Shown here: piece by piece, positions 1 through 64,000 of the stretch | How positions within the stretch are numbered: the first letter of the stretch is position 1 | How the letters are laid out: each line of letters opens with the position of its first letter | Assembly: GCF_001278075.1 (NCBI RefSeq) | Contig: NZ_CP011340.1 | Location: 2,232,001-2,296,000 of the forward strand | Origin: Streptomyces pristinaespiralis | GTDB taxonomy: Bacteria > Actinomycetota > Actinomycetes > Streptomycetales > Streptomycetaceae | Direction: 5' to 3' | DNA length: 64,000 nt | The notes under the pieces: model-generated | Databases searched by the model: none | What the model saw: the letters and a program-made list of their open reading frames with translations, nothing else | What the model was told of the DNA's origin: nothing | Program-made: the position numbers and the translations under genes

Positions 1-329
1 TTCGGATCTATCTGCTGGTCCACGGCGGGCAGTATGGACGACGAAGCTGTACGAGACCAATGTGGTCCGCCGATCGGCTTCCTCCGGCCTCATTCGGTCT
101 TGCCGGGGCCAACGCGGTTGCGGACGCACCGGCGGGCGGCGGGCGCGTCGACAAGCACCAGGCTGCGGCCGTGGTCCGCGTAGGGGGCGGCGGTGAAATC
201 CTGCTGCCGACAAAGACGGTTCCGCCGCCTTCGAGGACCAGGGAATCGAGCATGGCCGCCACCTCTCCGCAGGCTCGGCACTCCGACGCCTGCAGAACTA
301 CGTCCGCCTTGATACACCCTGCTTGGCGG

Positions 330-1536
330 ATTGCCCGGGTGGTTTCGGCGATGTTGTCGGCTCCGAGGGCCTTCAGGGAGCCGATGGCCAGGGTGCGGAA
401 GGTGGCCATCGCCCGAGGTGCGGTCCCGGTGTAGATGGTGGAGGCGTCCTCCGCGAACGTGACATCGCGGATGTGGTGGCTGGAGTTTTCCACTCCCCAG
501 TGCCCTCGGATCACGGTGGCCAGATCGGCCGGGTGGCCTGGTGGGCGTCGAGGCTGGTGACGGCGTAGACGCTCTCGCGGCTCTCGCGTTTGCCGGTGGG
601 TTGGCAGCGGCGGTGGACGCGGATGGCCAGGCGGGCGTGGGGGTAGGCGATCCCGCCGAGCTCGTCTGGGATGGCGCAGGTCTTGATCGAGCTGGACTCG
701 CGTCTGCCGTGGCCGACCTCGGAGGCGGCGTGCTGGACGGGGATGTCGCGCCACGGCAGGGTGGCGAGTTGGTGGTGTGCGGTCGGCTGGTTCGTCTTGA
801 TCACGGCGATGTAGTGGGCCTTTTTGGCCTCGACCAGCCAGGAGATGTTCGCCTTGACCGAGTGCAGCGCGTCGAAGGTGACCACGGCGTCGGCCAGATC
901 CAGCGGTGCCAGCAGCGGCTTGAAGTGGGTGGTCTCGTTCGTCTTCGCGCCGACCTCGACCCGGGCGAGGGTCACGACGCGGCCGTGGGTGACCGCCGAG
1001 AGCAGATGGCGGCGGGGTGAGGTCAGTCGGGCGGAGGCTTTGAGCGCCTTGCCGTCCACGGCGATAGCCCGCCGCGGTCCGGCCGTCGCGGACGTCCCGG
1101 CGTCGCCCGCGGTGGTGGCCGCGGTGTCGGTCGGCGAGGTAGGCCCCCACGGCCTGGTCCAGTTGGCCGCCGTCGAGGTGGTGCAGGACGCGGCCGATCG
1201 TTGCCGGCGATGGGCAGCGCCGCCAGACGAGCAGGTGCCGGCGGATGCCGATGGCCGCGAGCTGTCCGGCCTGGGCGCGGGCGCCCCAGTCGGCGAACTC
1301 GTCGATGCTCCTGGCGCCGGAAACGGCCGCGCAGGCGCACACCAGCAAGATCGCGGCCAGCGGGTACCACCGGCCCCGCCGCGACCGCGGGTCGACACCG
1401 ACTCGAGGTACGGACGCAGGTCGGCGATCCGGTCCGCATCCAGCGGACCCAGCTTCGCGAGCACGACAGGGACGGGGGGAAGATGCAACAGCAGGCACAG
1501 GACAGTCTCGTGATCATCGGGCGTAAGACGCCACAA
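330..1536 (-). pseudogene. ISAs1-family transposase, frameshifted
   Basis: This is a degenerate DDE transposase of the ISAs1 (H-repeat) family. Recognisable family blocks appear in order but in different frames: an N-terminal helical block from 1536, a middle block with the motif AVDGKALKAS and the VVTFDALHSVKANISWLVE stretch, and a C-terminal block reading RGHWGVENSSHHIRDVTFAE then ALGADNIAETTRAIR. At least three frame changes are needed to join them, so no complete protein is made. The homology stops near 330; the rest to position 1 reads open on the minus strand (a KADVVLQASECRACGEV stretch) but I do not recognise it. A terminal inverted-repeat-like sequence upstream of the start marks the outer end. 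The family identification is from motifs; inactivity is inferred from the frame breaks. Confidence 0.8.
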
Positions 1537-1592
1537 TGATCACGAACCCCGTGCCTGCACTGCTACCCACCCAACACCCCACCCATCCAGAG

Positions 1593-1612
1593 AACTTGAA
1601 GCCGCCCTGTAA
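1593..1612. repeat. ISAs1 terminal inverted repeat (upstream end)
   Basis: Read inward on the minus strand the end is CAGGGCGGCTTCAAGTTCTC. It resembles the end at 3440-3459 (CAGGGCCTGATCAAGTTCCC), sharing the CAGGGC start and the CAAGTTC block. It lies just upstream of the transposase pseudogene and just before the start of the MFS gene. Confidence 0.55.
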
Positions 1613-1643
1613 TGATCACCGGAGTCACCAGGGAGCCCGCAGC

Positions 1644-2915
1644 ATGACCGGCACCACGGAGGCCCTTAGCGGGTCGGCTGCAGTCGACAATGCAGCACGA
1701 AGTGTCACGCGCCCGTTTTACGTATACGCCGTGCTCACCAACACGCTATTCCAGCGCGGCGTATTCGTCCTCTTCCTTCAGCAGCGAGGCTTCTCCGCCG
1801 AGCAAGTGGCCCTACTGCAGACACTGCTCTACCTGGTCAGCGGATTTGCGGAGTTGCCGACGGGAGTCATCGCCGACCGAATCGGCAGGCGTGCCAGCAT
1901 CGTGATCGGCCAGATGCTGATAGCTGGATGTCTGCTCGGTCAGGTGGCGTTCTCCAACTACTGGGTGTTCCTGGCGCTGTTCATTGGGCAGGGCGTGGGC
2001 ATGGCGTGTGTGTCCGGTTCGGACACCGCCCTGCTGTACGACCTGCTCGTGCGTCGTGGTGCAACGGCCAGCTACGTCAGGATCAAGTCCCGGTTCACCA
2101 TGCTCGGGACGGTCACCTCGGGAGCCGCCATCGTCCTTGGCGGCCAACTGCAGCAGATTTCCTGGGGAGTCGTCTACGTCGGTTCGGCGGCGTGCCTCGC
2201 CCTAGCCGTGGTGGTGCTGATGTCACGGGTGCCCGAGATCCGCGGCGCGGACGCGGCGGACGAACAGGACGGAGCCGAGGAGGAGCACGGCGACGCCACA
2301 GCATGGCGGGCGATGCTTCAGGTCGCCACGCCGGCGCTCGTGACGCTCGTCGTGGTGTACGGATTGATGCATGCGACTTTGACGCCGTACATCATTTTTA
2401 CGCAGAAGACCCTCTCCGATCAGGGAGCGGGCACCGCATTGGTCAGCGTGGTCATATCGGCGGGATTCTTCGCTGGCGGGCTCACTCCGCTGCTGTCGGA
2501 CCGCGCGGACCGGCGCATCGGGTATCGGGTCATAGTCCCGGTGTCTCTCCTGACGCTCGCCGCGGCACTCGGCCTGAGCGGCCTCGGCCTTGTCTGGGTC
2601 ACCATCGCCGCGTTCCTGGCCCTGGTCGGGATTCCCGAGATCACCGCCGTGATCGTGGACAACGTGTTCAACGAGGCCGTGCCGTCGCGCCACCGGGCGA
2701 GCCTGCTGTCGATGATCGCATTCGTGGAGTCGGCGCTCATCGGCATCGGCTATCTCGTCCTCGGCGCGCTCATGGACGGGCTGGGCTCCAGTGTGGGCAT
2801 GGCCGCCTACGCCGCGGTCCCGCTGCTGGCATGTCTCCTGTGGCTACCGGTGCTCTTCCGAGGGGCACGGGTGACCACCGAAATCGAGAAGCCCGCCGAC
2901 CAAAAGGCATCCTGA
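1644..2915 (+). CDS. MFS transporter, 12-TM drug/sugar type
   Basis: A 423-residue polytopic membrane protein of the major facilitator superfamily, so a proton-coupled exporter or importer in the cytoplasmic membrane; the substrate cannot be read. The MFS motif A appears near residues 74-86 (GVIADRIGRRASI), followed by alternating hydrophobic segments and a long hydrophilic central loop rich in Asp/Glu (residues ~195-215) that separates the two six-helix halves. I chose the ATG at 1644 because GGGAG sits eight bases upstream; the open frame runs back to 1536 but that part lies over the IS terminal repeat. The gene is flanked on both sides by IS debris and may be a passenger. A strong hairpin terminator follows. 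Confidence 0.85.
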   Translation: MTGTTEALSGSAAVDNAARSVTRPFYVYAVLTNTLFQRGVFVLFLQQRGFSAEQVALLQTLLYLVSGFAELPTGVIADRIGRRASIVIGQMLIAGCLLGQVAFSNYWVFLALFIGQGVGMACVSGSDTALLYDLLVRRGATASYVRIKSRFTMLGTVTSGAAIVLGGQLQQISWGVVYVGSAACLALAVVVLMSRVPEIRGADAADEQDGAEEEHGDATAWRAMLQVATPALVTLVVVYGLMHATLTPYIIFTQKTLSDQGAGTALVSVVISAGFFAGGLTPLLSDRADRRIGYRVIVPVSLLTLAAALGLSGLGLVWVTIAAFLALVGIPEITAVIVDNVFNEAVPSRHRASLLSMIAFVESALIGIGYLVLGALMDGLGSSVGMAAYAAVPLLACLLWLPVLFRGARVTTEIEKPADQKAS

Positions 2916-2927
2916 AACAGACCATCT

Positions 2928-2964
2928 CGAGCAACGCCCTGCCCGATGGCAGGGGCGTTGCTCG
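2928..2964 (+). terminator. Hairpin terminator after MFS gene
   Basis: The arms CGAGCAACGCCCTGCC and GGCAGGGGCGTTGCTCG pair around a short loop with one bulged base, beginning 13 bases after the MFS stop codon. No long T run follows, as is usual in Streptomyces. Confidence 0.75.
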
Positions 2965-3179
2965 TTGACATGTCGCTCCCAGTCGGCGACGGAGCTGTCA
3001 TCGCGACGATCAGCGCCAAACGGGATGGGAAGAAGCGCGCCACTGGGGCAGATGTTCAGCCTGGATCCACCGCGTAACGGTCGGCCTGTGGACGGCGAAA
3101 TGAGAAGAGGTACCCGCTGACCCGCGAGAATGGGAGTTCCTACGCTTCCATCCGCCGCTCGCAGCAAGGCACCTCGTAA

Positions 3180-3449
3180 GTGAAAGTCTCCCACAGGCCC
3201 GCGGAGCTGTTCGCCGTGTTCGATAACCCCGACCTGATCGCGCATGCCGAGCTTATCCCCACGATCCAGCTGGCCGAGCGGTGCGCCCTGCCTCGGGCGA
3301 TGGCCACCTTCCGCAGCCTGGCCATCGGCCCCCTGAAGCCCCTCGGAGCCGACAACATCGCCAAAACCACCCGGGCAATCCGCAACGAACCTGAACGCGC
3401 ACTCGCCATCTTGGGCATCACCAACAACCCGGGCACCCAGGGAACTTGA
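3180..3449 (+). pseudogene. Chimeric transposase scrap (IS1380 5' end joined to ISAs1 3' end)
   Basis: An 89-residue open frame made of two unrelated pieces. Residues 1-35 (FDNPDLIAHAELIPTIQLAER region) look like the N-terminus of an IS1380-type transposase. From residue 36 onward the sequence ALPRAMATFRSLAIGPLKPL and ALGADNIAKTTRAIR-like text matches the C-terminus of the ISAs1 transposase at 330-1536, including its natural end (ILGITNNPGTQGT). The join is near 3285. It reads as one frame by chance or after recombination, lacks the catalytic residues of both families and cannot be a working transposase. The two ISAs1 copies differ at several residues, so this is not a piece of the first one. 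Confidence 0.65.
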
Positions 3450-3459
3450 TCAGGCCCTG
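3440..3459. repeat. ISAs1 terminal inverted repeat (downstream end)
   Basis: The sequence GGGAACTTGATCAGGCCCTG directly follows the ISAs1 C-terminal scrap and overlaps its stop. It is the inverted counterpart of the end at 1593-1612. Rhs-derived sequence begins immediately after it. Confidence 0.55.
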
Positions 3460-3460
3460 A

Positions 3461-3735
3461 CTCGTAGTGCCAGGTGTCCGGCTTGCGGAAAGGGGTGTTT
3501 TCTGGCGGAGGGTGATGCGGCCGAGCGCGTCGTGTTCGTAGCGCACGGTACCCGCGCCGGCGATCCGAGTGCCTTGATAGGCGCGTGTGCCCGTCACGGC
3601 GGGGACGGGTGGGGTGGCCGGCCGGGAGGCCTCTGTCTGGTTTCCGGCGTCGTAGTAGGCGTACTGCTCCGTCCGGCCCCTCGCAGGGACGGCCGTGACG
3701 CAGCCGGTCGAGTCCATGTCGACACGGCGGGGCGT
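3461..3735 (-). pseudogene. Rhs/YD-repeat fragment
   Basis: The minus strand encodes a short run of YD-repeat sequence: a DMDSTGCVTAV segment, then YAYYDAGNQTEASRP, then TRAYQGTRIAGAGTVRYEHD and ALGRITLRQ. It lines up closely with residues of the intact Rhs protein encoded at about 5400-5650 (GNQTEASWP, TYQGTRITHAGALRYEHD). It has neither the N-terminus nor the toxin end. It is bounded by an IS end on one side and a tRNA-synthetase scrap on the other, so it is a remnant of a second Rhs gene or of duplication of the first. Confidence 0.75.
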
Positions 3736-3736
3736 C

Positions 3737-3905
3737 ATGCTCCTGGCCGATGAGCCGAACATCCGCGAGACGATCGCCTTCCCGCTCAACGGCAACGCCC
3801 GGGCCTGCTGATGGGGGCTCCGACGGAGCTGGAAGAGGCCCGCCTGCGCGAGCTGAACATCCAGCTGCGCAAGCGGGTGGAGAAGACCCTGGAGAAGCCG
3901 ATCGA
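3737..3905 (+). pseudogene. 3' fragment of an aspartyl-tRNA synthetase-like gene
   Basis: Two adjacent frames together read MLLADEPNIRETIAFPLNGN, then MGAPTELEEARLRELNIQLR. This is the typical C-terminal end of bacterial class II aspartyl-tRNA synthetases: the IRE/FP part of motif 3, then the GAP and REL..I tail. A frameshift separates the two halves near 3806 and everything upstream is missing. The text abuts the Rhs fragment at 3735. It could come from a second, mobile aspS-type gene. Assignment to the Asp rather than the Lys/Asn branch of the class is by resemblance only. Confidence 0.5.
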
Positions 3906-3931
3906 CGGCCGCCCGATCACGGAGGCGGTCC

Positions 3932-4072
3932 ACCGGACCTCACCGGCGTTTCACCCGCCCGCGCGAACGGGCGGGCGGTGGGCCCTGGATCCGCGGCAGC
4001 AACAGCTCAGTCCCCGTGCGGGTCCTCTTGCACGGCGGTGAGCTCACCCAGGGTCCGCATGATCGCGTCGAG
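3932..4072. repeat. Repeat shared with 46773-46912
   Basis: About 140 bp covering the last ~20 codons and downstream flank of the Rhs immunity gene recurs near the second Rhs locus with scattered substitutions. A shared landmark is GGATCCGCGGCAGCAACAGC. The downstream part contains a CCCGCCCGCGCGAACGGGCGG hairpin that could act as a terminator. Confidence 0.8.
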
Positions 4073-4420
4073 GTCGCTCAAGGCCTGCGCGCAGAAACCC
4101 TGATCCCGGGTCGCCGCCTCGACGCGTTCGTCGAAGGCCGGTGAGGCTGCCGGGTTCGCACCGTTTCCCAGGATGCGTGCCGGTGCGAGAAGCCAGTTCC
4201 GCCGGGATGTGTCCACGCGCCAGTCCACTTGAGTCGGTGTCGTTCGGACGGCGTCTTCGATGGTCTGGAGCTTCTCGCCGCTCGGCTCGGCGAACCGCCA
4301 GCCGACATAGGGAACTTGAAGGTGACCGCGGTCCGGGTGAGACCCCGCGCTGAGCTTGAGCCACTCCAAGGCCCCCAGACGTCTGAGGGTCTCGCCCGCC
4401 ACACGGAAACGTGTCGACAT
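4007..4420 (-). CDS. Probable immunity protein for the adjacent Rhs toxin
   Basis: A 137-residue soluble protein with no signal peptide or membrane segment. It starts 22 bases after the Rhs stop codon on the same strand, exactly where cognate immunity genes sit in polymorphic toxin systems; its expected role is to bind and block the C-terminal toxin domain. I do not recognise the family from sequence. The C-terminal residues IMRTLGELTAVQ occur again, with its downstream flank, at 46854-46910 near the second Rhs locus, which supports movement of this 3' end between Rhs loci. The start is supported by an AGAAAGG box. The function is inferred from position. Confidence 0.65.
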   Translation of the reverse strand: MSTRFRVAGETLRRLGALEWLKLSAGSHPDRGHLQVPYVGWRFAEPSGEKLQTIEDAVRTTPTQVDWRVDTSRRNWLLAPARILGNGANPAASPAFDERVEAATRDQGFCAQALSDLDAIMRTLGELTAVQEDPHGD

Positions 4421-4442
4421 GGGTCCGATGCCTTTCTTCTCG

Positions 4443-7400
4443 TCACCAAAGGGGGCCGTCGTAACCCCCGTTACCGACGATCAATTTCTTATCGGGGTTA
4501 TTCAGTCGAATCGCACGTTCATAGTCCCCGTAGGGAATAGGATCGTTGCTCATCGCCGGATCATATACGTACTTTCCGTCCGTATACACATCATGGTATC
4601 GGTACTCCGTCACTTGTGAACCCATATTCTCGGGGATATGAATGTCGCCGCCTTCCCGGAGGGTGAAGTTGACGATCTTCCCGTTGCCGCTAGAGCCCTC
4701 GAGTACTCGTTCCGCGATTTCCGAACAATCGATGTTTCCGCCGCGTGGGGCCGACCTCATGGCGTCTACGGCGGCCTGGTCGGGCGGAAAATCAGGGTTG
4801 GGCTGCCGGAAGTCGTATTTTCCGCGCTCTTCCGGGCACGGAGAAAGCCCGAGCGGGTCGCTCCACCTATGCGGGTTGTGGACGTATGTCGCCGGGTTCG
4901 GGGCCGGGGCGAGGCCCAGCGGGTCCGGGGTGAGGTAGCGGGCCGATTCCGGGTCGTAGTAGCGGAAGTAGTTGTAGTGGAGGCCCGACTCCGGGTCGAA
5001 GTACTGGCCCGGGAAGCGGAGCGGGGTGTATGCCGTGGCGTCGCGGGTCCATGTGGTGGTGCCCCAAAGGGTGGTGCGGGTCCGCCAGGCAAACTCGCCC
5101 GACTCGTCGACGAGTTCCGTCGGGGTGCCGATCAGGTCCGTCACGATGGCGAAGAAGCGGTCGTCGGTGGTGTCGGCCCGGCGTTCCGTCTGGGTCAGGG
5201 GGCGTAGGCCCGCGTGGTCCCAGGTGAGGGTGATCTCCCCCGCCGTCTGTTCGCAGAGGGTCGTGCCGTCCCAGGTGAAGTGGACGGTTTCCAGCGGGGA
5301 TTGCTTCAATATTCGGCGGCCCAGGGGGTCGTACGCGTACCGCCAGACCGTGCCATCCGGGGTAGTGACGGAGCTCAGGCGGTCCTCGGCGTCCCAGGTG
5401 TAGCGCCAGGTGTCCGGCTTCCGAGAGAGGCGAGTTCGTTGGCGGAGTGTGACGCGGCCCTGGGCATCGTGTTCGTAGCGGAGCGCGCCCGCGTGGGTGA
5501 TGCGGGTGCCCTGGTACGTCCGCGGACCCGTTGCATCGTGGGACGGATGGGTCGACGGCCAGGACGCCTCCGTCTGGTTTCCCGCCCCGTCGTACGCGTA
5601 CCGCTCGCTCCAGCCGTTCGCGTGGACGGCCGAGACGCGGCCCGCCGCATCCAGGTCGAAGCGGCGAGGGCCGGAGAGTTCGTCGGTGAGGGAGACGAGG
5701 TTGCCGTCGGGGCGGTAGGCGTAGGCACGGTGCTGGAGGTGGTGGCCCCGGCCGCCGGTGACCTCCTGGGCGGTAAGACGGCCCATCACATCGAACACCG
5801 AGGTCAGGGACGCGAAGTCGCCGACTGTACGGGACGTTTCGCGGCCCGTTGCGTCGTATCCGAACGCGAGTGTGCGGCCTGAGGTGGTGAGTTCCGTTCT
5901 GCGGCCGGACACGTCGCACGACCATGAGCTCACTGCCCCGCCCGGAGTGGTCCGGCCCGTTCGGCGACCCGCCTTGTCGTGGGTAAAGGAGAGCCTGCGG
6001 CCGTTCACCGTCTCCGACTTGAGGCGGCCGAAGCGGTCCCGGATACGGACAAGGGTCGCGTCCGGGCCGGTCGCCGCCGCCAGCTGGTCGAAGATGTCGT
6101 ACTCGTAGGTGCTGACCGCCCCCTCGGCGTCCTTGCGGACGATCCGACCGAGGGTGTCGCGGTTGAACCGGATCGTCTGCCCGAGGCCGTTCGCCCGGGA
6201 GACCAGACGGCCCGCCGCGTCATAGTCGTAGCTCAGCGCCCGGCCGTCGAAGTCCGTCTCCGTGACCAGTCGGCCCGTCGCGTCGTAGGCGTAGTCCCAC
6301 GTCAGCCCCTGCGGGTTGGTCACCCGCGCCAGCCGCAGGCTGGTGTCATGCGAGAACTCGTAGCGGACCCCGTCCGGGCTGGTGCGGGACGTCAGCAGGT
6401 CGAAGTCGGTGTACGTGAACTGGGTCGTGCCGCCCATCACGTCCGTGTGGCTGAGGCAGTTGCCCTCTCCGTCGTACGTCCACGATTCCACCGTGCCGTC
6501 GGGTGCCGTCCGGCGGGACGGCCGGCCCTCGACCGTCCACTCCATCCGGGTCTCCGCGCCGAGAGCATCGGTGATCCGGACCAGACGGCCGAAGGCGTCG
6601 CGCTCGAAGCGGGTCGTGGCGCCCAGCGGATCGGTGACCTCGACGGGGAGGCCCCGGCGGTCCAGGACCAGCCGGGTGGTGGCGCCGAGCGGGTCCGTCA
6701 CCGAGGTGAGCCGGCCGGCTGTGTCGTACGCGAAGTTTGCCGTCGCGCCCGAGGGGTCGGTCATCGACGTGCGGTTGCCGCGCTCGTCGAAGATCTGGCG
6801 CGTGACGTTGCCGTCCGTGCCGACGATGCGTATCGGCAGGCCATTGTCGTCGTACTCGGCCCGCGCCTGCCGTCCGTCGGGGCGCTCCAGCACCGTCATG
6901 CGGCCGTGCTCGTCATAGGTGGAGCGGCTGACGTGGCCGAGGGGGTCGGTGCGGGACAGGAGGCGGTTGTAGCGGTCGTATGCGTAGCGGGTGACCGCGC
7001 CGAGTGCGTCGATCTCGGCGACGACCTGGGCACGGTCGTTGATCACGAAGCGTTTGGTGTGGCCGAGGCCGTCGGTGATGGAGGTCGTCCGCAGGCCGGT
7101 TTCCGGGTCCGTGTCGTCCCACGTGAAATGGGATTCCATGTGGCCGTTGGAGCCGGTCTGGTAGGTGCAGCGGTCCTTCTCGTCGTAGACGTAGTCGTAG
7201 TGGCTGCCGTTGGTGTCGGTCCACGAGGTGATGCGGCCCTGTTCGTCGCAGCCGAAGCGCAGGGGGCGGCCGCAGGAGTTGGTGACGTCGGTGAGGTGAC
7301 CGTCGGTGTAGCCGTAGCGGAGGATCTCCTGATCGCTGCCGTCGGGGGCGGCGCCCGCGAGGTGAAGGGCCGTGACCCGCCCGTCCGCGGTGGTGAGCTT

Positions 7401-8702
7401 CAGGTGGTAGCCACCGTGGTGGACGATCGACGTCGGAGCGCCGGATTCGTCGTGCTCGAAGGTGATCCAGCGACCGTTGCGGTCGTCGATCTGCGCCAAC
7501 AGGGCGAGTTCGGCGGTGTGGTCGGTGAAGTGCCAGACCTGGCCGGTTTCGGGGTCGGTGATCGTGTAGCCGTCGTCGACCCGGTCGATTGGCCAGCGCC
7601 GTCCGTGCGTGGGCAGGACGGGGACACCCGGCGCGGGGTGCGGATAGGCCAGCAGGCTGCCCTCGGCACAGCTGAACACCACGCCTTCGGAGTCGATCTC
7701 CAGGCGTTGGTCGACCGTGCTCGACCAGGTCGGGCCGAACCAGCGGCCTGACCGGTGTGAGGAGTCATGCGTGCGTTGGAACACCAGTGGCAGTGAGCCC
7801 GGCAGGACGATGTCGGTCTGCGGCAGGAGCATGCGGCCGGTCGCGATGTCGACGGGATCTCCGTCGCACTTGGTGTCGCTGCACTTCTTGCCGCCGCTGT
7901 CGGGGTCACGGTCGTGGTCGCCTCGGGTGCTGCCCGGCTTGTTGGCGTCGGGCAGGTGTTTGCCGGCGGTGACCAGGCCCTTGACCGCTCCGGCGCCTTT
8001 GGTGCCGAGGATTTCGGGGATGAGGCGGCCGATGAATTCGGACGGGTCGCCCTTGGCGGCGTCCCAGGCGTTCTTCAGGGCGCGGTCGGGGTTGGCGACG
8101 GTGGAGGCGATACCGGCGAGCGTGGTGTTGACGCCCTTGTAGTACTCGGCCGGGTGGGTCAGGTTGTACATGTCGAGCGGGTTGACCGAGCGGACGAAGT
8201 TGACGATGCCCGCTGTTCCCTTGACCACGCCGCCGGCCAGGTGCATGGATTCCACGCCCATGCCCAGGGCGTAGTCGGTGAACTCGGCCTTGAGTTTGTC
8301 CCGGCCGGTGGGCTCCTTCGGCGCGTGTGCCATCGCCGCCGTCACCGCACTCTTCGCGCTCTCCGCGGCCTCGTTGCGGGCCTTGCGGGCGTCGGCGAGG
8401 ATCTCCTGGGCCCGGGCCCGCTTGGCCTTGCCCGGGTCGGAGAACTCACCCGGGTCCGGCAGCGGGTTGTCCCCGTTGCGGGCCGCGTTGTAGGCCTCGA
8501 CCTTCTTGTTGTACGCCTCGGCCGCCTTCTTGGAGTCGCTCTCACCCTCCCTGTAGAGGGCGATCGCCTCCTTCGCCTTGCCCTGCGCACTGGTGACCGC
8601 CTTGGAGTAGGTTTCCAAAGCCTTGGCCGCGTCCTCGCACGCGTCCGCCGCGCGCAGCCAGTCCGTGGGCAGCGGCTCGAACTTCTGAAATCCGCCGTCC
8701 AC
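4443..8702 (-). CDS. Rhs/YD-repeat polymorphic toxin with papain-like C-terminal domain
   Basis: A 1419-residue contact-dependent toxin. Residues 1-~130 are a helical Ala/Lys/Glu-rich segment resembling the WXG100-like N-termini of type VII-linked actinobacterial Rhs proteins. A DUF6531-type segment follows (VDIATGRMLLPQTDIVLPGS, ~285-360), then some twenty YD repeats (G-R-L-x-x-x-TDPLG / Y-x-Y-D pattern), then the RHS core with the hallmark YDPESARYLTPDPLGL near residue 1250. The variable tail starts after the PLGL motif. It contains Cys1326 (DCSEIAE), His1370 (YRYHDVYTDG) and Asp1381 (VYDP), an order and spacing that suggest a papain-like cysteine protease or deamidase fold (Tox-PL type). 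The GTG start has AGGGGAG four bases upstream. The shell would encapsulate and release the tail; the tail's activity is inferred. Confidence 0.9.
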   Translation of the reverse strand: MDGGFQKFEPLPTDWLRAADACEDAAKALETYSKAVTSAQGKAKEAIALYREGESDSKKAAEAYNKKVEAYNAARNGDNPLPDPGEFSDPGKAKRARAQEILADARKARNEAAESAKSAVTAAMAHAPKEPTGRDKLKAEFTDYALGMGVESMHLAGGVVKGTAGIVNFVRSVNPLDMYNLTHPAEYYKGVNTTLAGIASTVANPDRALKNAWDAAKGDPSEFIGRLIPEILGTKGAGAVKGLVTAGKHLPDANKPGSTRGDHDRDPDSGGKKCSDTKCDGDPVDIATGRMLLPQTDIVLPGSLPLVFQRTHDSSHRSGRWFGPTWSSTVDQRLEIDSEGVVFSCAEGSLLAYPHPAPGVPVLPTHGRRWPIDRVDDGYTITDPETGQVWHFTDHTAELALLAQIDDRNGRWITFEHDESGAPTSIVHHGGYHLKLTTADGRVTALHLAGAAPDGSDQEILRYGYTDGHLTDVTNSCGRPLRFGCDEQGRITSWTDTNGSHYDYVYDEKDRCTYQTGSNGHMESHFTWDDTDPETGLRTTSITDGLGHTKRFVINDRAQVVAEIDALGAVTRYAYDRYNRLLSRTDPLGHVSRSTYDEHGRMTVLERPDGRQARAEYDDNGLPIRIVGTDGNVTRQIFDERGNRTSMTDPSGATANFAYDTAGRLTSVTDPLGATTRLVLDRRGLPVEVTDPLGATTRFERDAFGRLVRITDALGAETRMEWTVEGRPSRRTAPDGTVESWTYDGEGNCLSHTDVMGGTTQFTYTDFDLLTSRTSPDGVRYEFSHDTSLRLARVTNPQGLTWDYAYDATGRLVTETDFDGRALSYDYDAAGRLVSRANGLGQTIRFNRDTLGRIVRKDAEGAVSTYEYDIFDQLAAATGPDATLVRIRDRFGRLKSETVNGRRLSFTHDKAGRRTGRTTPGGAVSSWSCDVSGRRTELTTSGRTLAFGYDATGRETSRTVGDFASLTSVFDVMGRLTAQEVTGGRGHHLQHRAYAYRPDGNLVSLTDELSGPRRFDLDAAGRVSAVHANGWSERYAYDGAGNQTEASWPSTHPSHDATGPRTYQGTRITHAGALRYEHDAQGRVTLRQRTRLSRKPDTWRYTWDAEDRLSSVTTPDGTVWRYAYDPLGRRILKQSPLETVHFTWDGTTLCEQTAGEITLTWDHAGLRPLTQTERRADTTDDRFFAIVTDLIGTPTELVDESGEFAWRTRTTLWGTTTWTRDATAYTPLRFPGQYFDPESGLHYNYFRYYDPESARYLTPDPLGLAPAPNPATYVHNPHRWSDPLGLSPCPEERGKYDFRQPNPDFPPDQAAVDAMRSAPRGGNIDCSEIAERVLEGSSGNGKIVNFTLREGGDIHIPENMGSQVTEYRYHDVYTDGKYVYDPAMSNDPIPYGDYERAIRLNNPDKKLIVGNGGYDGPLW

Positions 8703-8977
8703 AAACTCCCCTGCGCATCGAACGGCACCAACACCGCCGCACGCCGGAACTCCCCCAGCAAACGCGCAAACCCACGCCGACCCGCCACCACCTCATCCAC
8801 CACCGGCACAGCGGGAACCGCCACCGGCCGCTCGGCAGGCACGGCGACCGACGCTGGCACCGGCCCCTCTGCCTGCTCGACCAGTTCCCCCTGGTCGGTC
8901 GGACCAGCCAGCTCGGCCAACTCCGAAAGTCTGGAGAGGCGGTCAGGCCTCGATATGTCATCCCCGTTGTCACTCAC
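8690..8977 (-). pseudogene. Truncated SseB-like protein upstream of the Rhs gene
   Basis: From a GTG at 8977 the minus strand reads a Glu/Pro/Val-rich leader and then FARLLGEFRRAAVLVPFDAQ followed by LWTADF. That is how SseB-type proteins found beside Streptomyces Rhs/WXG genes begin. The resemblance stops at LWTADF, exactly where the Rhs gene begins in another frame; the original frame continues only as shadow of the Rhs gene. I read this as a gene cut short by a deletion that joined it to the Rhs start. A short coupling ORF whose translation feeds the Rhs ribosome binding site is an alternative. Confidence 0.45.
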
Positions 8978-9073
8978 GCACGGAATGCTGTCACGGCCGT
9001 GTTCCCGCGAGCATCGCGGAAACTGGCCCATAGGGGACTCATACGGTTCGTGAGTGACGGAAATCCATGCAGA

Positions 9074-9454
9074 TCATTCGGACCTGCTGATGCCGGCCTG
9101 CCCGCCGCCTCCCCGGGAACCGGGCGCCCAGGTACGCCAGTTCGGCGTCGAGGCGCCCCGCCTCGACAGCGCGGCCGGCTCCGGCCGGAGGCGGAGGCGG
9201 GAGGCGCGGGCCGCCGCTCCCGCGGCGCGGCAGCGGCGTGCCGCGCTTCTGCCGCAGCCGCGCAGGTGCGCCGGTGACACGCGGGCGCGGTGGCCGCCGC
9301 TGGTGATCAGCGCGTTCACCGGCGTCATCGGGTCGGCGGCCATCGTCTTGGCCAGCAGGACGCCTGCCACGAGCGGGAGCAGCGTCACGGCGAGGGCCGT
9401 GCCGGCCGTGGCGGCGCCCCGGACGCGGGGGTGGCGGAGGGCTTCAGGGAGCAT
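9074..9454 (-). CDS. Hypothetical protein with one N-terminal membrane segment
   Basis: A 126-residue open frame on the same strand as, and 79 bases downstream of, the FAD monooxygenase. Residues ~14-36 form one hydrophobic segment (AGTALAVTLLPLVAGVLLAK); the rest is Arg/Gly/Pro-rich and looks low in information, so the true protein may be only the first ~65 residues of a decayed gene. I do not recognise it. A competing frame on the plus strand covers the same bases and is less plausible. Confidence 0.3.
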   Translation of the reverse strand: MLPEALRHPRVRGAATAGTALAVTLLPLVAGVLLAKTMAADPMTPVNALITSGGHRARVSPAHLRGCGRSAARRCRAAGAAARASRLRLRPEPAALSRRGASTPNWRTWAPGSRGGGGQAGISRSE

Positions 9455-9532
9455 GCTCCGATTCGACCGGACGCGCGGCGCGGGGGGATCCGGCCGCGTA
9501 CTCAGGTCGGCCGCGTGCCGTACTCAGACGCG

Positions 9533-10720
9533 TCACACCGCCGCGGCGACCACACTGCGACCCGTCTCGTGCGCGTAGAGCGTGGCGCGGTCGCGGAGGG
9601 AGGCGTGGACCGCCATCCGGGCGTCGCGGCGGCGCTGGGCCGGGCCGTCCGGGAGGTGGAGGACGCCCGCGTTGCCGCGGGAGCCGCGCTGGATCTCGGC
9701 CGTGCGCGGGATGCGCAACGCCTCGTAGCGGGCGAGGCTGTCCGCGATCCGCTCCTCGGGCGCGTCGGTGAGGCAGGCCGCCAGGTCCATCGCGTCCTCG
9801 ATCGCCTGGCCCGCGCCCTGCGCCATGAACGGCAGCATCGGATGGGCCGCGTCGCCGAGGAGGGTGATGCGCCGGCTCGACCAGGTGCGCAGCGGCGGCC
9901 GGTCGTGGAGCGCCCACTGGTGCGTCACCTCGGTCGCCTCGACGATGTCGGAGACCAGGCCGGTCCAGGAGCCGAACGCGCGGCGCAGGTCCTCTGGATC
10001 ACCGGGCGCCGACCACGACTCTGCGGGCGCCTCGTCCATCGGGACCGTCGCCGCGAAGCTGAGGTACTCGCCGGCGGCGACCGGGTAGCACACGAAGTGG
10101 CCGCCGGGGCCGAGCCAGAGACGCACGAGGCGCTCGCGGGCCGCGTCCGGCAGGCGGTCGGCGGGGACGAGGCCGCGGTAGATGCCGAGGCCGGCGAAGA
10201 CGGGCTCGTCGCGCACGAACGCCTCGCGGACCGTGGAGTGGATGCCGTCCGCGCCGACCACCACCCCTGCGTCGCGCACGGTGCCGTCCTCGAAGGTCAG
10301 CCGCACGCCGCCGGTGTCCGTCTCCCGTGCGCCGCGCAGGAGTTCGCCGAGCCGGAGCCGGTCGCGGTCGACCAGGGACAGCAGCGCCTCGTGCAGATGG
10401 GCGCGGTGGATCGAGTAGTACGGCGCGCCGAACATCCGCTCGCACTCCTCGCCCAGCGGAGTACGGGCGACGGGCCGGCCGGTCCAGCCGCGTACCTCCA
10501 TCGCGTCGATGCGTACGGCGTGCTCGCGCAGTGCGTCGCCGAGGCCGAGCCGCAGCAGCGGCCGGACGGCGTTGGGCGAGAGCTGCACCCCCGCCCCGAC
10601 CTCGGCGAGCCGCCGGGTCTGCTCGTGGATGACGTAATCCGTACCGTTCGCGGCGAGCGCGCCGGCGAGGGTCAGTCCGCCGATGCCCGCACCGACCACC
10701 GTGATCCGCGGCCGTCTCAT
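9533..10720 (-). CDS. FAD-dependent aromatic-ring monooxygenase
   Basis: A 395-residue flavoprotein hydroxylase of the p-hydroxybenzoate/salicylate hydroxylase class, which inserts one oxygen into an aromatic substrate using NAD(P)H and O2. Three family motifs are visible: the FAD Rossmann GAGIGG at residues 10-15, the DG motif (VVGADGIHSTVR) near residue 150, and the GD motif (LLGDAAHPMLPFMAQGAGQA) near 285. The length is normal. The start at 10720 (MRRPRITVVG) is preferred over 10744 because the Rossmann strand then begins at the usual distance. It is divergent from the ABC transporter genes. Its substrate is unknown; an o-aminophenol acid from the neighbouring cluster is possible but unproven. 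Confidence 0.8.
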   Translation of the reverse strand: MRRPRITVVGAGIGGLTLAGALAANGTDYVIHEQTRRLAEVGAGVQLSPNAVRPLLRLGLGDALREHAVRIDAMEVRGWTGRPVARTPLGEECERMFGAPYYSIHRAHLHEALLSLVDRDRLRLGELLRGARETDTGGVRLTFEDGTVRDAGVVVGADGIHSTVREAFVRDEPVFAGLGIYRGLVPADRLPDAARERLVRLWLGPGGHFVCYPVAAGEYLSFAATVPMDEAPAESWSAPGDPEDLRRAFGSWTGLVSDIVEATEVTHQWALHDRPPLRTWSSRRITLLGDAAHPMLPFMAQGAGQAIEDAMDLAACLTDAPEERIADSLARYEALRIPRTAEIQRGSRGNAGVLHLPDGPAQRRRDARMAVHASLRDRATLYAHETGRSVVAAAV

Positions 10721-11017
10721 TCCGCCCACTTCCCCGAACCCCACGTCATGACCGCCTTCCGCGTCAGCTGCTCCGTCGGCAATGCCCTGAAGGATGTGCG
10801 GCCCGCGCCGCGCGCCGCAACGCCCGTCACATGGGTGCTGACACCTGTCGCCGCTTGCGTGACGTCCGTCATCGGATGCCTCCCGATCCTGCGGACACCG
10901 CGCTGACCGGGCCTAACGTCGCGACAGCGACCCGGAGTTCGGTCTTCGGGCGAACGGCAACACCGGACCCGACAACAGCACCGGGAGGCACACAGTGACC
11001 GAAGCGGAGGGACCGCG

Positions 11018-12004
11018 GTGACCGCGGTGGCCGTGGACGGCCTGCGAAAGCGTTACGGGGACCACGAGGCGGTGCGCGGCGTCGACTTCACCGTCCGCGA
11101 CGGGGAGATCTTCGCCCTGCTCGGCCCGAACGGGGCGGGCAAGACGACCACGCTCGAGATTCTGGAGGGCTTCCGCGACCGTGACGGCGGAAGCGTGGAG
11201 GTGCTCGGGCGCGACCCGGGCAGGAAGGCCGACGGGAGGTGGCTGCGCGGGCAGATCGGGCTGGTGCTCCAGGACATCGCCGTCGAGCCGTACCTGTCGG
11301 TGCGCGAGACGATCGCGCGCAACGCCGGCTACTACCCCGAGCCCCGCGGGGTGGACGAGGTGATCGACCTCGTCGGCCTCGAGGAGAAGCGGGGCGCCAA
11401 GGTGAAGGACCTGTCCGGCGGCCAGAAGCGGCGGCTCGACCTGGCGCTCGGCGTCGTCGGCAACCCGCAACTGCTGTTCCTGGACGAGCCCACCACCGGC
11501 TTCGACCCGAACGCGCGGCGCGGTGCGTGGGAGGTCGTGCGGAACCTGCGCGACGCGGGCACCACCATCGTGCTCACCACGCACTACATGGACGAGGCGC
11601 AGGCGCTCGCCGACTCGGTCGCCGTCATCGCCGGCGGCCGGATCGTCGCCGCCGGCACTCCCGACACGCTCGGCGGCCGGGACAGCGCGCTGGCCAGGAT
11701 CCGCTTCGCGCTGCCGCAGGGCGCCGCGATCGCCGACGTGCCCCTGCCGGTCACCGACGCGGAGGACGGTCTGGTGACGGCGGAGGCCGAGGAGCCGACC
11801 GCCGCGCTGCACCGGCTCACCGAGTGGGCGCTGCGCCGCGGTACGCCGCTGGAGCGGCTGACCGTCGAACAGCCCACCCTCGAGGACGTCTATCTGAGCC
11901 TCACCGGCAAGTACGCGGAGAAGGAAGCATCCTCGCCGTCCTCGGAGCGGGGGCGCAGGCCGTCCCCCGGCCGGGGACGCCGACCGGGACGGAGCCGCTC
12001 ATGA
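11018..12004 (+). CDS. ABC transporter ATP-binding protein (DrrA-type)
   Basis: A 328-residue ATPase of the drug-exporter ABC-2 class. The Walker A (GPNGAGKT, residues 36-43), signature (LSGGQKRRLDLAL), Walker B (LLFLDEPTTGFDP) and switch His (TTHYMDEA) are all present, and the C-terminal ~90 residues match the DUF4162-like tail usual in DrrA proteins. The GTG start has GGAGGG seven bases upstream. The stop overlaps the ATG of the permease by four bases (ATGA), so the two are translationally coupled. Expected role: power export of a hydrophobic product, possibly the RiPP encoded just downstream. This link is inferred from position. Confidence 0.9.
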   Translation: MTAVAVDGLRKRYGDHEAVRGVDFTVRDGEIFALLGPNGAGKTTTLEILEGFRDRDGGSVEVLGRDPGRKADGRWLRGQIGLVLQDIAVEPYLSVRETIARNAGYYPEPRGVDEVIDLVGLEEKRGAKVKDLSGGQKRRLDLALGVVGNPQLLFLDEPTTGFDPNARRGAWEVVRNLRDAGTTIVLTTHYMDEAQALADSVAVIAGGRIVAAGTPDTLGGRDSALARIRFALPQGAAIADVPLPVTDAEDGLVTAEAEEPTAALHRLTEWALRRGTPLERLTVEQPTLEDVYLSLTGKYAEKEASSPSSERGRRPSPGRGRRPGRSRS

Positions 12005-12819
12005 CCACCCTGACCCCCACCACGGCCACCGGCGCGGGGCGCTCGGCGGCCCGTGCGGACGCCCGCGGCGACCTGGCGCTGCTGGTCCATCAGATCCGTT
12101 ACGAGCAACTGTCGTTCTGGCGCAATCCGCAGTCGATGGTCTTCACCTTCGTGCTGCCGATCGTGATCATCACGATCTTCGGCGCGGTGTTCAGCGGCGG
12201 CGCCGACGAGAAGTTCTTCTTCGGCCTGACCGGCATGCAGTACTACACGCCGACGATCGCCGCGGTCTCGGTGCTCGGCGCGTGCTACGGCCAGCTGGCG
12301 ATCATCCTGGCGATGCGCCGGCAGACGGGTGTGCTCAAGCGGCTGCACGCCACCCCGCTGCCGGCCTGGGTGTACTTCGCCGGGCTGCTGGTGCACTGCA
12401 TCGTCGTCAGCGTCATCGACGTGGCGCTCGTCATCGGCATCGGCTCGCTGTACGGCGTGCCGCTGCCCACGCACTGGGCGGCGGTCACCGTGACGCTGGT
12501 GCTGGGTGCGGCGAGCTTCTGCGCGCTGGGCGTGGGGGTGGCCTCGCTGATCAAGAACTCGGAGGCGGCCCCGGCCGTCGTGCAGTTCATCCAGTTCCCG
12601 CTGGTGTTCATCTCCGGCAGCTACTTCCCGATCCACTCCGAGGTGCTGAACAACATCGCCGGGCTGCTCCCGGTGAAGCCGTTCAACGACGCGATGCTGG
12701 CGCCGTTCGCGCACAACGCCGGTTTCCAGTGGAAGGAACTCGCGGTCCTCGCCGCCTGGGGCGTCATCGGCGCGCTGATCGCGGTCCGCAGCTTCCGCTG
12801 GGACCCGCGGCCCGAGTGA
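12001..12819 (+). CDS. ABC-2 type transporter permease (DrrB-type)
   Basis: A 272-residue membrane protein with about six hydrophobic segments: one after residue 45 (SMVFTFVLPIVIITIFGAVF), then four in the middle, and one at the C-terminus. The sequence FPLVFISGSYFPIHSEV is the conserved ABC-2 permease signature before the fifth segment. It pairs with the upstream ATPase through an ATGA overlap; together they should form one homodimeric exporter (two ATPases, two permeases) in the cytoplasmic membrane. The substrate is not visible from sequence. Confidence 0.9.
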   Translation: MTTLTPTTATGAGRSAARADARGDLALLVHQIRYEQLSFWRNPQSMVFTFVLPIVIITIFGAVFSGGADEKFFFGLTGMQYYTPTIAAVSVLGACYGQLAIILAMRRQTGVLKRLHATPLPAWVYFAGLLVHCIVVSVIDVALVIGIGSLYGVPLPTHWAAVTVTLVLGAASFCALGVGVASLIKNSEAAPAVVQFIQFPLVFISGSYFPIHSEVLNNIAGLLPVKPFNDAMLAPFAHNAGFQWKELAVLAAWGVIGALIAVRSFRWDPRPE

Positions 12820-12966
12820 CCCTCACCCGCACGCACCACCGCGCTCCGCGGAAGCGGTGCGGGCACAGCAGTCGACAGGGGGCCTCCGTTGCGGGGCCCC
12901 CTCGCTGCCTCCGTCTCCTCCGATCCTTCTCGCACCGTTCTCGCACCCCGAAGGGAAACCCCCACC

Positions 12967-13515
12967 ATGTCCCTCACCGACCACTCAGAGGCCGCCACCG
13001 GGCTGACCGCCGCCGCCGTCGACGGCTCCTGGACGCTCGACGCCGGCACCTCGTCCGTCGAATTCACCGGCCGGCACTTCTTCTTCCTGCCGGTCACCGG
13101 CTCGCTCCCCGTGCGCTCCGGGAGCGCCGTGCTCCGCGGCGGGCTGCGGAAGGTGGAGGCGGAGGTCGACGCCGCCGGCTTCAGCACCGGCAACGCGAAC
13201 CGCGACAAGGCCGTCCGCGGGCTCGGCTTCCTCGACGCGGACCGCTTTCCCTCGATCCGGTTCACCGGTGAGCACCTCACCACCGGCGAGCCGTGGCGGG
13301 TGACCGGCCTGATCGAGGTCAAGGGCCGGTCCGTGCCGCTCGCCTTCACCGTCGACACCGGGGCGTGCACCGTCTCGCCGGACGGCACACGGGCGGTCGT
13401 GCACGCGACGGCGGAGCTCGACCGGCACGCGTGCGGCGTGAGCGCGATGCGCCCGCTCGTCGGACCGCGGCTGCGGCTGCGGGTCACGGCGGCGTTCGTC
13501 CGCACGGCGGAGTGA
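12967..13515 (+). CDS. YceI family lipid-binding-fold protein
   Basis: A 182-residue protein of the YceI family, a lipocalin-like barrel that in characterised members binds isoprenoid or other hydrophobic chains. The family pattern is clear: WTLDAGTSSVEFTGRHFFFLPV near residue 20, AEVDAAGFSTGNANRDKAVRG, then FPSIRFTGEHL. No signal peptide is seen, so it is probably cytoplasmic. The ATG at 12967 has AAGGGA upstream. It follows the ABC permease gene after 147 bases on the same strand, with a strong terminator behind, so it could be read through from the exporter operon. Confidence 0.9.
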   Translation: MSLTDHSEAATGLTAAAVDGSWTLDAGTSSVEFTGRHFFFLPVTGSLPVRSGSAVLRGGLRKVEAEVDAAGFSTGNANRDKAVRGLGFLDADRFPSIRFTGEHLTTGEPWRVTGLIEVKGRSVPLAFTVDTGACTVSPDGTRAVVHATAELDRHACGVSAMRPLVGPRLRLRVTAAFVRTAE

Positions 13516-13531
13516 GCGGCGCGCACGTACG

Positions 13532-13567
13532 CGAAGGCCCGGCCGGAACGTTCCGGCCGGGCCTTCG
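13532..13567. terminator. Perfect-palindrome bidirectional terminator
   Basis: A perfect inverted repeat with arms CGAAGGCCCGGCCGGAAC and GTTCCGGCCGGGCCTTCG lies between two convergent genes (YceI on plus, the RiPP operon on minus). It should stop transcription from both sides and marks a natural boundary of the RiPP operon. Confidence 0.85.
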
Positions 13568-13598
13568 TGCGGCCCCGTGGGGCGGCGGGGAGGGGGAG

Positions 13599-14582
13599 TC
13601 ACCCCGCCGGGGCCGGCACCCGTCCGGCCTCGGGGGGCCGGACGGGCTGGGGGGCGGGCGGCTCGGCGCCGTCCGTCCCGGGGGCAGGCGGCATCGCACC
13701 GTCCGTGTGGGCGACGGGGAAGACGTGTGCGAGCCACGCGTACGTGCGGAGTTCCTCGAGCAGGCTCAGCCCGAGGCGGTTGTGGAGCATGTGCGCGTGC
13801 GAGAACAGGACCATGCCGGGGTGCGTGTCCGACTTCTCGCGGAGGTCGCCGGTCAGCGCCGCGAGCCCGTCGTGCCAGCGGGCGAACACCCCGTGGTCCA
13901 GCGGGTCGACGGGTGCGGCCCCGGCGGCCCGGGTGATGGTGGTGACGGAGTCGAGCAGGTCGCCCGGGTATCCCGCGTCGCCGGCCCAGGCGCGCCAGGC
14001 GCCGAGACCGTGGGCGTAGAAGTACGTGCGTTCCGTCGCGTCACCGAGGGCCGCCGCGGCGGCCATGGTGCCGCGCAGGGCGAGCAGGGCGCGGTGCCGC
14101 TCGGTCACGGCCTTGGGGACCAGGCCGAGGACCAGTTCGCTGGAGAGGCGGAAGAGGGCCTCGGTGGCGGGCATCAGCGCGGGGCCGCCGTAGCGGTCGA
14201 ACTCGGGCTCGTAGATGGCGCGGTGGACGCCGGGGGCGAGCAGTTCGCGGACGTTCCGGTCCTCCCCCTGCTCCCCCGCGGACGCCAGCTGTCCGGCGCT
14301 CCGCCGGTAGTCCTCGGCCGCCAGGGGTTCCTCACCGGCGGTGAGCCGGCCGGCGTCGGCCAGCCGCTCCCGCAGGGCGGCCTCGACCCGTCCGTACGTC
14401 GTCGGGTCGAGGTCGGCGATGCGCAGCCGCAGATGGGGGCCGGCCTGCCAGTAGCGGATGAAGAACCACGGCCGGTCCGCCGCCAGTTCCCGCACGGTCG
14501 GTCCGACGACCCGGGTCAGCACCCGGTCGTGGGCGGACCTGGCGGTGGTGGCGAGGTGCAGGTGCCACGAATTCCATGTCAT
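13599..14582 (-). CDS. Thiopeptide-type elimination-domain protein (SpaB_C, TbtC-like)
   Basis: A 327-residue protein of the thiopeptide-type bacteriocin biosynthesis family (SpaB_C fold). In split LanB systems this subunit removes glutamate from glutamylated Ser/Thr to leave dehydroamino acids. The N-terminal signature is WHLHLATT...DRVLTRVVGPTVRELAA followed by WFFIRYWQAGPHLRLRI, and a later HMLHNRLGLSLLEE motif is typical. The final ~40 residues are Pro/Ala-rich and probably disordered. ATG at 14582 has AAGGAG six bases upstream; the open frame extends upstream but without support. It is the last gene of the minus-strand operon, 11 bases after the nitroreductase-like gene. Confidence 0.85.
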   Translation of the reverse strand: MTWNSWHLHLATTARSAHDRVLTRVVGPTVRELAADRPWFFIRYWQAGPHLRLRIADLDPTTYGRVEAALRERLADAGRLTAGEEPLAAEDYRRSAGQLASAGEQGEDRNVRELLAPGVHRAIYEPEFDRYGGPALMPATEALFRLSSELVLGLVPKAVTERHRALLALRGTMAAAAALGDATERTYFYAHGLGAWRAWAGDAGYPGDLLDSVTTITRAAGAAPVDPLDHGVFARWHDGLAALTGDLREKSDTHPGMVLFSHAHMLHNRLGLSLLEELRTYAWLAHVFPVAHTDGAMPPAPGTDGAEPPAPQPVRPPEAGRVPAPAG

Positions 14583-14593
14583 GGAGCGCTCCT

Positions 14594-16198
14594 TCACAGT
14601 CTCAGGTCGAGCAGCGCGCCGCCGGTGTCCTGCGGGACTCCCACCACCGCGGACAGGACGATCGTCTCGTCCTCCTCCAGGCCGAGGACGCGCTGTACGG
14701 GTATCTCCTTGAACGCCCTGACGGGGCGCGCGAACAGGCCGGACGCCGCGGCGGACAGACACAGCCCGTGCACGGCCCAGCCGCAGGCGTGCTGCGCCGC
14801 GCCCCAGCCGGCCGGGCCGAGCCGCGCGAACAGCTCCCTGGGCCGTACGGACAGGAACACGCTCATGGGTGCGTTCTCGATGCCGCAGCCGTTGACGGGC
14901 GAGACGCCGTATCCGTAGTGCTCCTCCAGCAGGGCGGGTGCCTCGGCGTCCCGGCGCAGCAGGCGGGCGGTCCCCGCCTGTGCGCGGTGCACGCCGTCCT
15001 CGTGGCCGTCGACCCCCTGGGTGACGACGGTGATCCTGACGGCGTCGAAAGCCGCCGCGAGTTCGGGGCCCGGCGGCGGGACGGCGAGCCAGCGCAGGGC
15101 GGTGTCCAGTGCCTCGGCCGGCACGCGCCGGCGCCGTCCGGTCATCCCGTGCAGGGCGCGCGGCATTCGTCCCGAGTGGCGCTGCCAGAGCAGTTCGGCC
15201 CAGTCGGGGGTCCGCCGCGAGGCCGGCAGGCCGGCCGGGACGGCGGTGGTCAGCGGTACGGCGTCACCGGTGTACGTCTGGGTCCGGTTGATCCGGACGA
15301 GGTCGGCGAGCGCCGGGTCCCGCCGGGCGACGTCCGACGGAAGGGGATCGGGCGCGGTCCCGGCGGTCGTGGCGGTCGGCGGGTCGCCCACGTCGAGCAC
15401 GAAGGGCAGCGACCACTCCCAGGTGCGGTCCAGGCCGATGCCGTCGAGCACGGCGTGCGCGCCGGCATCCGGCGGCCTGAGCCGGGCCGGCAGCCCGAAC
15501 AGCTCGAGTCCGATGCTCAACGCCCGCAACACGATGCCCAGTTCGATGGCGACGAGCGAGCCGCGGAACCACTTGTAGGCGGAGGGGATCGCCGTGTAGC
15601 GCCCGGTGAGCGCGATCCGGCGGCCGGGGCCGGGACCGGGCGCGCCGGTCAGCGCGTGCCGGTCCGGCTCGAGCAGTCGCCAGGGGTCCTCGCCGCCGCC
15701 GTCCACGAAGGCGTGGACGGGGAAGAGGCAGCGCGGGGAGGCGTAGGACCTGTGGTCGTTGTACGGGTTCTCCGGCTCACGCCGCTGCGGCCCGAACGCG
15801 GTGACGAGCGCCCGGCCGAGCGGGTCGGTCACTCGGGAGCCGCCGGGGACGGGAGTGCCGCCCGCCGGCCCGGGGCCGCCGGAGACCGCAGCGCCACCCG
15901 TCCGCCCCGGGCCGCCGGGGACCCGTGGGAACGGCATGCGTTCCAGGAGGTCCACCGTGCCCAGCGGCAGGGTCGTGCGGGCGCCCCGGCCGCGCGGCGG
16001 CGGGGGCGGGACGTGATCGTCCGGCGGCGGCTCGGGCGTCCACGTCCACTCCGGCGCGGCCGGTTCGTCGTCGCCGGCGCCGTACGCGTACCAGAGCGGT
16101 TCGCGGGCGATGCTGTTGTCGCCCTCGGGCCCCGGCAGGTCGACCGGGCAGCCGCGGCCGGTCGCGGACCCGCCGCGGGGTGCGGTGGGCGCCGTCAC
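14594..16198 (-). CDS. Nitroreductase-like flavoprotein of thiopeptide cluster
   Basis: A 534-residue protein with two half-domains resembling the FMN nitroreductase fold. The later half contains RHSGRMPRALHGMTG, then HYGYGVSPVNGCGIENAPMS, then AAQHACGWAVHGLCLSAAAS and a terminal FKEIPVQRVLGLEEDETIVL block. Thiopeptide and TOMM clusters carry such proteins as azoline dehydrogenases that oxidise thiazolines and oxazolines. A typical SagB-type dehydrogenase is also present at 25294-26826, so this one may be the azole-forming enzyme, a partner, or an enzyme with a new role. The GTG at 16198 overlaps the YcaO stop (GTGA). Residues ~30-100 are Pro/Gly-rich linker. Confidence 0.7.
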   Translation of the reverse strand: MTAPTAPRGGSATGRGCPVDLPGPEGDNSIAREPLWYAYGAGDDEPAAPEWTWTPEPPPDDHVPPPPPRGRGARTTLPLGTVDLLERMPFPRVPGGPGRTGGAAVSGGPGPAGGTPVPGGSRVTDPLGRALVTAFGPQRREPENPYNDHRSYASPRCLFPVHAFVDGGGEDPWRLLEPDRHALTGAPGPGPGRRIALTGRYTAIPSAYKWFRGSLVAIELGIVLRALSIGLELFGLPARLRPPDAGAHAVLDGIGLDRTWEWSLPFVLDVGDPPTATTAGTAPDPLPSDVARRDPALADLVRINRTQTYTGDAVPLTTAVPAGLPASRRTPDWAELLWQRHSGRMPRALHGMTGRRRRVPAEALDTALRWLAVPPPGPELAAAFDAVRITVVTQGVDGHEDGVHRAQAGTARLLRRDAEAPALLEEHYGYGVSPVNGCGIENAPMSVFLSVRPRELFARLGPAGWGAAQHACGWAVHGLCLSAAASGLFARPVRAFKEIPVQRVLGLEEDETIVLSAVVGVPQDTGGALLDLRL

Positions 16199-18144
16199 GG
16201 GAACGGGTGCGGGTCGTAGGGGACGGCCCGGTGCTCCTGGCCGGTGCCGCGCAGGGCGGCCTCCAGCCTCGGCAGCCCGGCGAGGCGCTGCTGGGCGTGC
16301 CCGAAGCACATGGGCACGATGCCCGGCACGACCGCGCGGGCGACCGAGATGCCGGCGTCGGCGTGCTCGCGGCTGGTCTGGTCGACGAGCACGACCTGGT
16401 CGAGGCCGGCGTCGGCGAACAGGCTCCGTACGAAGTCGAGCGCGCCGCGGACGTCGCCGCCGGACTCCCGTGCCAGGCGCTGCGGCCAGCCGGGGAACGC
16501 CTCTTCCAGTGCGACCGCGGGGCCGCCGAGGGTGACGGTGGCCCGCTCGCGGGTCTCCGGCAGCGAGGAGAAGCGCACATGGTCCTCCAGCTCCTGCACC
16601 AGCCAGGGGTCCTCGACCATCGGCTCCACCTGTTCGCGCGTCCAGTCGACGGGGTTGGTGACGAGCTGGGCGACCTCCCGCAGGGCGCCGCGGATCGCGG
16701 ACCGAGGGTCGGCGCCGGAGCCGGCGGAGGAGAAGGTCGCCGGGAACGGGTTCCTGCGGTTCACCGCGAGGACCCACACCACCGGCAGGGCGATGTCCCG
16801 GGTCGCGACCAGGAGGTGCACGTCGAAGCCCCTGGCCCGGACCAGCTCGATCATGGCCCGGCTCGTCGGGTCGGTGATCGACGATTCGGGGATGTACGGC
16901 AGCGGCCTCGCCCGGTACCAGCAGGTGAGGAAGGCGTCGCGCTCGGCCAGCTCGAACAGCGAGTGGAGCGCGGCCTCCTCGAGGTTGGCGCCCACGGCGC
17001 AGCCGCTGGAGGACTCGTAGAAGTAGTGCTTGCGCTCGTGCGGGCCGACCGCGCGGGCCGCGCGGCGGTCCCTGCGGAAGGCGTACTCGTACTGGTAGAA
17101 GGCGTGGTCGGCGGGGACGAGCAGGGCCCGGCCGTCGGTGAGGTCGTGGCCCCACACCCAGTCCATTTCGGTGTGCTCGTCCGAGGGCGTCACCCGTGAG
17201 GTGGGGTGGTCGAGCTGCTCCTGCGTGTACCTGCCGAGCGTGCCGGGGTCCACGGCGTACTCGGCGACGTCCTTGTACGCACGGCCCGTGAGGACCGGGA
17301 TGTCGTACGGGAAACCACCGAGGCGCTCGTACGCCTCCAGCACGGCGACCGGCTCGGTCTCCGCGAACGTCTGCGCGCGGCCGTGGCCCATGGCGGGGGC
17401 GTCGGCCACGACGGCCATGCTCATCGCGAACGGCGCGTGGGACTCGCGCAGGATCGCCCGGACCGGTCCGAAGCGGGCGTCGACGAGGCGCTCGCGCAGC
17501 AGACCGCGTGCGACGAGGCGGCTGTCCGCGGACCGGGTCGGATCCCCGGCGGAGGCGGGCCGGCCGGTGAGCGCCGGCGGCAACGGGGGCGCGGCGCCGT
17601 CCAGTTGTTCCGCGTCCGGCCCGCACAGCGGGCAGTGGAAGCTGCGCGCGACGCGGTGCCGTCTCAGCCCCTTGGCGGAGACGGCGTAGGCCTCTCCGGG
17701 CCCGAGCGGCCGCTGCGCCAGATACTCCAGGGTCGCCCGGAGCAGTTCGGGGAGCAGCGGCGCGCTCGGGGACGGGGCCGCGGTGGCCCGGGTGAGGTCG
17801 CCGACGAGAGGGTGTTCGCGGATCGTTCTGTCGCGGACCTCGGCGCAGCCCGCGCAGCCCGCGCCGGTGCCCGGCCGCCACAGTGGGCCGATCACGACCT
17901 CGTCGTCGTGGAGCCGCACCGAGAGGTGGCCGCGGCCCGAGGCGGCGGCAGCGGCGAGCTGCCGGCGCTCCCAGTCGAGGTCCCAGCCCCGGTCGACGGC
18001 CACCGTGCCGTCGCTCGCCTCGGCGAGGAGCGCGATGACGCCGCGCCAGGTGCCGTCGGTGTACGGGGAGCCGGGGCGCCCGGTGAGCCCGGGTCCGGTG
18101 GCGACGCCCGGTGACCGGGTGCCGGGGGCCGTGTCAGTTGCCAT
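16195..18144 (-). CDS. YcaO-domain cyclodehydratase (TbtG-like)
   Basis: A 649-residue protein ending in a YcaO domain, the ATP-dependent enzyme that turns Cys/Ser/Thr side chains of the precursor into azolines by phosphorylating the amide backbone. The YcaO signature SSGCAVGANLEEAALHSLFE followed by LAERDAF is clear near residues 370-400. The first ~200 residues carry two Cys pairs (CAGCAEV and FHCPLCGPD) that could bind a structural zinc. The C-terminus ends in a Pro-rich PYDPHPFP, the PxPxP-type tail found in azoline-forming YcaOs. It overlaps the E1-like gene by 11 bases and is overlapped by the next gene, so the two partners are coupled. Confidence 0.9.
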   Translation of the reverse strand: MATDTAPGTRSPGVATGPGLTGRPGSPYTDGTWRGVIALLAEASDGTVAVDRGWDLDWERRQLAAAAASGRGHLSVRLHDDEVVIGPLWRPGTGAGCAGCAEVRDRTIREHPLVGDLTRATAAPSPSAPLLPELLRATLEYLAQRPLGPGEAYAVSAKGLRRHRVARSFHCPLCGPDAEQLDGAAPPLPPALTGRPASAGDPTRSADSRLVARGLLRERLVDARFGPVRAILRESHAPFAMSMAVVADAPAMGHGRAQTFAETEPVAVLEAYERLGGFPYDIPVLTGRAYKDVAEYAVDPGTLGRYTQEQLDHPTSRVTPSDEHTEMDWVWGHDLTDGRALLVPADHAFYQYEYAFRRDRRAARAVGPHERKHYFYESSSGCAVGANLEEAALHSLFELAERDAFLTCWYRARPLPYIPESSITDPTSRAMIELVRARGFDVHLLVATRDIALPVVWVLAVNRRNPFPATFSSAGSGADPRSAIRGALREVAQLVTNPVDWTREQVEPMVEDPWLVQELEDHVRFSSLPETRERATVTLGGPAVALEEAFPGWPQRLARESGGDVRGALDFVRSLFADAGLDQVVLVDQTSREHADAGISVARAVVPGIVPMCFGHAQQRLAGLPRLEAALRGTGQEHRAVPYDPHPFP

Positions 18145-19903
18145 CGTGGGTCTCCCGGGGGCGTTCCTCGGCCACTACGGGCCCGTACCAGAGGGGGATC
18201 TCGCCGAGTACGGCGTCGACGCGGGCCGGGTGGCCCGCCCAGCCGCGGCCGGTCTCCGCCGCGTGCTCGGTGAGCTGCTTGCGCAGGGTGCCGAGGACCG
18301 TGCTGTCGGCGAACAGCAGGGCGTCGGTGGAGACTTCGTCGACGGGGCCGATGCAGCCGGACGCGGCGGCGTCGGCCGTGGTGCGCCCTGCCGGGGTACC
18401 CGGGGTCGGCGTGCGCCCGGCCGACATGGCCTCGGACGCCGTGCTTCCGGACGTCGTGCTTCCGGACGTCGTGAGGGTGCGGGCGAGTGCGGTGCACCAG
18501 GCGTTGCGTACGGCCTCCGTGGCGGTGGCTCCCCACGCCTGCCCGAGCACCCCGGTGCCGTCGGTGACCTTGGCCAGGCGCCAGTCGAGGCCGGGGACGT
18601 GCAGCAGGCCGACGGCCGGTCCGCTGGCAAGCAGCGGGCGCAGGTGTTCCCGGATGCGGTGGGCCTCGGCGTCGACGTCGTCGTCCGTCGCCTCCCCGAG
18701 CGGCCGGGCGTCCGGCGTCAGCGTGCGCAGAGCTCCGTCCAGGAGCCAGTGTTCCTCCGTGAGCCCGGCGGCCGGGACGCCGTCCGCCTTCGGGCTTTCT
18801 GCCCGCAGCGCGGCCAGGGCGGCAGCCACCGTGGCGGTCTCCTGATGCGCCGCCCAGGCGACGACGGTGCCGGGGCGGCCGCCGCGCTGCTCCGCCGCGC
18901 GCAGCGCGAGCGGCATCTGGGGCAGGTCCTCGCCGGCGGCCGACGCGATCAGCCCCGTCCAGCGGCGGGCGACCGCGCCCGCCGCTTCGAGCGCCGTCTC
19001 CCCTTCCGGCATCGGCTGCGCCACGGCGTCCTGGAGGGAGCTCGGTCGGCCGGTCGCGGCCGCCACGTGAGCTCCCTCGACGGTCACCCGGTCGGAGACC
19101 AGGTCCGCCCCGTGCACGACATGGGCCTCGCCCATGGCAGCCGTACCCGTGAGGGTGTCGAAGATCAGTTGTCCGGCCAGTGCGCCGGCGAGGGCGTCCG
19201 CGACCGGGCGCGGTGCGGGGGTGACGTCCTCGGCGTCCGCCCAGGCGAGCGCCCGGTCGCGGAAGGCCGCCCAGGTACGGGCCCGGCCGGCTCCGGTGAG
19301 GGCCGGGCCGACGAGCGTGACCCGGCCGCCGAGCAGCAGCGGGAAGTAGGGGACGTGCTCCGGCAGTTCGGGCACCTGTCCCCCGGTCGCGTCGAGGACG
19401 GCGTCCATGGCGTCGTACGTGCCGCGGCGGGCGTCGAGGGAGCCGGTGACGGTCACGTCCGCCACGCCTGCCCTGCGCAGTCCGCGGGCGGCCGGGCCGG
19501 TGGCCTCCGGGGGGCCGGCGACGGTCACCCGGGCGGTGCGCAGCCGCTGGAAGGCCGCGTACGGGTCGTCGTGCAGGGACTCCAGGCGGGCCAGCGGCTC
19601 GGGGTGCCGCTCGCGCACCGCCGTCGGCGGTTCGGGTGCGGTGAGGGCCGCGGTGTCGAGGAGCATGCCGCTGTCGCGGAGCTTGCCGACCAGGTGGCGC
19701 ACGGCGGGGCGGGCCCGTTCCGTGCCGATGGCGGCGACGAGTTCGTCCTCGGTGGCCCCCTGCTCCAGCAGGGGGACGCATCCCTGGGCGACCGCGTGGA
19801 GGACATCGGAGCCGCGGAGCACGAAACTGCCGCGGACACCGCTGAAGTAGACGCCGCCGGGGACCGGCGCGAAGTGGAGATCCGGTCGGGCCTTGAGCTT
19901 CAT
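18134..19903 (-). CDS. E1-like leader-binding protein of the cyclodehydratase (Ocin_ThiF-like, TbtF-like)
   Basis: A 589-residue protein matching the Ocin_ThiF-like partner of YcaO enzymes. The N-terminus (MKLKARPDLHFAPVPGGVYF, followed by FVLRGSDVLHAVAQGCVPLLEQG) has the winged-helix RRE character that binds leader peptides. A middle part carries a degenerate Rossmann block (TARVTVAGPPEATGPAARGL) and lacks the Cys and ATP-site residues of true ubiquitin-like E1 enzymes. Its expected role is to deliver the precursor leader to the YcaO subunit. ATG at 19903 overlaps the LanB stop by four bases (ATGA), with GGGGAAGC upstream. A DTTSGSTTSGSTAS-like Ser/Thr linker is seen near residue 470. Confidence 0.8.
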   Translation of the reverse strand: MKLKARPDLHFAPVPGGVYFSGVRGSFVLRGSDVLHAVAQGCVPLLEQGATEDELVAAIGTERARPAVRHLVGKLRDSGMLLDTAALTAPEPPTAVRERHPEPLARLESLHDDPYAAFQRLRTARVTVAGPPEATGPAARGLRRAGVADVTVTGSLDARRGTYDAMDAVLDATGGQVPELPEHVPYFPLLLGGRVTLVGPALTGAGRARTWAAFRDRALAWADAEDVTPAPRPVADALAGALAGQLIFDTLTGTAAMGEAHVVHGADLVSDRVTVEGAHVAAATGRPSSLQDAVAQPMPEGETALEAAGAVARRWTGLIASAAGEDLPQMPLALRAAEQRGGRPGTVVAWAAHQETATVAAALAALRAESPKADGVPAAGLTEEHWLLDGALRTLTPDARPLGEATDDDVDAEAHRIREHLRPLLASGPAVGLLHVPGLDWRLAKVTDGTGVLGQAWGATATEAVRNAWCTALARTLTTSGSTTSGSTASEAMSAGRTPTPGTPAGRTTADAAASGCIGPVDEVSTDALLFADSTVLGTLRKQLTEHAAETGRGWAGHPARVDAVLGEIPLWYGPVVAEERPRETHDGN

Positions 19904-22572
19904 GACTGCTTCCCCTCGCCGGCGCGGTGGTAGGTGAACCGCCCGCCCGCCTCGCGGCCGACCTCGACGACCCACTCGGTGGCGTGCGTGCCGTCGACGA
20001 CGGACGGCAGGGCCTCCTCCAGGTAGCTGCCGCCGGTGTCGGCGCCGCGGCGGTCCAGCATCCTGGGCAGTACGCGGGTGCTGAGGGCGCTCGTCAGGTC
20101 GACGTACTGCGGCTTCTGCTGGAGCCTCTTGGACTGCACGTCGGGTGCGCCCACGGACAGCGGGCCCTCGTCCTCCGGGGCGGTCTTGATCACGACCTCC
20201 TCCGCCACACCGTGGCGGGCGCGCCACGCGTTGACGGCGAGGAGCCGGTCGTGCTCCTCGGGGCCGGCGGCCACCGCGGCGGCGAGTTCCTCGCCGCCGT
20301 ACCAGCGCCGCCGGCCGATCAGCACGTCGCCGACGGCCATGCGGGGCGCGGTCCTTGTGGTGCGCCCGTCCCACGGGGTGGCGGCGTGCCAGCTGTTCGG
20401 CAGGCTGTTGAAGAGCCGGCCGCTGATGACGAGACCGGAGGCCACCGACAGCGGCGGCGGGAACAGTCCGGGGTGGCCGGTGCCGAGCGGCAGCACCCGC
20501 AGCGGGGCGCCGTCGGCGTCCTCGACGTGCAGCGTGTCGGTCGCTCTGTCGTGCACCAGACGCAGGGTGAACCAGTCCTCCGGCGTGAGGCCGCCGGGCA
20601 GGATCGGCGTGTGGGCGTTGACGTTCAGCCGGTGCAGGCCGAGGTCCTCCGTGACGCGGGCGCCGTCGAATCCGTAGGCGCGCCGCAGGTGTTCCTCGAG
20701 GAGCGGCAGCGCCCTGCCGCCCTGGCGGCGGTCGGCCTCCAGGAAGCGGGCGTAGAGCATCCCGTGCCCGGGCAGCCCGTCGTTGAGGATCAGCTGCTGC
20801 CCGGCCTGCTGGAGGAGCACGCCGTAGATCAGCGGGTCCTGGCGGAAGCGGTCGGGCAGCGCGTCGGTGAGTCCGGCGACGTCTCCGGGCGTCAGGACGA
20901 GGGTGTCCTCTCCCGCCTCCGCGACCTTGGTCAGGCGGGTGTGGACGGCCTCCGTCAACTCGCGGCGCAGCAGGTACATCCGCTCCAGCGAGCCGTCGGC
21001 GGGGCCGATGCCGGCGAGCGCGGACGGGTCGCCGGTGCCCTTCGGCCCGTACACGGCGTCCATGGCGGCGGCCCGGCGCGAGACCTCGCCGACCACGAAG
21101 GCGGCGTTGGCGGCGAGGGGCACGTCGGCCCCGGCGCCGAACCGTTCGACGAACGCGGCGGTCATCAGGACCCGTACGTCGTGCAGCCAGTCGAAGACGG
21201 TGAGGAGTTCGACGGCGGGCCCGAGGTCGGCGAGGGGCTGCCGCCATTTGTCGGTGGCCACCTTGAGCGGTGGCATGACGTAGTCCTCCTCGACCGTGAT
21301 CCGGGCGGGCCGCCGGGCGAGGTGGCTGAGCCTGCCGAGGTCGTCGCGCAGGGAGGCGAGGACGGCGCCGCGGCCGGCGGCGGGCGCGGCCGCCAGCTCC
21401 GGCAGGCCGGCCTTGATGCTGTCGGTGAGCCCGGCGGCGCGGGGGTCGCCGGGGCTGAGCAGGTCGTCGTAATCGGCGGCCCCGTCCTCCGCCTCGTGGA
21501 ACGAGCACAGCAGGCCCTGGCCGAGGGCGTGCCGCACCCGGCGCTCCGCGTCCTGCTCCGCGCAGCCGGCGCGTTCGGCGACGTGCCTGACCACGGAGGG
21601 GTACGGGCGGGGTCCCATGGAGACCGCGTCGAGCAGGTCACCGGCGGGGCCGTCGAGGGGCACGGCGAGCCGGCGCATGCCGGCGTCGGTGAGCTTCAGG
21701 AAGAACAGCTTGCCGGCCTCCGGGTCGGGCGCGGAGGTGGGCGGCAGTCCTACCCACAGGTCCGCGAGCGCCGCGTCGTCGGGGGCGGGCAGGCCGCCGA
21801 GCACATAGCCGAGCATGACCCGGTCGAGGCCCGGGAACGCGGTCGCGCCGGTGAACGGCACATCGTCCGGGTCCACCCCCTCCGGGTCGGGCTCCGCGAT
21901 GCCGACGGCGGTGAACCGGGACAGCGGGCTGGTGCGGACCATGGCCCGGGTGACGTACTGGATCAGTCCGCGCTCCGACTTGCGGGTACGGGCGGAGACG
22001 TTGCCGGGGCCGAGGACGGCGGCGCGGTAGCGCTCCGCCTCCTGGTGCACCTCGGGCGCGACGAGCGCCAGCGAGCGCAGCAGGTCGTCGTCGCCCAACA
22101 GGGCGGCGAGGCGCTCGCGTTCACGGTCGGCCGCCGCCGCGTAGCCGCTCGTGATCTCGTCGCGCAGCCGCTCCCTGCGCTCGCGCGCCGCGAGCCACCG
22201 GTCGACGGCGGGGGTGGGGACGGGCGGCTTCTTGGGGGCGCGGTCGTTGTGGACGGTGCGCCGCAGGGCGATGAGTTCGCGGCGCTCGGCGTCGTCGGCC
22301 GCGTCACCGATGCGGTGGTAGAGCTCGTCGGAGCACGCGTCGGCGGCCGTGCGCAACGCGTTCTCGGCGTCGGCGAGTTCGGCGAGCAGTCCGCGCTGCC
22401 CGGGGTCGGCGAGCCGGGTCCGGCGCAGCGGATTGACCCGCAGGAACCAGAGCGGTTCGGGTTCGGGCGCCGTGGACACGGACGCCGGGGCCGGGTCGGG
22501 TGCGGGCGCGGCCGGGGGGCCGGCGGTGGCCCATGTGGTGTGGGTGGCTGATTCGGTCGTGGGCGCGGTCAT
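19900..22572 (-). CDS. LanB-type dehydratase, glutamylation subunit (TbtB-like)
   Basis: An 890-residue lantibiotic-dehydratase N-terminal domain protein. It should use glutamyl-tRNA to esterify Ser/Thr of the precursor core before elimination by the separate 13599-14582 protein; splitting of the two activities is the thiopeptide/goadsporin arrangement. Visible family features are VRTSPLSRFTAVG (residues ~185-200, the conserved R-T-S-P-L-S/T motif), a long helical middle, and near the C-terminus LPLGTGHPGLFPPPLSVASG followed by HAATPWDGRTTRTAP and VIGRRRWYGG-type text. The start at 22572 has GGGAG eight bases upstream and overlaps the previous stop (ATGA). The first ~45 residues are Ala/Pro/Thr-rich. 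Confidence 0.9.
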   Translation of the reverse strand: MTAPTTESATHTTWATAGPPAAPAPDPAPASVSTAPEPEPLWFLRVNPLRRTRLADPGQRGLLAELADAENALRTAADACSDELYHRIGDAADDAERRELIALRRTVHNDRAPKKPPVPTPAVDRWLAARERRERLRDEITSGYAAAADRERERLAALLGDDDLLRSLALVAPEVHQEAERYRAAVLGPGNVSARTRKSERGLIQYVTRAMVRTSPLSRFTAVGIAEPDPEGVDPDDVPFTGATAFPGLDRVMLGYVLGGLPAPDDAALADLWVGLPPTSAPDPEAGKLFFLKLTDAGMRRLAVPLDGPAGDLLDAVSMGPRPYPSVVRHVAERAGCAEQDAERRVRHALGQGLLCSFHEAEDGAADYDDLLSPGDPRAAGLTDSIKAGLPELAAAPAAGRGAVLASLRDDLGRLSHLARRPARITVEEDYVMPPLKVATDKWRQPLADLGPAVELLTVFDWLHDVRVLMTAAFVERFGAGADVPLAANAAFVVGEVSRRAAAMDAVYGPKGTGDPSALAGIGPADGSLERMYLLRRELTEAVHTRLTKVAEAGEDTLVLTPGDVAGLTDALPDRFRQDPLIYGVLLQQAGQQLILNDGLPGHGMLYARFLEADRRQGGRALPLLEEHLRRAYGFDGARVTEDLGLHRLNVNAHTPILPGGLTPEDWFTLRLVHDRATDTLHVEDADGAPLRVLPLGTGHPGLFPPPLSVASGLVISGRLFNSLPNSWHAATPWDGRTTRTAPRMAVGDVLIGRRRWYGGEELAAAVAAGPEEHDRLLAVNAWRARHGVAEEVVIKTAPEDEGPLSVGAPDVQSKRLQQKPQYVDLTSALSTRVLPRMLDRRGADTGGSYLEEALPSVVDGTHATEWVVEVGREAGGRFTYHRAGEGKQS

Positions 22573-23747
22573 CGTGGGGCTCCCGTGGGGTCGGCTGTGG
22601 TGGCGGCGCCCGCACCGGGCCGCCGGGCGTCCAGTCGCTCCTGCCAGGACGTGCCGAGGACGTCGTCCACCGTCTCGGCGACGGCGAAGCACATGTAGTA
22701 GCGCTGCATCGGCGAGACGGTCAGCAACGGCAGCTGCTCGTAGAAGAGGTTGGTCAGCAGCCGGAACGCGGCGAACCACGGCGAGGGGTCGGCGACCGCT
22801 CCCGACGCGTCGACGGCCCGGTGGAAGTCGCTGTCCGGCTGCTCGCCCCGCGGGACGACGCGGGTCGCTCCGGGCGGGCCCATCTCCGTGCGGTCGACCC
22901 CCTCGGTGACGCCGTCGAGCAGTCCGAGCGTGAGGGTGCCCGCGGCCACGGCGCTCTCCAGCGCGCCGGAGCTGTACGCGAACGCGGTGCGCCACTCCGC
23001 CGCGGCGGGCGATACCTCGCCGCTCAGGCGCTGTTCCACGACGGCCCTCAGCCGCGGCGCGTCCTCGGCGAGGCGCTGGACGAACAGGGGCCTGACGTCC
23101 TTGGTCGGCGCGGCCCAGGCGAGGAACGCCTCGACGTGGGAGCGCGGTGAGAACACCCCGTACGCGGGGCCGAGATAGTGGGTGTCGGCCAGCGCGGCGA
23201 ACGCCTCGGCGAGGCGGACGGTGGCGGTGCCGGGGTCGTGGGCGATGCCGTCGATCGTCCGCAGCAGCGGCTTGTTCAGCGCGCCGAGGACGACGGTACG
23301 GAAACGGTCGAGCCTTGGTTCGCGGGAGCGGGTGTCGCCCGGGGCGACGGCCTCGACGGCGCCGTGCTCGCGCAGCGGAAGGTACGGCGGCTGCACCGCC
23401 TCGAGCCGGCCGAACTCACGTGCCTGCTCGAGGTAGGCCTCCTCGGTCAGTGCCCGCGGCGGGTCCAGCGGCCCGGCGTCCAGCCGGCGCGCGACGTCCG
23501 CCCAGTCGGGGCCGCCGCCCGGCAGGCCCGGCGCCGACAGCGCGAGGATGTCGACGTGGGGTCCGTGCAGCCAGCCGCGCCGCAGCTGGACACCGGCCGC
23601 TCCCTGCTCGCCCAGTGCCCGGGCGACCGGCACGACGTGCCGGGCCAGCCATGCCGGTGTGACCGGCATCCGTGTGTGGAGCCGCACCCCCGTCAGGCCG
23701 GCGGAATCCGGCCTCACGGCAATGCGCTCCGGCGCATCTACCCCCAT
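22569..23747 (-). CDS. SpaB_C-like RiPP protein, candidate [4+2] pyridine synthase
   Basis: A 392-residue soluble protein and first gene of the six-gene operon. Its N-terminus (VRLHTRMPVTPAWLARHVVP, then GVQLRRGWLHGPHVDILALS) resembles the GPH-containing beta-strand region of the SpaB_C/thiopeptide-type family, but it differs from the elimination protein at 13599-14582. In thiopeptide pathways the second SpaB_C-like protein (TbtD/PbtD type) performs the aza-[4+2] cycloaddition that forms the central pyridine and ejects the leader. I propose that role by elimination, since every other core thiopeptide step is covered by another gene here; I do not see a motif that proves it. ATG at 23747 has AAGGTG upstream. 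Confidence 0.55.
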   Translation of the reverse strand: MGVDAPERIAVRPDSAGLTGVRLHTRMPVTPAWLARHVVPVARALGEQGAAGVQLRRGWLHGPHVDILALSAPGLPGGGPDWADVARRLDAGPLDPPRALTEEAYLEQAREFGRLEAVQPPYLPLREHGAVEAVAPGDTRSREPRLDRFRTVVLGALNKPLLRTIDGIAHDPGTATVRLAEAFAALADTHYLGPAYGVFSPRSHVEAFLAWAAPTKDVRPLFVQRLAEDAPRLRAVVEQRLSGEVSPAAAEWRTAFAYSSGALESAVAAGTLTLGLLDGVTEGVDRTEMGPPGATRVVPRGEQPDSDFHRAVDASGAVADPSPWFAAFRLLTNLFYEQLPLLTVSPMQRYYMCFAVAETVDDVLGTSWQERLDARRPGAGAATTADPTGAPR

Positions 23748-23976
23748 TTTTTCGCACCTTCCGGGAAATCGAGAAATGACTCGGGAACACCGAATCGAAA
23801 TGTCGGCCCTGAATGCCTTGCGAGAATCATGTGACACGGAAAAGCGGCGAGGAAGGCGATGCGGGGCGGCCGCTTACATACGTCACCGCTTTCATGACAC
23901 CCGCGCCGCCGGCATGACGGTCCGCCCGTGGCCGAAACCCGTCAGCCGGGCGTGGAGATCGCTGTACCCTCCGGCC

Positions 23977-24531
23977 ATGACTACGGACACGGAGTGCCTG
24001 ACACTCACGCAGAATCTGCGCCGCCGCGGGGCCATAGTTCTCGCGGTCTTTGCCCTGGTGTGGGCTTTTGCGGCCGGTTCCGGCATCGCCGCGATGCCTA
24101 TTTCCGTCACGGTCGGGGCGGTGGGCGCCGTACTGACCGTCGTGGCCGTGGTCCTGGCGTTCCGCGGAGCGGCGGGCCCGGCCCGCCGCATGGTGGAGCT
24201 GCCGGAGAAGTGGAACCGCGGGGTGGGCCTGGTGAACGCCGTCGAGGTGGTGGCCGTCTTCGCGGTGATCGCCGCGTCGAACGCGACGGGCCACGCCGAG
24301 CTGATCCCGCCGGGGATCTGCCTCGTGGTGGGCCTGCACTTCTTTCCGCTCGCGCGCCTCTTCGACCAGTGGCAGTACAGGTGGACGGCGGTCCTTCTGA
24401 CGGCCGTCGCGGTCGTCGGCGTCGTGGTCGCCCTGGCCGGCTCGACCGACGAGACGGTGCGCGTCGTGGTCGGGGCGGGTGCCGCGGTCGTGCTGTGGCT
24501 GTCCTCGTTCCATGTGGCCGTGCGCGGCTGA
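23977..24531 (+). CDS. Small polytopic membrane protein beside the precursors
   Basis: A 184-residue protein with about six hydrophobic segments (for example AIVLAVFALVWAFAAGSGIA, VGAVLTVVAVVLAF, AVEVVAVFAVIAASNA, ICLVVGLHFFPLARLF, WTAVLLTAVAVVGVVVALAG and VVVGAGAAVVLWLSSFHVAV). It looks like the DUF7010/'hypothetical membrane protein' type common in actinomycetes, but I do not assign a family. It lies between the biosynthetic operon (divergent) and the precursor genes (convergent), so self-protection or transport are possible roles. The ATG at 23977 follows a CCGGCC spacer with no clear Shine-Dalgarno. Confidence 0.75.
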   Translation: MTTDTECLTLTQNLRRRGAIVLAVFALVWAFAAGSGIAAMPISVTVGAVGAVLTVVAVVLAFRGAAGPARRMVELPEKWNRGVGLVNAVEVVAVFAVIAASNATGHAELIPPGICLVVGLHFFPLARLFDQWQYRWTAVLLTAVAVVGVVVALAGSTDETVRVVVGAGAAVVLWLSSFHVAVRG

Positions 24532-24608
24532 GAGTTCCCCGCGGGCCGAGGTCCCGCCGGCGCGCGCGAGCCGGGATCCCGCCGGTCCGGGGGCCGGGCT
24601 CCGGCGCA

Positions 24609-24657
24609 CAAAAGGATGTACCCATCCAGCTCCCGGCTGGATGGGCGCATCCTTTGG
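24609..24657. terminator. Long hairpin terminator between membrane protein and precursors
   Basis: Nested arms AAAGGATG / CATCCTTT and CCCATCCAGC / GGCTGGATGGG form a long stem around TCCC between the two convergent units. On the minus strand it begins 24 bases after the stop of the promoter-distal precursor gene. Confidence 0.85.
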
Positions 24658-24680
24658 AACGTCCGATCAGATACCTCGGA

Positions 24681-24860
24681 TCAGCAGGCGGAGCAGGTCG
24701 AGGACGAGGACGACGAGGTGCCGATCGAGCCGCTGGAGGCGCCCATCTCGGGGAGGGCCACACCCTGCGCGACCTCAAGGGTCTCCAGCTCGTCGACGTC
24801 GAAGCTCTCGAAGGCCTTCGCCGCGTCGTCGCCGTTGTTCTTGATGTCGTCGATGCTCAT
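24681..24860 (-). CDS. Thiopeptide-type RiPP precursor, copy 1
   Basis: A 59-residue precursor peptide. The leader is acidic and contains FESFDVDELETLEVAQGVAL, ending in PEMGA, the pattern of the thiazolylpeptide bacteriocin precursor family (TIGR03892-like). The predicted core is SSGSIGTSSSSSSTCSAC, with ten Ser, two Thr and two Cys, all near the C-terminus. The modification enzymes nearby can cyclodehydrate Cys/Ser/Thr, dehydrate Ser/Thr and perhaps join two dehydroalanines. The ATG has AAAGGATCC upstream. It lies 35 bases downstream of copy 2 and both are probably on one transcript ended by the hairpin at 24609-24657. Where the leader is cut is not known. Confidence 0.9.
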   Translation of the reverse strand: MSIDDIKNNGDDAAKAFESFDVDELETLEVAQGVALPEMGASSGSIGTSSSSSSTCSAC

Positions 24861-24895
24861 TGTCTGGATCCTTTCGGGATTCGGTCGAGGGGTAC

Positions 24896-25069
24896 TCAGC
24901 AGGCGGAGCAGGTGGAGGACGAGGAGGACGAGGTGCCGATCGAGCCGCTGGAGGCGCCCATCTCGGGGAGGGCCACACCCTGCGCGACCTCGAGGGTCTC
25001 GAGCTCGTCGACGTCGAAGCTCTCGAAGGCCTTGTCCGCGTCGTCGTTCTTGATGTCGTTGATGCTCAT
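24896..25069 (-). CDS. Thiopeptide-type RiPP precursor, copy 2
   Basis: A 57-residue precursor nearly identical to copy 1: two residues shorter in the variable N-terminal part (KNDDADKAFE against KNNGDDAAKAFE) and identical from FESFDVDEL to the final CSAC, including the whole core. The DNA of the shared part is almost the same, so the pair is a recent tandem duplication. It is the promoter-proximal copy; AAAGGAATTC precedes the ATG and a 23-bp inverted repeat lies 25 bases farther upstream. Two identical cores would raise substrate dose without adding product variety. Confidence 0.9.
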   Translation of the reverse strand: MSINDIKNDDADKAFESFDVDELETLEVAQGVALPEMGASSGSIGTSSSSSSTCSAC

Positions 25070-25093
25070 TTTGAATTCCTTTCCGAATTCTTC

Positions 25094-25116
25094 TGTGCAA
25101 CCCGTCCGGCTGCACA
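25094..25116. promoter_or_regulatory. Inverted repeat upstream of precursor genes (candidate operator)
   Basis: The arms TGTGCAACC and GGCTGCACA match at 8 of 9 positions around a 5-base centre. It lies 25 bases ahead of the first precursor start, close to where a promoter or untranslated leader would be. It could be an operator or an mRNA hairpin. No regulator has been tied to it. Confidence 0.4.
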
Positions 25117-25226
25117 ACCAATAATGCTCGGCCGGCCACCACGAAGCCAGACTTTCCGTGCCCACGCTGACATTTATCACCGCACGAATAACTGCGGTCA
25201 CGCCGGAACCGCGGCCACCGGAATAC

Positions 25227-25276
25227 AAAAGCGCCGCTTCTCCTCGCCCGGAAGTGGGCGGGAAAAGCGGCGCTTT
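25227..25276 (-). terminator. Terminator after SagB-type dehydrogenase
   Basis: Arms AAAGCGCCGCTT and AAGCGGCGCTTT enclose a second short stem (CGCCCG/GGGCGG). It starts 18 bases after the dehydrogenase stop on the minus strand, so the precursors downstream must use their own promoter between here and 25069. Confidence 0.8.
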
Positions 25277-25293
25277 CGCAGGTCACGGCCGGC

Positions 25294-26826
25294 CTATGTG
25301 TCCTTCTGCAGCGACCATTGCGGATCGTTCAGCATGCGCCAGCCCGCCTCCGGTTCGCCGGCCACGGTGTCGTCCGGGCTGCGGCTGCCGAGCAGGAAAT
25401 CGCCGACGGACGACTCACGCAGGTAGTCGAGGCCGAGCACGCGGGCGGACATGTCGGCGTCGCCGTTGCCCAGCCCGCACGGGGCGAGGCCCATCGCCGT
25501 CGCCACCAGGTACATGGTCTGGTAGAGCACACCGGTGTGCCGGAGGGTCGTCGCGTACGCGATGGCGCGGTACTTCCACGACATGCGCTGGAAGCGTGCC
25601 GTCATGGTGATCAGTACGTCCGGTCGCGCCTCCATGCCGGTCGCCCTGGACGCGACGTGGAACAGCGACTCGCGGTCGGCGGCCCCGTCGTTGACGAGGA
25701 CGAGGCGGTGGGCGACGGGGTCGTAGTAGTAGATGCCCGCGTCGAGGCCCTCGCAGCGCCGCACGGTGACGTACAGCTCCAGCTCGTAGCCCTGGCCGCC
25801 GCTCGGGTAGGGGCGCGAGACGACCTCGTCGCGGCCGCTGCCCTCCTCCGGCGTGTAGTGGGCCCGCACCCGGGCCACGCGGTAGAGGAACTCGCCGAGC
25901 TGCCGTGCGGTCAGCGCCTGTTCGCCGTAGGAGCGGATGGAGCGGCGGGTCTCGACGGCGGCCGTCAGCGACGGGTCGCGGTCCGCGATGTCCTCGCGTG
26001 CCGGCCGGTGCAGCTCCACGGTGGGGCCCTCCGGTGCCGGCTTGATCGCGGGCTGCGGGTCGATCTCGTCCCGGTAGGGGTAGACGGCGCCGAACACGTC
26101 GTCGTAGCGGCCGGACCGGACGCGGGAGTGGAACAGCAGGTCGTGGAAGTCCCACTGCCGCAGCGTCGGTTCCGTGTCGGAGGCGAAGGCGCCGTCCGCG
26201 TGGGCCTGTTCGGCGAAGCCGGCGCCCACCAGGTGGCGGAGCACGTCCAGGGTCTCGCCGTCCGAGAGGCCGCCGGCCTTCGCCAGGCTCCCCGCCGTGA
26301 CCGGCTCCCCGAGCGCGGCCGCGATCTCCCTGGCCGCCGGGTCGGACAGGACGGCCCTGAACTTCACCAGGGGCGACTCGAGCACCAGGGCGCCGTCCCG
26401 TGAGCGCAGGAACGCGAACCGGGAGAGACGTACCGGCACTTGGGCGTCCACCTCGCCCGCCATGTACTCGGCGTCCCGGGCGGTCGGCTCGAGCCTGATC
26501 AGCTCGCGGCGCCCGCCGGGGCCGCCGTGGGTGAGGACGCTGCGGGCGACGAGGTGGCCGACGCGGTCGAGGAACCGCTCCACCTGGACGCGTTCCGCGG
26601 GCCGCAGCCCTTCGAGCAGTTCGTGCACCGGAGTCGGCCCCTGGCTCAGACGCCGCAGCGCACGGCGGATGCCGCCGCGCACCGGACGCAGGGTGAAGGC
26701 GGTGACCGGGCTCGTCAGGGTCGCCGACTCGCCGTCGAAGGCGACGTGGACGTCGTCGCGGAAGACGGGCGCGGCCCGTGGCGGCGACGGCGCCTCCCCG
26801 GTCTCCCGTGGTGAATTCGTCTGCAT
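25294..26826 (-). CDS. SagB-type FMN azoline dehydrogenase (ThcOx/TbtE-like)
   Basis: A 510-residue protein of the SagB/ThcOx family, which oxidises thiazoline and oxazoline rings to azoles with FMN. The first ~250 residues are a winged-helix, peptide-binding type region (FTLRPVRGGIRRALRRLSQG, LSRFAFLRSRDGALVLESPL). The nitroreductase domain follows from ~285: RRSIRSYGEQALTARQLGEF (FMN phosphate site), RPYPSGGQGYELELYVTVRR, then GVLYQTMYLVATAMGLAPCGLG. It ends on GDFLLGSRSPD, typical of the family. It is divergent from the oxidase/AHBA operon and tandem with, but terminated before, the precursors. ATG at 26826 is used. Confidence 0.9.
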   Translation of the reverse strand: MQTNSPRETGEAPSPPRAAPVFRDDVHVAFDGESATLTSPVTAFTLRPVRGGIRRALRRLSQGPTPVHELLEGLRPAERVQVERFLDRVGHLVARSVLTHGGPGGRRELIRLEPTARDAEYMAGEVDAQVPVRLSRFAFLRSRDGALVLESPLVKFRAVLSDPAAREIAAALGEPVTAGSLAKAGGLSDGETLDVLRHLVGAGFAEQAHADGAFASDTEPTLRQWDFHDLLFHSRVRSGRYDDVFGAVYPYRDEIDPQPAIKPAPEGPTVELHRPAREDIADRDPSLTAAVETRRSIRSYGEQALTARQLGEFLYRVARVRAHYTPEEGSGRDEVVSRPYPSGGQGYELELYVTVRRCEGLDAGIYYYDPVAHRLVLVNDGAADRESLFHVASRATGMEARPDVLITMTARFQRMSWKYRAIAYATTLRHTGVLYQTMYLVATAMGLAPCGLGNGDADMSARVLGLDYLRESSVGDFLLGSRSPDDTVAGEPEAGWRMLNDPQWSLQKDT

Positions 26827-27158
26827 GGTGGTCTCCGCTCGCGTGATGAGGACAGACGTCGGTCATCACTCTCGCGCCCGGGCACCGCGGAACCGCCGCC
26901 CGCGCGCAATTCCCGTGACATCGGCCGGTACCCGTCATGACACCCGTCATCGGTCTCCGCCGTTTCTCCTACGCCGTGTCACTTCGAATACGCGCCGCGC
27001 CGCCGGTAATTCGGCGTTCCGTTCCGGTGACCGAGGTCATGGAACGGGTGACACATGACAGCGGACGAACCCGTCGGCTCGGAGTTCCGCACTTCTCCGC
27101 GCATGCTCGGAACACGAATTCACCGCACATCACGGCTACTTCAGTAAGGAATCACCTC
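26827..27158. promoter_or_regulatory. Divergent promoter region between SagB gene and AHBA operon
   Basis: These 332 bases hold no gene and must contain the promoters of two divergent cluster units. They include TCATGACACCCG at 26935-26946, which occurs again at 23892-23903 in front of the main RiPP operon, and several GTGACA/TGACAC-type words (for example near 27047). No certain -35/-10 pair could be picked. Confidence 0.35.
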
Positions 27159-28631
27159 GTGCTCACTCGTCGTCATGCAATACGGCTCGGGCTCACCGCG
27201 GGCGCCTTCGGCGCCGTCGGCGCGGCGGGCGGGCTCTTCCAGACCCTGGCCGCGGGGGGACCGGCGAACGCCGCCCCGGCGGGCGCCGGGGCGGCGGCAG
27301 GGCCGGCGGTCACGCCGTTCACGGTGCCGCTGCCGGTGCCGAAGGTGCTGCGCCCCTACCGCAGGACGAGGTCCGCCGACCACTACGCGGTGGCCATGAG
27401 CCGGACCTCGCTCGAGATCCTTCCCGGTCGGCGCACCGAGGTCCTCACCTACAACGGGTCCTTCCCCGGCCCCACCATCCGGGCCCGCTCCGGGCGCACC
27501 GCGGTCGTCAGGCAGATCAACCTGCTCGACATGCCCACCTCGGTGCACCTGCACGGCGCGAACAACCCGGTGGAGAGCGACGGCGGGATGATGGACACGA
27601 TCGCGCCGGGCCGTTCCAAGACGTACGTGTACGCCAACAGGCAGCCGGGCGCGACGCTGTGGACCCATGACCACGCCCATCACATGGAGTCCGAGCACGT
27701 CTACCGCGGCCTGTCGGGCCTGTATCTGCTCGGCGACGAGCAGGAGGACGCGCTCGGCCTGCCGTCGGGGCGCTACGAGGTGCCGCTGGTCCTGCGGGAC
27801 GCGCACTTCGACGCGTCCGGCCGGATGGTGTACACGATGGACGACGCCGAGAACCGGACCACGATCCTGGTCAACGGCCGGCCGTGGCCGTACATGAAGG
27901 TCGAAGGACGCAAGTACCGCTTCCGGATGCTCAACTCGTCCAACCTTCGCATCTTCATCCTGGCGCTGTCCGACGGCAGCCAGGTGACGCAGATCGGCGC
28001 CGACGGCGGACTGCTCCCGGCGCCCGCGCCCACTCCCGTCCTGGTCCTCTCCCCCGGCGAGCGGGCCGACTTCGTCATCGACTTCTCCAAGTACGCGCCG
28101 GGCACGCAGCTGGAGCTCAGCAACATGCTGGGGCCCGGCCCCGCCGACCTGGTCGGCCGGATCATGCGCTTCGACGTGGGCGACAGGACCCCCGACGACA
28201 GCCGGGTCCCCGACGTGCTGACGACCCTGCCGGCGCTGCCGAACCCCACGGTGGAGCGGACCTTCGAGCTCCAGATGGACGAACCGGGCAGCGGCGGCCA
28301 CCAGGCGTACATCAACGGCAGGACCTTCGACGCGAACCGCATCGACACCGAGATCAAGTGGGGCACCACGGAGGTCTGGACCGTCACCAACGCCAGTGTC
28401 ACCGTGCCGCACAACTTCCATACGCACCTGGTCCAGTTCCGCATTCTCGAAAGGGACGGGCAGCCGGTCTACCCGGCGGAGGCGGGACTCAAGGACACCG
28501 TGCTCCTTTTCCCCGGGCAGACGGTCAAATTGCAGATGACCTTCGACACCCACCGGGGCGTCTATCCGTACCACTGCCACATGATCGACCACAGCGCCAT
28601 GGGAATGATGGCGCAGATGAAGATCGTGTGA
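27159..28631 (+). CDS. Tat-exported multicopper oxidase
   Basis: A 490-residue three-domain multicopper oxidase of the CotA/phenoxazinone-synthase/laccase class, which oxidises phenols or o-aminophenols and reduces O2 to water. A twin-arginine signal is at the N-terminus (TRRHAIRLGLTAGAFGAVGA), so it acts outside the cell. All copper ligand motifs are visible: HLHG (~residue 130), WTHDHAHH (~170), VPHNFHTHLVQF (~420) and YHCHMIDHSAMGMM (C-terminus), the last giving type 1 Cys, His and Met. GTG at 27159 has AAGGA eight bases upstream and puts the RR motif at residues 4-5. As first gene of the AHBA operon it may oxidise 3,4-AHBA or a peptide carrying it. Confidence 0.85.
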   Translation: MLTRRHAIRLGLTAGAFGAVGAAGGLFQTLAAGGPANAAPAGAGAAAGPAVTPFTVPLPVPKVLRPYRRTRSADHYAVAMSRTSLEILPGRRTEVLTYNGSFPGPTIRARSGRTAVVRQINLLDMPTSVHLHGANNPVESDGGMMDTIAPGRSKTYVYANRQPGATLWTHDHAHHMESEHVYRGLSGLYLLGDEQEDALGLPSGRYEVPLVLRDAHFDASGRMVYTMDDAENRTTILVNGRPWPYMKVEGRKYRFRMLNSSNLRIFILALSDGSQVTQIGADGGLLPAPAPTPVLVLSPGERADFVIDFSKYAPGTQLELSNMLGPGPADLVGRIMRFDVGDRTPDDSRVPDVLTTLPALPNPTVERTFELQMDEPGSGGHQAYINGRTFDANRIDTEIKWGTTEVWTVTNASVTVPHNFHTHLVQFRILERDGQPVYPAEAGLKDTVLLFPGQTVKLQMTFDTHRGVYPYHCHMIDHSAMGMMAQMKIV

Positions 28632-28695
28632 CCTCTCCCGCAGGACGATCCGCCTGATTCTCCAGGCATTTCCGACGCGAAAAGGAAGGAGGAAC

Positions 28696-30414
28696 ATGAT
28701 TACCACCCGATCCGTGCCCTACGTACGCCGTATTCTCGACGCACTCGGCAGGGACCCCGACCGGGCGGTCGTGCACCGGCGCGACGGAAGCGTCGCGGCG
28801 GGTGAACTGACCGACTCGATCCTCGGCACCACGACCCTGCTGTACGACCACGGTGTCGGAACGGGCGACACCGTCGCCGTCCTCACCGGACCGAACCATC
28901 CGCTGATGCTCAGCGCCCGGTACGCCGTCCACCTCTTGGGCGCGACCTCCGTGTACGTACGGTCGATGAACCCGAGGACGGACACAGAGACCTTCTCGGT
29001 CAGCACCCAGACCGAGCTGCTGCGCGACCTCGGTGTGCCGCTCCTGCTGGTGGACGAGGAGAGCGCCGAGCGGGGGCGCTGGCTGTCCAACCGTCTGCCG
29101 GGGCTGACCGTCCTGCCGATCCCGCCGGGCGCCCCCGCGCACCCCGTGCCGCTCGGCCGGCTACGGGAGGGCCGGCCGGACGCCCTGGCGGTCGTCGACT
29201 TCACCAGCGGCGGCTCCGGCCGCCCCAAGATGGTGGCGCAGCGCTACGGCACCCGTGAAGAGCTCGTCAGCCGCCTCGCACATGGCCTCGATCCCCGGGG
29301 ACCCGCGACGCTGCTGTCGGTCACGCCCATCAGCCATACGACGGCGCCGATGGCCGACGCCGTCCTGCTCAGCGGCGGGACGGTGGTGCTGCACGACGGG
29401 TTCGACGCCGACGACGTGCTGCGCGCCTTCGCCGAGCAGCGGGTCACGGACGTCTACCTCGCCGTCCCGCACCTGTACCGGCTGCTCGACCATCCGGACA
29501 TCGCGAGGACCGACCTGTCGTCCCTGCGCCGCATCACCTACAGCGGCACACCGGCGGCGCCGGCCCGGGTGGCGCGGGCGGTGGAACTCTTCGGCGACGT
29601 ACTGATCCAGGTGTACGGCACCACGGAGGCCGGCGGCATCAGCAGCCTCAACCCACTGGACCACCGTGAACCGGAGCTGCTCGGCTCCGTCGGCCGCCCC
29701 TTCCCCTGGGTGCGCGTGGAGATACGCGCTCCGGGCGGGGGCCCGGTGGTCGAGCGCGGTGTCACGGGCGAGATCTGGGTGAACTCGCCCACCGTCACGG
29801 CCGGTTACCTCGACGACGTGGAGCTCACCGGCACGGCGCTCAAGGACGGCTGGCTGCTCACCGGCGACCTCGGGCACTGGGACCGGTACGGCTACCTCCG
29901 CCTCGACGGCCGTGTCGGGGACGTCATCAAGCACGGGGGTCTCAAGCTGGATCCGGCCGCCATCGAGCGGGCGCTCCTGGGACACCCGCAGGTGCGGCAG
30001 GCCACGGTCTTCGGCGTACGCGACCGGGACTACGTGGAGCAGGTGCACGCCGCCGTCGAACTGCACTCCGGCGCCTCACGGACCTCGAGCGACCTGCGGG
30101 GGTACGTCGCCGCGACGCTCACGCCGGAGCACGCGCCGGTCCGGGTCTCCGTGTGGCCCCGGCTCCCGCTCACGCCCTCGGGAAAGCCCGACCGCACCTA
30201 CCTGCGCTCGGTCACGGCACCACCGGACGAGACCCGTCCGCCAGCCGCCCCGGCGCACGACATCCGGACGCCCGTGCGCGCCCACCGGCGCGGCGCGGTG
30301 CCCGGTACGAGCCCCCCGCGCGAAGCCACCGCGCGGGCCGATCCCGTCCGCAGAGGCGGCGCGGGGTCCTTGCCCGATCACGCAATCCCGCGAAGCAGAA
30401 AGGGCGTCACATGA
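28696..30414 (+). CDS. AMP-forming acyl/aryl acid ligase
   Basis: A 572-residue member of the ANL superfamily (acyl-CoA synthetase/aryl-acid ligase). Motifs are DFTSGGSGRPKMV (A3 phosphate loop, ~residue 165), YGTTEAGG (A5), TGDLGHWDRYGYLRLDGR (A7/A8) and the catalytic lysine in TPSGKPDR (A10, ~500). About 65 residues beyond A10 are Arg/Pro-rich and look disordered; no carrier-protein serine motif is seen there. It likely adenylates 3,4-AHBA made by the next two genes. A strong AAGGAGG precedes the ATG, and the stop overlaps the aldolase start (ATGA). Confidence 0.85.
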   Translation: MITTRSVPYVRRILDALGRDPDRAVVHRRDGSVAAGELTDSILGTTTLLYDHGVGTGDTVAVLTGPNHPLMLSARYAVHLLGATSVYVRSMNPRTDTETFSVSTQTELLRDLGVPLLLVDEESAERGRWLSNRLPGLTVLPIPPGAPAHPVPLGRLREGRPDALAVVDFTSGGSGRPKMVAQRYGTREELVSRLAHGLDPRGPATLLSVTPISHTTAPMADAVLLSGGTVVLHDGFDADDVLRAFAEQRVTDVYLAVPHLYRLLDHPDIARTDLSSLRRITYSGTPAAPARVARAVELFGDVLIQVYGTTEAGGISSLNPLDHREPELLGSVGRPFPWVRVEIRAPGGGPVVERGVTGEIWVNSPTVTAGYLDDVELTGTALKDGWLLTGDLGHWDRYGYLRLDGRVGDVIKHGGLKLDPAAIERALLGHPQVRQATVFGVRDRDYVEQVHAAVELHSGASRTSSDLRGYVAATLTPEHAPVRVSVWPRLPLTPSGKPDRTYLRSVTAPPDETRPPAAPAHDIRTPVRAHRRGAVPGTSPPREATARADPVRRGGAGSLPDHAIPRSRKGVT

Positions 30415-31379
30415 CCTCATACGGCCACTTCGCCCGGTCGCTGCGGCTGCGGCGGCTCTACCGCCACAGCACTGCCGGCCTGATGATCACCCCTCTCGAC
30501 CATTCGATCAGTGACGGTCCCGTGGTGCCCAAGGGCACGACGCTCGACCACCTCGCCGGCCGGCTCGCGGCCGGCGGTTCGGACGCCGTCGTCGTGCACA
30601 AGGGCAGTGTGCGGCACATCTCTCCGGAGCGGTTCGCCGCCATGTCGCTGATCATCCATCTGAACGCGAGCACCAGCCGGGCGCTCGACCCGAACGCCAA
30701 GTACGTCGTGGCCGGGGTCGAGGAGGCACTCCGCCTCGGCGCGGACGCGGTGAGCGTCCACGTCAACCTCGGCTCCGACGACGAGCGGGAGCAGATCGGC
30801 GACCTGGGCAGGATCGCCGACGCCTGCGACCGCTGGAACCTGCCGCTGCTCGCCATGGTGTATCCGCGCGGGCCGCGGATCACCGATCCCCGGGACCCGG
30901 AGATGGTCGCGCACGCCGTGACGATCGCCGCCGACCTGGGGGCCGACCTGGTCAAGACCGTGTTCCTGGGGTCGACCGCGGAGATGCTCGACCTCACCGC
31001 GGCCTGTCCGGTCCCGGTCCTCGTCGCCGGGGGCCCCGCCCTCGACAAGGAGGAGGACGTGCTCGCGTACGTACGCGACGCGCTGGCCGGCGGCGCGGGG
31101 GGAGTCGCCATGGGACGCAACATCTTCCAGGCCGCCGACCCGCGGCGGCTGGCGGCGAAGGTCGCCCGGCTGGTCCACCACTTCCCCGAACAGCACTTCG
31201 GTACCGGCCCGTTCGCCGGCGGCGACGCACGGCTCGACGGCGAACGCCTCACCCCGCACCACCTGGACGACACGCACCTCGACCCCGCGCATCCCGACCA
31301 TCCACGCCTCGACGACTCACGTCTCGACGTTTCGACAGGAGGTCCGCATCATGACGGACGCCAAACTGTGCTGGCTTGA
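30411..31379 (+). CDS. griI: GriI-like aldolase for 3-amino-4-hydroxybenzoate
   Basis: A 322-residue class I aldolase of the DhnA/AroA' family. GriI of grixazone biosynthesis joins aspartate semialdehyde to dihydroxyacetone phosphate to give the C7 precursor of 3,4-AHBA. Motifs are MITPLDHSISDGPVV near residue 25 and DLVKTVFLGS with the Schiff-base lysine K182. The last ~45 residues are unusual: a His/Asp/Leu-rich tail (HHLDDTHLDPAHPDHPRLDD and more) absent from ordinary members. The 3' end overlaps the next gene by 29 bases, so the tail may partly be a by-product of that overlap. The pair with the next gene defines the pathway; archaeal-type dehydroquinate formation is the alternative reading. 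Confidence 0.85.
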   Translation: MTSYGHFARSLRLRRLYRHSTAGLMITPLDHSISDGPVVPKGTTLDHLAGRLAAGGSDAVVVHKGSVRHISPERFAAMSLIIHLNASTSRALDPNAKYVVAGVEEALRLGADAVSVHVNLGSDDEREQIGDLGRIADACDRWNLPLLAMVYPRGPRITDPRDPEMVAHAVTIAADLGADLVKTVFLGSTAEMLDLTAACPVPVLVAGGPALDKEEDVLAYVRDALAGGAGGVAMGRNIFQAADPRRLAAKVARLVHHFPEQHFGTGPFAGGDARLDGERLTPHHLDDTHLDPAHPDHPRLDDSRLDVSTGGPHHDGRQTVLA

Positions 31380-32460
31380 CATCCGCGACGCCGGCTCCGC
31401 CACCGCCGCCATCCTGGAGGAGGCGGTCCACCAGCGCATCGACGGCGTGGTCGCCGCCGATCCCGCCGCCTTCACCGGTCTGCCGCCGACCGTCCGCAAG
31501 ATCCTTCTCTACCCGGACGGGAACGTGCCGGACGACATCGGCACGGCCGACCTGGTCGTCGTGCCCGGCGGCAAGGACGCGCGCGCCCCGCTCGCCGAGG
31601 CGCACCCGGACGTGGAGTTCGGCCGTTACGTCGAGATCGTCGACGCCGACACCCTCGAGGACGCCTGCCTGGCCGCGCGTCTGGAGGCCTGGAGCGTCCT
31701 CGACTTCCGCGACCCCACCAAGATCCCGCTGGAGATCGTGATCGCGGCCGCCACCGGCGCACCGGGGTCGATCATCACGACCGCCGCCAACCAGGAGGAG
31801 GCCGAGATCGTCTACGGCGTGCTCGAACTGGGGTCGGACGGTGTGCTGATGCCGGGCCGCACCGTCGGGGACGCGACCGCGCTGCGTACGGCCGCGTCCT
31901 CCCGTACCGGTGAGATCCCCCTGGTCGAGCTGACCGTGACCGCGGCGACCCACATCGGCATGGGCGAGCGTGCCTGTGTCGACACGACCACCCACTTCCG
32001 CAAGGACGAGGGCATTCTGGTGGGCTCGCACTCCAAGGGCATGGTGCTCTGCGTCAGCGAGACGCACCCGCTGCCGTACATGCCCACGCGGCCCTTCCGG
32101 GTCAACGCGGGCGCGCTGCACTCCTACACCGTGGCGCAGAACGGGCGCACCCACTACCTGAGCGAACTGCACGCCGGCAGCTCGGTCCTGGCGGTGGACG
32201 TCAAGGGCCGCACCCGGCCGGTCAGCGTCGGCCGGGTCAAGATCGAGACCCGTCCGCTGATCTCCATCGACGCGGTCGCCCCCAACGGACAGAGCGTCAA
32301 CCTGATCCTCCAGGACGACTGGCACGTACGGGTCCTTGGCCCCGGCGCCTCGGTGCTCAACAGCACGGAACTGAAGCCCGGAGACACGATCCTGGGTCAC
32401 CTGCCGACGGCCGACCGTCATGTGGGCTACCCGATCAACGAGTTCTGCCTGGAGAAGTAG
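31351..32460 (+). CDS. griH: GriH-like 3-amino-4-hydroxybenzoate synthase (DHQ synthase II family)
   Basis: A 369-residue protein of the 3-dehydroquinate synthase II family. GriH converts the C7 amino-keto phosphate from GriI into 3,4-AHBA without NAD or redox. Family blocks are GADLVVVPGGKD-type text at ~70, DFRDPTKIPLEIVIAAA (~120), GSDGVLMPGRTVGDA, HIGMGERACVDTTTHFRKDE and VGSHSKGMVLCVSETHPLPY, then RPFRVNAGALHSYT. The length is normal. The ATG has a strong AGGAGG. It is the last gene of the oxidase-ligase-griI-griH operon and is followed by a terminator. Confidence 0.9.
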   Translation: MTDAKLCWLDIRDAGSATAAILEEAVHQRIDGVVAADPAAFTGLPPTVRKILLYPDGNVPDDIGTADLVVVPGGKDARAPLAEAHPDVEFGRYVEIVDADTLEDACLAARLEAWSVLDFRDPTKIPLEIVIAAATGAPGSIITTAANQEEAEIVYGVLELGSDGVLMPGRTVGDATALRTAASSRTGEIPLVELTVTAATHIGMGERACVDTTTHFRKDEGILVGSHSKGMVLCVSETHPLPYMPTRPFRVNAGALHSYTVAQNGRTHYLSELHAGSSVLAVDVKGRTRPVSVGRVKIETRPLISIDAVAPNGQSVNLILQDDWHVRVLGPGASVLNSTELKPGDTILGHLPTADRHVGYPINEFCLEK

Positions 32461-32501
32461 CAGCATCCGCAGCACATCGACGCACCGTCCGAACACGCCC
32501 C

Positions 32502-32526
32502 GCCCCGGCACCCTTCGTGCCGGGGC
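32502..32526. terminator. Terminator between griH-like gene and response regulator
   Basis: Perfect 10-base arms GCCCCGGCAC and GTGCCGGGGC around CCTTC, between two convergent genes, so it can serve both directions. Confidence 0.85.
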
Positions 32527-32558
32527 CGGCGCGCGTCCGGCCCCGTACCGCCCCGCGC

Positions 32559-33164
32559 TCACAGCCAGCCGTGTTCGCTCGCGATGCGCGCGGCATCGAA
32601 CCGGTTGCGGCCGCCGAGCTTCTTGATGGCCGCGGAGGTCAGATTGCGTACGGTGCCGGCGGCGAGATACAGCTCCCCCGCGATCTCCTTCACGCTGGCG
32701 CCCCCGGCGGTCAGCCGCAGGACGTCCATCTCCCGGACGCTGAGCGCGGTCTCCCCCGCGACGGCCGGTCTCAGCAGCGCGGGATCCACCGTCAGGCATC
32801 CGCCCGCCACCCCCATGAGCGTGGTCACCAGTTGCGGCAGCCGCGCGTTCTTCGGCACGACGCCCAGGGCGCCCGCCGCCACGGCCCGGTCGACCACCGC
32901 GGGCGTGGCCGCGCCGACCATCAGGGCGACGCCGCACCACGGGTGCGCGGACCGGACGTCGGTCGCGGCCCGCAGAGCCTTGCCGCCCATGGTGCTCTCC
33001 CCGAGGAGCAGCACGGTCGGCCGGTGCCGTTCGACAGCGGGCATGACGGCCTCGTAGCTGGTGGCGAGACCGACGACGTCCAGCCCGTCGGTGCCGTTCA
33101 GCGTTTCCGCGAACGCTTCCAGGACGAGTTGGTGATCGCCGGCGACGACGACGCGAATGGACAT
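32559..33164 (-). CDS. LuxR-type response regulator with degenerate receiver
   Basis: A 201-residue NarL/LuxR-like regulator. The C-terminal DNA-binding domain is intact (LSVREMDVLRLTAGGASVKE followed by IAGELYLAAGTVRN). The N-terminal receiver fold is kept, but its phosphorylation site is not: where a normal receiver has the acidic DD pair it has VVAGDHQLV, and where the phospho-accepting Asp should follow RPTVLLL it has Gly (LLLGES). The switch Thr is replaced too (ALMVGAA), although the conserved Lys (VVPKNA) remains. It is therefore probably active without a kinase, or gated by a ligand or protein. No kinase gene is adjacent. It shares a strand with the SDR-like gene 30 bases upstream. 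Confidence 0.85.
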   Translation of the reverse strand: MSIRVVVAGDHQLVLEAFAETLNGTDGLDVVGLATSYEAVMPAVERHRPTVLLLGESTMGGKALRAATDVRSAHPWCGVALMVGAATPAVVDRAVAAGALGVVPKNARLPQLVTTLMGVAGGCLTVDPALLRPAVAGETALSVREMDVLRLTAGGASVKEIAGELYLAAGTVRNLTSAAIKKLGGRNRFDAARIASEHGWL

Positions 33165-33194
33165 GTCCTACCCCCGTGACGATGTGATGGATGA

Positions 33195-33734
33195 TCAGGC
33201 GGACCGTCTGCGGTCCGGGGTGCGGCTCAGTGCCGCGACCAGCCGCTCCACCGCGGAACGGGCCGGCTGGTCGTCGCACCGTGCGGCGTGCGCGGCGGCT
33301 GGGGCGCCCGGGTCGACCTCGATGTGCGGTGCGCCCGCCGGCAGGGCCAGGGCGACGGCGGACGAGACGGCGTGGAAGGTCTCCACGAGCCGGTCGGACG
33401 CGCCGCACCGAGGGACGACGACGATCGAGGCGCTGACGGGCCCGATGTCCGCGGAGATCTGGCCGGGGAGCCCGGCAACCGCCTCTGTGTCCTCGGCGTC
33501 CACCTGGTAGGGCAGTGCCACGTGTCCGATGCCGGCGAGCTCCTTGCAGAGGAAGGCGGCGTTGGTCGCCGCGTCGTCACCGCGTCCCGGATGCCCCGCG
33601 CCGACCACGGCGACGGCCGCACCCGCGGCGCAGAGCCGTGCGGTGATGGCCCTGCCGATGCCCGTGGTGCCGTCGACGACCAGGACGACGCAGCCGGCGA
33701 GCGGCGCGGGCGCGTAGGACGCTGCGAGGGACAC
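33195..33734 (-). CDS. Short SDR-like NAD(P)-binding protein, catalytic residues missing
   Basis: A 179-residue protein with a clear dinucleotide-binding start (CVVLVVDGTTGIGRAITARL, matching the TGxxxGIG signature with one change) and an Asp near residue 78 where SDR enzymes bind adenine. It is about 70 residues shorter than a classical SDR and has no YxxxK active-site pair, so it should not act as a normal reductase. It could be a decayed gene or a cofactor-sensing partner of the response regulator beside it. The GTG start has GAAGGAG six bases upstream. It is divergent from the TrmB/LuxR regulator. Confidence 0.6.
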   Translation of the reverse strand: MSLAASYAPAPLAGCVVLVVDGTTGIGRAITARLCAAGAAVAVVGAGHPGRGDDAATNAAFLCKELAGIGHVALPYQVDAEDTEAVAGLPGQISADIGPVSASIVVVPRCGASDRLVETFHAVSSAVALALPAGAPHIEVDPGAPAAAHAARCDDQPARSAVERLVAALSRTPDRRRSA

Positions 33735-33949
33735 GGCCGGCTCCTTCGGGAGTTGCGACAGACTTGGGACGGTCCTGAATCCCGCCGCCCTGTCAAGAAG
33801 ATCGATCAGCGGGTAACGTGCGGAAAGCGTGCGGAGGGTGAAAGGAACTCACTGTCGGCGGATGTGTGCGGGTCGGCCGAAGTGCGTTCCGAAGGGCCCT
33901 GACACGTGGGTGAATAAACGTTCAACCGTGGTCAAGGGGGAAACACCAC

Positions 33950-34930
33950 GTGGATGAAGTTTCGTCATTGGATCAAGAGACCCTCGCGGTCTACCGCGCG
34001 ATCCTGTTCCACAAGGAATACGACCCGAAACGGCTCGCGGACCTTGTGGACAGCAGTTGTGAGGAAGTCGAGGCGGCACTCGACCGGTTGTCGCAGCTCT
34101 CCCTCCTCGCACCGTCCCAAGTCGCTCCCGGCCAGCTGCGGGCGGTGAATCCGTCGCTCGGCCTGAAGGTCCTGCTCCAGCGGGAGGAACGCGAACTGGC
34201 CTGGCGTCAGCAGCGGATCGAGCAGAACCGTGCCGCCCTCGCCGCGCTCGCGGCCGAATACACCGCCTCCGGCTGGGCCGGGAACCTCGACGGAACGGAG
34301 CTTCTCGACAATGTCGACGACATCCGGATCCGCCTCGAGGCCCTCGCCGAGTCCTGCACGCGGGAATCTCTCGCGTTCCACCCCGACAACACCCTCACCG
34401 AGGGATCGGTCGAGGCGGGCCGCCCCCTCAACGAGCGGGCCCTCGCACGCGGTGTGCGCTTCCGCTCCATCTACCTGGACAGTGTCGCCAACGACCGCGT
34501 CACCAAGGCGCACGCGCAGTGGATGGCGGAGCGGCAGAGCGAGATACGGACCTCGCCGACCCTGCCGATGCGGCTGCTCATCGTCGACACGTCGGCCGCG
34601 ATCGTCGCCGGCCTCCCCGGCCAGGCCCAGCCTTCGGCCCTGCTGTTCAGCAGTCCCCCGGTGGTCCTGGCCATGCGGGCGCTGTTCGAGGCGTACTGGG
34701 AGCACGCCAGCCCGATGGACGCCCCGGTCTCCCGGGCCGGCGGACTGACCCCGCAGGAGCGCAAGTTGCTCCAGCTGCTCGCCACCGGACTCACCGACGA
34801 GGCCGTGGCCAGGGCGCTGGGCATCGGGGTGCGCACCGAGCGGCGCATCGTGGCCGAGCTCATGGAACGGCTCGGGGCGTCCAGCCGGTTCGAGGCCGGC
34901 GTGCAGGCCACCCGGCGGGAGTGGATCTGA
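33950..34930 (+). CDS. TrmB/LuxR-type transcriptional regulator
   Basis: A 326-residue regulator with a TrmB-like winged helix at the N-terminus (YRAILFHKEYDPKRLADLVD), a coiled segment (~75-105), a phospholipase-D-like or ligand-binding middle (residues ~140-250) and a C-terminal LuxR helix-turn-helix (LTPQERKLLQLLATGLTDEA). This architecture is common among pathway-specific regulators in Streptomyces RiPP and polyketide clusters. The GTG start follows AAGGGGGA by about nine bases. It is the last gene that fits the cluster on this side; control of the precursor and AHBA promoters is inferred, not shown. Confidence 0.8.
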   Translation: MDEVSSLDQETLAVYRAILFHKEYDPKRLADLVDSSCEEVEAALDRLSQLSLLAPSQVAPGQLRAVNPSLGLKVLLQREERELAWRQQRIEQNRAALAALAAEYTASGWAGNLDGTELLDNVDDIRIRLEALAESCTRESLAFHPDNTLTEGSVEAGRPLNERALARGVRFRSIYLDSVANDRVTKAHAQWMAERQSEIRTSPTLPMRLLIVDTSAAIVAGLPGQAQPSALLFSSPPVVLAMRALFEAYWEHASPMDAPVSRAGGLTPQERKLLQLLATGLTDEAVARALGIGVRTERRIVAELMERLGASSRFEAGVQATRREWI

Positions 34931-35024
34931 CGCCGGTCCCTGCGGGCCGCCGGCACGGTGCCCGCGACGGTCATCGCGGAACTCCGGGTCCTCATCACTG
35001 TCGTCATCGTCGGCTCCGGTGCGG

Positions 35025-35282
35025 TTACGGCCAGACGAAGTCGTCGGGCATGCCCGGCCGCCCGGGGCGGTCGGGGAGGGCGGGAAGGTCGGGAAGCAGG
35101 GGCAGAGCCGGGCACACGATGTCGTCCAGGTCCGACGGCGTCGGCCAGACGAAGTCGTCCGCGGCGGCCGGCGCCGTCCGCGGCGCCTCGGCCGCCTGCG
35201 CCGGGGAGGCCAGCAGGATGCCGCCCAGGAACGCGGCGGCGACGGCGGATGCGGCGGCGGTACAACGGGTGGCACGGGACAT
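35025..35282 (-). CDS. Small secreted peptide with duplicated DDFVWP motif
   Basis: An 85-residue protein with a Sec signal peptide (TRCTAAASAVAAAFLGGILL, cleavage after SPAQA, about residue 30). The predicted mature part of ~55 residues is Pro/Leu/Asp-rich, contains one Cys, and carries the hexapeptide DDFVWP twice: once near its start and once as the very C-terminus. I do not recognise the family. The repeated end motif suggests a binding or processing site. It is convergent with the TrmB/LuxR gene and may be unrelated to the cluster. ATG at 35282; the upstream sequence ATGGAGACACTC gives GGAG near the start. Confidence 0.7.
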   Translation of the reverse strand: MSRATRCTAAASAVAAAFLGGILLASPAQAAEAPRTAPAAADDFVWPTPSDLDDIVCPALPLLPDLPALPDRPGRPGMPDDFVWP

Positions 35283-35911
35283 GGAGTGTCTCCATTCGTG
35301 GCTGCGGGTGCGGCGTACGTTCCTATCCGGTGTCCTGAGGCGGCCGGTTCGTTACTGCCGTCCGGCGCCTGACACGAGGTAATCACCGGGAGGGGCCGGC
35401 TGTCCGTATTCAGCCAGGCCAGGAAGCTGCACGGCAGGGAGTTGCCTGGCTCCGCCGGCCACCCGGGCCGGGTCGCCGGGCGCGTACCGCGCCCTTCCCG
35501 GACACCTGTGACCTGCGGCGTTCTGCCGCACGGCCCGTGCGATCGGCCCACCGGGGGCGGGGTCGCGCCGCACCCCGTCGACATCGGCGCGGACACATCA
35601 ACGCGCCATCGACCGCCGGAGCCGACGCCTCCACGATGGCACACGGGACCTCGCGAGCCGCTCGAGAGCCGCTCGAGGGCCCTGGGCCCCGAGCCTTCGA
35701 GCCGGCTGTGCGACCGTCCTGTCCGCGACTCCGGGCGCCGCGCCGTGCCCGTCGCTCCCCGTTGCCCACTCACCGGCCCGCTCGACGCCGCGCGGGCCGC
35801 TCGCTGCCCGCGCGGCACCTCACCTCGGAACGCCGGACAGGGGCACGGACAGAGCCGTGGGCGGGCCGTGCGGCCGGGCGGGCGGCTGCGGGCGCGGCTT
35901 CGGACACGGCA
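35283..35911. other. Gene-poor intergenic region
   Basis: About 630 bases with no convincing gene. Open frames here on both strands are Arg/Pro-rich artefacts of high GC. The left end should hold the promoter of the small secreted peptide gene. No repeat longer than a few bases was noticed apart from GCTCGAGAGCCGCTCGAGAG near 35665. Confidence 0.5.
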
Positions 35912-35960
35912 ACGGGCCGGTGCCCGGGACGCCGTGAGGGCGTCCCGGGCACCGGCCCGT
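35912..35960 (-). terminator. Strong terminator after transglycosylase gene
   Basis: Arms of 22-23 bases (ACGGGCCGGTGCCCGGGACG and its complement) around GTGA, 39 bases beyond the stop of the LysM/transglycosylase gene. Confidence 0.9.
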
Positions 35961-35998
35961 CAGGTGGAGGCGGCTGGTCGGCCGGCGCTCGGGTCCCG

Positions 35999-36877
35999 TC
36001 AGTAGGGGCCGTTCACGTTGTCGATCGAGCCGTACCGGTCGGCGGCGTAGTTGCACGCGGCGGTGATGTTGGCGACCGGGTCGAACAGGTCGTAGGCCGT
36101 GCCCTCGACGTGGTAGGCGTCGAAGGTGGGCTGGATGACCTGGAGCAGGCCCTTGGAGGGCGTGCCGTTGATGGCGTTGATGTCCCAGTTGTTGATGGCC
36201 AGCGGGTTGCCGGAGGACTCACGCATGATGTTGCGGTGGATGCCTTCGTAGCTTCCCGGGATGCCGTGCTGGGCCATGACGTCCAGCGATTCGCGGATCC
36301 AGCCGTCGAGGTTGTTCGCGTAGGCCGGCTTCGCGGGCGCCGCGGCGGCCTGGGCCACCGGTGCGCTCTTCCGCTCGGAGCGGTCCGCGCGGGCCGTCTC
36401 GGCGGCGCGCTCGGCCTTCTCGGACGTCTCGGCCTCTTCCGCGGCCTTCGGGGCGGCCTTCGCCTCGGCCTGCGGCTTCGCCTTGGGCGCTGCTTCGGCC
36501 TTGGCGCCGATGGTCAGCCGGAGACCGGGGTGAATCAGCGCCGGGTCAGCTCCGACGGCCTTCCGGTTGTCCTTGTAGAGCTGCTTCCAGCCGCCGTTCA
36601 GGGAATGCTCTTCGGCGATCTTGTAAAGCGAGTCACCGGCGACCACGGAATACGTGACGGTGCCGGCCTTCTTCGCGACCGCCTGCGCGGCGGCGGCGAC
36701 CGTCTTGGCCGGGGCCACGGTCCGCTCGGCCGCGGCGGGGGCCGCCGCGGGTGCCGCGTGAGCAGCGGTGCCGCCGATGAGCGGCAGGGCGAGCGCGGCG
36801 CCGCCCGTGCCGGCCGCGACGAGTCCACGGGTCAGTGAACGGGACTTGGGACGACGGTGCTTACCCTTTGCGGGCAT
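35999..36877 (-). CDS. Secreted LysM/transglycosylase (resuscitation-type lytic enzyme)
   Basis: A 292-residue cell-wall hydrolase. It has an N-terminal signal (SLTRGLVAAGTGGAALALPL, cut near AHA), a LysM domain that binds peptidoglycan (VTYSVVAGDSLYKIAEEHSL to HPGLRLTIG), an Ala/Glu/Lys-rich linker and a C-terminal SLT-like transglycosylase domain with the catalytic Glu in NIMRESSGNP, then INAINGTPSKGLLQVIQPTF and a final CNYAADRYGS. Such enzymes cleave glycan strands during growth and spore germination. ATG at 36877 has GGAGAGGA nine bases upstream. The c-di-AMP riboswitch lies in its 5' leader, matching the usual place of this element in Streptomyces. Confidence 0.9.
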   Translation of the reverse strand: MPAKGKHRRPKSRSLTRGLVAAGTGGAALALPLIGGTAAHAAPAAAPAAAERTVAPAKTVAAAAQAVAKKAGTVTYSVVAGDSLYKIAEEHSLNGGWKQLYKDNRKAVGADPALIHPGLRLTIGAKAEAAPKAKPQAEAKAAPKAAEEAETSEKAERAAETARADRSERKSAPVAQAAAAPAKPAYANNLDGWIRESLDVMAQHGIPGSYEGIHRNIMRESSGNPLAINNWDINAINGTPSKGLLQVIQPTFDAYHVEGTAYDLFDPVANITAACNYAADRYGSIDNVNGPY

Positions 36878-36889
36878 GGCGAATTCCTC

Positions 36890-37060
36890 TCCGTCGCCTG
36901 CGAGGTGAGCTGTCGGGTTCGGGCTGGAGATGCCCGGCCGCAGGTGAATGCGACTTAACCCCGAGCCGTTCCGGATTCCGGTTCGGCGACTTACCTGGTT
37001 CCCCCGCTCCTGCCGTACGTGAAGTGTGGGTGCGGTTTCCGGACGGCGGCAGGATTCGGC
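36890..37060 (-). promoter_or_regulatory. c-di-AMP riboswitch (ydaO/yuaA type)
   Basis: Read on the minus strand, the leader contains the conserved ydaO core: GCGGGGGAACCAGGTAAGTC, CGCCGAACCGGAAT, a GGGGTTAAGTCGC stretch and then CCCGAACCCGACAGCTCACC ending just before the gene's ribosome binding site. In Streptomyces such elements turn off cell-wall lytic genes when c-di-AMP is high. Exact ends are approximate. Confidence 0.8.
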
Positions 37061-37420
37061 GGTCCACCCGGATTGACGGTGACCGTAAGCGAGAGCGTCC
37101 CCGCGAAACAAGTGCCGAATTACTGATCACAATCCGAATGGGGCTTCCGCGCGCGGCTTTTCAATTGTCGGTTCCCCGTCAAGAAACTCAAAGCCCTTCC
37201 CGGGAAAGGGAAGTACGTCGTCCGGCGTCACCTTCCGGACCGCCGGGCAGGTGACGGACATCACGGGCTCCGCGTGCAACCGCCCGGAACGCCATAGCGT
37301 CTCAAGAACGCCAACTCACAACAATAAAACCCAATTGGACTTAACGAGCAAGACGGAAAAACAAGCCATACTGGACATCAGGGGCCGAACATGCCGTCCG
37401 GAGAGGGCCCATCGGCCGCG

Positions 37421-37452
37421 GGTCCTGACCGGCACACGAGCCGGCCAGGACC
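37421..37452 (-). terminator. Terminator after xyloglucanase gene
   Basis: Arms GGTCCTGACCGGC and GCCGGCCAGGACC (12 of 13 pairs) around a short loop, 15 bases past the GH74 stop. The stretch between here and the riboswitch includes a lower-GC part (37310-37380) with no gene seen. Confidence 0.8.
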
Positions 37453-37466
37453 CGGAGGTCACGTCC

Positions 37467-40157
37467 TCACCCTGTGGTGCAGTTCTCACCGCCCGAGGTG
37501 AAGGCGGACGGTGCGGTGTTGCGGCCCGACCAGCCGCCGGTGAACCCGAAGGACACCGACGCGCCGGCGGCCACCTTGCCGTTCCAGGAGACGTTCTCGG
37601 CCGTCACCTCGGCGCCGCTCTGCCGGTGTGCGGCGTTCCACATCTGGCCGACCGTCTGCCCGTCGGGGAAGCTCCAGCGCAGCTGCCAGCCGTCCAGGGC
37701 GGCGTCGCCCTTGTTGGTCAGCGTCACCTCGGCCTGGAAGCCGCCGGACCACTGATTGGTGATCTTGTAGGCGACCGAGCACCCCGCGTCCCCCGGCGGG
37801 TCCGGGTCGGGGTCGGGATCGGTGCCGCCACCGTCCGACGACTCGCCGTACTGGATGCCGCGCCCGTTGGTCGACACGTACACCCGCCCGTACACCCGCG
37901 GGTCGCCGGTGATCGCGGCGCCGGTCCAGCCCCACTGGTGGGCGTCGTCGTTGATCCGCGTCCAGTCGGCGCCGCCGTTCGTGGACCGGAAGATGCCGCG
38001 CACCCCGCCGATCTTCGCGCTGACGAAGATCGTCTGGTACGACGCGCCGGGCGCCGCCTTGCCGAAGCCCACGGCATCCGCCTGCTCGACCCCCTCGACC
38101 CTCCGGAAGGTCGCGCCCGAGTCGGTCGAGTGCCACAGTCCGTACGTCCCGGAGGCCGTGCCGCCCGCGAGCCACACGTCGCCCTCCGCACCGGGCAGGG
38201 CCTTGAAGCGGACGTTGCCCTCCTGCGGCAGACCGCTCGACGCCTTGGCGGTGAACGTGGCGCCGCCGTCCTGCGACACGTAGAAGGTGCCGGCCTTGTA
38301 CCCGTAGAACTTCTTCGGGTTCTTGCGGTCCGACTCCACCGTCGCGCCGGCGGGGATGCCCGTGGACGCCTTCCACGAGCTGCCGTACCCGGTGGTGTGG
38401 TGCACGCCGGCGCCGTCCGGGCTCCAGACGAAGCCGCTGCCGTCCGCGGCGGCGGCGACCGTGCCTCCGCCCGTCACACCCGAAGGTTGCGAGCCCTGGA
38501 ACCAGTTGGCGCCGTTGTCCGTGGAGAAGCCGATGTGCGGGGCGGCGTCGGCGTTGCCGACCCGTACGACCGTGGCGGGCGCGGCCTCCGCGAAGTCCAG
38601 GCTCGTGGTCGACGAGAGATTCGGCGAGGTGAACATCAGAGGCGGCACGGCGTCGAGGTCGGTGTGCCGGAAGCCGCCGATGTCACCGAGGGCGCTCAGC
38701 AGCGGTGCGCCCGACGGCGGGCTCACCAGGTCGTTGACGGCCGTCTCCTCGAGCCCCTTCACCATGGGGGTGATGGTGATCCGGCCGCCGGAGTCCCAGG
38801 TCCGTAGATTCTCGCTGCCGTAGACGGTGGCTCCCGTGCCGTACATCATCCGGTCCGAGTCGAACGGGTCGATCTCCAGCGCCTCCGTCATCCAGCCCAG
38901 CTTCGGCGTGACCTCGGGAGGGGACGGGTTCGCGCCCCAGGACAGCCAGGGCACCGAGGAGATGTCCTGCGTGTAGCGGAAGGAGCGGTCGGGGTAACTG
39001 GTGTAGTCCCAGGCCCTGGTCCAGGTCTCACCGCTGTCCGTGGAACGGAAGATCTGCGTGTCGGGCCACCAGGAGCTGTAGGCCGTGGCCATCAGGGTGC
39101 CGGGCCGCTGCCGGTCCACGCTCAGCCCGCTGAAGCCGGAGTAGGTGTCGGCCTCGGCGGTCGGGCTGGTGTCCTTCCACTCGCCGGTCGCCGTGTCGTA
39201 CCGGGCGATGCGGCCCTTGGCCCCGTCGTACGGGCCGCCGGTGTCGCTCAGGGTCAGATGGAGATGGCCGGTCCCGGAGTCGAGCACCCCCTTGTGCGCC
39301 AGGTAGCCCGTCGGCTGTCCGGCGATCCGGGACCAGGTGGCGCCGCCGTCCGTGGAGCGGTAGACGGTGTTCTCCTTGTCGGCGACCCCCACGTAGATGT
39401 GCTGTGTGGCGCTGCCCGCGCTGCCGGAGCGCTCGTCGAAGGTGACCCACACGACGCCCTGGTTGTCGTTCGCGTAACCGCTGGTGTCTGTCGGGTCCTG
39501 GGCGTAGTTGCCCGGGTTCGGGAAGGCGGTCACCTTCGACCAGGTCACTCCCGAGTCGGTGGAACGCCAGAGCCCGTGGCCGCTGGGGGCGCCCAGATAG
39601 AGCACCGAGTTCTTGTTGGGGTCCACCGCGAGCCGCTCGCCCATGCCACGGCCGGGCATGTTTCCGCCGAGCTTGAAGGGCAGAGTGGTGGCCTGCCAGC
39701 TGGCACCCCGGTCGGAGGAGCGCAGGACGGCGCCGTTGGTGGGGTCCCAGCTGTTGGTGTACGTGCCCACGGCGGCGTACACCTTGTCCGGGTCGACCGT
39801 GTCGGAGGCGAGGCTCACGACCCCGGTCCAGCCCCACCGGTCCCAGTCGACCCAGTCCAGCAGCGGGGTCCACTCCTTGCCCGCCTCGTTCCAGCGGTAG
39901 GCGCCGCCGATGTCGGTGCGGGCGTACGCGAGGTCCTTCTCCGAGCGGTTGAAGACGATGCCCGGCACGAAGCCGCCGCCGTCGATGCGTACGTTCTTCC
40001 AGGTGTAGGTGTCCGCGGCCGTCGACACATCGGATGGTTCGGCGACGGGGGCGGATTCGCCCGAGCGTGCCACGGCCGGGCTGCCTGCGGTGAACAGCCC
40101 GGCCGTCAGGGCGAACGCAGCCAATAAGGCCGCGAGTGGTCTGGCGCTTCTGCGCAC
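37467..40157 (-). CDS. Secreted GH74 xyloglucanase with C-terminal CBM2
   Basis: An 896-residue extracellular glycoside hydrolase that should cut xyloglucan. A signal peptide (RRSARPLAALLAAFALTAGL, cut near AVA) leads to two seven-blade propeller halves of family GH74 with repeated RSTDGGATW-type Asp-box motifs. The family's two catalytic Asp residues are in ARTDIGGAYRW (near residue 80) and ALGDIGGFRH (near 500). A Pro/Asp linker (DPDPDPDPPG) precedes a CBM2 cellulose-binding module with exposed Trp residues (NQWSGGF, GWQLRW, VSWNG) and paired Cys ends. GTG at 40157 has AGAGGA eight bases upstream. The CebR operator at 40216-40229 implies induction by cello-oligosaccharides. Confidence 0.95.
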   Translation of the reverse strand: MRRSARPLAALLAAFALTAGLFTAGSPAVARSGESAPVAEPSDVSTAADTYTWKNVRIDGGGFVPGIVFNRSEKDLAYARTDIGGAYRWNEAGKEWTPLLDWVDWDRWGWTGVVSLASDTVDPDKVYAAVGTYTNSWDPTNGAVLRSSDRGASWQATTLPFKLGGNMPGRGMGERLAVDPNKNSVLYLGAPSGHGLWRSTDSGVTWSKVTAFPNPGNYAQDPTDTSGYANDNQGVVWVTFDERSGSAGSATQHIYVGVADKENTVYRSTDGGATWSRIAGQPTGYLAHKGVLDSGTGHLHLTLSDTGGPYDGAKGRIARYDTATGEWKDTSPTAEADTYSGFSGLSVDRQRPGTLMATAYSSWWPDTQIFRSTDSGETWTRAWDYTSYPDRSFRYTQDISSVPWLSWGANPSPPEVTPKLGWMTEALEIDPFDSDRMMYGTGATVYGSENLRTWDSGGRITITPMVKGLEETAVNDLVSPPSGAPLLSALGDIGGFRHTDLDAVPPLMFTSPNLSSTTSLDFAEAAPATVVRVGNADAAPHIGFSTDNGANWFQGSQPSGVTGGGTVAAAADGSGFVWSPDGAGVHHTTGYGSSWKASTGIPAGATVESDRKNPKKFYGYKAGTFYVSQDGGATFTAKASSGLPQEGNVRFKALPGAEGDVWLAGGTASGTYGLWHSTDSGATFRRVEGVEQADAVGFGKAAPGASYQTIFVSAKIGGVRGIFRSTNGGADWTRINDDAHQWGWTGAAITGDPRVYGRVYVSTNGRGIQYGESSDGGGTDPDPDPDPPGDAGCSVAYKITNQWSGGFQAEVTLTNKGDAALDGWQLRWSFPDGQTVGQMWNAAHRQSGAEVTAENVSWNGKVAAGASVSFGFTGGWSGRNTAPSAFTSGGENCTTG

Positions 40158-40215
40158 GGAAACGTCCTCTCCGAGCAGGACCGCCGAGAGCGGCGGCACG
40201 AGTGGTATACGGAGG

Positions 40216-40229
40216 TGGGAGCGCTCCCA
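40216..40229. promoter_or_regulatory. CebR operator
   Basis: Perfect palindrome TGGGAGCGCTCCCA, the established CebR box of Streptomyces, 59 bases upstream of the xyloglucanase start. CebR should repress until cellobiose or cellotriose binds. Confidence 0.9.
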
Positions 40230-40282
40230 ATGCGGACGATGGTAGCGGGGTGAGCCTTGCGGGAGAAGAGTGGTGCCGCCGA

Positions 40283-40620
40283 CTCATCCGATGACTGGCG
40301 GGCTCACGCCGGGGACCGGGGTGAGTTTGACGGCCACGGCGTCGAGGATCCGGTCCAGGCGGTCGTGAAGGATGTCCCCGCGTCCACGTCCGTGCCGTCG
40401 TACGCGGCCTGGGTCAGCGCCGGGAAGCGGCCCGTGGCCGGCATTCTCGTCACATGCGGGCCAAAGGCGCGCTGCCAGTCGCGCTCGGAGCGGCCCGTGG
40501 CCCGCTCGGCCCGCAGGTTCGCGATCTCACGCCTGATCGCGCCGGTGAAGTAGGCGCTGACGGTCTCCACGGCCTGCATGACGGTGCCGAGGTCGGCGAG
40601 GCCGTCGCCACCGGCCCTGG
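40283..40620 (-). pseudogene. TetR-family regulator, C-terminal remnant
   Basis: The minus strand reads LADLGTVMQAVETVSAYFTG, AIRREIANLRAERATGRSERDWQRA, then LTQAAYDGTDVDAGTSF, the look of a TetR_C_1-type ligand domain. Near 40370 the frame shifts: the expected continuation LDRILDAVAVKLTPVPG is found in another frame. The DNA-binding N-terminus is absent. It is a dead remnant, set back to back with an equally truncated monooxygenase. Confidence 0.65.
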
Positions 40621-40626
40621 AGATCC

Positions 40627-40771
40627 GGACGAGGCCGTCCGCGCCTTCGAGGAACAGATGTGGGCACGGGCCGGCAGGTGGGCGGAGATCACGACGGCCG
40701 GTCCGGAACGCCTCGTGAGCCCGGACCCCGCCGAAGCCCTCGCCCTCTTCGACCAGGTCCAGCCGTCCTGA
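40627..40771 (+). pseudogene. FAD monooxygenase (TetX-like), C-terminal remnant
   Basis: The plus strand reads DEAVRAFEEQMWARAGRWAE, then SPDPAEALALFDQVQPS and a stop, which resembles the last ~50 residues of TetX-like FAD-dependent monooxygenases (the EQ-x-x-W/F-P-R-A helix). Upstream text in this frame is shadow of the TetR remnant, so the FAD-binding part is missing. The C-terminal stretch is too short for a certain family call. Confidence 0.45.
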
Positions 40772-40851
40772 CCGCGGTCGGCTCCGCGCGGGCCGTCGTA
40801 CGTTCCATGGGGCGCCCGCTCGACGACGGGCCCTGACGGCGACGGGCCTCG

Positions 40852-42330
40852 TCATTCCACGGGCCAGGTGTGGGCCGGTGCGTTCAGATGCATGTAGTCG
40901 ATGTACTGCCGGGTCATCCGCCGCAGCGCCTCGTGGTGGTCGACCCGGGACGTCGAGTCGATGTGGTGGTACATCTCCGCCTGCCACACGGCGCCGTTCC
41001 GGGCGGTGACGCAGCGCTGCTCGATGATGCCGAGCAGCGGCTCCCGCCACGCCGAGTCCATGCCGGAGAGCTCCAGCCCGCGGTGGGCCATGGGGAGCAG
41101 CCGCCTCAGTACGAGCTCGGGCGCCGGGACCTCGCCCATCCCCGGCCAGTACAGGCCGGCGTCGATGCCGTGGCGGGCCGCCGCGTGCAGATTGTCCTCC
41201 GCCGCCTGGAACGACATCCGGGACCACACGGGCCGTTCCTCGTCCACCAGTGCGCGGGTCAGCCCGTAGTAGAAGGCGCCGTTGGCGAGGACGTCGGCGA
41301 CGGTCGGACCGGCCGGCAGCACCCGGTTCTCCACGCGCAGATGGGGCCTGCCGTTGGCCACGGCGTAGATCGGACGGTTCCAGCGGTAGATGGTGCCGTT
41401 GTGCAGGGTGAGCTCGGGCAGCTCGGGGACGTCTCCGCCGTCGAGCGTCGCGCGCGGGTCCTCCTCGTCGCACAGCGGAAGCAGCGCGGGGAAGTAGCGC
41501 ACGTTCTCCTCGAAGAGGTCGAAGACGCTGTTGATCCACCGTTCGCCGAACCACACCCGCGGCCGGACCCCCTGCACCTTGATCTCCTCGGGGCGGGTGT
41601 CGGTGGCCTGCTCGAACAGCGGGATGCGGGTCTCCCGCCACAGCTCCTTGCCGAACAGGAACGGCGAGTTCGCCGCCAGCGCGACCTGCACCCCGGCGAC
41701 GGCCTGCGCCGCGTTCCAGTAGGCGGCGAACTCCCCCGGCGAGACCTGGAGATGGAACTGCGTACTGGTGCAGGCGGCCTCCGGGGTGATGGTGTCCGCG
41801 TAGGTGCGGAGCCTGTCCACCCCGTCCACCGCGATCCGCAGGTCCTCGCCCCGCGCCGCGAAGACCTGCTCGTTGAGCAGCCGGTACCGCGGGTTCTCCG
41901 AGAGCGCCGCCTCCCCCACGTCCCGCTGCCGCAGCGTCGGCAGGATGCCGATCATGGCCAGGTGGGCGCCGACCTCGGAGGCCCGCTCCTCCGCGTGGTT
42001 GAGCGCGTCGCGGATCTCCCGCTCCCAGGAGTCGGGGCCGCCCGCCGTGAGGGTCCTCGGGGGGATGTTGATCTCCAGGTTGAACCGTCCGAGCTCGCTC
42101 GACCAGGCCGGGTCGGCGATCGCCTCGAGGACGTCGGTGTTGCGCATCGCCGGCTCACCGGCCTCGTCCACCAGGTTCAGCTCGATCTCGAGACCCACCT
42201 GCGGGCGCTCGGACTCGAAGCGCGCCTCGCGCAGCATGAGCGCGAACGTGTCGAGGCAGCTCTGCATCTTTTCCCGGTACCGGCGGCGGTCGTCACGGGT
42301 GAAGACGAGCGCCGGGACGTCACGTCCCAT
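40852..42330 (-). CDS. Glutamate-cysteine ligase family 2 (GCS2) protein
   Basis: A 492-residue member of the GCS2-type carboxylate-amine ligase family, which forms gamma-glutamyl amide bonds using ATP. Typical blocks are VGLEIELNLVDEAGEPAMRN (metal/ATP site, ~residue 45), GRFNLEINIPPR, ACTSTQFHLQVSP (~195), VWFGERWINSVFDLFEENVR and HLRVENRVLPAGPTVADVLA. Actinomycetes use mycothiol, so the substrate amine is unlikely to be simply Cys for glutathione; ergothioneine-type or other gamma-glutamyl chemistry is possible. ATG at 42330 follows AGGGAGGG. The downstream flank holds the tetR/monooxygenase scar. Confidence 0.85.
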   Translation of the reverse strand: MGRDVPALVFTRDDRRRYREKMQSCLDTFALMLREARFESERPQVGLEIELNLVDEAGEPAMRNTDVLEAIADPAWSSELGRFNLEINIPPRTLTAGGPDSWEREIRDALNHAEERASEVGAHLAMIGILPTLRQRDVGEAALSENPRYRLLNEQVFAARGEDLRIAVDGVDRLRTYADTITPEAACTSTQFHLQVSPGEFAAYWNAAQAVAGVQVALAANSPFLFGKELWRETRIPLFEQATDTRPEEIKVQGVRPRVWFGERWINSVFDLFEENVRYFPALLPLCDEEDPRATLDGGDVPELPELTLHNGTIYRWNRPIYAVANGRPHLRVENRVLPAGPTVADVLANGAFYYGLTRALVDEERPVWSRMSFQAAEDNLHAAARHGIDAGLYWPGMGEVPAPELVLRRLLPMAHRGLELSGMDSAWREPLLGIIEQRCVTARNGAVWQAEMYHHIDSTSRVDHHEALRRMTRQYIDYMHLNAPAHTWPVE

Positions 42331-42505
42331 GGGCCCTCCCTGGGGTCTCGTCGGGCGGGCACGGCTTTCCTTCAATGTCCCACTCCTCGGCCGCACCGAC
42401 CAGCGGTGCGGCCCGTCACCCGCCCCGCGGCGCGGCGCCTCGGACCGACCGGTCGCCTCGGCGCGCCGCGAGCCGCCGGCCGCCCACGCGCGGCCCGCCA
42501 CGACC

Positions 42506-43507
42506 TCAGTGCGGCGCGCCCGCCAGCAGGTCGTCGCCCAGCCGGGTCCTGCGGTGCAGCACGCGGATCCCCTGGCGGTGGGACGAGAGCAGGCCCGCGT
42601 CGCGCAGGACCGAGACATGGCGGCTCGCGGTCGAGGCGGCGAGCCCCAGCGCCGCGGCGATGCCCGTGGTGGTCATCGGCCGGTCCAGTTGCCGCAGCAG
42701 CCGGGCTCGGGACGCGCCGATCAGCTGGGCGACCGACGACAGGGGTTCGGCGCGGCGCGCCCGGGCGAGCCACTGCGGCTCGGGTGACAGCGGATGCACC
42801 AGTACCGGCGGCAGCTCCTCGTCCACCAGGGCGAGCGGGGCGCGTACGCAGAAGAACGCGGGGACGAGCGTCAACGACCGTCCCTCGAGGCGCAGTTCCC
42901 GGTCCACCGGGTACGGGGCCCGGAGCCTGCCGCTCGCGCATTGCCATCCCGGGAGCTCGTCGTACCCGGTGAGCAGCCCCTCGGCGCCGTGGACCAGCGC
43001 GGCGTCCGCCCGTGCGGCGCGGTCGGCGGCGGCCTGCGCGCGCATCACGGACAGGTACGGCTCGACGGCCGCGGTGTAGTAGCCGCGCAGCGCCCACGCG
43101 AGCCGCCGCAGCGCTTCCGGCCTGCCCTCGGCGAGCGGCCGCACGCCGGGCGGGACGGCGCGGCCGGAGTCTGCGTACAGCCGGGACAGCTCGGCCGCCA
43201 GTCGTCGCCTGGGCGTGGCGAGCAGCCGGTCGAGGGCGGTGTCGAGGTCCGTGTCGCCGCACCCGGGTGTCAGGAAGTCGGGGAAGTACCCGCTGGGCGG
43301 GCAGAGTCCCATCAGCGCCCTGGTCGCCGGGACGAGTCCGGCGCGGGCGAGGGCGGCACGGGCCTCGTGACGCCAGGGGTCGAAGGCGAGCGCGGCCTGC
43401 CGGTTCTGGAGCAGATGGAGGCTGAGGGCGGTCTCCCACAGCGGGTCGACTCCCGGCGCGACGCGCAGCCTGGACAGCTCCCCGCTGCTGAAGTCCACCC
43501 GCAGCAC
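42506..43507 (-). CDS. ArsR-type winged-helix regulator with long N-terminal domain
   Basis: A 333-residue regulator. The helix-turn-helix is at the C-terminus: RLLRQLDRPMTTTGIAAALG followed by LAASTASRHVSVLRDAGLLS, as in the Streptomyces ArsR/DUF5937 regulators. The first ~240 residues form a helical/beta domain that I cannot assign to a ligand. GTG at 43507 was chosen because it gives the usual start (VLRVDFSSGEL) and GGGGGTGGG lies upstream; an ATG at 43597 in frame has no support. It lies 175 bases upstream of the GCS2 gene on the same strand. The target genes are not evident. Confidence 0.75.
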   Translation of the reverse strand: MLRVDFSSGELSRLRVAPGVDPLWETALSLHLLQNRQAALAFDPWRHEARAALARAGLVPATRALMGLCPPSGYFPDFLTPGCGDTDLDTALDRLLATPRRRLAAELSRLYADSGRAVPPGVRPLAEGRPEALRRLAWALRGYYTAAVEPYLSVMRAQAAADRAARADAALVHGAEGLLTGYDELPGWQCASGRLRAPYPVDRELRLEGRSLTLVPAFFCVRAPLALVDEELPPVLVHPLSPEPQWLARARRAEPLSSVAQLIGASRARLLRQLDRPMTTTGIAAALGLAASTASRHVSVLRDAGLLSSHRQGIRVLHRRTRLGDDLLAGAPH

Positions 43508-43597
43508 TGGCCCACCCCCGGTGGTCACCGGCGTCCCGTGCGCCGCCGACCGGAGTCTAAGCGCGTCGCGTGTCGCGGCGCAGCCGTGCCGGAACAC

Positions 43598-43627
43598 CGG
43601 AAGGGCTCCGTGACCGGAGCCCTTCCG
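43598..43627 (-). terminator. Terminator after M23 peptidase gene
   Basis: Perfect arms CGGAAGGGCTCCG and CGGAGCCCTTCCG around TGAC, 40 bases past the peptidase stop. Confidence 0.85.
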
Positions 43628-43667
43628 CGAGAGGTTCGCCCGCCCGCCGACGGCGGGTGACGGGTGT

Positions 43668-44468
43668 TCAGCAGAGCGGGACGCCGGGCAGCACGGCGTC
43701 GGGGTGGTCGATGTAGATGTTGCTGATGAAGCCGTTCTGGTCGCGGAGCTTGCTCCACCAGTTGTTGGTGTAGCCCTCGGCGTTGACGGTGTCGCCCTGC
43801 TTCTGGCACAGGACGCGCACGGCGGTCGGCCCGGCCAGCGTGGTGACGACGGGGGCGCTCAGACGGGCGTCGGCGCGGACGTTGACGCCGCTGCCCCAGG
43901 TGTTGAACGGCGTGCCGGTGCCGCCGCAGCCGTTGTCGCTGGTCAGGTACGCCTGATGGTAGCTACCGGGGTAGGACAGTCCGGAGCCGTTGATGACGAT
44001 GTTCTGGCCGACGCCGTTGTAGAGCTGCTCGTAATGGATGTGCGCGCCGGAGGAGTTGCCGGTGCTTCCGGTGGTCCCGATCTGCCGGCCCTGGGCCACG
44101 TATTCGCCGCTCGCGACGGAGTAGGCGGCCAGGTGGAAGTAGTACGTCTTCCAGCCGCCGCCGTGGTCGATGACGATGTAGTTCCCGGCGCCGCCGGCCT
44201 GGTAGTGGCGCGTGGCGGTCCCGGCGGCCGACGCGAGGACGGGGGTCCCTGCGGTCGTTCCGCCGTCGGCCCGCACGAAGTCGAGTGCGCGTCGGACCTC
44301 GGCCGAGTGGTGGCTGTAGGTCCATCGCTGGCCGCAAGGGTAGGGGGCCTTGAAGTTGGGACCGGCTGCCGCCGCGGACTCCCCGGCGTACGCCGGGGCG
44401 GCGGACAGGCCCGTGAGCGCGAGAACGACGGCGGCGACCACGGCGGAAAGGCGTCTGAGGAACCTCAC
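43668..44468 (-). CDS. Secreted M23-type peptidase with C-terminal SH3-like domain
   Basis: A 266-residue secreted protein with a signal peptide (LRRLSAVVAAVVLALTGLSA, cut near AYA). The M23/LytM-like domain spans ~40-190: SHHSAEVRRALDFVRADGG contains the His and Asp zinc ligands, and AHIHYEQ is the HxH motif, with a Gly-rich GNYIVIDHGGGWKTYYFHLA between. This matches actinomycete M23 enzymes that cut peptide cross-links in cell walls. The last ~65 residues form a bacterial-SH3-like module ending NIYIDHPDAVLPGVPLC, almost the same as the end of the divergent neighbour at 44772-46202. GTG at 44468 has AAGGAG six bases upstream. Confidence 0.85.
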   Translation of the reverse strand: MRFLRRLSAVVAAVVLALTGLSAAPAYAGESAAAAGPNFKAPYPCGQRWTYSHHSAEVRRALDFVRADGGTTAGTPVLASAAGTATRHYQAGGAGNYIVIDHGGGWKTYYFHLAAYSVASGEYVAQGRQIGTTGSTGNSSGAHIHYEQLYNGVGQNIVINGSGLSYPGSYHQAYLTSDNGCGGTGTPFNTWGSGVNVRADARLSAPVVTTLAGPTAVRVLCQKQGDTVNAEGYTNNWWSKLRDQNGFISNIYIDHPDAVLPGVPLC

Positions 44469-44771
44469 GATTGCTCCTTGGTGGGGGAGGCGGCTCTGGC
44501 GGGGCACGTCGAGCCGCGGACGCTGTGAGTCCCCGGGAACGTAACGGGGTGCCTTGTCCATGACAAGAACACCGGGCCACCGTTCGCCCAGGATCGAATG
44601 TCTTGCACCTGACAATCGCGGCCGTCACCCTGACGGCCTCACCCTGACGGCCGAAGACCGGGGCCGCCGGCTCTCCCGTGCCGCGAACGTGTCGAAGACA
44701 TAGGTATGACAAGTCGACGCAGTTCCCTGCGGAACGCGACCGGACACGACTCGACGAAGGGGAACGAGAGC

Positions 44772-46202
44772 ATGCGCTGGAGACGAACGAGCGCCATGAA
44801 CAGCGGCCGTGGAGCGCGGCGCCGGCCGGTGGTCTGCATGCTGCCGCTGCTGGCACTGACCGCGGCGGCGCTGGGCACGGGCGCCGCCGCCGCCGATCCG
44901 CACACGGCCGAGTCCGCCGCCGCCCACCGGCCGGCCTCGGCCACCGAGCGCACGGCACCGCCAACGGCTCCCGCCCCGGCACCGGCCACGGAGCGCACGG
45001 CACGGTCAACGGCTGTCCCCCGGGCCACAGAGCGCACGGCACCGACACCGGACATCAGGGTCTCCTGGAGCGTGGACCTCGCCGCCGGTTCGGAAGGCGG
45101 ATCCGACGACGACGCCAACGTCCGCCACGCGAACGGCGCACTGCGCATCCGCGACACCTCGCTCCCGGACGCCTCGGCGGGCACGGGTCGCGGCCAGGGC
45201 TCCGCCGTACTGCCGGTGCACCGCCTGGAGACCGGCGCCAACCGCGTCGCCGCCGAGGTCGGGGCGGAGCTTCCGCCGGGGGCCGCGGTGGAGGTGGACA
45301 TCCGCGGCCGCGACCGCAATGGCCCCTGGACCGAGTGGCGCGAGGCCCTCGCCGGCGTACCGGCCGAACTGCCCCGTACCGTCACGGAGGTCCAGGCACG
45401 GCTGATCCTCCAGGGCGGCAGGGACCGGTCGGGCCCCGCGGTGAAGTCTCTGCGGCTCACCGCCGACAGCGTGGCCGTGGTCTCTCCCCGCCCGGCGTCC
45501 GCCGAACCGTTCACCGCCCGCGTCTACGCCACCCGCGAGGGCCTGGTGGGCGGGACCACCGCCAACGGGCATGTGATCAAGCCGAACGACCACTTCGTGG
45601 CGCTGCCCTCGAGGCGGGGACTGTCCCCCAAGGGCAGCGGTGAGTACTCGGTCCGGGTCTGCGGGCCCGCCCGCTGCGAGACGGCGCCGGTCTGGGACGT
45701 CGGCCCGTGGAACATCCGGGACGACCACTGGAACCCGTCCTCCGTACGGGAGACGTTCAAGGACCTGCCCCAGGGGATGCCAGAGGCGCAGGCGGCGTAC
45801 GAGAGCGGCTACAACGACGGCCTCGACGGCTTCGGCCGCCGCGTCCTCAACCCCGCCGGCATCGACCTGGCGGACGGCACCTTCTACAACGTCGGCCTGA
45901 ACGACAACGGCTGGGTGACCGTCACCTACCTGTGGACCGGCGACGGCACCACCACCAAGTCCTTCCCGACCTGGGGGACGGACGTCGGCATCCGTCAGTC
46001 GGCCACCACCGCGTCCACCCGCGTCACGGCGCTCCCCGGCCCGACGACGGTACGGATCCGCTGCCAGGTGCGCGGCCAACTGGTGCAGACCGACGGCTAC
46101 AGCAACGACGCCTGGTCCTACCTGCCCGACTACGGCGGCTACGTCTCCAACATCTACATCGACGTCGCGGACTCCTGGCTCCCCGGCGTCCCCACCTGCT
46201 GA
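44772..46202 (+). CDS. Large secreted protein with SH3-like C-terminus
   Basis: A 476-residue secreted protein. The signal region is long and basic (RRRPVVCMLPLLALTAAALG, cut near AAA), followed by an Ala/Pro/Thr-rich linker with repeated ATERTA units (residues ~50-95). Then come beta-rich segments (SWSVDLAAGSEGG; VEVDIRGRDRNGPWTEWREA) and a FTARVYATREGLVGGTTANG-to-DVGPWNIRDDHW block of the type seen in actinomycete secreted lysozyme/peptidase-like proteins. The last ~65 residues share the SH3-like module of the divergent M23 peptidase (YVSNIYIDVADSWLPGVPTC). Enzymatic activity cannot be assigned. ATG at 44772 has AGGGGAACGAGAG upstream. Confidence 0.75.
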   Translation: MRWRRTSAMNSGRGARRRPVVCMLPLLALTAAALGTGAAAADPHTAESAAAHRPASATERTAPPTAPAPAPATERTARSTAVPRATERTAPTPDIRVSWSVDLAAGSEGGSDDDANVRHANGALRIRDTSLPDASAGTGRGQGSAVLPVHRLETGANRVAAEVGAELPPGAAVEVDIRGRDRNGPWTEWREALAGVPAELPRTVTEVQARLILQGGRDRSGPAVKSLRLTADSVAVVSPRPASAEPFTARVYATREGLVGGTTANGHVIKPNDHFVALPSRRGLSPKGSGEYSVRVCGPARCETAPVWDVGPWNIRDDHWNPSSVRETFKDLPQGMPEAQAAYESGYNDGLDGFGRRVLNPAGIDLADGTFYNVGLNDNGWVTVTYLWTGDGTTTKSFPTWGTDVGIRQSATTASTRVTALPGPTTVRIRCQVRGQLVQTDGYSNDAWSYLPDYGGYVSNIYIDVADSWLPGVPTC

Positions 46203-46772
46203 CCGGTCCCCGCGGCGGAAGCCCGCTCTCCGCGGAGTCCGCCGGATGTATGCGCCGAGCGGCCGAACGGTGATGCCCGAACAGGGCCGCCCTCCCCGGC
46301 CACGGGCAGAACGGCTCCGCTCACTCCGGTCACGGCGAAGGCCTGCTGATCAAGGAGCCGATGCCACGTCAACTACTTTCGCACTCCGGGTATTCGGCTC
46401 GGAGCGTGGCAAGGAGAGGGCAGCGGCCGGCCCTCCGTCGGCTCGGGCGGCCGCCGGCGGCACCCGGCTCGTGGAGCCGGGGCCGCCGACGCTGCCGGTC
46501 AGACGCGGCCCGGGCCGAGCGCCGCCAGTTGTCCGTGCCCTCGCCAGGACAAACCCGATGTGCAGGCCGAGATCGGGCGGGTCAGTGTCCTGCGCGCCGC
46601 TGCGCGTTCCGCTGTGCCTGAGGCGGTTCGTCGCCTCTCAGGACAGGGAGTACCAGGCTGTGCTGTCCGCTGCAGCTCCGGATGACGTGCTGGACCATGG
46701 CCGTGCTGGAGCCGGCCGTCACGATCAGCCTGGTTCTGCGTCCCTCCGCCATAAGTCACGTGGCCGAGGGAC
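46203..46772. other. Intergenic region without a recognised gene
   Basis: About 570 bases with only short, atypical open frames on both strands. The part from ~46560 to 46760 has lower GC and may be decayed coding sequence, but nothing in it was recognised. The Rhs-linked repeat starts right after it. Confidence 0.45.
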
Positions 46773-46912
46773 GGTCCACCCGGACCTCACCGGCGCATCA
46801 CCCCGCCCGCGCGAACGGGCGGTGAGCCATGGATCCGCGGCAGCAACAGCTCAGTCCCCGTCCGCGTCCCCTTGCACGGCGGTGAGCTCGCCCAGGGTCC
46901 GCATGATCGCGA
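46773..46912. repeat. Second copy of the Rhs immunity 3'-end repeat
   Basis: A diverged copy of 3932-4072. On the minus strand, 46854-46910 reads IMRTLGELTAVQGDADGD and a stop, against IMRTLGELTAVQEDPHGD in the intact immunity protein. The remainder of that gene is missing upstream, so this is the 3' end of a lost immunity gene. Confidence 0.8.
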
Positions 46913-46952
46913 CCCGCGCGGGCAGGCACATGGTCGGCCCGACGCCCATCGG

Positions 46953-47363
46953 CTATTGAACGGCGAAGAGGTCGTCGAGCGGTGCCGCGGCAGATGCGAC
47001 CTCGTCCTTCGTGAAGCCGGTCCTGAACCGCAGCTCCTTCTCACCCAAGGTGGCGACCGCAACGTCGATCAACGGCCTCCACAGCTGCCCCGCCGCCAGG
47101 GGGACTTCGCCGGTCGAGGCGGCGCCATGTCCTTGTTCGCCGGCCGATGCCGAGATGCGCAGTGTCCGGCTGTCCGAAGCGCTCGGCGAGACGAAGTGGA
47201 CGTCGACCGGTCCGGCGAGGAGAGACTTCCGGATTCGACGAGCCAACTCAAGAATTTCGCTCGGTGATTGCACCGGAAAGCCGGATTCGAGCACCACATC
47301 CTCGGGGATGCTGTTGAATTCCTTCGTCACCTGAAAGACGGTCGAGAACTGCTCGGCAGTCAT
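46953..47363 (-). CDS. Probable immunity protein of a second Rhs toxin
   Basis: A 136-residue soluble, acidic protein (MTAEQFSTVFQVTKEFNSIP; ends FTKDEVASAAAPLDDLFAVQ). I do not recognise the family. It starts seven bases after the stop of a toxin-like tail on the same strand, the usual place for a cognate immunity gene. Both genes lie between the 46773-46912 repeat and an ISL3 element. Since the toxin gene is broken, this may now be an orphan immunity gene that still protects against neighbours carrying the intact toxin. ATG at 47363. Confidence 0.65.
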   Translation of the reverse strand: MTAEQFSTVFQVTKEFNSIPEDVVLESGFPVQSPSEILELARRIRKSLLAGPVDVHFVSPSASDSRTLRISASAGEQGHGAASTGEVPLAAGQLWRPLIDVAVATLGEKELRFRTGFTKDEVASAAAPLDDLFAVQ

Positions 47364-47370
47364 TGTCGCG

Positions 47371-47563
47371 TCATGGGTGCTGTGCACGTGCTGGTACCTT
47401 TCCGTACTGCTGAAACTCATCGATGTAGGTCTTTCCCTCTTTGAAGGTGAAGACAGTTCCGCCGTCGTTGATGACGCCGTCGACGTAGTACTCCAGCGCG
47501 TTCGGATCGACGTCCTTGACGTAGTGCTCGAAGCCGCCCGGATCATTGAACCGCTGCCGTGAA
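47371..47563 (-). pseudogene. Orphan C-terminal tail of an Rhs-type toxin
   Basis: About 64 codons read in frame to the stop: FNDPGGFEHYVKDVDPNALE then YYVDGVINDGGTVFTFKEGK and TYIDEFQQYGKVPARAQHP. Its compact, beta-rich look, the immunity-like gene directly behind it and the Rhs scrap at 49456-49690 on the same strand all suggest it is the distal end of a toxin domain. The ISL3 element interrupts the sequence just upstream (its end lies near 47565). I cannot name the enzymatic class. Confidence 0.55.
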
Positions 47564-47565
47564 TG

Positions 47566-48605
47566 ATGGGTCTTCAAAGTTGAGCGGTGCGGAGGTGTCC
47601 GCGGGCTCGGCGGGTGGTGACGCAGCGTGTGCGTAGGCGTTGGTTGGCAGGGTTGCGGCAGCCGAATGCGTTGCGGGCGAACGAGCTTGATCACGCGATT
47701 GATCCCTTCGCTCTTGGCGTTGCTGTGTCCGGTGTCGAATAACGCGGCCGGGTCGCTCGCCCGTCCGCGCCGGCCGCGGCTCTCGGCGGTGGCACGACGC
47801 CTGACCATGGACAGCATCTTGTTGGCGAGCTGGACCACGTGGAAGTGGTCGACCACGACGGTGGCGTGCGGCAGGCCGATGCGGATCGCGGCGCGGTAGG
47901 TGACCGACATGTCGATGGCGACGTAGCCGATGCCCTTTCTCCAGTCCAGGTCGGTGGTGGCGAGCCAGGCCAGGACATCGGTGACGGTGCGGCCCTCGAC
48001 TTGTCCGAGCAGCCCGCCGTGGCCGAGGGCGTCGACGAAGCCGGTGTGCCACCGGTCCCGGGTCAGGCGCCACTTGCCGGTCTCCGCATCCTTTCCCAGC
48101 TCGACCGTCCGCGGCGGGTCTCGTCGATGCCCAGCACTGTGACCTGCGGCAGAGGTGCCTCGGTGACGTCGCGGGCCTGCGTGCGGAAGGCTTCCATCAC
48201 GGTCGGCCAGGACAAATCCAGATCCCGTGCGGCCTGGATGACCGTGGAGCCGGCATCCCGTATGCGGCACCCGGCCGCACCCCGCAGCCAGGCGGTCAGC
48301 CTGGCACCGGCCGGGATCTGCGGGATCTGCTCGGTGAAGGACCGGCGAGGGCAGCCGGCCTCGCGGCACCACCAGCGGCGCTTGTGCCAGCGGAACTCCA
48401 ATCCGCTCTCGCCGTAAGGGAGATCGCGTGGCCGGGTCACCGCCGAGCCCTTAACCCGGGTGGCGAACACCCCGCAGGCCGGGCAGGCTCTGGCTGTCTC
48501 GTCGGCCGTGACCAGGTGGACCCTGCGTCCTCCGTCGGCCAGCCGCTCACCCCGCGCGACGGACACCCCGTCGAGGTCGAGCAGCAACGTCGTATCGTTG
48601 ACCAA
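47566..48605 (-). pseudogene. ISL3-family transposase, decayed
   Basis: An ISL3-type transposase with the typical zinc-finger N-terminus (CPACGVFATRVKG with CREAGCPRRSF farther on), then a helix-turn-helix-like region and the start of the DDE core (VTVLGIDETRRG). The frame shifts near 48065-48120, where WRLTRDRWHTGFVDALGHGG and DWRKGIGYVAIDMSVTYRAA continue in another frame. Then about 100 residues are missing before SNAKSEGINRVIKLV, and the natural end is again out of frame. Several independent breaks make it inactive. One end, GGGTCTTCAAAGTTGAGCGG, lies near 47560-47580. Confidence 0.8.
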
Positions 48606-48731
48606 GCCCGTGCCTCCTGCATGATCGTTCTGCGTCGAGAACAGAGATGATCACGCAGGCCCACGGGCATCTGCATCCGGGGCCGTGCCGAATGCCTCAT
48701 GACAATCGGCCGAGTGTGGTTCGCTGCTGGG

Positions 48732-49307
48732 GTGACTCAGGACTTGGAGATCGTCGCATTCGAATCCGCCGAGGCATTCCAGGCATGGCTCGGCGAGAAC
48801 CACGCCGACTCGCCCGGCATCTGGCTCAAGCTTCGCAAGAAGGGCCCCGGAATCGCCGCGCTGGACTACACCCAGGCGCTCGACGCGGCACTCTGCTACG
48901 GCTGGATCGACGGCCAGAAGGCCAAGTTCGACGACCAGTGGTGGCTCCAGCGGTTCACCCCTCGCAAGCTGCGCAGTAAGTGGTCCAAGGCCAACCGGGA
49001 CAAGGTGGCCGCCCTGATCGAGCAGGGCCGGATGCGTCCGCCGGGACAGGCCGAGGTCGACCGCGCCAAGGCAGACGGCCGCTGGGAAGCGGCCTACGAC
49101 GGCGCGAAGACCGCCACGGTGCCGGACGACCTCACGGCGGCCCTGACCGCCGACCCGGCCGCGGCGGAGTTCTTCGAGACACTGGACCGGCAGAACCGCT
49201 ACGCGATCCTGTACCGGATCCAAGACGCCAAGAAGGCCGAGACCCGGGCGCGCCGGATCGAAAAGTACGTAGCGATGCTGGCGAAGGGCGAGAAGCTGCA
49301 CCCGTAG
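48732..49307 (+). CDS. YdeI/OmpD-associated family protein
   Basis: A 191-residue protein of the YdeI family (bacteriocin-protection/OmpD-associated, DUF1905-like C-terminal part). The signature FESAEAFQAWLGENHADSPG, then WLKLRKKGPG, ALCYGWIDGQKAKFDDQWWL and QRFTPRKLRSKWSKAN is clear, and the tail YRIQDAKKAETRARRIEKYV is typical. The biochemical role of the family is not settled. GTG at 48732 gives the usual start; an in-frame ATG at 48699 is possible. It lies between an ISL3 pseudogene and an Rhs scrap in the opposite orientation, so it probably arrived with the mobile debris. Confidence 0.8.
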   Translation: MTQDLEIVAFESAEAFQAWLGENHADSPGIWLKLRKKGPGIAALDYTQALDAALCYGWIDGQKAKFDDQWWLQRFTPRKLRSKWSKANRDKVAALIEQGRMRPPGQAEVDRAKADGRWEAAYDGAKTATVPDDLTAALTADPAAAEFFETLDRQNRYAILYRIQDAKKAETRARRIEKYVAMLAKGEKLHP

Positions 49308-49455
49308 TCACGGAGAGGGACCGTGGCCTTGTGATGCTGCCCTGGACTCCCGGCGCGACTGCGGCGCCCCGGCAGCAGCCACCAACCGCCGTCGCTGAGC
49401 GTAACGAAACGTCAGAGGCCCTGAGTAGGCGCACCGCTCAAGATCGAAGACCCTG

Positions 49456-49690
49456 AATGATCGGCGATGTTTTTCGAAATCGGATCTACCTGCGGACACG
49501 GGTTCAGACCCAGCGGGTCCACCCATGTCAGCGGATTGTGCACATAGACGGCGGCATTCGGAGCCGGGACTAGGCCGAGCGGGTCGACGCTCAGGTAGCG
49601 AGACGTCCCGCACCCTCGCCTCTGTCGTCTGTTCACACAGGATCGTGCCGTCCCACGTGAAGGAGACCTGCTCGATAATTGTGCCCATTC
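49456..49690 (-). pseudogene. Rhs core fragment
   Basis: Two frames give Rhs text: EQVSFTWDGTILCEQT, then after a deletion and frame change YLSVDPLGLVPAPNAAVYVH followed by NPLTWVDPLGLNPCP. These correspond to the region around the PLGL toxin-junction motif of the intact Rhs protein. A further ~25 residues (VDPISKNIADHSGSS) would belong to a different toxin tail. It is a remnant of a second Rhs gene on the same strand as the orphan toxin tail and immunity gene 2 kb away. Confidence 0.75.
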
Positions 49691-49748
49691 GGAAGCGCGG
49701 CGGGGCCGCGGCCTGGCGGGTGTTTTGGAAGGCACGCCCGACCCCGAA

Positions 49749-49777
49749 GCGGGGCCGTCCTTCGAGGACGGCCCCGC
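49749..49777. terminator. TTCG-loop terminator after EF-G-like gene
   Basis: Arms GCGGGGCCGTCC and GGACGGCCCCGC around a TTCG-type loop, 10 bases beyond the stop of the EF-G-like gene on the minus strand. Confidence 0.85.
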
Positions 49778-49786
49778 ACGGCGGCG

Positions 49787-51880
49787 CTACGGTGACAGCA
49801 CCCCGCCCGTCACCGAGGCCGGTGCCGGCGCGTAGCCGGCGGGCCGGGTCGTGAAGGTGCCCCGGCCCTGGGTACGGCTGCGCAACCGGTTCGCGTAGCC
49901 GAACAGCTCGGCCAGCGGCACGGTCGCGGTCACGACCGCGGTTCCGGACCGGGTCTCCTGGCCCGAGACGCGTCCGCGCCTGGCCGCGAGGTCGCCGAGC
50001 ACCGTGCCGACCGCGTCGTCGGGAACGGTGACCGTGACCTCCACGACCGGTTCGAGCAGCGCCATCACGCCGGTGCGCAGCGCCTCACGCAGCCCGAAGC
50101 GGCCCGCGGCCCTGAACGCCGTCTCCGACGAGTCCTTGGAGTGAGTGGCCCCGTCGGTCAGCGTCACCCGCAGCCCGGTGACCGGATGACCCCCGAGGGG
50201 GCCCTCCGCCAGGGCGTCCCGGCAGCCGGCCTCCACCGCACGGACGAACTCCTGCGGCACCCGCCCACCGGTGACGGTCGACGAGAACGCGAAGCCCTCC
50301 GCACGGTCGTCGTCCGGGTCCAGCGGCGCGACGTCGAGCACGACATGCGCGAACTGCCCGGCGCCGCCGTCCTGTTTGACGTGCCGGTACACCAGACCCG
50401 TCACCCCGCGCACGACGGTCTCGCGGTACGCCACCTGCGGACGGCCGACGCCGACCTCCAGCCCGTGGGCGCGGCGGATCTTCTCCACCGCGACCTCCAG
50501 GTGCAGTTCGCCCATGCCCGACAGCACGGTCTGGCCGGTCTCCGGGTCGGTCCGGGCCGTCAGGGAGGGATCCTCCTCGACCAGTCGCGCCAGCGCCGTC
50601 GCCAGCCGGTCCGTGTCGAGGCGGCTGCGCGCCTCGACCGCCACGGTGACGACCGGAGCGGCCGCGGTGGGCGGTTCGAGGAGCAGCGGCGCGTCCGGCG
50701 TGGACAGCGTCGCACCGGAACGGGCGGCCTTCGGCCCGATCACGGCCACGATGTCCCCGGCCTCTGCCCGGTCCACCTCGGCGTGCCGGTCGGCCTGTAC
50801 GCGCAGGATCCTGCCGATCCGTTCCGAACGGCCGGCGCCCACGTCCAGCACCGTGTCCCCCTTCCTGAGCGTGCCCGAATAGACACGCACGTACGTGAGC
50901 CTGCCCGTGGCGGTGGAGTTCACCTTGAACACCAGCCCGGCGAACGGCGCCTGCGGGTCCGCCGGCCGCTCCTGCCGGGCTCCGTCACGGCTGCCCCGCA
51001 CCGGCGGTACGTCCGGCGGCGAGGGCAGATAGGCGACGACGGCCTCGAGCAGCGGCTCGATCCCGCAGTTGCGGTACGCGGAACCGCACAGCACCACGAC
51101 GCCCTCACCGCTGCGGGTCAGGTCGCGCAGGGCACCGGTCAGGGTCCGCTCGGAGAGGGCGGACCGTTCGCAGAACTCCTCCAGCGCCTCGGGGTGGAGT
51201 TCGGCCACGGCCTCCTCCAGCAGGCGACGGCGTCGCGCCGCCTCGGTGAGCAGGTCGTCCGGTACCGGGCCTTGTTCGTACGTGTCCCGGCCGGCGGTCC
51301 AGATCAGCGAACGCATGCGCAGCAGATCCACCACACCGGTGAAGCCGTCCTCCTGCCCCACTGGGAGCTGGACCACCAGCGGGACCGTGCGCAGCCGTTC
51401 CCTGATCGACCTGACGGCCTGGTCCAGGTCCGCACCGGCGCGGTCCAGCTTGTTGACGAACGCGATCCGGGGCACGGCGTGCCGGTCGGCCTGCCGCCAC
51501 ACGGCCTCGCTCTGCGGTTCGACACCGGCGACGGCGTCGAACACGGCGACAGCGCCGTCGAGCACCCGCAACGAACGCTCGACCTCGTCGGCGAAGTCGA
51601 CATGGCCGGGTGTGTCGATCAGGTTGATCCGGTGACCGTCCCAGTCGCAGCTGACGGCCGCGGCGAAGATGGTGATGCCGCGGTCGCGCTCCTGCGGGTC
51701 GAAGTCGGTGACGGTCGTGCCGTCATGGACCTCACCCCGTTTGTGGGTGGCGCCGGTGAGATACAGGATCCGTTCGGTGACGGTCGTCTTGCCGGCGTCG
51801 ACGTGGGCGAGGATGCCCAGGTTCCTGACGCGGGTCAGCGGGCTGGTGGAAGCGGATCGGTGTCGCGGGTCGGTGCGCAC
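49787..51880 (-). CDS. EF-G-like translational GTPase (ribosome-protection/TetM-OtrA type)
   Basis: A 697-residue translational GTPase. The GTP site is intact: AHVDAGKTT (P loop, ~residue 24), RGITI (switch I), DTPGHVDF and NKLD. Domains II, III, IV and V of EF-G follow, ending in RGRVSGQETRSGTAVVTATV and RSRTQGRGTFTTRPAGY. The overall look is closer to the tetracycline-resistance ribosomal protection proteins (Tet(M)/OtrA) and FusB-like EF-G paralogs than to housekeeping EF-G. It may rescue stalled or drug-bound ribosomes. GTG at 51880 gives the usual N-terminus. It is preceded by a candidate leader peptide and a TAGACT promoter, divergent from the MarR gene. Confidence 0.85.
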   Translation of the reverse strand: MRTDPRHRSASTSPLTRVRNLGILAHVDAGKTTVTERILYLTGATHKRGEVHDGTTVTDFDPQERDRGITIFAAAVSCDWDGHRINLIDTPGHVDFADEVERSLRVLDGAVAVFDAVAGVEPQSEAVWRQADRHAVPRIAFVNKLDRAGADLDQAVRSIRERLRTVPLVVQLPVGQEDGFTGVVDLLRMRSLIWTAGRDTYEQGPVPDDLLTEAARRRRLLEEAVAELHPEALEEFCERSALSERTLTGALRDLTRSGEGVVVLCGSAYRNCGIEPLLEAVVAYLPSPPDVPPVRGSRDGARQERPADPQAPFAGLVFKVNSTATGRLTYVRVYSGTLRKGDTVLDVGAGRSERIGRILRVQADRHAEVDRAEAGDIVAVIGPKAARSGATLSTPDAPLLLEPPTAAAPVVTVAVEARSRLDTDRLATALARLVEEDPSLTARTDPETGQTVLSGMGELHLEVAVEKIRRAHGLEVGVGRPQVAYRETVVRGVTGLVYRHVKQDGGAGQFAHVVLDVAPLDPDDDRAEGFAFSSTVTGGRVPQEFVRAVEAGCRDALAEGPLGGHPVTGLRVTLTDGATHSKDSSETAFRAAGRFGLREALRTGVMALLEPVVEVTVTVPDDAVGTVLGDLAARRGRVSGQETRSGTAVVTATVPLAELFGYANRLRSRTQGRGTFTTRPAGYAPAPASVTGGVLSP

Positions 51881-52039
51881 GGCCCATGGCCTTTCAGGTG
51901 TGTCGGAAGACAGGCAGCGCAATTCCCGTACGGGCGGCCCAGGTCACGGACCCCACGCCGCGGTCCCCGGTCGGTGCACGGGGGCGTGACGGCATGCCGG
52001 GCGGGCGACCCTGCGGTCGCGTCCCACGGCAGGCGGGGG

Positions 52040-52156
52040 TCAGGCGTTCGTCACGGGCTTCCGGTGGCGGCCGCGCAGCCGGCACCGGGTGGACGTGGAC
52101 ATCAGGATCACGTCGTAGCGTGACCGGGGAACGACGACGGCAGTGCGGCAACGCAT
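52040..52156 (-). CDS. Candidate leader peptide (38 residues) before EF-G-like gene
   Basis: A 38-codon open frame, MRCRTAVVVPRSRYDVILMS and 18 more residues rich in Arg. Its ATG is preceded seven bases upstream by GAGGGGAG, a very strong ribosome binding site, and it lies between the promoter at 52221-52250 and the EF-G-like gene 159 bases farther on. Resistance genes acting on the ribosome often carry such translated leaders, whose stalling controls the downstream gene. The stretch between holds hairpin-forming words (GCGACCGCAGGGTCGC). Its expression and role are inferred. Confidence 0.5.
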   Translation of the reverse strand: MRCRTAVVVPRSRYDVILMSTSTRCRLRGRHRKPVTNA

Positions 52157-52220
52157 GGTCGTGCTCCCCTCGATCCGACGCCCGGACGGCGCTGCGATGC
52201 CGTGTGCACCGCGCGGGCCG

Positions 52221-52250
52221 AGTCTAGGGAGACGGGCCGTGCTCGCGACA
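52221..52250 (-). promoter_or_regulatory. Candidate promoter of the EF-G-like transcript
   Basis: On the minus strand TGTCGC (52245-52250) and TAGACT (52221-52226) are separated by 18 bases, with an AAAA tract just upstream of the first, resembling WhiB7/WblC-type promoters that drive ribosome-targeting resistance genes. The call is by resemblance. Confidence 0.45.
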
Positions 52251-52264
52251 CCGGTTTTCGACAG

Positions 52265-52354
52265 GGCCGTTCCCGCGTCCGCCGTTCTCGAGCTCCCCGT
52301 TCTCGCGTCCGCCGTACTCGAGTTCCCCGTTCTCGCGTCCGCCGTTCTCGCGTC
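52265..52354. repeat. Three tandem copies of a 30-bp repeat
   Basis: Units of 30 bp with common text CCGTTCTCGCGTCCGCCGT run three times between the divergent EF-G-like and MarR genes. They vary at a few bases (one reads CCGTTCCCGCGTCCGCCG). Confidence 0.8.
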
Positions 52355-52418
52355 CGCTTCTTGACCCGGCTGCTTTCGGCTCGGCTGCGGCCGGGCCACG
52401 GCTCGGCCGCTTTTGACT

Positions 52419-52438
52419 TAGCTATGAGGTCATACCTA
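52419..52438. promoter_or_regulatory. Inverted repeat at MarR promoter (probable MarR operator)
   Basis: TAGCTATGAGGTCATACCTA is a near-perfect inverted repeat (arms TAGCTATGA / TCATACCTA) that follows TTGACT at 52413-52418 and ends two bases before the GTG start of marR, where an autoregulating MarR would block the promoter. Confidence 0.65.
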
Positions 52439-52440
52439 CT

Positions 52441-52923
52441 GTGGAGTCCATGCCCGGCTCCGCCCTGCCCTCCCAGGACCTCGACCGCGTGGCCTCGGCC
52501 CTCGCGGCGACCCTGCCTGTGCTGCAGCGCGCCATCGAACGCCGGGTGGACCTGGAATCCCCGCACGTCAAGCCGCCGGAGGGGCAACTCGCACTGCTGC
52601 GGTTCGTCGCCCGGTACGAAGGCACGACCGTCCGCGAGGCGGCCCAGGCGCTGCTCATGAAGCCGAACAACGTCAGCGCGCTGATCTCCCAGCTCACCGG
52701 GCGGGGACTGCTCGAACGCCGGCAGGACGACGCCGACAAGCGGATCGTGCGTCTGCACCTCACGCCGACGGCCCGACGGGAGCTCGCCGCGGTCAGGCGC
52801 ATCGAGAACGCACACCTCACACGTGCTCTCCGTGCCCTGACCGAAGGGGAGATGGACGCTCTCGGCTCGGCCGTGGGCGCGCTCACGTCACTGACGCGCC
52901 ACCTCCACTCCGCGGGCGCCTGA
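52441..52923 (+). CDS. MarR family regulator
   Basis: A 160-residue MarR winged-helix repressor: the recognition part is PPEGQLALLRFVARYEGTTV, REAAQALLMKPNNVSALISQ and the wing LERRQDDADKRIVRLHLTPT. These proteins release DNA when they bind a phenolic drug or oxidant. The inverted repeat directly upstream overlaps the promoter, so it likely represses itself and the DHA2 efflux gene that follows. GTG at 52441 would give a leaderless transcript; the ATG at 52450 is the alternative. Confidence 0.85.
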   Translation: MESMPGSALPSQDLDRVASALAATLPVLQRAIERRVDLESPHVKPPEGQLALLRFVARYEGTTVREAAQALLMKPNNVSALISQLTGRGLLERRQDDADKRIVRLHLTPTARRELAAVRRIENAHLTRALRALTEGEMDALGSAVGALTSLTRHLHSAGA

Positions 52924-53089
52924 CACCGCTCGCCCCCGAGGACCGGGGGCGAGAACCGGCTCGCGGACGCCCCCGTTCCCGCGGCCGCCCGCCCGCGCCC
53001 GGCCGTGCGCCGTGGCGCCCCCGGCCGGCCCCGCGGGACGTTCACGCCCACTTCCGTCTCATCGAGATTCGCACAGAGAAGACACATCG

Positions 53090-54682
53090 ATGCCGTCCAC
53101 CACCGTGGATCACTCCCCCCTGCCCACCTCGCCCGGGCCGGACACCGCAAGGCCCGGCCGGCTGCGGTCGAACCCGTGGCTGACCCTGCTCGCCGTCGCC
53201 TGCGGCCTGTTCATGGTCCAGCTCGACGGGTCCGTCGTCGCGATCGCCAACCCGGAGATCGGCCGGGACCTGAACGCGTCCACCGCGGACCTGCAATGGG
53301 TCACCAACTCCTATCTGCTGGCCCTGGCCGCCGCGCTGATCCTCGGCGGCAAGCTGGGTGACCGCTTCGGCCGGCGCACCTTCTACATGATCGGCCTCGC
53401 GGGCTTCACCGCGGCCTCCCTGGCCATAGGACTGGCCGGCTCGATCGAGGGCGTCGTCGTCTTCCGCGCGTTCCAGGGCCTCTTCGGAGCCATGCTCGTA
53501 CCGAACACGCTCGGTCTGCTGCGCGCCGTCTTCCCAGGGAACAAGTTCGCCATGGCGGTGGGCATCTGGGCCATGGTCGCTTCCGTGGCGACCGCGCTCG
53601 GCCCCATCGTCGGCGGACTGCTCGTCGAACACGTCAGCTGGGAGTCCGTCTTCTACATCAACCTGCCCATCGGCCTGGTGACACTGGCGTTCAGCGCGAC
53701 CGTGCTGCCGCAGAGCAGGAACGCCGGCGGCCACCACCGCTTCGACATCCCCGGCGTCGCGCTGCTCGCCCTCGGGCTGCTCAGCCTGGTCTTCGGTGTC
53801 GTCAAGGGCGAGACATGGGGCTGGACGTCCGCCGGCACCCTGGGCACGGTCCTGGCCGGTGTCGCCGTCCTCGTACTGTTCGGCCGGTACGAGAGCCGGA
53901 CCGAGCACCCGCTGCTCCCGATGCGGTTGTTCCGCAGCCCCGCGCTGGCCGTCGGCACGGTCGTCACCGCCCTGAACTTCTTCGTGATGCTCGGCGTGAT
54001 CTTCTTCGTGATGCTCTACCTGCAGAACGTGCGCGGCTTCACCCCTGTCGAGGCGGGTGTGCGCACCCTCCCGCTGAGCATCGCCTCCCTGCTCGCGGCC
54101 CCGCTGGGCGCCGCGCTGACCGGCCGCTTCGGTCCCCGTGTCGTCATGCCGCTGGGCATGCTGCTCCAGGCGGGCGCCACCTTCGGCATGCTCACCTGGG
54201 ACGCCGACTCCTCCTACACCGCCCTGTGGCCGCCGTTCATCGCGCTCGGGCTGGGCGTCGGCATGGTGCTGTCCGCCTCCTCCGACGCCATCGTCGGCAA
54301 CGCGCCGGTGAAGGACGGCGGCGTGGCCGGCGGCCTCCAGGCGACCGCGCTCCAGGTCGGCGGCGCCCTCGGCACGTCCGTGCTCGTCTCCCTGATCACC
54401 GGCCGGGTGGGGTCGACCCTCCAGGAGGAGCTGACACGGGCGGGCGTCGCCCCGGCGGTGGCCGGCAGGCTCCACGAGGCCAAGGACGCGGTGGCCATGG
54501 GCATCGCGCCCGTGTCCGGCGACATGCCGGCCCCCTTGCGGGCCGCGGTCGTCGAGGGCAGCGGCCAGGCGTTCATGAACGGCGCGCACACGGCCGTGCT
54601 CGTCACCGGTGTCCTCTGTGTCCTCGGAGCCGTCGTCGCCGCGGCCGGCATCCGGCGCTCTCCACAGGCCGCGGGCCACTGA
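53090..54682 (+). CDS. DHA2 family (EmrB/QacA) drug efflux MFS transporter
   Basis: A 530-residue, 14-helix drug:proton antiporter. The DHA2 hallmarks are LDGSVVAIANPEIGRDLNAS (motif D1 in helix 1), LILGGKLGDRFGRRTFYMIG (motif A) and GPIVGGLLVEHVSWESVFYI (motif C), followed by NLPIGLVTL. The ATG at 53090 follows AGAGAAG. It lies 166 bases after the MarR gene with no terminator noticed between, so the pair looks like a regulated efflux unit. The substrate is not known; MarR-linked DHA2 pumps usually export antiseptics or antibiotics. Confidence 0.95.
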   Translation: MPSTTVDHSPLPTSPGPDTARPGRLRSNPWLTLLAVACGLFMVQLDGSVVAIANPEIGRDLNASTADLQWVTNSYLLALAAALILGGKLGDRFGRRTFYMIGLAGFTAASLAIGLAGSIEGVVVFRAFQGLFGAMLVPNTLGLLRAVFPGNKFAMAVGIWAMVASVATALGPIVGGLLVEHVSWESVFYINLPIGLVTLAFSATVLPQSRNAGGHHRFDIPGVALLALGLLSLVFGVVKGETWGWTSAGTLGTVLAGVAVLVLFGRYESRTEHPLLPMRLFRSPALAVGTVVTALNFFVMLGVIFFVMLYLQNVRGFTPVEAGVRTLPLSIASLLAAPLGAALTGRFGPRVVMPLGMLLQAGATFGMLTWDADSSYTALWPPFIALGLGVGMVLSASSDAIVGNAPVKDGGVAGGLQATALQVGGALGTSVLVSLITGRVGSTLQEELTRAGVAPAVAGRLHEAKDAVAMGIAPVSGDMPAPLRAAVVEGSGQAFMNGAHTAVLVTGVLCVLGAVVAAAGIRRSPQAAGH

Positions 54683-54695
54683 GGCGCGTGACGAG

Positions 54696-54729
54696 GGCGG
54701 TGCCCACCGTTGGCCCGGAGGGCACCGCC
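54696..54729. terminator. Terminator between efflux gene and GNAT gene
   Basis: Arms GGCGGTGCCC and GGGCACCGCC around a 14-base loop between two convergent genes. Confidence 0.75.
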
Positions 54730-54733
54730 TTCG

Positions 54734-55378
54734 TCATGCCGCAGACCCGGCGCGAGCCGTCGGCCGGCCCAGGTACAGCACCGGACCGGGGTCCGGCACA
54801 TCGATCTCCCGGAAGCCGAGACGTCCGTAGAAGGCCCGCGCGGCGGTGTTGGCCCGCACCATGCAGAGGTGCACGGCCGGCACGCCCGCGGCCTCCAAAG
54901 CGTCCAGCAGCGCCCGCATCAGGGCGCGTCCGAAGCCGCGGCGCTGCCATCGCGGCAGCAGGTCGATGTGCAGATGCGCGGGGAAGGACGTCAGCTCCGG
55001 CAGCACCATGCGTTCCGGCCGGTGCAGGAGAACCAGCATCTCCTCGACGGGCGTCGTCGGCTCACCTTCCGGTTCGGGGTACCGCTCCGACACGAGGGGC
55101 AGCCACTCGGCGCGGAACCGCTCGGCGAAGCGCGGCGTGTCCGGCGCGCCCAGGATGTATCCGACGGCCTGCCCTGTTCCGTCGTCCAGCACGAAGGCGA
55201 AAGCGGGCTCCAACTCGACGTAGGGGAAGGCGAATAGTGACGGCATCAGCCCGGGATCCGGATAGAGGGACGTCGAGTCCCCACCCTCATGGGCCGTTCT
55301 GACGCAGATGTCCGCCAGCGCCGCCCGGTCCGACGGACGGTAGCGGCGCACGAAGGGAACGAGGTCCATGCGGCGCAT
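54734..55378 (-). CDS. GNAT family N-acetyltransferase
   Basis: A 214-residue acetyltransferase. It begins RRYRPSDRAALADICVRTAH, has an insertion (ERYPEPEGEPTTPVEEM) and then the acetyl-CoA core: HLHIDLLPRWQRRGFGRALM (motif A, the Q/R-x-x-G-x-G/A loop) and VRANTAARAFYGRLGFREID (motif B). It is like eukaryote-type OGA-adjacent or small-molecule acetyltransferases; the acceptor is unknown. ATG at 55378 (or 55369) has no clear ribosome binding site and lies only 12 bases after a GGGAGCGCTCCC palindrome, so it may be leaderless. Confidence 0.8.
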   Translation of the reverse strand: MRRMDLVPFVRRYRPSDRAALADICVRTAHEGGDSTSLYPDPGLMPSLFAFPYVELEPAFAFVLDDGTGQAVGYILGAPDTPRFAERFRAEWLPLVSERYPEPEGEPTTPVEEMLVLLHRPERMVLPELTSFPAHLHIDLLPRWQRRGFGRALMRALLDALEAAGVPAVHLCMVRANTAARAFYGRLGFREIDVPDPGPVLYLGRPTARAGSAA

Positions 55379-55390
55379 GTCTAGCAGGAG

Positions 55391-55404
55391 CGGGAGCGCT
55401 CCCA
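55391..55404. promoter_or_regulatory. CebR-like palindrome upstream of GNAT gene
   Basis: CGGGAGCGCTCCCA differs from the perfect CebR box at 40216-40229 in one outer base. It lies just in front of the GNAT start. Confidence 0.6.
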
Positions 55405-55573
55405 CAAGGCACGCGCCCCGGCCGGGGCCTCCATCCGGGCCGCACCCGCGCGGTCGTACACCGAACCGGGAACCCGTACGCAGAGTCAGCGTACGGGTAC
55501 ACACGGTGGACGGGAGGTGCAACCGCACGTGACCATGGGCCGGTTGCGAGACGGTACGTGGAAGGTGGCCGGC

Positions 55574-56479
55574 ATGGCGGCGTGCGAGACCAGCGGTGGC
55601 GACGGGAACAGCGAGGCGGACGGCGCCGGTTGCGGCCCGGGCGGTCCGCCCGGGGACATGAACGGCCCCACGGGCGCCACCGAGCCGGAGAGTTCGGACA
55701 GCCTCAAGGCGTTCGGCGAGGTCGTCAAGGCGTTCCGGAAGCGTGCGCGTCTGACACAGGAACAGTTCGCCCCGCGGGTGCGGTACTCGGTGCCGACCGT
55801 CGCCTCCATCGAACAGGGCCGCCGGTTCCCTCCGGCGTCGTTCGTCGACCGGGCGGAGGAGGTACTGGACGCCTTCGGCGCGCTGCGGGGCGCGGCACGG
55901 CATCTGTCGCGGCGGCCGGGGCTGGCGAGCTGGTTCCGGCAGTGGGCGCAGCTGGAGGCGGAGTCGGTCAACCTCTGTACGTACGAGTGCCGTTTGATCC
56001 CGGGCCTGTTGCAGACGGAGGCGTACGCGCGCACGTTGTTCTCTGAGCGCCTGCCACCACTCGGCGACGACCAGATCGAGGCCAGGCTGTCCGCGCGGAC
56101 GGAGCGTCAGAGGCTGTTGCGGGAGCGCCCGAACACGGCCTTCAGCTTCATCGTCGAGGAGCATGTGCTCCAGCGCGGGGTGGGAGCGAGCCCGGAGCTC
56201 CTCCCCCACGTCCTCGAGCTCGCCGCACTGCGGAACATCGAGGTCCAGGTCATGCCTCAGAAACGAGTGACCCACGCCGGTATCGACGGTCCGATGCAGC
56301 TCCTGGAGACACCGGACAACACCTGGTACGGCTACTGCGAGGGACAGGAGAGCGGACAGCTCATCTCTGACGCCAAAGTGGTCAGCATGCTCCAGATGCG
56401 GTATGCCAGGATGCGGTCACAGGCTCTCTCTTTGGAGGACTCCCTGAGCCTGCTGCGGCGGATGCGAGGAGCAGCATGA
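55574..56479 (+). CDS. XRE family regulator with DUF5753 (Scr1-type)
   Basis: A 301-residue protein with an N-terminal helix-turn-helix (AFRKRARLTQEQFAPRVRYS, VPTVASIEQGRRFPPASFVD) and a C-terminal DUF5753 domain (ESVNLCTYECRLIPGLLQTE, AYARTLFSE; RTERQRLLRERP). These Scr1-type regulators are nearly always followed by one or more DUF397 genes, as here. The pair acts like a toxin-antitoxin-style or developmental switch in streptomycetes. ATG at 55574 was chosen for GAAGGTGG six bases upstream; earlier GTG/ATG codons at 55517-55535 are possible. Residues ~5-45 are low-complexity. Confidence 0.9.
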   Translation: MAACETSGGDGNSEADGAGCGPGGPPGDMNGPTGATEPESSDSLKAFGEVVKAFRKRARLTQEQFAPRVRYSVPTVASIEQGRRFPPASFVDRAEEVLDAFGALRGAARHLSRRPGLASWFRQWAQLEAESVNLCTYECRLIPGLLQTEAYARTLFSERLPPLGDDQIEARLSARTERQRLLRERPNTAFSFIVEEHVLQRGVGASPELLPHVLELAALRNIEVQVMPQKRVTHAGIDGPMQLLETPDNTWYGYCEGQESGQLISDAKVVSMLQMRYARMRSQALSLEDSLSLLRRMRGAA

Positions 56480-56661
56480 GCACCACAGAACTGGCCTGGT
56501 TCAAGAGCAGCTACAGCGGCAGCTCCGGCGACAGTTGCGTAGAGGTGGCGACCACGCCCGCGACCGTCCACGTCCGGGACTCCAAGGTCGAGCAGAGCCC
56601 TGAACTCGCCGTGTCACCCGCGTCGTGGACGAGCTTCGTCTCGTACGCCGCTCAGGACTGA
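56476..56661 (+). CDS. DUF397 small protein
   Basis: A 61-residue DUF397 protein: WFKSSYSGSSGDSCVEVATT, then VHVRDSKV and a WTSFVSYA end, the classic pattern. It overlaps the XRE gene stop by four bases (ATGA). DUF397 proteins are partners of the Scr1-type regulator and are thought to counteract it. Confidence 0.95.
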   Translation: MSTTELAWFKSSYSGSSGDSCVEVATTPATVHVRDSKVEQSPELAVSPASWTSFVSYAAQD

Positions 56662-56670
56662 CACCGCGCC

Positions 56671-56709
56671 GAGCGCCCCGTGCCGGTGCGGGTCCGGCGC
56701 CGGGCGCTC
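56671..56709 (+). terminator. Terminator after DUF397 gene
   Basis: Arms GAGCGCCC and GGGCGCTC with inner CCGG pairing form an imperfect hairpin 10 bases after the stop, between convergent units. Confidence 0.6.
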
Positions 56710-56736
56710 ACTTGCGTCGATCATCCGCCGGCCGCC

Positions 56737-57609
56737 TCAGCGACGGTGGCGTCGCGGTACGAAGCGGACCGTCAGACCGGGCGCGGCCTGCGCGGCCGGG
56801 TACAGCAGGCTCTCGGGGACGACCCCGATCACGGGATAGCCCCCGGTGGTGGGGCAGTCGGCGAGGAAGACCACGGGCCGGCCGTCCGGCGGAACCTGCA
56901 CCGCGCCGACCACCATTCCCTCGCTCGGCATCTCACGGTGCACGGCCCGCTCCAGCGGCGGACCCTCCAGCCGCAGGGCGATGCGGTTGCTGTGCTGGGA
57001 GATCTCGTAGCGGCCCGTGGCGAGGGTGCTCACCGCGGCGGCGGTGAACCAGTCGTCGCGCGGCCCGAGCAGTACGGGCAGCACCAGTTCCTTCGGCGGC
57101 GCCTCCCACAACAGCGTGTCGGCGTACAGCGGTTCGCCGGTCGGCTCGCCCAGGGGCAGCGTCCCCCCGTCCCTGAGCGTGGCCGGACCGAGCCCCGAGA
57201 GCAGATCGGTGGAGCGGCTGCCCAGGACCGGGGCCACCGCGATGCCCCCGTCGACGGCGACGTAGCTGCGCAGGCCGCTGGTCGGCGCGCCCACGTCGAG
57301 TACGGCGCCGGCCGGCAGGTGCACCGCGGTGCCCCACGCCGCCGGCCGGCCGTTCACCCGCACCGGTGCCGGCGCCCCCGTCACGGCGGCCACCGCGGGG
57401 CGGTCGGTGCGCACCGCGACCCCGGTCAGTGTGGTCTCCAGGGTCGCCGCGTCGGCGGGATTGCCCACCAGCCGGTTCGCCAGCAGGTGCGCGGGCCGGT
57501 CCAGCGCCCCGGCGCGCGGCACACCGAGACCTGCGTGACCGGACCGGCCGAGGTCCTGGACGGTCGTGAGGGCGCCCGCCCGTACGACGTCCAGCGTGCC
57601 GCCGCTCAT
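56737..57609 (-). CDS. pxpC: 5-oxoprolinase subunit PxpC
   Basis: A 290-residue protein of the biotin-dependent carboxyltransferase-like (KipA) family, subunit C of the prokaryotic 5-oxoprolinase that hydrolyses 5-oxoproline to glutamate with ATP. Typical text is VVRAGALTTVQDLGRSGHAG, LVGNPADAATLETTLTGV, VAVDGGIAVAPVLGSRSTDL and ALRLEGPPLERAVHREMPSE, ending DCPTTGGYPVIGVV. It is the third gene of a pxpABC operon, overlapping pxpB by four bases (ATGA). Confidence 0.95.
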   Translation of the reverse strand: MSGGTLDVVRAGALTTVQDLGRSGHAGLGVPRAGALDRPAHLLANRLVGNPADAATLETTLTGVAVRTDRPAVAAVTGAPAPVRVNGRPAAWGTAVHLPAGAVLDVGAPTSGLRSYVAVDGGIAVAPVLGSRSTDLLSGLGPATLRDGGTLPLGEPTGEPLYADTLLWEAPPKELVLPVLLGPRDDWFTAAAVSTLATGRYEISQHSNRIALRLEGPPLERAVHREMPSEGMVVGAVQVPPDGRPVVFLADCPTTGGYPVIGVVPESLLYPAAQAAPGLTVRFVPRRHRR

Positions 57610-58286
57610 ACCGTGCGCTTTCTCGTCGCCGCCGCTGACGGGTCTTCAGGCGTGGCCGCCTGGGTGGGCGCCGCCTCCTGGGGGACGAAGCGCACGCGCG
57701 TGCCGGGGGTCAGAAGCGCCGCGGGCTCGCGCTCGAGGTCCCACAGGCGCACCGGGGTCGTCCCGATCAGCTGCCAGCCGCCCGGGGAGGCCCGCGGATA
57801 CACACCGGTGTAGGGGCCGGCGAGCGCCACCGAGCCCGCGGGCACCGAGGTGCGGGGCGCGGAACGGCGCGGCACCTGGTACCGCTCGCCGAGGCCGAGC
57901 ATGTAGGCGAACCCCGGGGAGAATCCGCAGAACGCCACCCTGTGTTCCGTACCGCTGTGGATCCGCGCCACCTCGTCCTCCGTGACCCCCCACAGCCCGG
58001 CGACCGCGCCGAGATCGGCGCCGTCGTAGTGCACCGGGATCTCGACCAGAGGGCCGCTGCCGGCCGCCGACAGGGGCACGGACCACCGGCGCAGCTCGGC
58101 CTCCAGGGCGCGGACGTCGGTGACTTTGTAGAGGAGCACGGTCCGGTCCCCGGGCACGATGTCGCGCACCGGCGCCGGGGTTCCACGGCCGCACCGGTCG
58201 AGGATCCTGGCGTGCCAGGCCTGCGCCTCTTCCGGCGTGTCCAGATCCACGAGCAGGGAGTCCTCCCCGACCGGTCGCAGCCTCAT
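57606..58286 (-). CDS. pxpB: 5-oxoprolinase subunit PxpB
   Basis: A 226-residue KipI-type subunit B: RPVGEDSLLVDLDTPEEAQA, IPVHYDGADLGAVAGLWGVT, then EHRVAFCGFSPGFAYMLGLG and VPRRSAPRTSVPAGSVALAG and WQLIGTTPVRLWD. It works with PxpA and PxpC. ATG at 58286 overlaps the pxpA stop (ATGA). The C-terminal ~20 residues (AAPTQAATPEDPSAAATRKR) are a variable tail. Confidence 0.95.
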   Translation of the reverse strand: MRLRPVGEDSLLVDLDTPEEAQAWHARILDRCGRGTPAPVRDIVPGDRTVLLYKVTDVRALEAELRRWSVPLSAAGSGPLVEIPVHYDGADLGAVAGLWGVTEDEVARIHSGTEHRVAFCGFSPGFAYMLGLGERYQVPRRSAPRTSVPAGSVALAGPYTGVYPRASPGGWQLIGTTPVRLWDLEREPAALLTPGTRVRFVPQEAAPTQAATPEDPSAAATRKRTV

Positions 58287-59047
58287 ACGAACGCCTCCAC
58301 CCTGACCCCGGCGTCGTCGAGCGCCGCGCGTACCCGCTCCGCCGCCGCGACGGCCCCCGGGGTGTCGCCGTGCAGGCACAGGGAGCGCGCCCGTACGCCC
58401 ACGGGCTCGCCGGTCAGCGCGGTGACGCGGCCTTCCCGCGCGAGAGCGACGGCCCGGTGGGCGACCTCTGCCGGATCGGTGATCACCGCCCCCGGTGTGG
58501 CGCGGGGGACGAGCGTCCCGGCCGCCGTGTAGGCGCGGTCGGCGAACGCCTCTGCGGCGACGGGGAGGCCGACGCGCGCCGCCTGCGCGTGCATGGCGGA
58601 GTCCGGCAGGCACAGCACCACGAGCCCGGGGTCGGCCAGCCGGGCGCCGGCGGCCACCGCGGCCGCCTGCTCGTGGTCGGCCACCACCCGGTTGTACAGC
58701 GCGCCGTGCGGCTTGACGTAGCTCACGGCCGCCCCGGCGGCACGGGCGAACACCTGGAGGGCGCCGATCTGGTACGCGACCTCGTCGGCGAGCTCGTCCG
58801 CCGGCACGTCCATGGCCCGGCGGCCGAAGCCGGCGAGATCCCGGTAGGAGACCTGGGCGCCGATCCGTACGCCGCGCTCGGCCGCCGTCTCGCAGACACG
58901 GCGCATGGTGCCGGGATCGCCCGCGTGGAAGCCGCAGGCGACGTTCGCGCTGGTCACCAGGGACAGCAGGGCCTCGTCGTCGGTGAGGGTCCATCGCCCG
59001 AAGCCCTCCCCGAGGTCCGCGTTGAGGTCGATCACGAGGTCTGTCAC
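58283..59047 (-). CDS. pxpA: 5-oxoprolinase subunit PxpA (LamB/YcsF family)
   Basis: A 254-residue subunit A: DLVIDLNADLGEGFGRWTLT, then VTSANVACGFHAGDPGTMRR, RVGAQVSYRDLAGFGRRAMD-type text, VKPHGALYNRVVADHEQA and CLHGDTPGAV. The Asp/His set of the LamB/YcsF barrel is intact. It is the first gene of the pxpABC operon. GTG at 59047 has AAGGAG six bases upstream. The GntR gene is divergent from it and the two share the operator region at 59152-59204, so repression by GntR is likely. Confidence 0.95.
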   Translation of the reverse strand: MTDLVIDLNADLGEGFGRWTLTDDEALLSLVTSANVACGFHAGDPGTMRRVCETAAERGVRIGAQVSYRDLAGFGRRAMDVPADELADEVAYQIGALQVFARAAGAAVSYVKPHGALYNRVVADHEQAAAVAAGARLADPGLVVLCLPDSAMHAQAARVGLPVAAEAFADRAYTAAGTLVPRATPGAVITDPAEVAHRAVALAREGRVTALTGEPVGVRARSLCLHGDTPGAVAAAERVRAALDDAGVRVEAFV

Positions 59048-59151
59048 CGCTTGGCTCCTTGGAACGGTCCGTCGGTCAGGAGGTACCACCGCGCTGCTCC
59101 GGGTGCACCTGCGGCGGTCGGGCCGCGTCCACGATCACACCACACACGATA

Positions 59152-59204
59152 GAAAATCGTTGAACGATCCGACAAGGTCTCTGTTGTTTCGTTCAATGAT
59201 TTCC
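59152..59204. promoter_or_regulatory. Paired operator between pxpA and gntR
   Basis: GAAAATCGTTGAACGA at 59152-59167 and, inverted, TCGTTCAATGATTTCC at 59189-59204 match at 14 of 16 positions, and each is nearly palindromic itself. This is the layout expected for a GntR-family (FadR-type) operator controlling both divergent genes. Confidence 0.7.
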
Positions 59205-59280
59205 GGTTGACTGACCCGAACCGGCCGACCGGTCCCGGAAAGCGCCGGACGACCGCCGGCCGCGCGAGAAGGACGGACAC

Positions 59281-59976
59281 ATGACAGCCGAGGTCGACCC
59301 CGCCGTGCTCGCCGGCGACCGTGCCCTGCTCGGACGCTCGAGCACCGCCGACCGGGTCGCGGACATCCTGCGCACGCGCATCTCCGAGGGGTACCTGCCG
59401 CCGGGGAGCAAGCTGTCGGAGGACGCGATCGGCGGCGCCCTGGGCATCTCCCGCAACACCCTGCGCGAGGCGTTCCGCCTGCTCACGCACGAACGGCTGC
59501 TGGTCCACGAGCTCAACCGCGGTGTCTTCGTCCGCATGCTGACCGTGCAGGACGTCACCGACATCTACCAGGTGCGCAGAATCATCGAGTGCGCGGCGGT
59601 ACGCGGCCTCGGCGCCCCGCCCTACGACCTGGGCCACGCGGAGGCGGCGGTCGCGGAGGGCGAGAAGGCCGCGAAGGAAGGCGCCTGGCGCGACCTGGGC
59701 ACCGCGAACATCCACTTCCACCACGCCGTGGTGGCCCTCGCCCGCAGCAGGCGCCTGGACGACCTGATGCGCGGCATCCTCGCCGAACTGCGCCTGGTCT
59801 TCCACGCGATGGACAATCCGCGCGGCTTCCACGAACCGTATCTGGAGCGCAACCGCGAGATCCTCTCCGCCCTCAGGGCGGCGGACCGCGCCAAGGCCGA
59901 ACTGCTGCTCGCCGCGTATCTCGACGACGCGGAGCAGCAGTTGGTCGAGCGGTACTCCGAACTTCTCGGCCAGTAG
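59281..59976 (+). CDS. GntR family regulator (FadR subfamily)
   Basis: A 231-residue repressor with a winged helix (RVADILRTRISEGYLPPGSK, LGISRNTLREAFRLLTHERL) and an all-helical FCD ligand domain (RRIIECAAVRGLG, NIHFHHAVVALARSRRLDDL with the metal-binding His, and PYLERNREILSALRAADRAK). Divergent from pxpABC, it most likely senses 5-oxoproline or a related acid and represses the operon and itself through the operator pair between them. ATG at 59281; GAAGGACGG lies upstream. Confidence 0.9.
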   Translation: MTAEVDPAVLAGDRALLGRSSTADRVADILRTRISEGYLPPGSKLSEDAIGGALGISRNTLREAFRLLTHERLLVHELNRGVFVRMLTVQDVTDIYQVRRIIECAAVRGLGAPPYDLGHAEAAVAEGEKAAKEGAWRDLGTANIHFHHAVVALARSRRLDDLMRGILAELRLVFHAMDNPRGFHEPYLERNREILSALRAADRAKAELLLAAYLDDAEQQLVERYSELLGQ

Positions 59977-60338
59977 GCCGCCCACGGGCCCCCACGGGCC
60001 CGCTCTCCCGGCCGCTCACGCCCGCTCACGCCCGCTCACGCCCGGGCCGTCACCGAAGCGGCGAGCGCGGGTCACGGTGCCGCGCCTGCCCGTGCCGCCG
60101 TGGCGGTCCTGCCGCAACACCCCCTTCCCTGCGCTTGCCGAGCCGCCCGCAGAGGACCGGAGGGCTCGTCGGCCGCGTCCACCGTGGCGGCGATCCGTGG
60201 CGCCCGGACCGGTGGCGAGGCCGAAGAGCAGGCGCAGGTGCGGCGGGCCGCCGCGCGTCCCACCGGTCCGGCCGCTCTGACCGGTCACCGGCAGCACGGA
60301 AGCCCAGGTCCGGCAGCTCCTGCGGCCTGCCGCTGGCG
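59977..60338. other. Intergenic region with short tandem repeat
   Basis: About 360 bases without a convincing gene. Near 60010-60042 the 10-mer CCGCTCACGC is repeated in tandem at least three times. The right end leads into the operator of the ArsR-type gene. Confidence 0.5.
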
Positions 60339-60362
60339 TTATGCAGGCAGATACCTGCATAA
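60339..60362. promoter_or_regulatory. ArsR-type operator overlapping the promoter
   Basis: Perfect 9-base arms TTATGCAGG and CCTGCATAA around CAGATA. The right arm contains CATAAT, a good -10 hexamer, eight bases before the GTG start of the ArsR-type gene, so the repressor would sit on its own promoter and the mRNA would be nearly leaderless. Confidence 0.7.
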
Positions 60363-60369
60363 TCGAGGT

Positions 60370-61164
60370 GTGAGCGACGAGGCGACAGCGACGGACCGCA
60401 TCTTCAAGGCGCTGGCCGATCCCACCCGGCGGCTCCTGCTCGACCGCCTGCGCGAACACAACGGCCAGACGCTGCAGCAGCTGTGCGAACACCTCGCCAT
60501 GGCCCGTCAGTCGGCGACGCAGCATCTGGACGTCCTCGTACGGGCCGGCCTCGTGATCGTCGTGCGACGCGGACGGGAGCGGCTGCACTACCTGGATCCG
60601 GGACCGATCCACCGGATCGAGGAGCGCTGGATCTCCGAGTTCGACAGGCCCCGGCTGCAAGCGCTCAGCGCCATCAAGCACAAGGCAGAGGAGTACGCCA
60701 TGACCGACGCATCACCGTCCGTACCGACCTACGTCTACGTCACCTACATCCGCGCGAGCGCGGAGCAGGTGTGGAAGGCCCTGACGGACGCGGACCTGAC
60801 CGCGCGTTTCTGGGGCCACGCCAACGTCTCCGACTGGCAGCCCGGCTCTACGTGGGAGCACCGGCGCGTCGACGGATCGGACAAGGTCGACGTCGTCGGC
60901 CGGGTGATCGAGAGCGAGCCCCCGAAGCGCCTGGTCATCACCTTCGAGGACCCGCAGGGGGCCGGGTCGCCGGAAGGAGCCTCGGTCGTCACCTTCCTCG
61001 TGGAACCGCACCAGGACATCGTCCGCCTCACGGTGACCCACGAGAACCTGCCCGACCAGGAGATGCTCGACGGAATCTCGCAGGGATGGCCGGCTGTGCT
61101 CGCCAACCTCAAGTCGCTGCTCGAGACCGGTGAGGTCCTCCCGCAGGCGCCGTGGGACATGTAG
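60370..61164 (+). CDS. ArsR-type repressor fused to SRPBCC/AHSA1 domain
   Basis: A 264-residue two-domain protein. Residues 1-~95 are an ArsR/SdpR-type winged helix (RIFKALADPTRRLLLDRLRE, LCEHLAMARQSATQHLDVLV, LDPGPIHRIEERWISEFDRP). Residues ~110-264 are an AHSA1/START-like SRPBCC ligand-binding domain (TYVYVTYIRASAEQVWKALT, ARFWGHANVSDWQPGSTWEH, FLVEPHQDIVRLTVTHENLP). In many actinomycetes these are two neighbouring genes; here they are one reading frame. GTG at 60370. It probably represses itself at the palindrome upstream and responds to a hydrophobic ligand; the DinB-like gene behind is likely cotranscribed. Confidence 0.85.
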   Translation: MSDEATATDRIFKALADPTRRLLLDRLREHNGQTLQQLCEHLAMARQSATQHLDVLVRAGLVIVVRRGRERLHYLDPGPIHRIEERWISEFDRPRLQALSAIKHKAEEYAMTDASPSVPTYVYVTYIRASAEQVWKALTDADLTARFWGHANVSDWQPGSTWEHRRVDGSDKVDVVGRVIESEPPKRLVITFEDPQGAGSPEGASVVTFLVEPHQDIVRLTVTHENLPDQEMLDGISQGWPAVLANLKSLLETGEVLPQAPWDM

Positions 61165-61216
61165 CCGCGGCCCTCCCCCGTCTTCACTCCGCGCACGACC
61201 GCAGAAAGAAGAAGAC

Positions 61217-61729
61217 ATGATGGACACCACCCCGCTCAGTGACGCCTACGGCGCGCTGCTCGACGCCGCCGTCACGGTGGCCGGGTCCGGCGACGCCGTC
61301 GCCGCCCCGCCGGCCGGCGAGTGGAACGCCGACCAGATCCTGGCGCACGTCTCGCTCGTCACCGCCGCCACGATCGCTGCCGCCTCGTGTGTCGCGGCGG
61401 GGGCCAACACGACGTACGACAACCGCATCGCTCTCGACGCCTGGACCATCGACCGTGTCATCGCGCTCGCAGGCGGCGACGCAGGGCTCCGGGACCGCGT
61501 CCGCCGCCAGGGAGAAGCACTCTGCGCGCTCGGCGGACCCGCCCTGAGCGAGGCCGAACTCGCCACACCGGTGCCCACAAGGCTGCTGTCCAACGGCAAG
61601 GTCCTGGTAGATCAGCCCGTGCCCCTTGGGGACCTCGTCACGGGTCTGGCGGAAGTGGAACTCCCCGGCCACACGAAACAGCTCCTGGCGCTCCTGCCGA
61701 ACGCCCCCGCGGACCGGCCCGCGGCCTGA
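61217..61729 (+). CDS. DinB/maleylpyruvate isomerase-like protein
   Basis: A 170-residue helical protein resembling the DinB/MDMPI-N four-helix fold: PAGEWNADQILAHVSLVTAA near residue 32 is the usual second helix with His, followed by an ALDAWTIDRVIALAGG helix. A C-terminal VELPGHTKQLLALLP part is also helical. Members bind a divalent metal or mycothiol; whether the metal His triad is complete is not clear here. It starts 52 bases after the ArsR-SRPBCC gene on the same strand with AAGAAG upstream, so the two are probably one unit. Confidence 0.65.
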   Translation: MMDTTPLSDAYGALLDAAVTVAGSGDAVAAPPAGEWNADQILAHVSLVTAATIAAASCVAAGANTTYDNRIALDAWTIDRVIALAGGDAGLRDRVRRQGEALCALGGPALSEAELATPVPTRLLSNGKVLVDQPVPLGDLVTGLAEVELPGHTKQLLALLPNAPADRPAA

Positions 61730-61954
61730 TCTCTGGGCGGGCCGCCAGGTCGTACGGGACGGGCAGCGCCGGGACCGGGCGGGTCTTCGGCCGGCGTCCG
61801 TGAAGATCGGAGCGGCTCAGGGGGCGGGCCGCAGCCGGGCTTGCCGGGCCACGGCGGACGGCGCGTGCCGGTCGGTCGGCGGTGCCGTCGGGCGGGCGCC
61901 GCTGCCCGCCCGTCGCACACGGCGGCCGGAGCGAGGTGCTCATGAGCGGTGGGC

Positions 61955-62305
61955 TCAGCCGGAGACCTCGCCGGAGCTCTCGACCGGCTGACCGGCGGCT
62001 CGCCGGATCTCGGCGTTGATGCGCCGCGCCTCTTCGAGCTGGTCCTCGAGGATGACGATGCGGCAGGCGGCTTCGACCGGGGTGCCCTGGTCGACGAGTT
62101 CACGCGCGCGGGCCGCGATCCGCAGCTGGTACCGCGAGTAGCGCCGGTGACCACCCTCGGAGCGCAGCGGGGTGATCAGCCGCGCCTCACCGATCGCGCG
62201 GAGGAAGCCGGGCGTGGTGCCCAGCATCTCGGCGGCCCGTCCCATCGTGTAGGCGGGGTAGTCATCGTCGTCGAGTCGGCCACCGAGCGCATTATCCGCT
62301 GCCAT
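61955..62305 (-). CDS. MerR-type helix-turn-helix protein
   Basis: A 116-residue protein with the MerR N-terminal pattern: YTMGRAAEMLGTTPGFLRAI followed by ARLITPLRSEGGHRRYSRYQ (the R-Y-x-x-x-D/Q-L block), then a helix RELVDQGTPVEAACRIVILE and a Glu/Arg coiled end. It is short with no ligand domain, like the Streptomyces BldC-related or chaperone-linked MerR proteins. ATG at 62305 has AGAGGTG upstream. A perfect 32-bp palindrome sits 31 bases before the start on the transcript side. Confidence 0.8.
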   Translation of the reverse strand: MAADNALGGRLDDDDYPAYTMGRAAEMLGTTPGFLRAIGEARLITPLRSEGGHRRYSRYQLRIAARARELVDQGTPVEAACRIVILEDQLEEARRINAEIRRAAGQPVESSGEVSG

Positions 62306-62335
62306 CTGCACCTCTTCTTCCTGAGAACGCGTCGA

Positions 62336-62367
62336 GGGGCCCTGGTGCCGTACGGCACCAGGGCCCC
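62336..62367. repeat. Perfect 32-bp palindrome upstream of MerR gene
   Basis: Arms GGGGCCCTGGTGCCGT and ACGGCACCAGGGCCCC meet with no loop bases, between the MerR gene and its presumed promoter. In RNA it could form a strong hairpin, in DNA a binding site. Confidence 0.85.
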
Positions 62368-62386
62368 GAAGGAAATTGAACACCAT

Positions 62387-62881
62387 CTGTCGGCCCTAGT
62401 CCTGCGCCGACCTTCTGTTTCCGCGGCATCGCCCCGAAGAGGGACGGGAGCGCGGGGATCGCGAATGCGTGACCGGGGACCACCTTCCGTTCCGGGGTCT
62501 TGCGGTACCCGGGGAGTCTTGCTCTCCCGGGCGATCCTGATGGCGTCTGCTTCCTCCGTTCCTTCCTCTGGGACTTACCTCTTACTTGGTACTGCTTCCG
62601 GTGGCCCCTCATCACCGCGGGCCACCCAGTACGGCGGCCAGCCCCGTCGCCATCCTGCGAAACCGGCTCCGGAACTCCACCACCGCACCGAACTGCGGGT
62701 ACTGCTTTGTACTGCTGCCCGGCAGTTCGTCTCTGCCGGGCTCTCTCCGATCTCGGCTACAACAGGAACACTAACCACATCGGAAGCGAATGTCTACTAC
62801 GGCGAGCATAGATTTTTGAGTGCTCGGGACGGAGGTAACGTGAGATCACCGGCGGACGCGGTCAGGGCGCTCCGCCCCTGC
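62387..62881. other. Intergenic region with lower GC
   Basis: About 495 bases with no convincing gene. It contains a GCCCGGCAG/CTGCCGGGC hairpin near 62718-62742, the word GTACTGCT repeated three times, and an AT-rich stretch near 62765-62815 likely to hold a promoter. A GGAGGT box followed by GTG near 62838 starts no plausible protein before the histidine kinase gene. Confidence 0.45.
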
Positions 62882-63976
62882 TCAGGGGTGCCTGCCGGTC
62901 TGCGGGGCTGCCGCCGGCAGCTCCACGGTGATGCGGAGTCCGCCCGCGGCGCGCGGCGTGATCGTGAGCGTGCCGTCGTGCACGTGGGCGATGCTCTTGA
63001 CGATGGCCAGGCCGAGGCCGACACCCGCGTGGTCGGTGCGCACGCGTTCGCTGCCGCGCCGGAACGGTTCGGTGAGTGTCGGGACCAACGCCGGGGGGAG
63101 CTTCTCGCCGGTGTTCTCGACCGTGAGCACCACGCCCTCGGGGCGGACGCCGGTCGCGATCCGCACCGTGCCCCGCTCGGGCAGATTGTGCACGACGGCG
63201 TTGTGCACGAGGTTCGTCGTCATCTGCAGCAGGAGCGCCTGCGACCCGGTGGCCAGGGCGATGTCACCTGAGGTTTCGAAGGTGACACCACGCTTCTCGG
63301 CGAGCGGGAGCAGTGTTTCCGTGGCCTCCTCCACGAGGAGGGACAGGTCGACGGGCTGCCGGGTGAAGGACCGCTGCTCGGCGCGGCTGAGCAGGAGGAG
63401 CGCCTCGGTGAGGTCGATCGCCCGGGTGTTGACGGCATGGAGGCGGTCGATGATTTCGCCGCGGTCGTGGTTGGGATCGGTGCGGGCCACGTCGAGAAGC
63501 GCCTTCGAGATCGCCAGCGGGGTGCGCAGCTCGTGCGAGGCGTTGGCCGCGAATCTCCGCTGCTCGGCGACGTGTGCTTCGAGCTGCGCGAGCATGTCGT
63601 CGAAGGCGTCGGCAAGTGCGCGGAACTCGTCGTTGCGCCCCTCCAGTCGGATCCGGTGGGAGAGCGATCCGTTCGCGGCACGCTGTGTGGCGTCCGTGAT
63701 GCGGGTCAGCGGGGCGAGCATGCGGCCGGCGAGCAGCCACCCTCCCACGAGGCCGAACACCAGCAGGAACGCCATGACCACGGCTGCCCCCGCCGCGAAG
63801 TCGCGCGCGAGGACGGCACGGACCTGCAGTCCGCCGATGCTGCTCGTCACCTCGGGCAGGTTGCTCAGCAGGAACACCCACACCGCCGCGATCAGCATGA
63901 CCCCGGCCAGCAGGAGGAACCCGGCGTAGCTGAGGGTGAGTTTGAGGCGAACGCTCCACCCGGGCGCCCTATCCAC
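62882..63976 (-). CDS. Sensor histidine kinase
   Basis: A 364-residue membrane histidine kinase. Two transmembrane segments (LSYAGFLLLAGVMLIAAVWV, ~15-36, and AAGAAVVMAFLLVFGLVGGW, ~60-80) flank a short external loop of about 20 residues. Then come a HAMP domain (LAPLTRITDATQRAANGSLS), the phospho-accepting His box (ANASHELRTPLAISKALLDV) and a HATPase_c domain (TTNLVHNAVVHNLP N box, VENTG G1 box, HAGVGLGLAIVKSIAHVHDG G2 box). The short loop suggests sensing within the membrane. GTG at 63976 lies at the window's edge; its response regulator is probably just beyond. Confidence 0.9.
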   Translation of the reverse strand: MDRAPGWSVRLKLTLSYAGFLLLAGVMLIAAVWVFLLSNLPEVTSSIGGLQVRAVLARDFAAGAAVVMAFLLVFGLVGGWLLAGRMLAPLTRITDATQRAANGSLSHRIRLEGRNDEFRALADAFDDMLAQLEAHVAEQRRFAANASHELRTPLAISKALLDVARTDPNHDRGEIIDRLHAVNTRAIDLTEALLLLSRAEQRSFTRQPVDLSLLVEEATETLLPLAEKRGVTFETSGDIALATGSQALLLQMTTNLVHNAVVHNLPERGTVRIATGVRPEGVVLTVENTGEKLPPALVPTLTEPFRRGSERVRTDHAGVGLGLAIVKSIAHVHDGTLTITPRAAGGLRITVELPAAAPQTGRHP

Positions 63977-64000
63977 GGTCCCCGCCCACGCTTCCGCTCC

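Follow-up and report, generated by a model that had tools for sequence, protein, structure and literature searches.

A cluster spanning approximately positions 9533–34930 of the window, as we call the 64,000-nt stretch of Streptomyces pristinaespiralis DNA analysed here, appears to join a thiopeptide pathway to the synthesis of 3-amino-4-hydroxybenzoate (3,4-AHBA). Judged from sequence, it combines a thiopeptide enzyme set, an AHBA gene pair, an AMP-forming ligase of C5N amide synthase descent (Lig) and an FAD monooxygenase (FADmo), all co-inherited. We propose with moderate confidence that these constitute one pathway, whose product would be a thiopeptide that contains a pyridine and carries, as an amide on its C-terminal carboxylate, an aminophenol made from 3,4-AHBA. 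The original prediction had also read the RiPP and AHBA halves as one hybrid pathway, a view that co-inheritance in relatives supports, and all of the genes that it listed were found (precursors, split LanB, E1-like and YcaO proteins, dehydrogenases, a second SpaB_C-like protein, and the divergent operon of multicopper oxidase, ligase, GriI-like and GriH-like genes, all on the + strand at 26937–32460; Table 1). Its left border at 13599 is moved here to approximately 9533, because FADmo, an ABC transporter ATPase and a permease are conserved with the cluster.

Table 1. Predicted features of the thiopeptide/AHBA cluster (window coordinates).
Feature	Position	Strand	Evidence and distribution
FAD monooxygenase (FADmo)	9533..10744	-	PF01494 5.5e-24; in 21/21 clusters and G134
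ABC transporter ATPase (DrrA-like)	11018..12004	+	TIGR01188 6.2e-69, below its cut-off; conserved with cluster
ABC-2 type permease	11995..12819	+	named from sequence reading; adjoins ATPase in 13/13 clade-1 clusters
LanB C-terminal type (glutamate elimination, predicted)	13599..14582	-	PF14028 1.8e-36; TIGR03891 5.2e-32
Nitroreductase-like azoline dehydrogenase	14594..16201	-	PF00881 2e-5; in 21/21 clusters and G134
YcaO cyclodehydratase (SagD family)	16195..18144	-	PF02624 2.1e-70; TIGR03604 5.5e-70
E1/ocin-ThiF-like, leader-binding N-terminus	18134..19906	-	PbtF domain 8t19, 2.7e-6 over residues 4-82
LanB N-terminal type (tRNA-Glu dependent glutamylation, predicted)	19900..22551, start approximate	-	solved lantibiotic dehydratase 6ec7, 1.3e-10
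TbtD/PbtD-like pyridine synthase (the second SpaB_C-like protein)	22569..23750	-	NF045556 1.1e-28
Small membrane protein	23905..24531	+	PF22765 weak, 3.5e-4; in 13/13 clade-1 clusters
Precursor copy 2	24681..24860	-	NF033400 1.9e-16; tail ...LPEMGA/SSGSIGTSSSSSSTCSAC
Precursor copy 1	24896..25069	-	NF033400 2.2e-16; tail identical to that of copy 2
ThcOx/SagB-type azoline dehydrogenase	25294..26826	-	PF22767 (ThcOx) 2.9e-30; TIGR03605 (SagB) 1.4e-50
Multicopper oxidase, Tat-like signal	26937..28631, start approximate	+	PF07732/PF07731; top solved match bilirubin oxidase 8.8e-79
AMP-forming amide synthase (Lig; predicted aminophenol amine-peptide acid joining)	28696..30414	+	PF00501 7.1e-46
GriI/BagB/FevI-like aldolase of 3,4-AHBA synthesis (predicted)	30411..31379	+	NF041223 2.6e-114, 380.8 bits vs cut-off 500
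GriH/BagC/FevH-like 3,4-AHBA synthase (predicted)	31351..32460	+	NF041224 2.2e-178, 592.8 bits vs cut-off 750
NarL-type response regulator	32559..33164	-	PF00072 and PF00196
Short SDR-like protein	33195..33734	-	PF00106 8.7e-6, just under its cut-off; clade 1 only (13/13; not found in clade 2)
LuxR-type regulator	33950..34930	+	PF00196 7.4e-7; clade 1 only (13/13; not found in clade 2)

The peptide half is, by predicted function, a complete set for a pyridine-forming thiopeptide. Profile and structure matches place a YcaO protein, an E1-like leader-binding protein and a dehydrogenase in the window, together with both parts of a split LanB, for whose N-terminal part a Pfam search gave no match, even at E 5. 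The pyridine synthase scores 100 bits with its model, under the equivalog cut-off of 325, and its Tyr337 aligns with the active-site Tyr of PbtD, which is Phe or Ala in entries 8ejz and 8ejy; this residue is kept in 16 of the 17 aligned pyridine synthase rows, among them that of the window, and the remaining row is truncated ahead of that position. Both precursor copies score above the cut-offs for NF033400, TIGR03892 and PF19409, and have a typical leader and a Ser/Cys core. A pattern search found 89 precursor copies, every one of which has Cys as its last residue; as the pattern requires a Ser/Cys/Thr-rich end, this uniformity is valid for pattern-findable precursors; Lys occurs in only one of 19 distinct tails. 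The lactazole/thiomuracin-type systems (LazA; Tbt, Pbt) have in common with this half the precursor family, split LanB, YcaO, E1-like protein, dehydrogenase and a pyridine synthase with the conserved Tyr, and lactazole also shares the position of Ser1, where the leader ends, and a pyridine site rich in Ser (PMC7210931, available sections). The present cluster differs from them in having a run of 5–9 Ser with a Cys end, a second, ThcOx-type dehydrogenase (which occurs in clades 1 and 3), and, in addition, the two AHBA genes, FADmo, an exported oxidase and a ligase descended from C5N amide synthases.

In a genus sample of 392 genomes, 21 (the window's genome included) contain a close pyridine synthase match (E<1e-100), and all of these have a GriH-like AHBA synthase nearby, at 7.3–7.7 kb in 13 and at 15.2–17.1 kb in 8; none of the other 37 genomes, whose pyridine synthase matches are weaker, has one within 20 kb. 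The original prediction had named separate loci for the two halves in relatives as the outcome that would count against it, and the halves lay together in every close genus relative. With both halves within 17.1 kb in all 21, the linkage is more than chance. Named genomes add further clusters with differing gene orders, and of the 39 named thiopeptide loci that carry the ligase, 36 have a GriH (34 in the locus, one approximately 2.4 kb past its edge and one on another draft contig). Thiopeptide, ligase and GriH genes are present in 45 distinct sequenced strains, in one of which GriH lies on a different contig; several of the 45 bear culture-collection numbers in their record titles. Gene order is rearranged from one clade to another, with the clade-2 precursor directly preceding Lig-GriI-GriH-FADmo. 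In three sister clusters the ligase is retained but no AHBA genes lie nearby; these clusters have an NRPS module in their place.

The GriI- and GriH-type genes of the window are adjacent, and their top models are BagB/FevI and BagC/FevH, both with scores under the curated cut-offs. A branch with 100/99 support separates the GriH proteins of thiopeptide clusters from those of the 8 other AHBA loci in the comparison; the GriH of the window is 51–53% identical to those of four C5N/AHBA loci and up to about 66–72% identical to those of other AHBA clusters. The grixazone, bagremycin, ferroverdin and crexazone clusters likewise combine a GriI/GriH-type pair with a nearby oxidase, whereas here a multicopper oxidase and FADmo are present, and we know of no ribosomal peptide in the first three. 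The crexazone cluster is also without one, as far as the available sections of PMC11429834 describe it. According to the same sections, conserved AHBA and NRPS regions adjoin in the crx cluster, with AHBA compounds independent of the NRPS, and by this precedent one co-regulated locus might yield two products acting together, a thiopeptide and, apart from it, a small AHBA compound (e.g., a phenoxazinone or an amidophenol). We consider such an arrangement quite improbable here: the AHBA region occurs alone in some crx strains, whereas in all rows of the comparison thiopeptide genes were found alongside the GriH group, the linkage is kept despite the reshuffled gene order, and Lig stays with the thiopeptide genes in the three loci that have no AHBA genes nearby.

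Lig is present in all 21 genus clusters, and 37 thiopeptide/AHBA rows form a single clade in its tree (100/99). In a rooted tree (43 rows in all, with 9 distant ligases as outgroup), it is nested among ALAS-flanked C5N amide synthases (AMS), which lie on both sides of supported branches. We read its sequence as that of an AMS descendant, although the substrate choice of an inherited fold is not readable from a tree. C5N amide synthases couple carboxylic acids to ring amines; the C5N unit is formed and attached under the direction of three enzymes, an amide synthase, a cyclising ALAS and an ALA-CoA ligase (PMC4525017, in part). An ALAS match is absent within 1.5 kb on each side of the window genome's ligase (locus L229), and from every thiopeptide row of the tree. 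Lig therefore differs from the manumycin-type AMS, in whose family it is nested, in having no cyclising ALAS beside it, and may act like an AMS through descent while not being part of a C5N cluster. Four near relatives of Lig sit in loci also holding ALAS, GriI and GriH, which read as manumycin-type. Given its ancestry, it is most likely that the amine comes from the AHBA-derived aminophenol and the acid from the C-terminus of the thiopeptide.

This orientation reverses that of the original prediction, in which the ligase attached an aryl acid by analogy with nosiheptide, where an indolic acid is put on the thiopeptide by an adenylating enzyme. The two systems would share a thiopeptide with an aromatic acid-derived unit added by an adenylating enzyme, but here no conserved carrier protein or transferase was seen, and we propose an amide bond formed with the aromatic amine. 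If Lig instead activated the carboxylate of 3,4-AHBA, it would acylate the peptide at its N-terminus, at a side chain or as an ester, as in other thiopeptides, a possibility that we regard as unlikely. It is favored by the top solved sequence matches of Lig (6sq8, 6h1b and 8pyy), which we take to be McbA (6sq8 and 6h1b) and ShABS (8pyy), enzymes that activate an aryl acid. This assignment fits the K483A mutant of PMC6282839, which, in the sections available, also has McbA accepting many aryl acids. The McbA residues E400, Y402 and D201 (PMC6282839 and PMC10804368, both in part) are not kept in the alignment with Lig, which has a GG-L-K stretch and His214 in their place, so that Lig is not simply McbA or ShABS; at the position of D201, however, CARs and DhbE also have His, a point in favor of acid activation. 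Besides the nesting of Lig in the C5N amide synthases, activation of the AHBA acid is opposed by the AHBA-tracking FADmo, whose relatives include enzymes that remove such a carboxylate, and by the loci themselves, in which no conserved carrier protein or acyltransferase gene was seen (gene calls read, without a profile search). Furthermore, pyridine synthases expel the leader (PMC7210931, in part), so the peptide would have no N-terminal amine to acylate, and the scarcity of Lys in the tails argues against a Lys side chain.

FADmo tracks the AHBA genes. It lies beside the cluster in all 7 further named genomes where contigs allow judging, and in the three AHBA-less sister genomes the top FADmo matches are below 40% identity. 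Its solved relatives include tropone 2-monooxygenase (9e-87), decarboxylative vanillate 1-hydroxylase (2.5e-67), 4-hydroxybenzoate decarboxylase (1.1e-61) and 6-hydroxynicotinate 3-monooxygenase (9e-57), itself a decarboxylating enzyme, ahead of salicylate mono-oxygenase/hydroxylase entries (8e-44, 7e-38). The first of the PDB ranking, tropone 2-monooxygenase, is no decarboxylase; decarboxylating enzymes are second, fourth and fifth, and the third entry is unnamed. FADmo is likely to act on AHBA or an AHBA amide, and its resemblance to decarboxylating 4-hydroxybenzoate hydroxylases makes an aminohydroquinone a likely form. FADmo-like matches in the four loci with C5N and AHBA genes are 27–28% alike (three loci) or were not found (one), so there is no common descent with the manumycin-type oxidation.

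The second oxidant varies, being a multicopper oxidase in clade 1 (13/13 clusters), an F16 hydroxylase in clade 2 (8/8, and G134) and a second FADmo in clade 3 (6/6 genomes tested). The multicopper oxidase contains TRRHAIRLGL near its N-terminus (a Tat-like signal, by reading) and could possibly carry out an extracellular oxidation step. It was not found in 44–48 kb around 6 of the 8 clade-2 relatives, and in the 7 clade-3 loci no copy was detected within 10 kb of the ligase. Its identification as the phenoxazinone synthase PhsA was rejected (NF045554, 219.5 bits vs the cut-off of 950). Given this distribution, the quinone-imine/phenoxazinone route via the multicopper oxidase, which the original prediction had put forward as a possibility, is not a general rule. 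In that route the oxidase would make an AHBA o-quinone imine, to be trapped by a core Cys or to form a phenoxazinone dimer, as in grixazone, where GriF produces the o-quinone imine (PMC11429834, in part). The constancy of the oxidase in clade 1 and the Cys that ends all tails found would suit such chemistry, but we consider it very improbable, since the oxidase was not found around 6 of the 8 clade-2 clusters, its PhsA score is low, and Lig, present throughout the genus clusters, is left without explanation.

In the amidation pathway that we favor, azoles would be formed by YcaO and the dehydrogenases and dehydroalanines by the split LanB, and the pyridine synthase would join Ser1 (of ...GA-S) to a later Ser, with expulsion of the leader. 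GriI and GriH would supply 3,4-AHBA, which FADmo would hydroxylate, probably with loss of CO2, to give 2-aminohydroquinone, before or after coupling. Lig would adenylate the C-terminal acid of the peptide (Cys in every precursor found) and join it to the ring amine, and the second oxidant, here the exported multicopper oxidase, would then act on the hydroquinone, with an amidoquinone as a possible extracellular product. A more elaborate version, which we offer only tentatively and hold to be doubtful as a whole, is a thiopeptide with a C-terminal amido-hydroquinone made by decarboxylating hydroxylation, a captured C5N-type ligase and an exported oxidase that yields a reactive amidoquinone; relatives would use a second flavin enzyme, add an aminodeoxysugar or swap in an NRPS-made unit, and C-terminal capping by this enzyme would be the common trait of a modular RiPP hybrid family.

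We found no description of a peptide-aminophenol hybrid of this kind. If the proposal is true, the cluster would represent a kind of thiopeptide whose aromatic cap is of non-ribosomal origin and is attached by an enzyme taken over from manumycin-like pathways. It would also provide a stand-alone ligase for peptide C-termini as an engineering handle, and an antibiotic scaffold bearing a candidate quinone warhead. The natural series of AHBA, AHBA plus sugar, and NRPS would then show the exchange of RiPP caps.

The peptide half of the cluster, in a genome that is a single contig of 8.53 Mb, is a real thiopeptide gene set; its genes and those of the divergent operon are listed in the table. Pfam gives no match for LanB N, even at E 5, and the models for the genes of 3-amino-4-hydroxybenzoate (3,4-AHBA) synthesis score below their own cut-offs in the window. 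Tyr337 of the pyridine synthase aligns with the PbtD tyrosine (Phe in 8ejz, Ala in 8ejy), which is kept in 16 of 17 aligned pyridine-synthase rows, the window included, these being all the rows that cover the site.

Genes of the hybrid cluster in the window
Feature	Coordinates	Strand	Remark
LanB C	13599-14582	-	
Nitroreductase-like dehydrogenase	14594-16201	-	
YcaO	16195-18144	-	
E1-like protein	18134-19906	-	matches small PbtF domain 8t19
LanB N	19900-22551	-	phmmer match to 6ec7
Pyridine synthase, TbtD/PbtD-type	22569-23750	-	adjoins precursors on their strand
Precursor peptide gene	24681-24860	-	passes curated thiopeptide precursor cut-offs
Precursor peptide gene	24896-25069	-	passes curated thiopeptide precursor cut-offs
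ThcOx/SagB-type dehydrogenase	25294-26826	-	
Multicopper oxidase	26937-28631	+	divergent from thiopeptide genes
Ligase (Lig)	28696-30414	+	divergent operon
GriI-like	30411-31379	+	divergent operon
GriH-like	31351-32460	+	divergent operon

Elsewhere in the window, 4443-8702 encodes an RHS-repeat protein of 1419 aa with a T7SS signal domain, likely a polymorphic effector, with no counterpart found in the other clusters' fetched loci. A CBM2-domain protein outside the cluster (37467-40199) is probably a secreted glycan-degrading enzyme, and an EF-G-like translation factor 15 kb to the right of the cluster (49787-51922) may serve self-protection or be just a second EF-G of the ordinary kind.

The original prediction that the RiPP and AHBA genes travel together is borne out in the 392-genome genus sample, where the pyridine synthase is matched in 58 genomes and GriH in 82. 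In every one of the 21 genomes with a pyridine synthase at E<1e-100, GriH is on the same contig, at most 17.1 kb away, the distance being 7.3-7.7 kb in 13 (clade 1, window included) and 15.2-17.1 kb in eight (clade 2). None of the other 37 pyridine-synthase genomes has GriH within 20 kb, and three of these carry it elsewhere (G039, on another contig, G058 and G361). With GriH nearby in 21/21 versus 0/37, a chance neighbourhood of the two halves is ruled out. Lig, GriI and GriH occur together in all 21 fetched genus loci and in a 22nd, G134, which is cut short by its contig. The clade-2 order is pyridine synthase, LanB N, E1, YcaO, dehydrogenase, LanB C, ABC transporter, and then precursor-Lig-GriI-GriH-FADmo (FADmo being an FAD monooxygenase); equal content in differing gene orders is far stronger evidence of linkage than a single conserved order would be.

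Species-representative contigs were also scanned by means of 15 aligned Lig proteins and two Lig peptide patterns, which matched 186 stretches (174 relatives), and the best 80 of the 174 were kept. Such a scan is blind to thiopeptide clusters without Lig, and the pyridine-synthase scan of the genus is the fairer test. Among the best 80 of 174 relatives, 40 loci have at least 43% identity (L123-L161, L166). In L159, genes for a cyclising-ALAS-type protein, a Lig homologue and a further ligase stand together (the triad for the C5N unit, 2-amino-3-hydroxycyclopent-2-enone) and there are no thiopeptide genes; it was left out of the count, and L136, whose contig begins there, was scored as thiopeptide from a ThcOx-type dehydrogenase alone. 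GriI and GriH lie inside the locus in 34 of the remaining 39 (again among the best 80 of 174). GriH is about 2.4 kb beyond the locus edge in L145 (Micromonospora musae) and on a different contig of the draft in L131; L157, L161 and L166 have no GriH nearby; a search of the L157 and L166 genomes found no copy at all, and the genome of L161 has one on another contig. Fourteen of the 39 loci, L157 among them, are from genomes already in the genus sample, so that the genus sample and the best 80 of 174 named relatives together give at least 48 distinct strains, at least 45 of them with GriH. Actinacidiphila and Micromonospora are both represented in a third clade (L141-L145, L150 and L160). By reading, L145 seems to have two pyridine-synthase-like genes (5666-6916 and 20152-21453), the second of which has no Pfam match.

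Both window precursor tails read LPEMGA-SSGSIGTSSSSSSTCSAC. A pattern search of the 22 genus and 40 named loci, which overlap, found 89 precursor copies with 19 distinct tails, the copies including genomes counted under both sets of names. In all 89, Ser comes first after the leader's Gly/Ala-Ala and Cys comes last. The clade-1 tail is identical in 57 copies, with differing leaders, and in clade-2 tails a variable stretch is followed by CC, a run of 5-8 Ser, and a final CC or CCCC. The search found no precursor in G043, L135, L136, L141, L143, L151 or L159; those of L141 and L143 have a variant leader, AQPEMGA, with the tail SGGTVGTSSSSSTCSSSTC, that of L135 seems collapsed or truncated, and the rest are unexplained or off the contig. 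In lactazole, according to excerpts of PMC7210931, Ser1 pairs with Ser12, the minimal motif being an azole ahead of that Ser, and known thiopeptide rings are 26-35-membered. Applied to the window precursors, this reading makes Ser1 the Ser of GA-S. By our own arithmetic from the tails, pairing Ser1 with the last Ser of the run, the rings would be 35-membered in clade 1, 32-membered in clade 3 and 38- to about 74-membered in clade 2; the first two are inside the known range and the last is outside it, so that the lactazole rule may fail in clade 2. In G066 and G115 (the latter also represented by L146) the cluster holds three precursor genes, each differing in its variable stretch, which suggests a small natural library.

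The best solved matches of Lig are 6sq8, 6h1b, 8pyy, 8pyx and 8ppp, which we take to be McbA and ShABS. In 6h1b a Lys is replaced by Ala, in agreement with the K483A structure of McbA in the available text of PMC6282839. These matches favor an aryl acid as substrate, and count against our model, in which Lig would join the C-terminal acid of the peptide to the ring amine of an AHBA-derived aminophenol. As an McbA-type enzyme, Lig was rejected, because E400, Y402 and D201, the McbA residues of note in parts of PMC6282839 and PMC10804368, are not kept. The amide synthase of L159 has homologues in 116 of the 392 genus genomes at E<=1e-60, and an ALAS homologue lies no more than 1.5 kb away in 14 of 30 fetched amide-synthase loci. 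In a 58-row Lig tree, built from ligases of at least 400 aa (which excludes L166) and with each genome entered once, 37 thiopeptide/AHBA ligases form one clade (100/99) and two rows with neighboring NRPS genes form another. In an outgroup tree of 34 chosen ligase rows and nine distant ligases, ALAS-flanked amide synthases lie on both sides of supported branches, with the thiopeptide ligases nested among them. The GriH tree compared just eight other AHBA loci, L055, itself a thiopeptide cluster, being left out.

According to excerpts of PMC4525017, the C5N unit is formed and attached under the direction of an amide synthase, a cyclising ALAS and an ALA-CoA ligase. The C5N amine is beside an enol OH, and 3,4-AHBA and aminohydroquinone share this NH2-next-to-OH pattern. 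The likeness, with the descent of Lig from C5N amide synthases, suggests that the peptide acid would acylate the aromatic amine; the chances of a C-terminal amide through the ring amine are about even. That an AHBA-derived unit is coupled to the peptide at all we consider quite probable. The crx case in the available parts of PMC11429834 cautions that conserved neighboring regions can yield separate products, although in crx the AHBA region also occurs alone.

FADmo (9533-10744, minus strand, in the window) is present in 21/21 clusters and in G134. Among 12 further named genomes, seven (G392, G398-G403) carry it inside the locus or no more than about 3 kb away, and G397 carries it on another contig; G394 (the L159 genome) and G393, G395 and G396, whose clusters are without AHBA genes, give best-scoring matches of less than 40% identity. 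Its best solved match is a tropone hydroxylase, which counts against the proposed model. Manumycin-type oxidation by descent was rejected, since flavin monooxygenase matches are 27-28% in three of four C5N+AHBA loci, with none in the fourth. The multicopper oxidase was rejected as a general central step; it is found in 13/13 clade-1 clusters, in 2/8 of clade 2, with none in the 44-48 kb fetched around the other six, and in none of the seven clade-3 loci within 10 kb of Lig. An MhpA-like hydroxylase (F16) is in all eight clade-2 clusters and G134, and a second FADmo adjoins the first in all six clade-3 genomes examined, L143 being the seventh. Each AHBA clade holds a second oxidant, by differing means, and this repeated recruitment suggests further oxidation of the AHBA unit, which in the window may occur outside the cell, given the Tat-like signal (by reading) on the multicopper oxidase. 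Decarboxylation with a quinone end product is rather unlikely.

Beside the clade-2 clusters of G066 (L096), G115 (L101), G134 and G329 are aminodeoxysugar genes and an EryCIII-like glycosyltransferase, confirmed in G066 as 2,3-dehydratase, RfbH-like dehydrase, aminotransferase, glycosyltransferase and thymidylyltransferase, so that some clade-2 products are probably glycosylated.

L157, L161 and L166 are sister clusters that share the precursor type and the ligase, and have an NRPS module in place of the AHBA genes. In L161 the precursor and Lig are followed directly by an NRPS with condensation, AMP-binding and carrier domains, and next by a P450; a similar NRPS starts after Lig in L157 and L166, by reading of the translations. 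In these sisters the ligase has kept its place beside the precursor, and the partner unit seems to have been swapped. In the open-licence literature we found no paper pairing a thiopeptide with an amide bond synthetase, and the two that mention both thiopeptide and 3-amino-4-hydroxybenzo do so incidentally in the excerpts available; other titles and abstract openings hold nothing on this combination. The hybrid cluster is real and co-inherited, and is a new form of thiopeptide biosynthesis.
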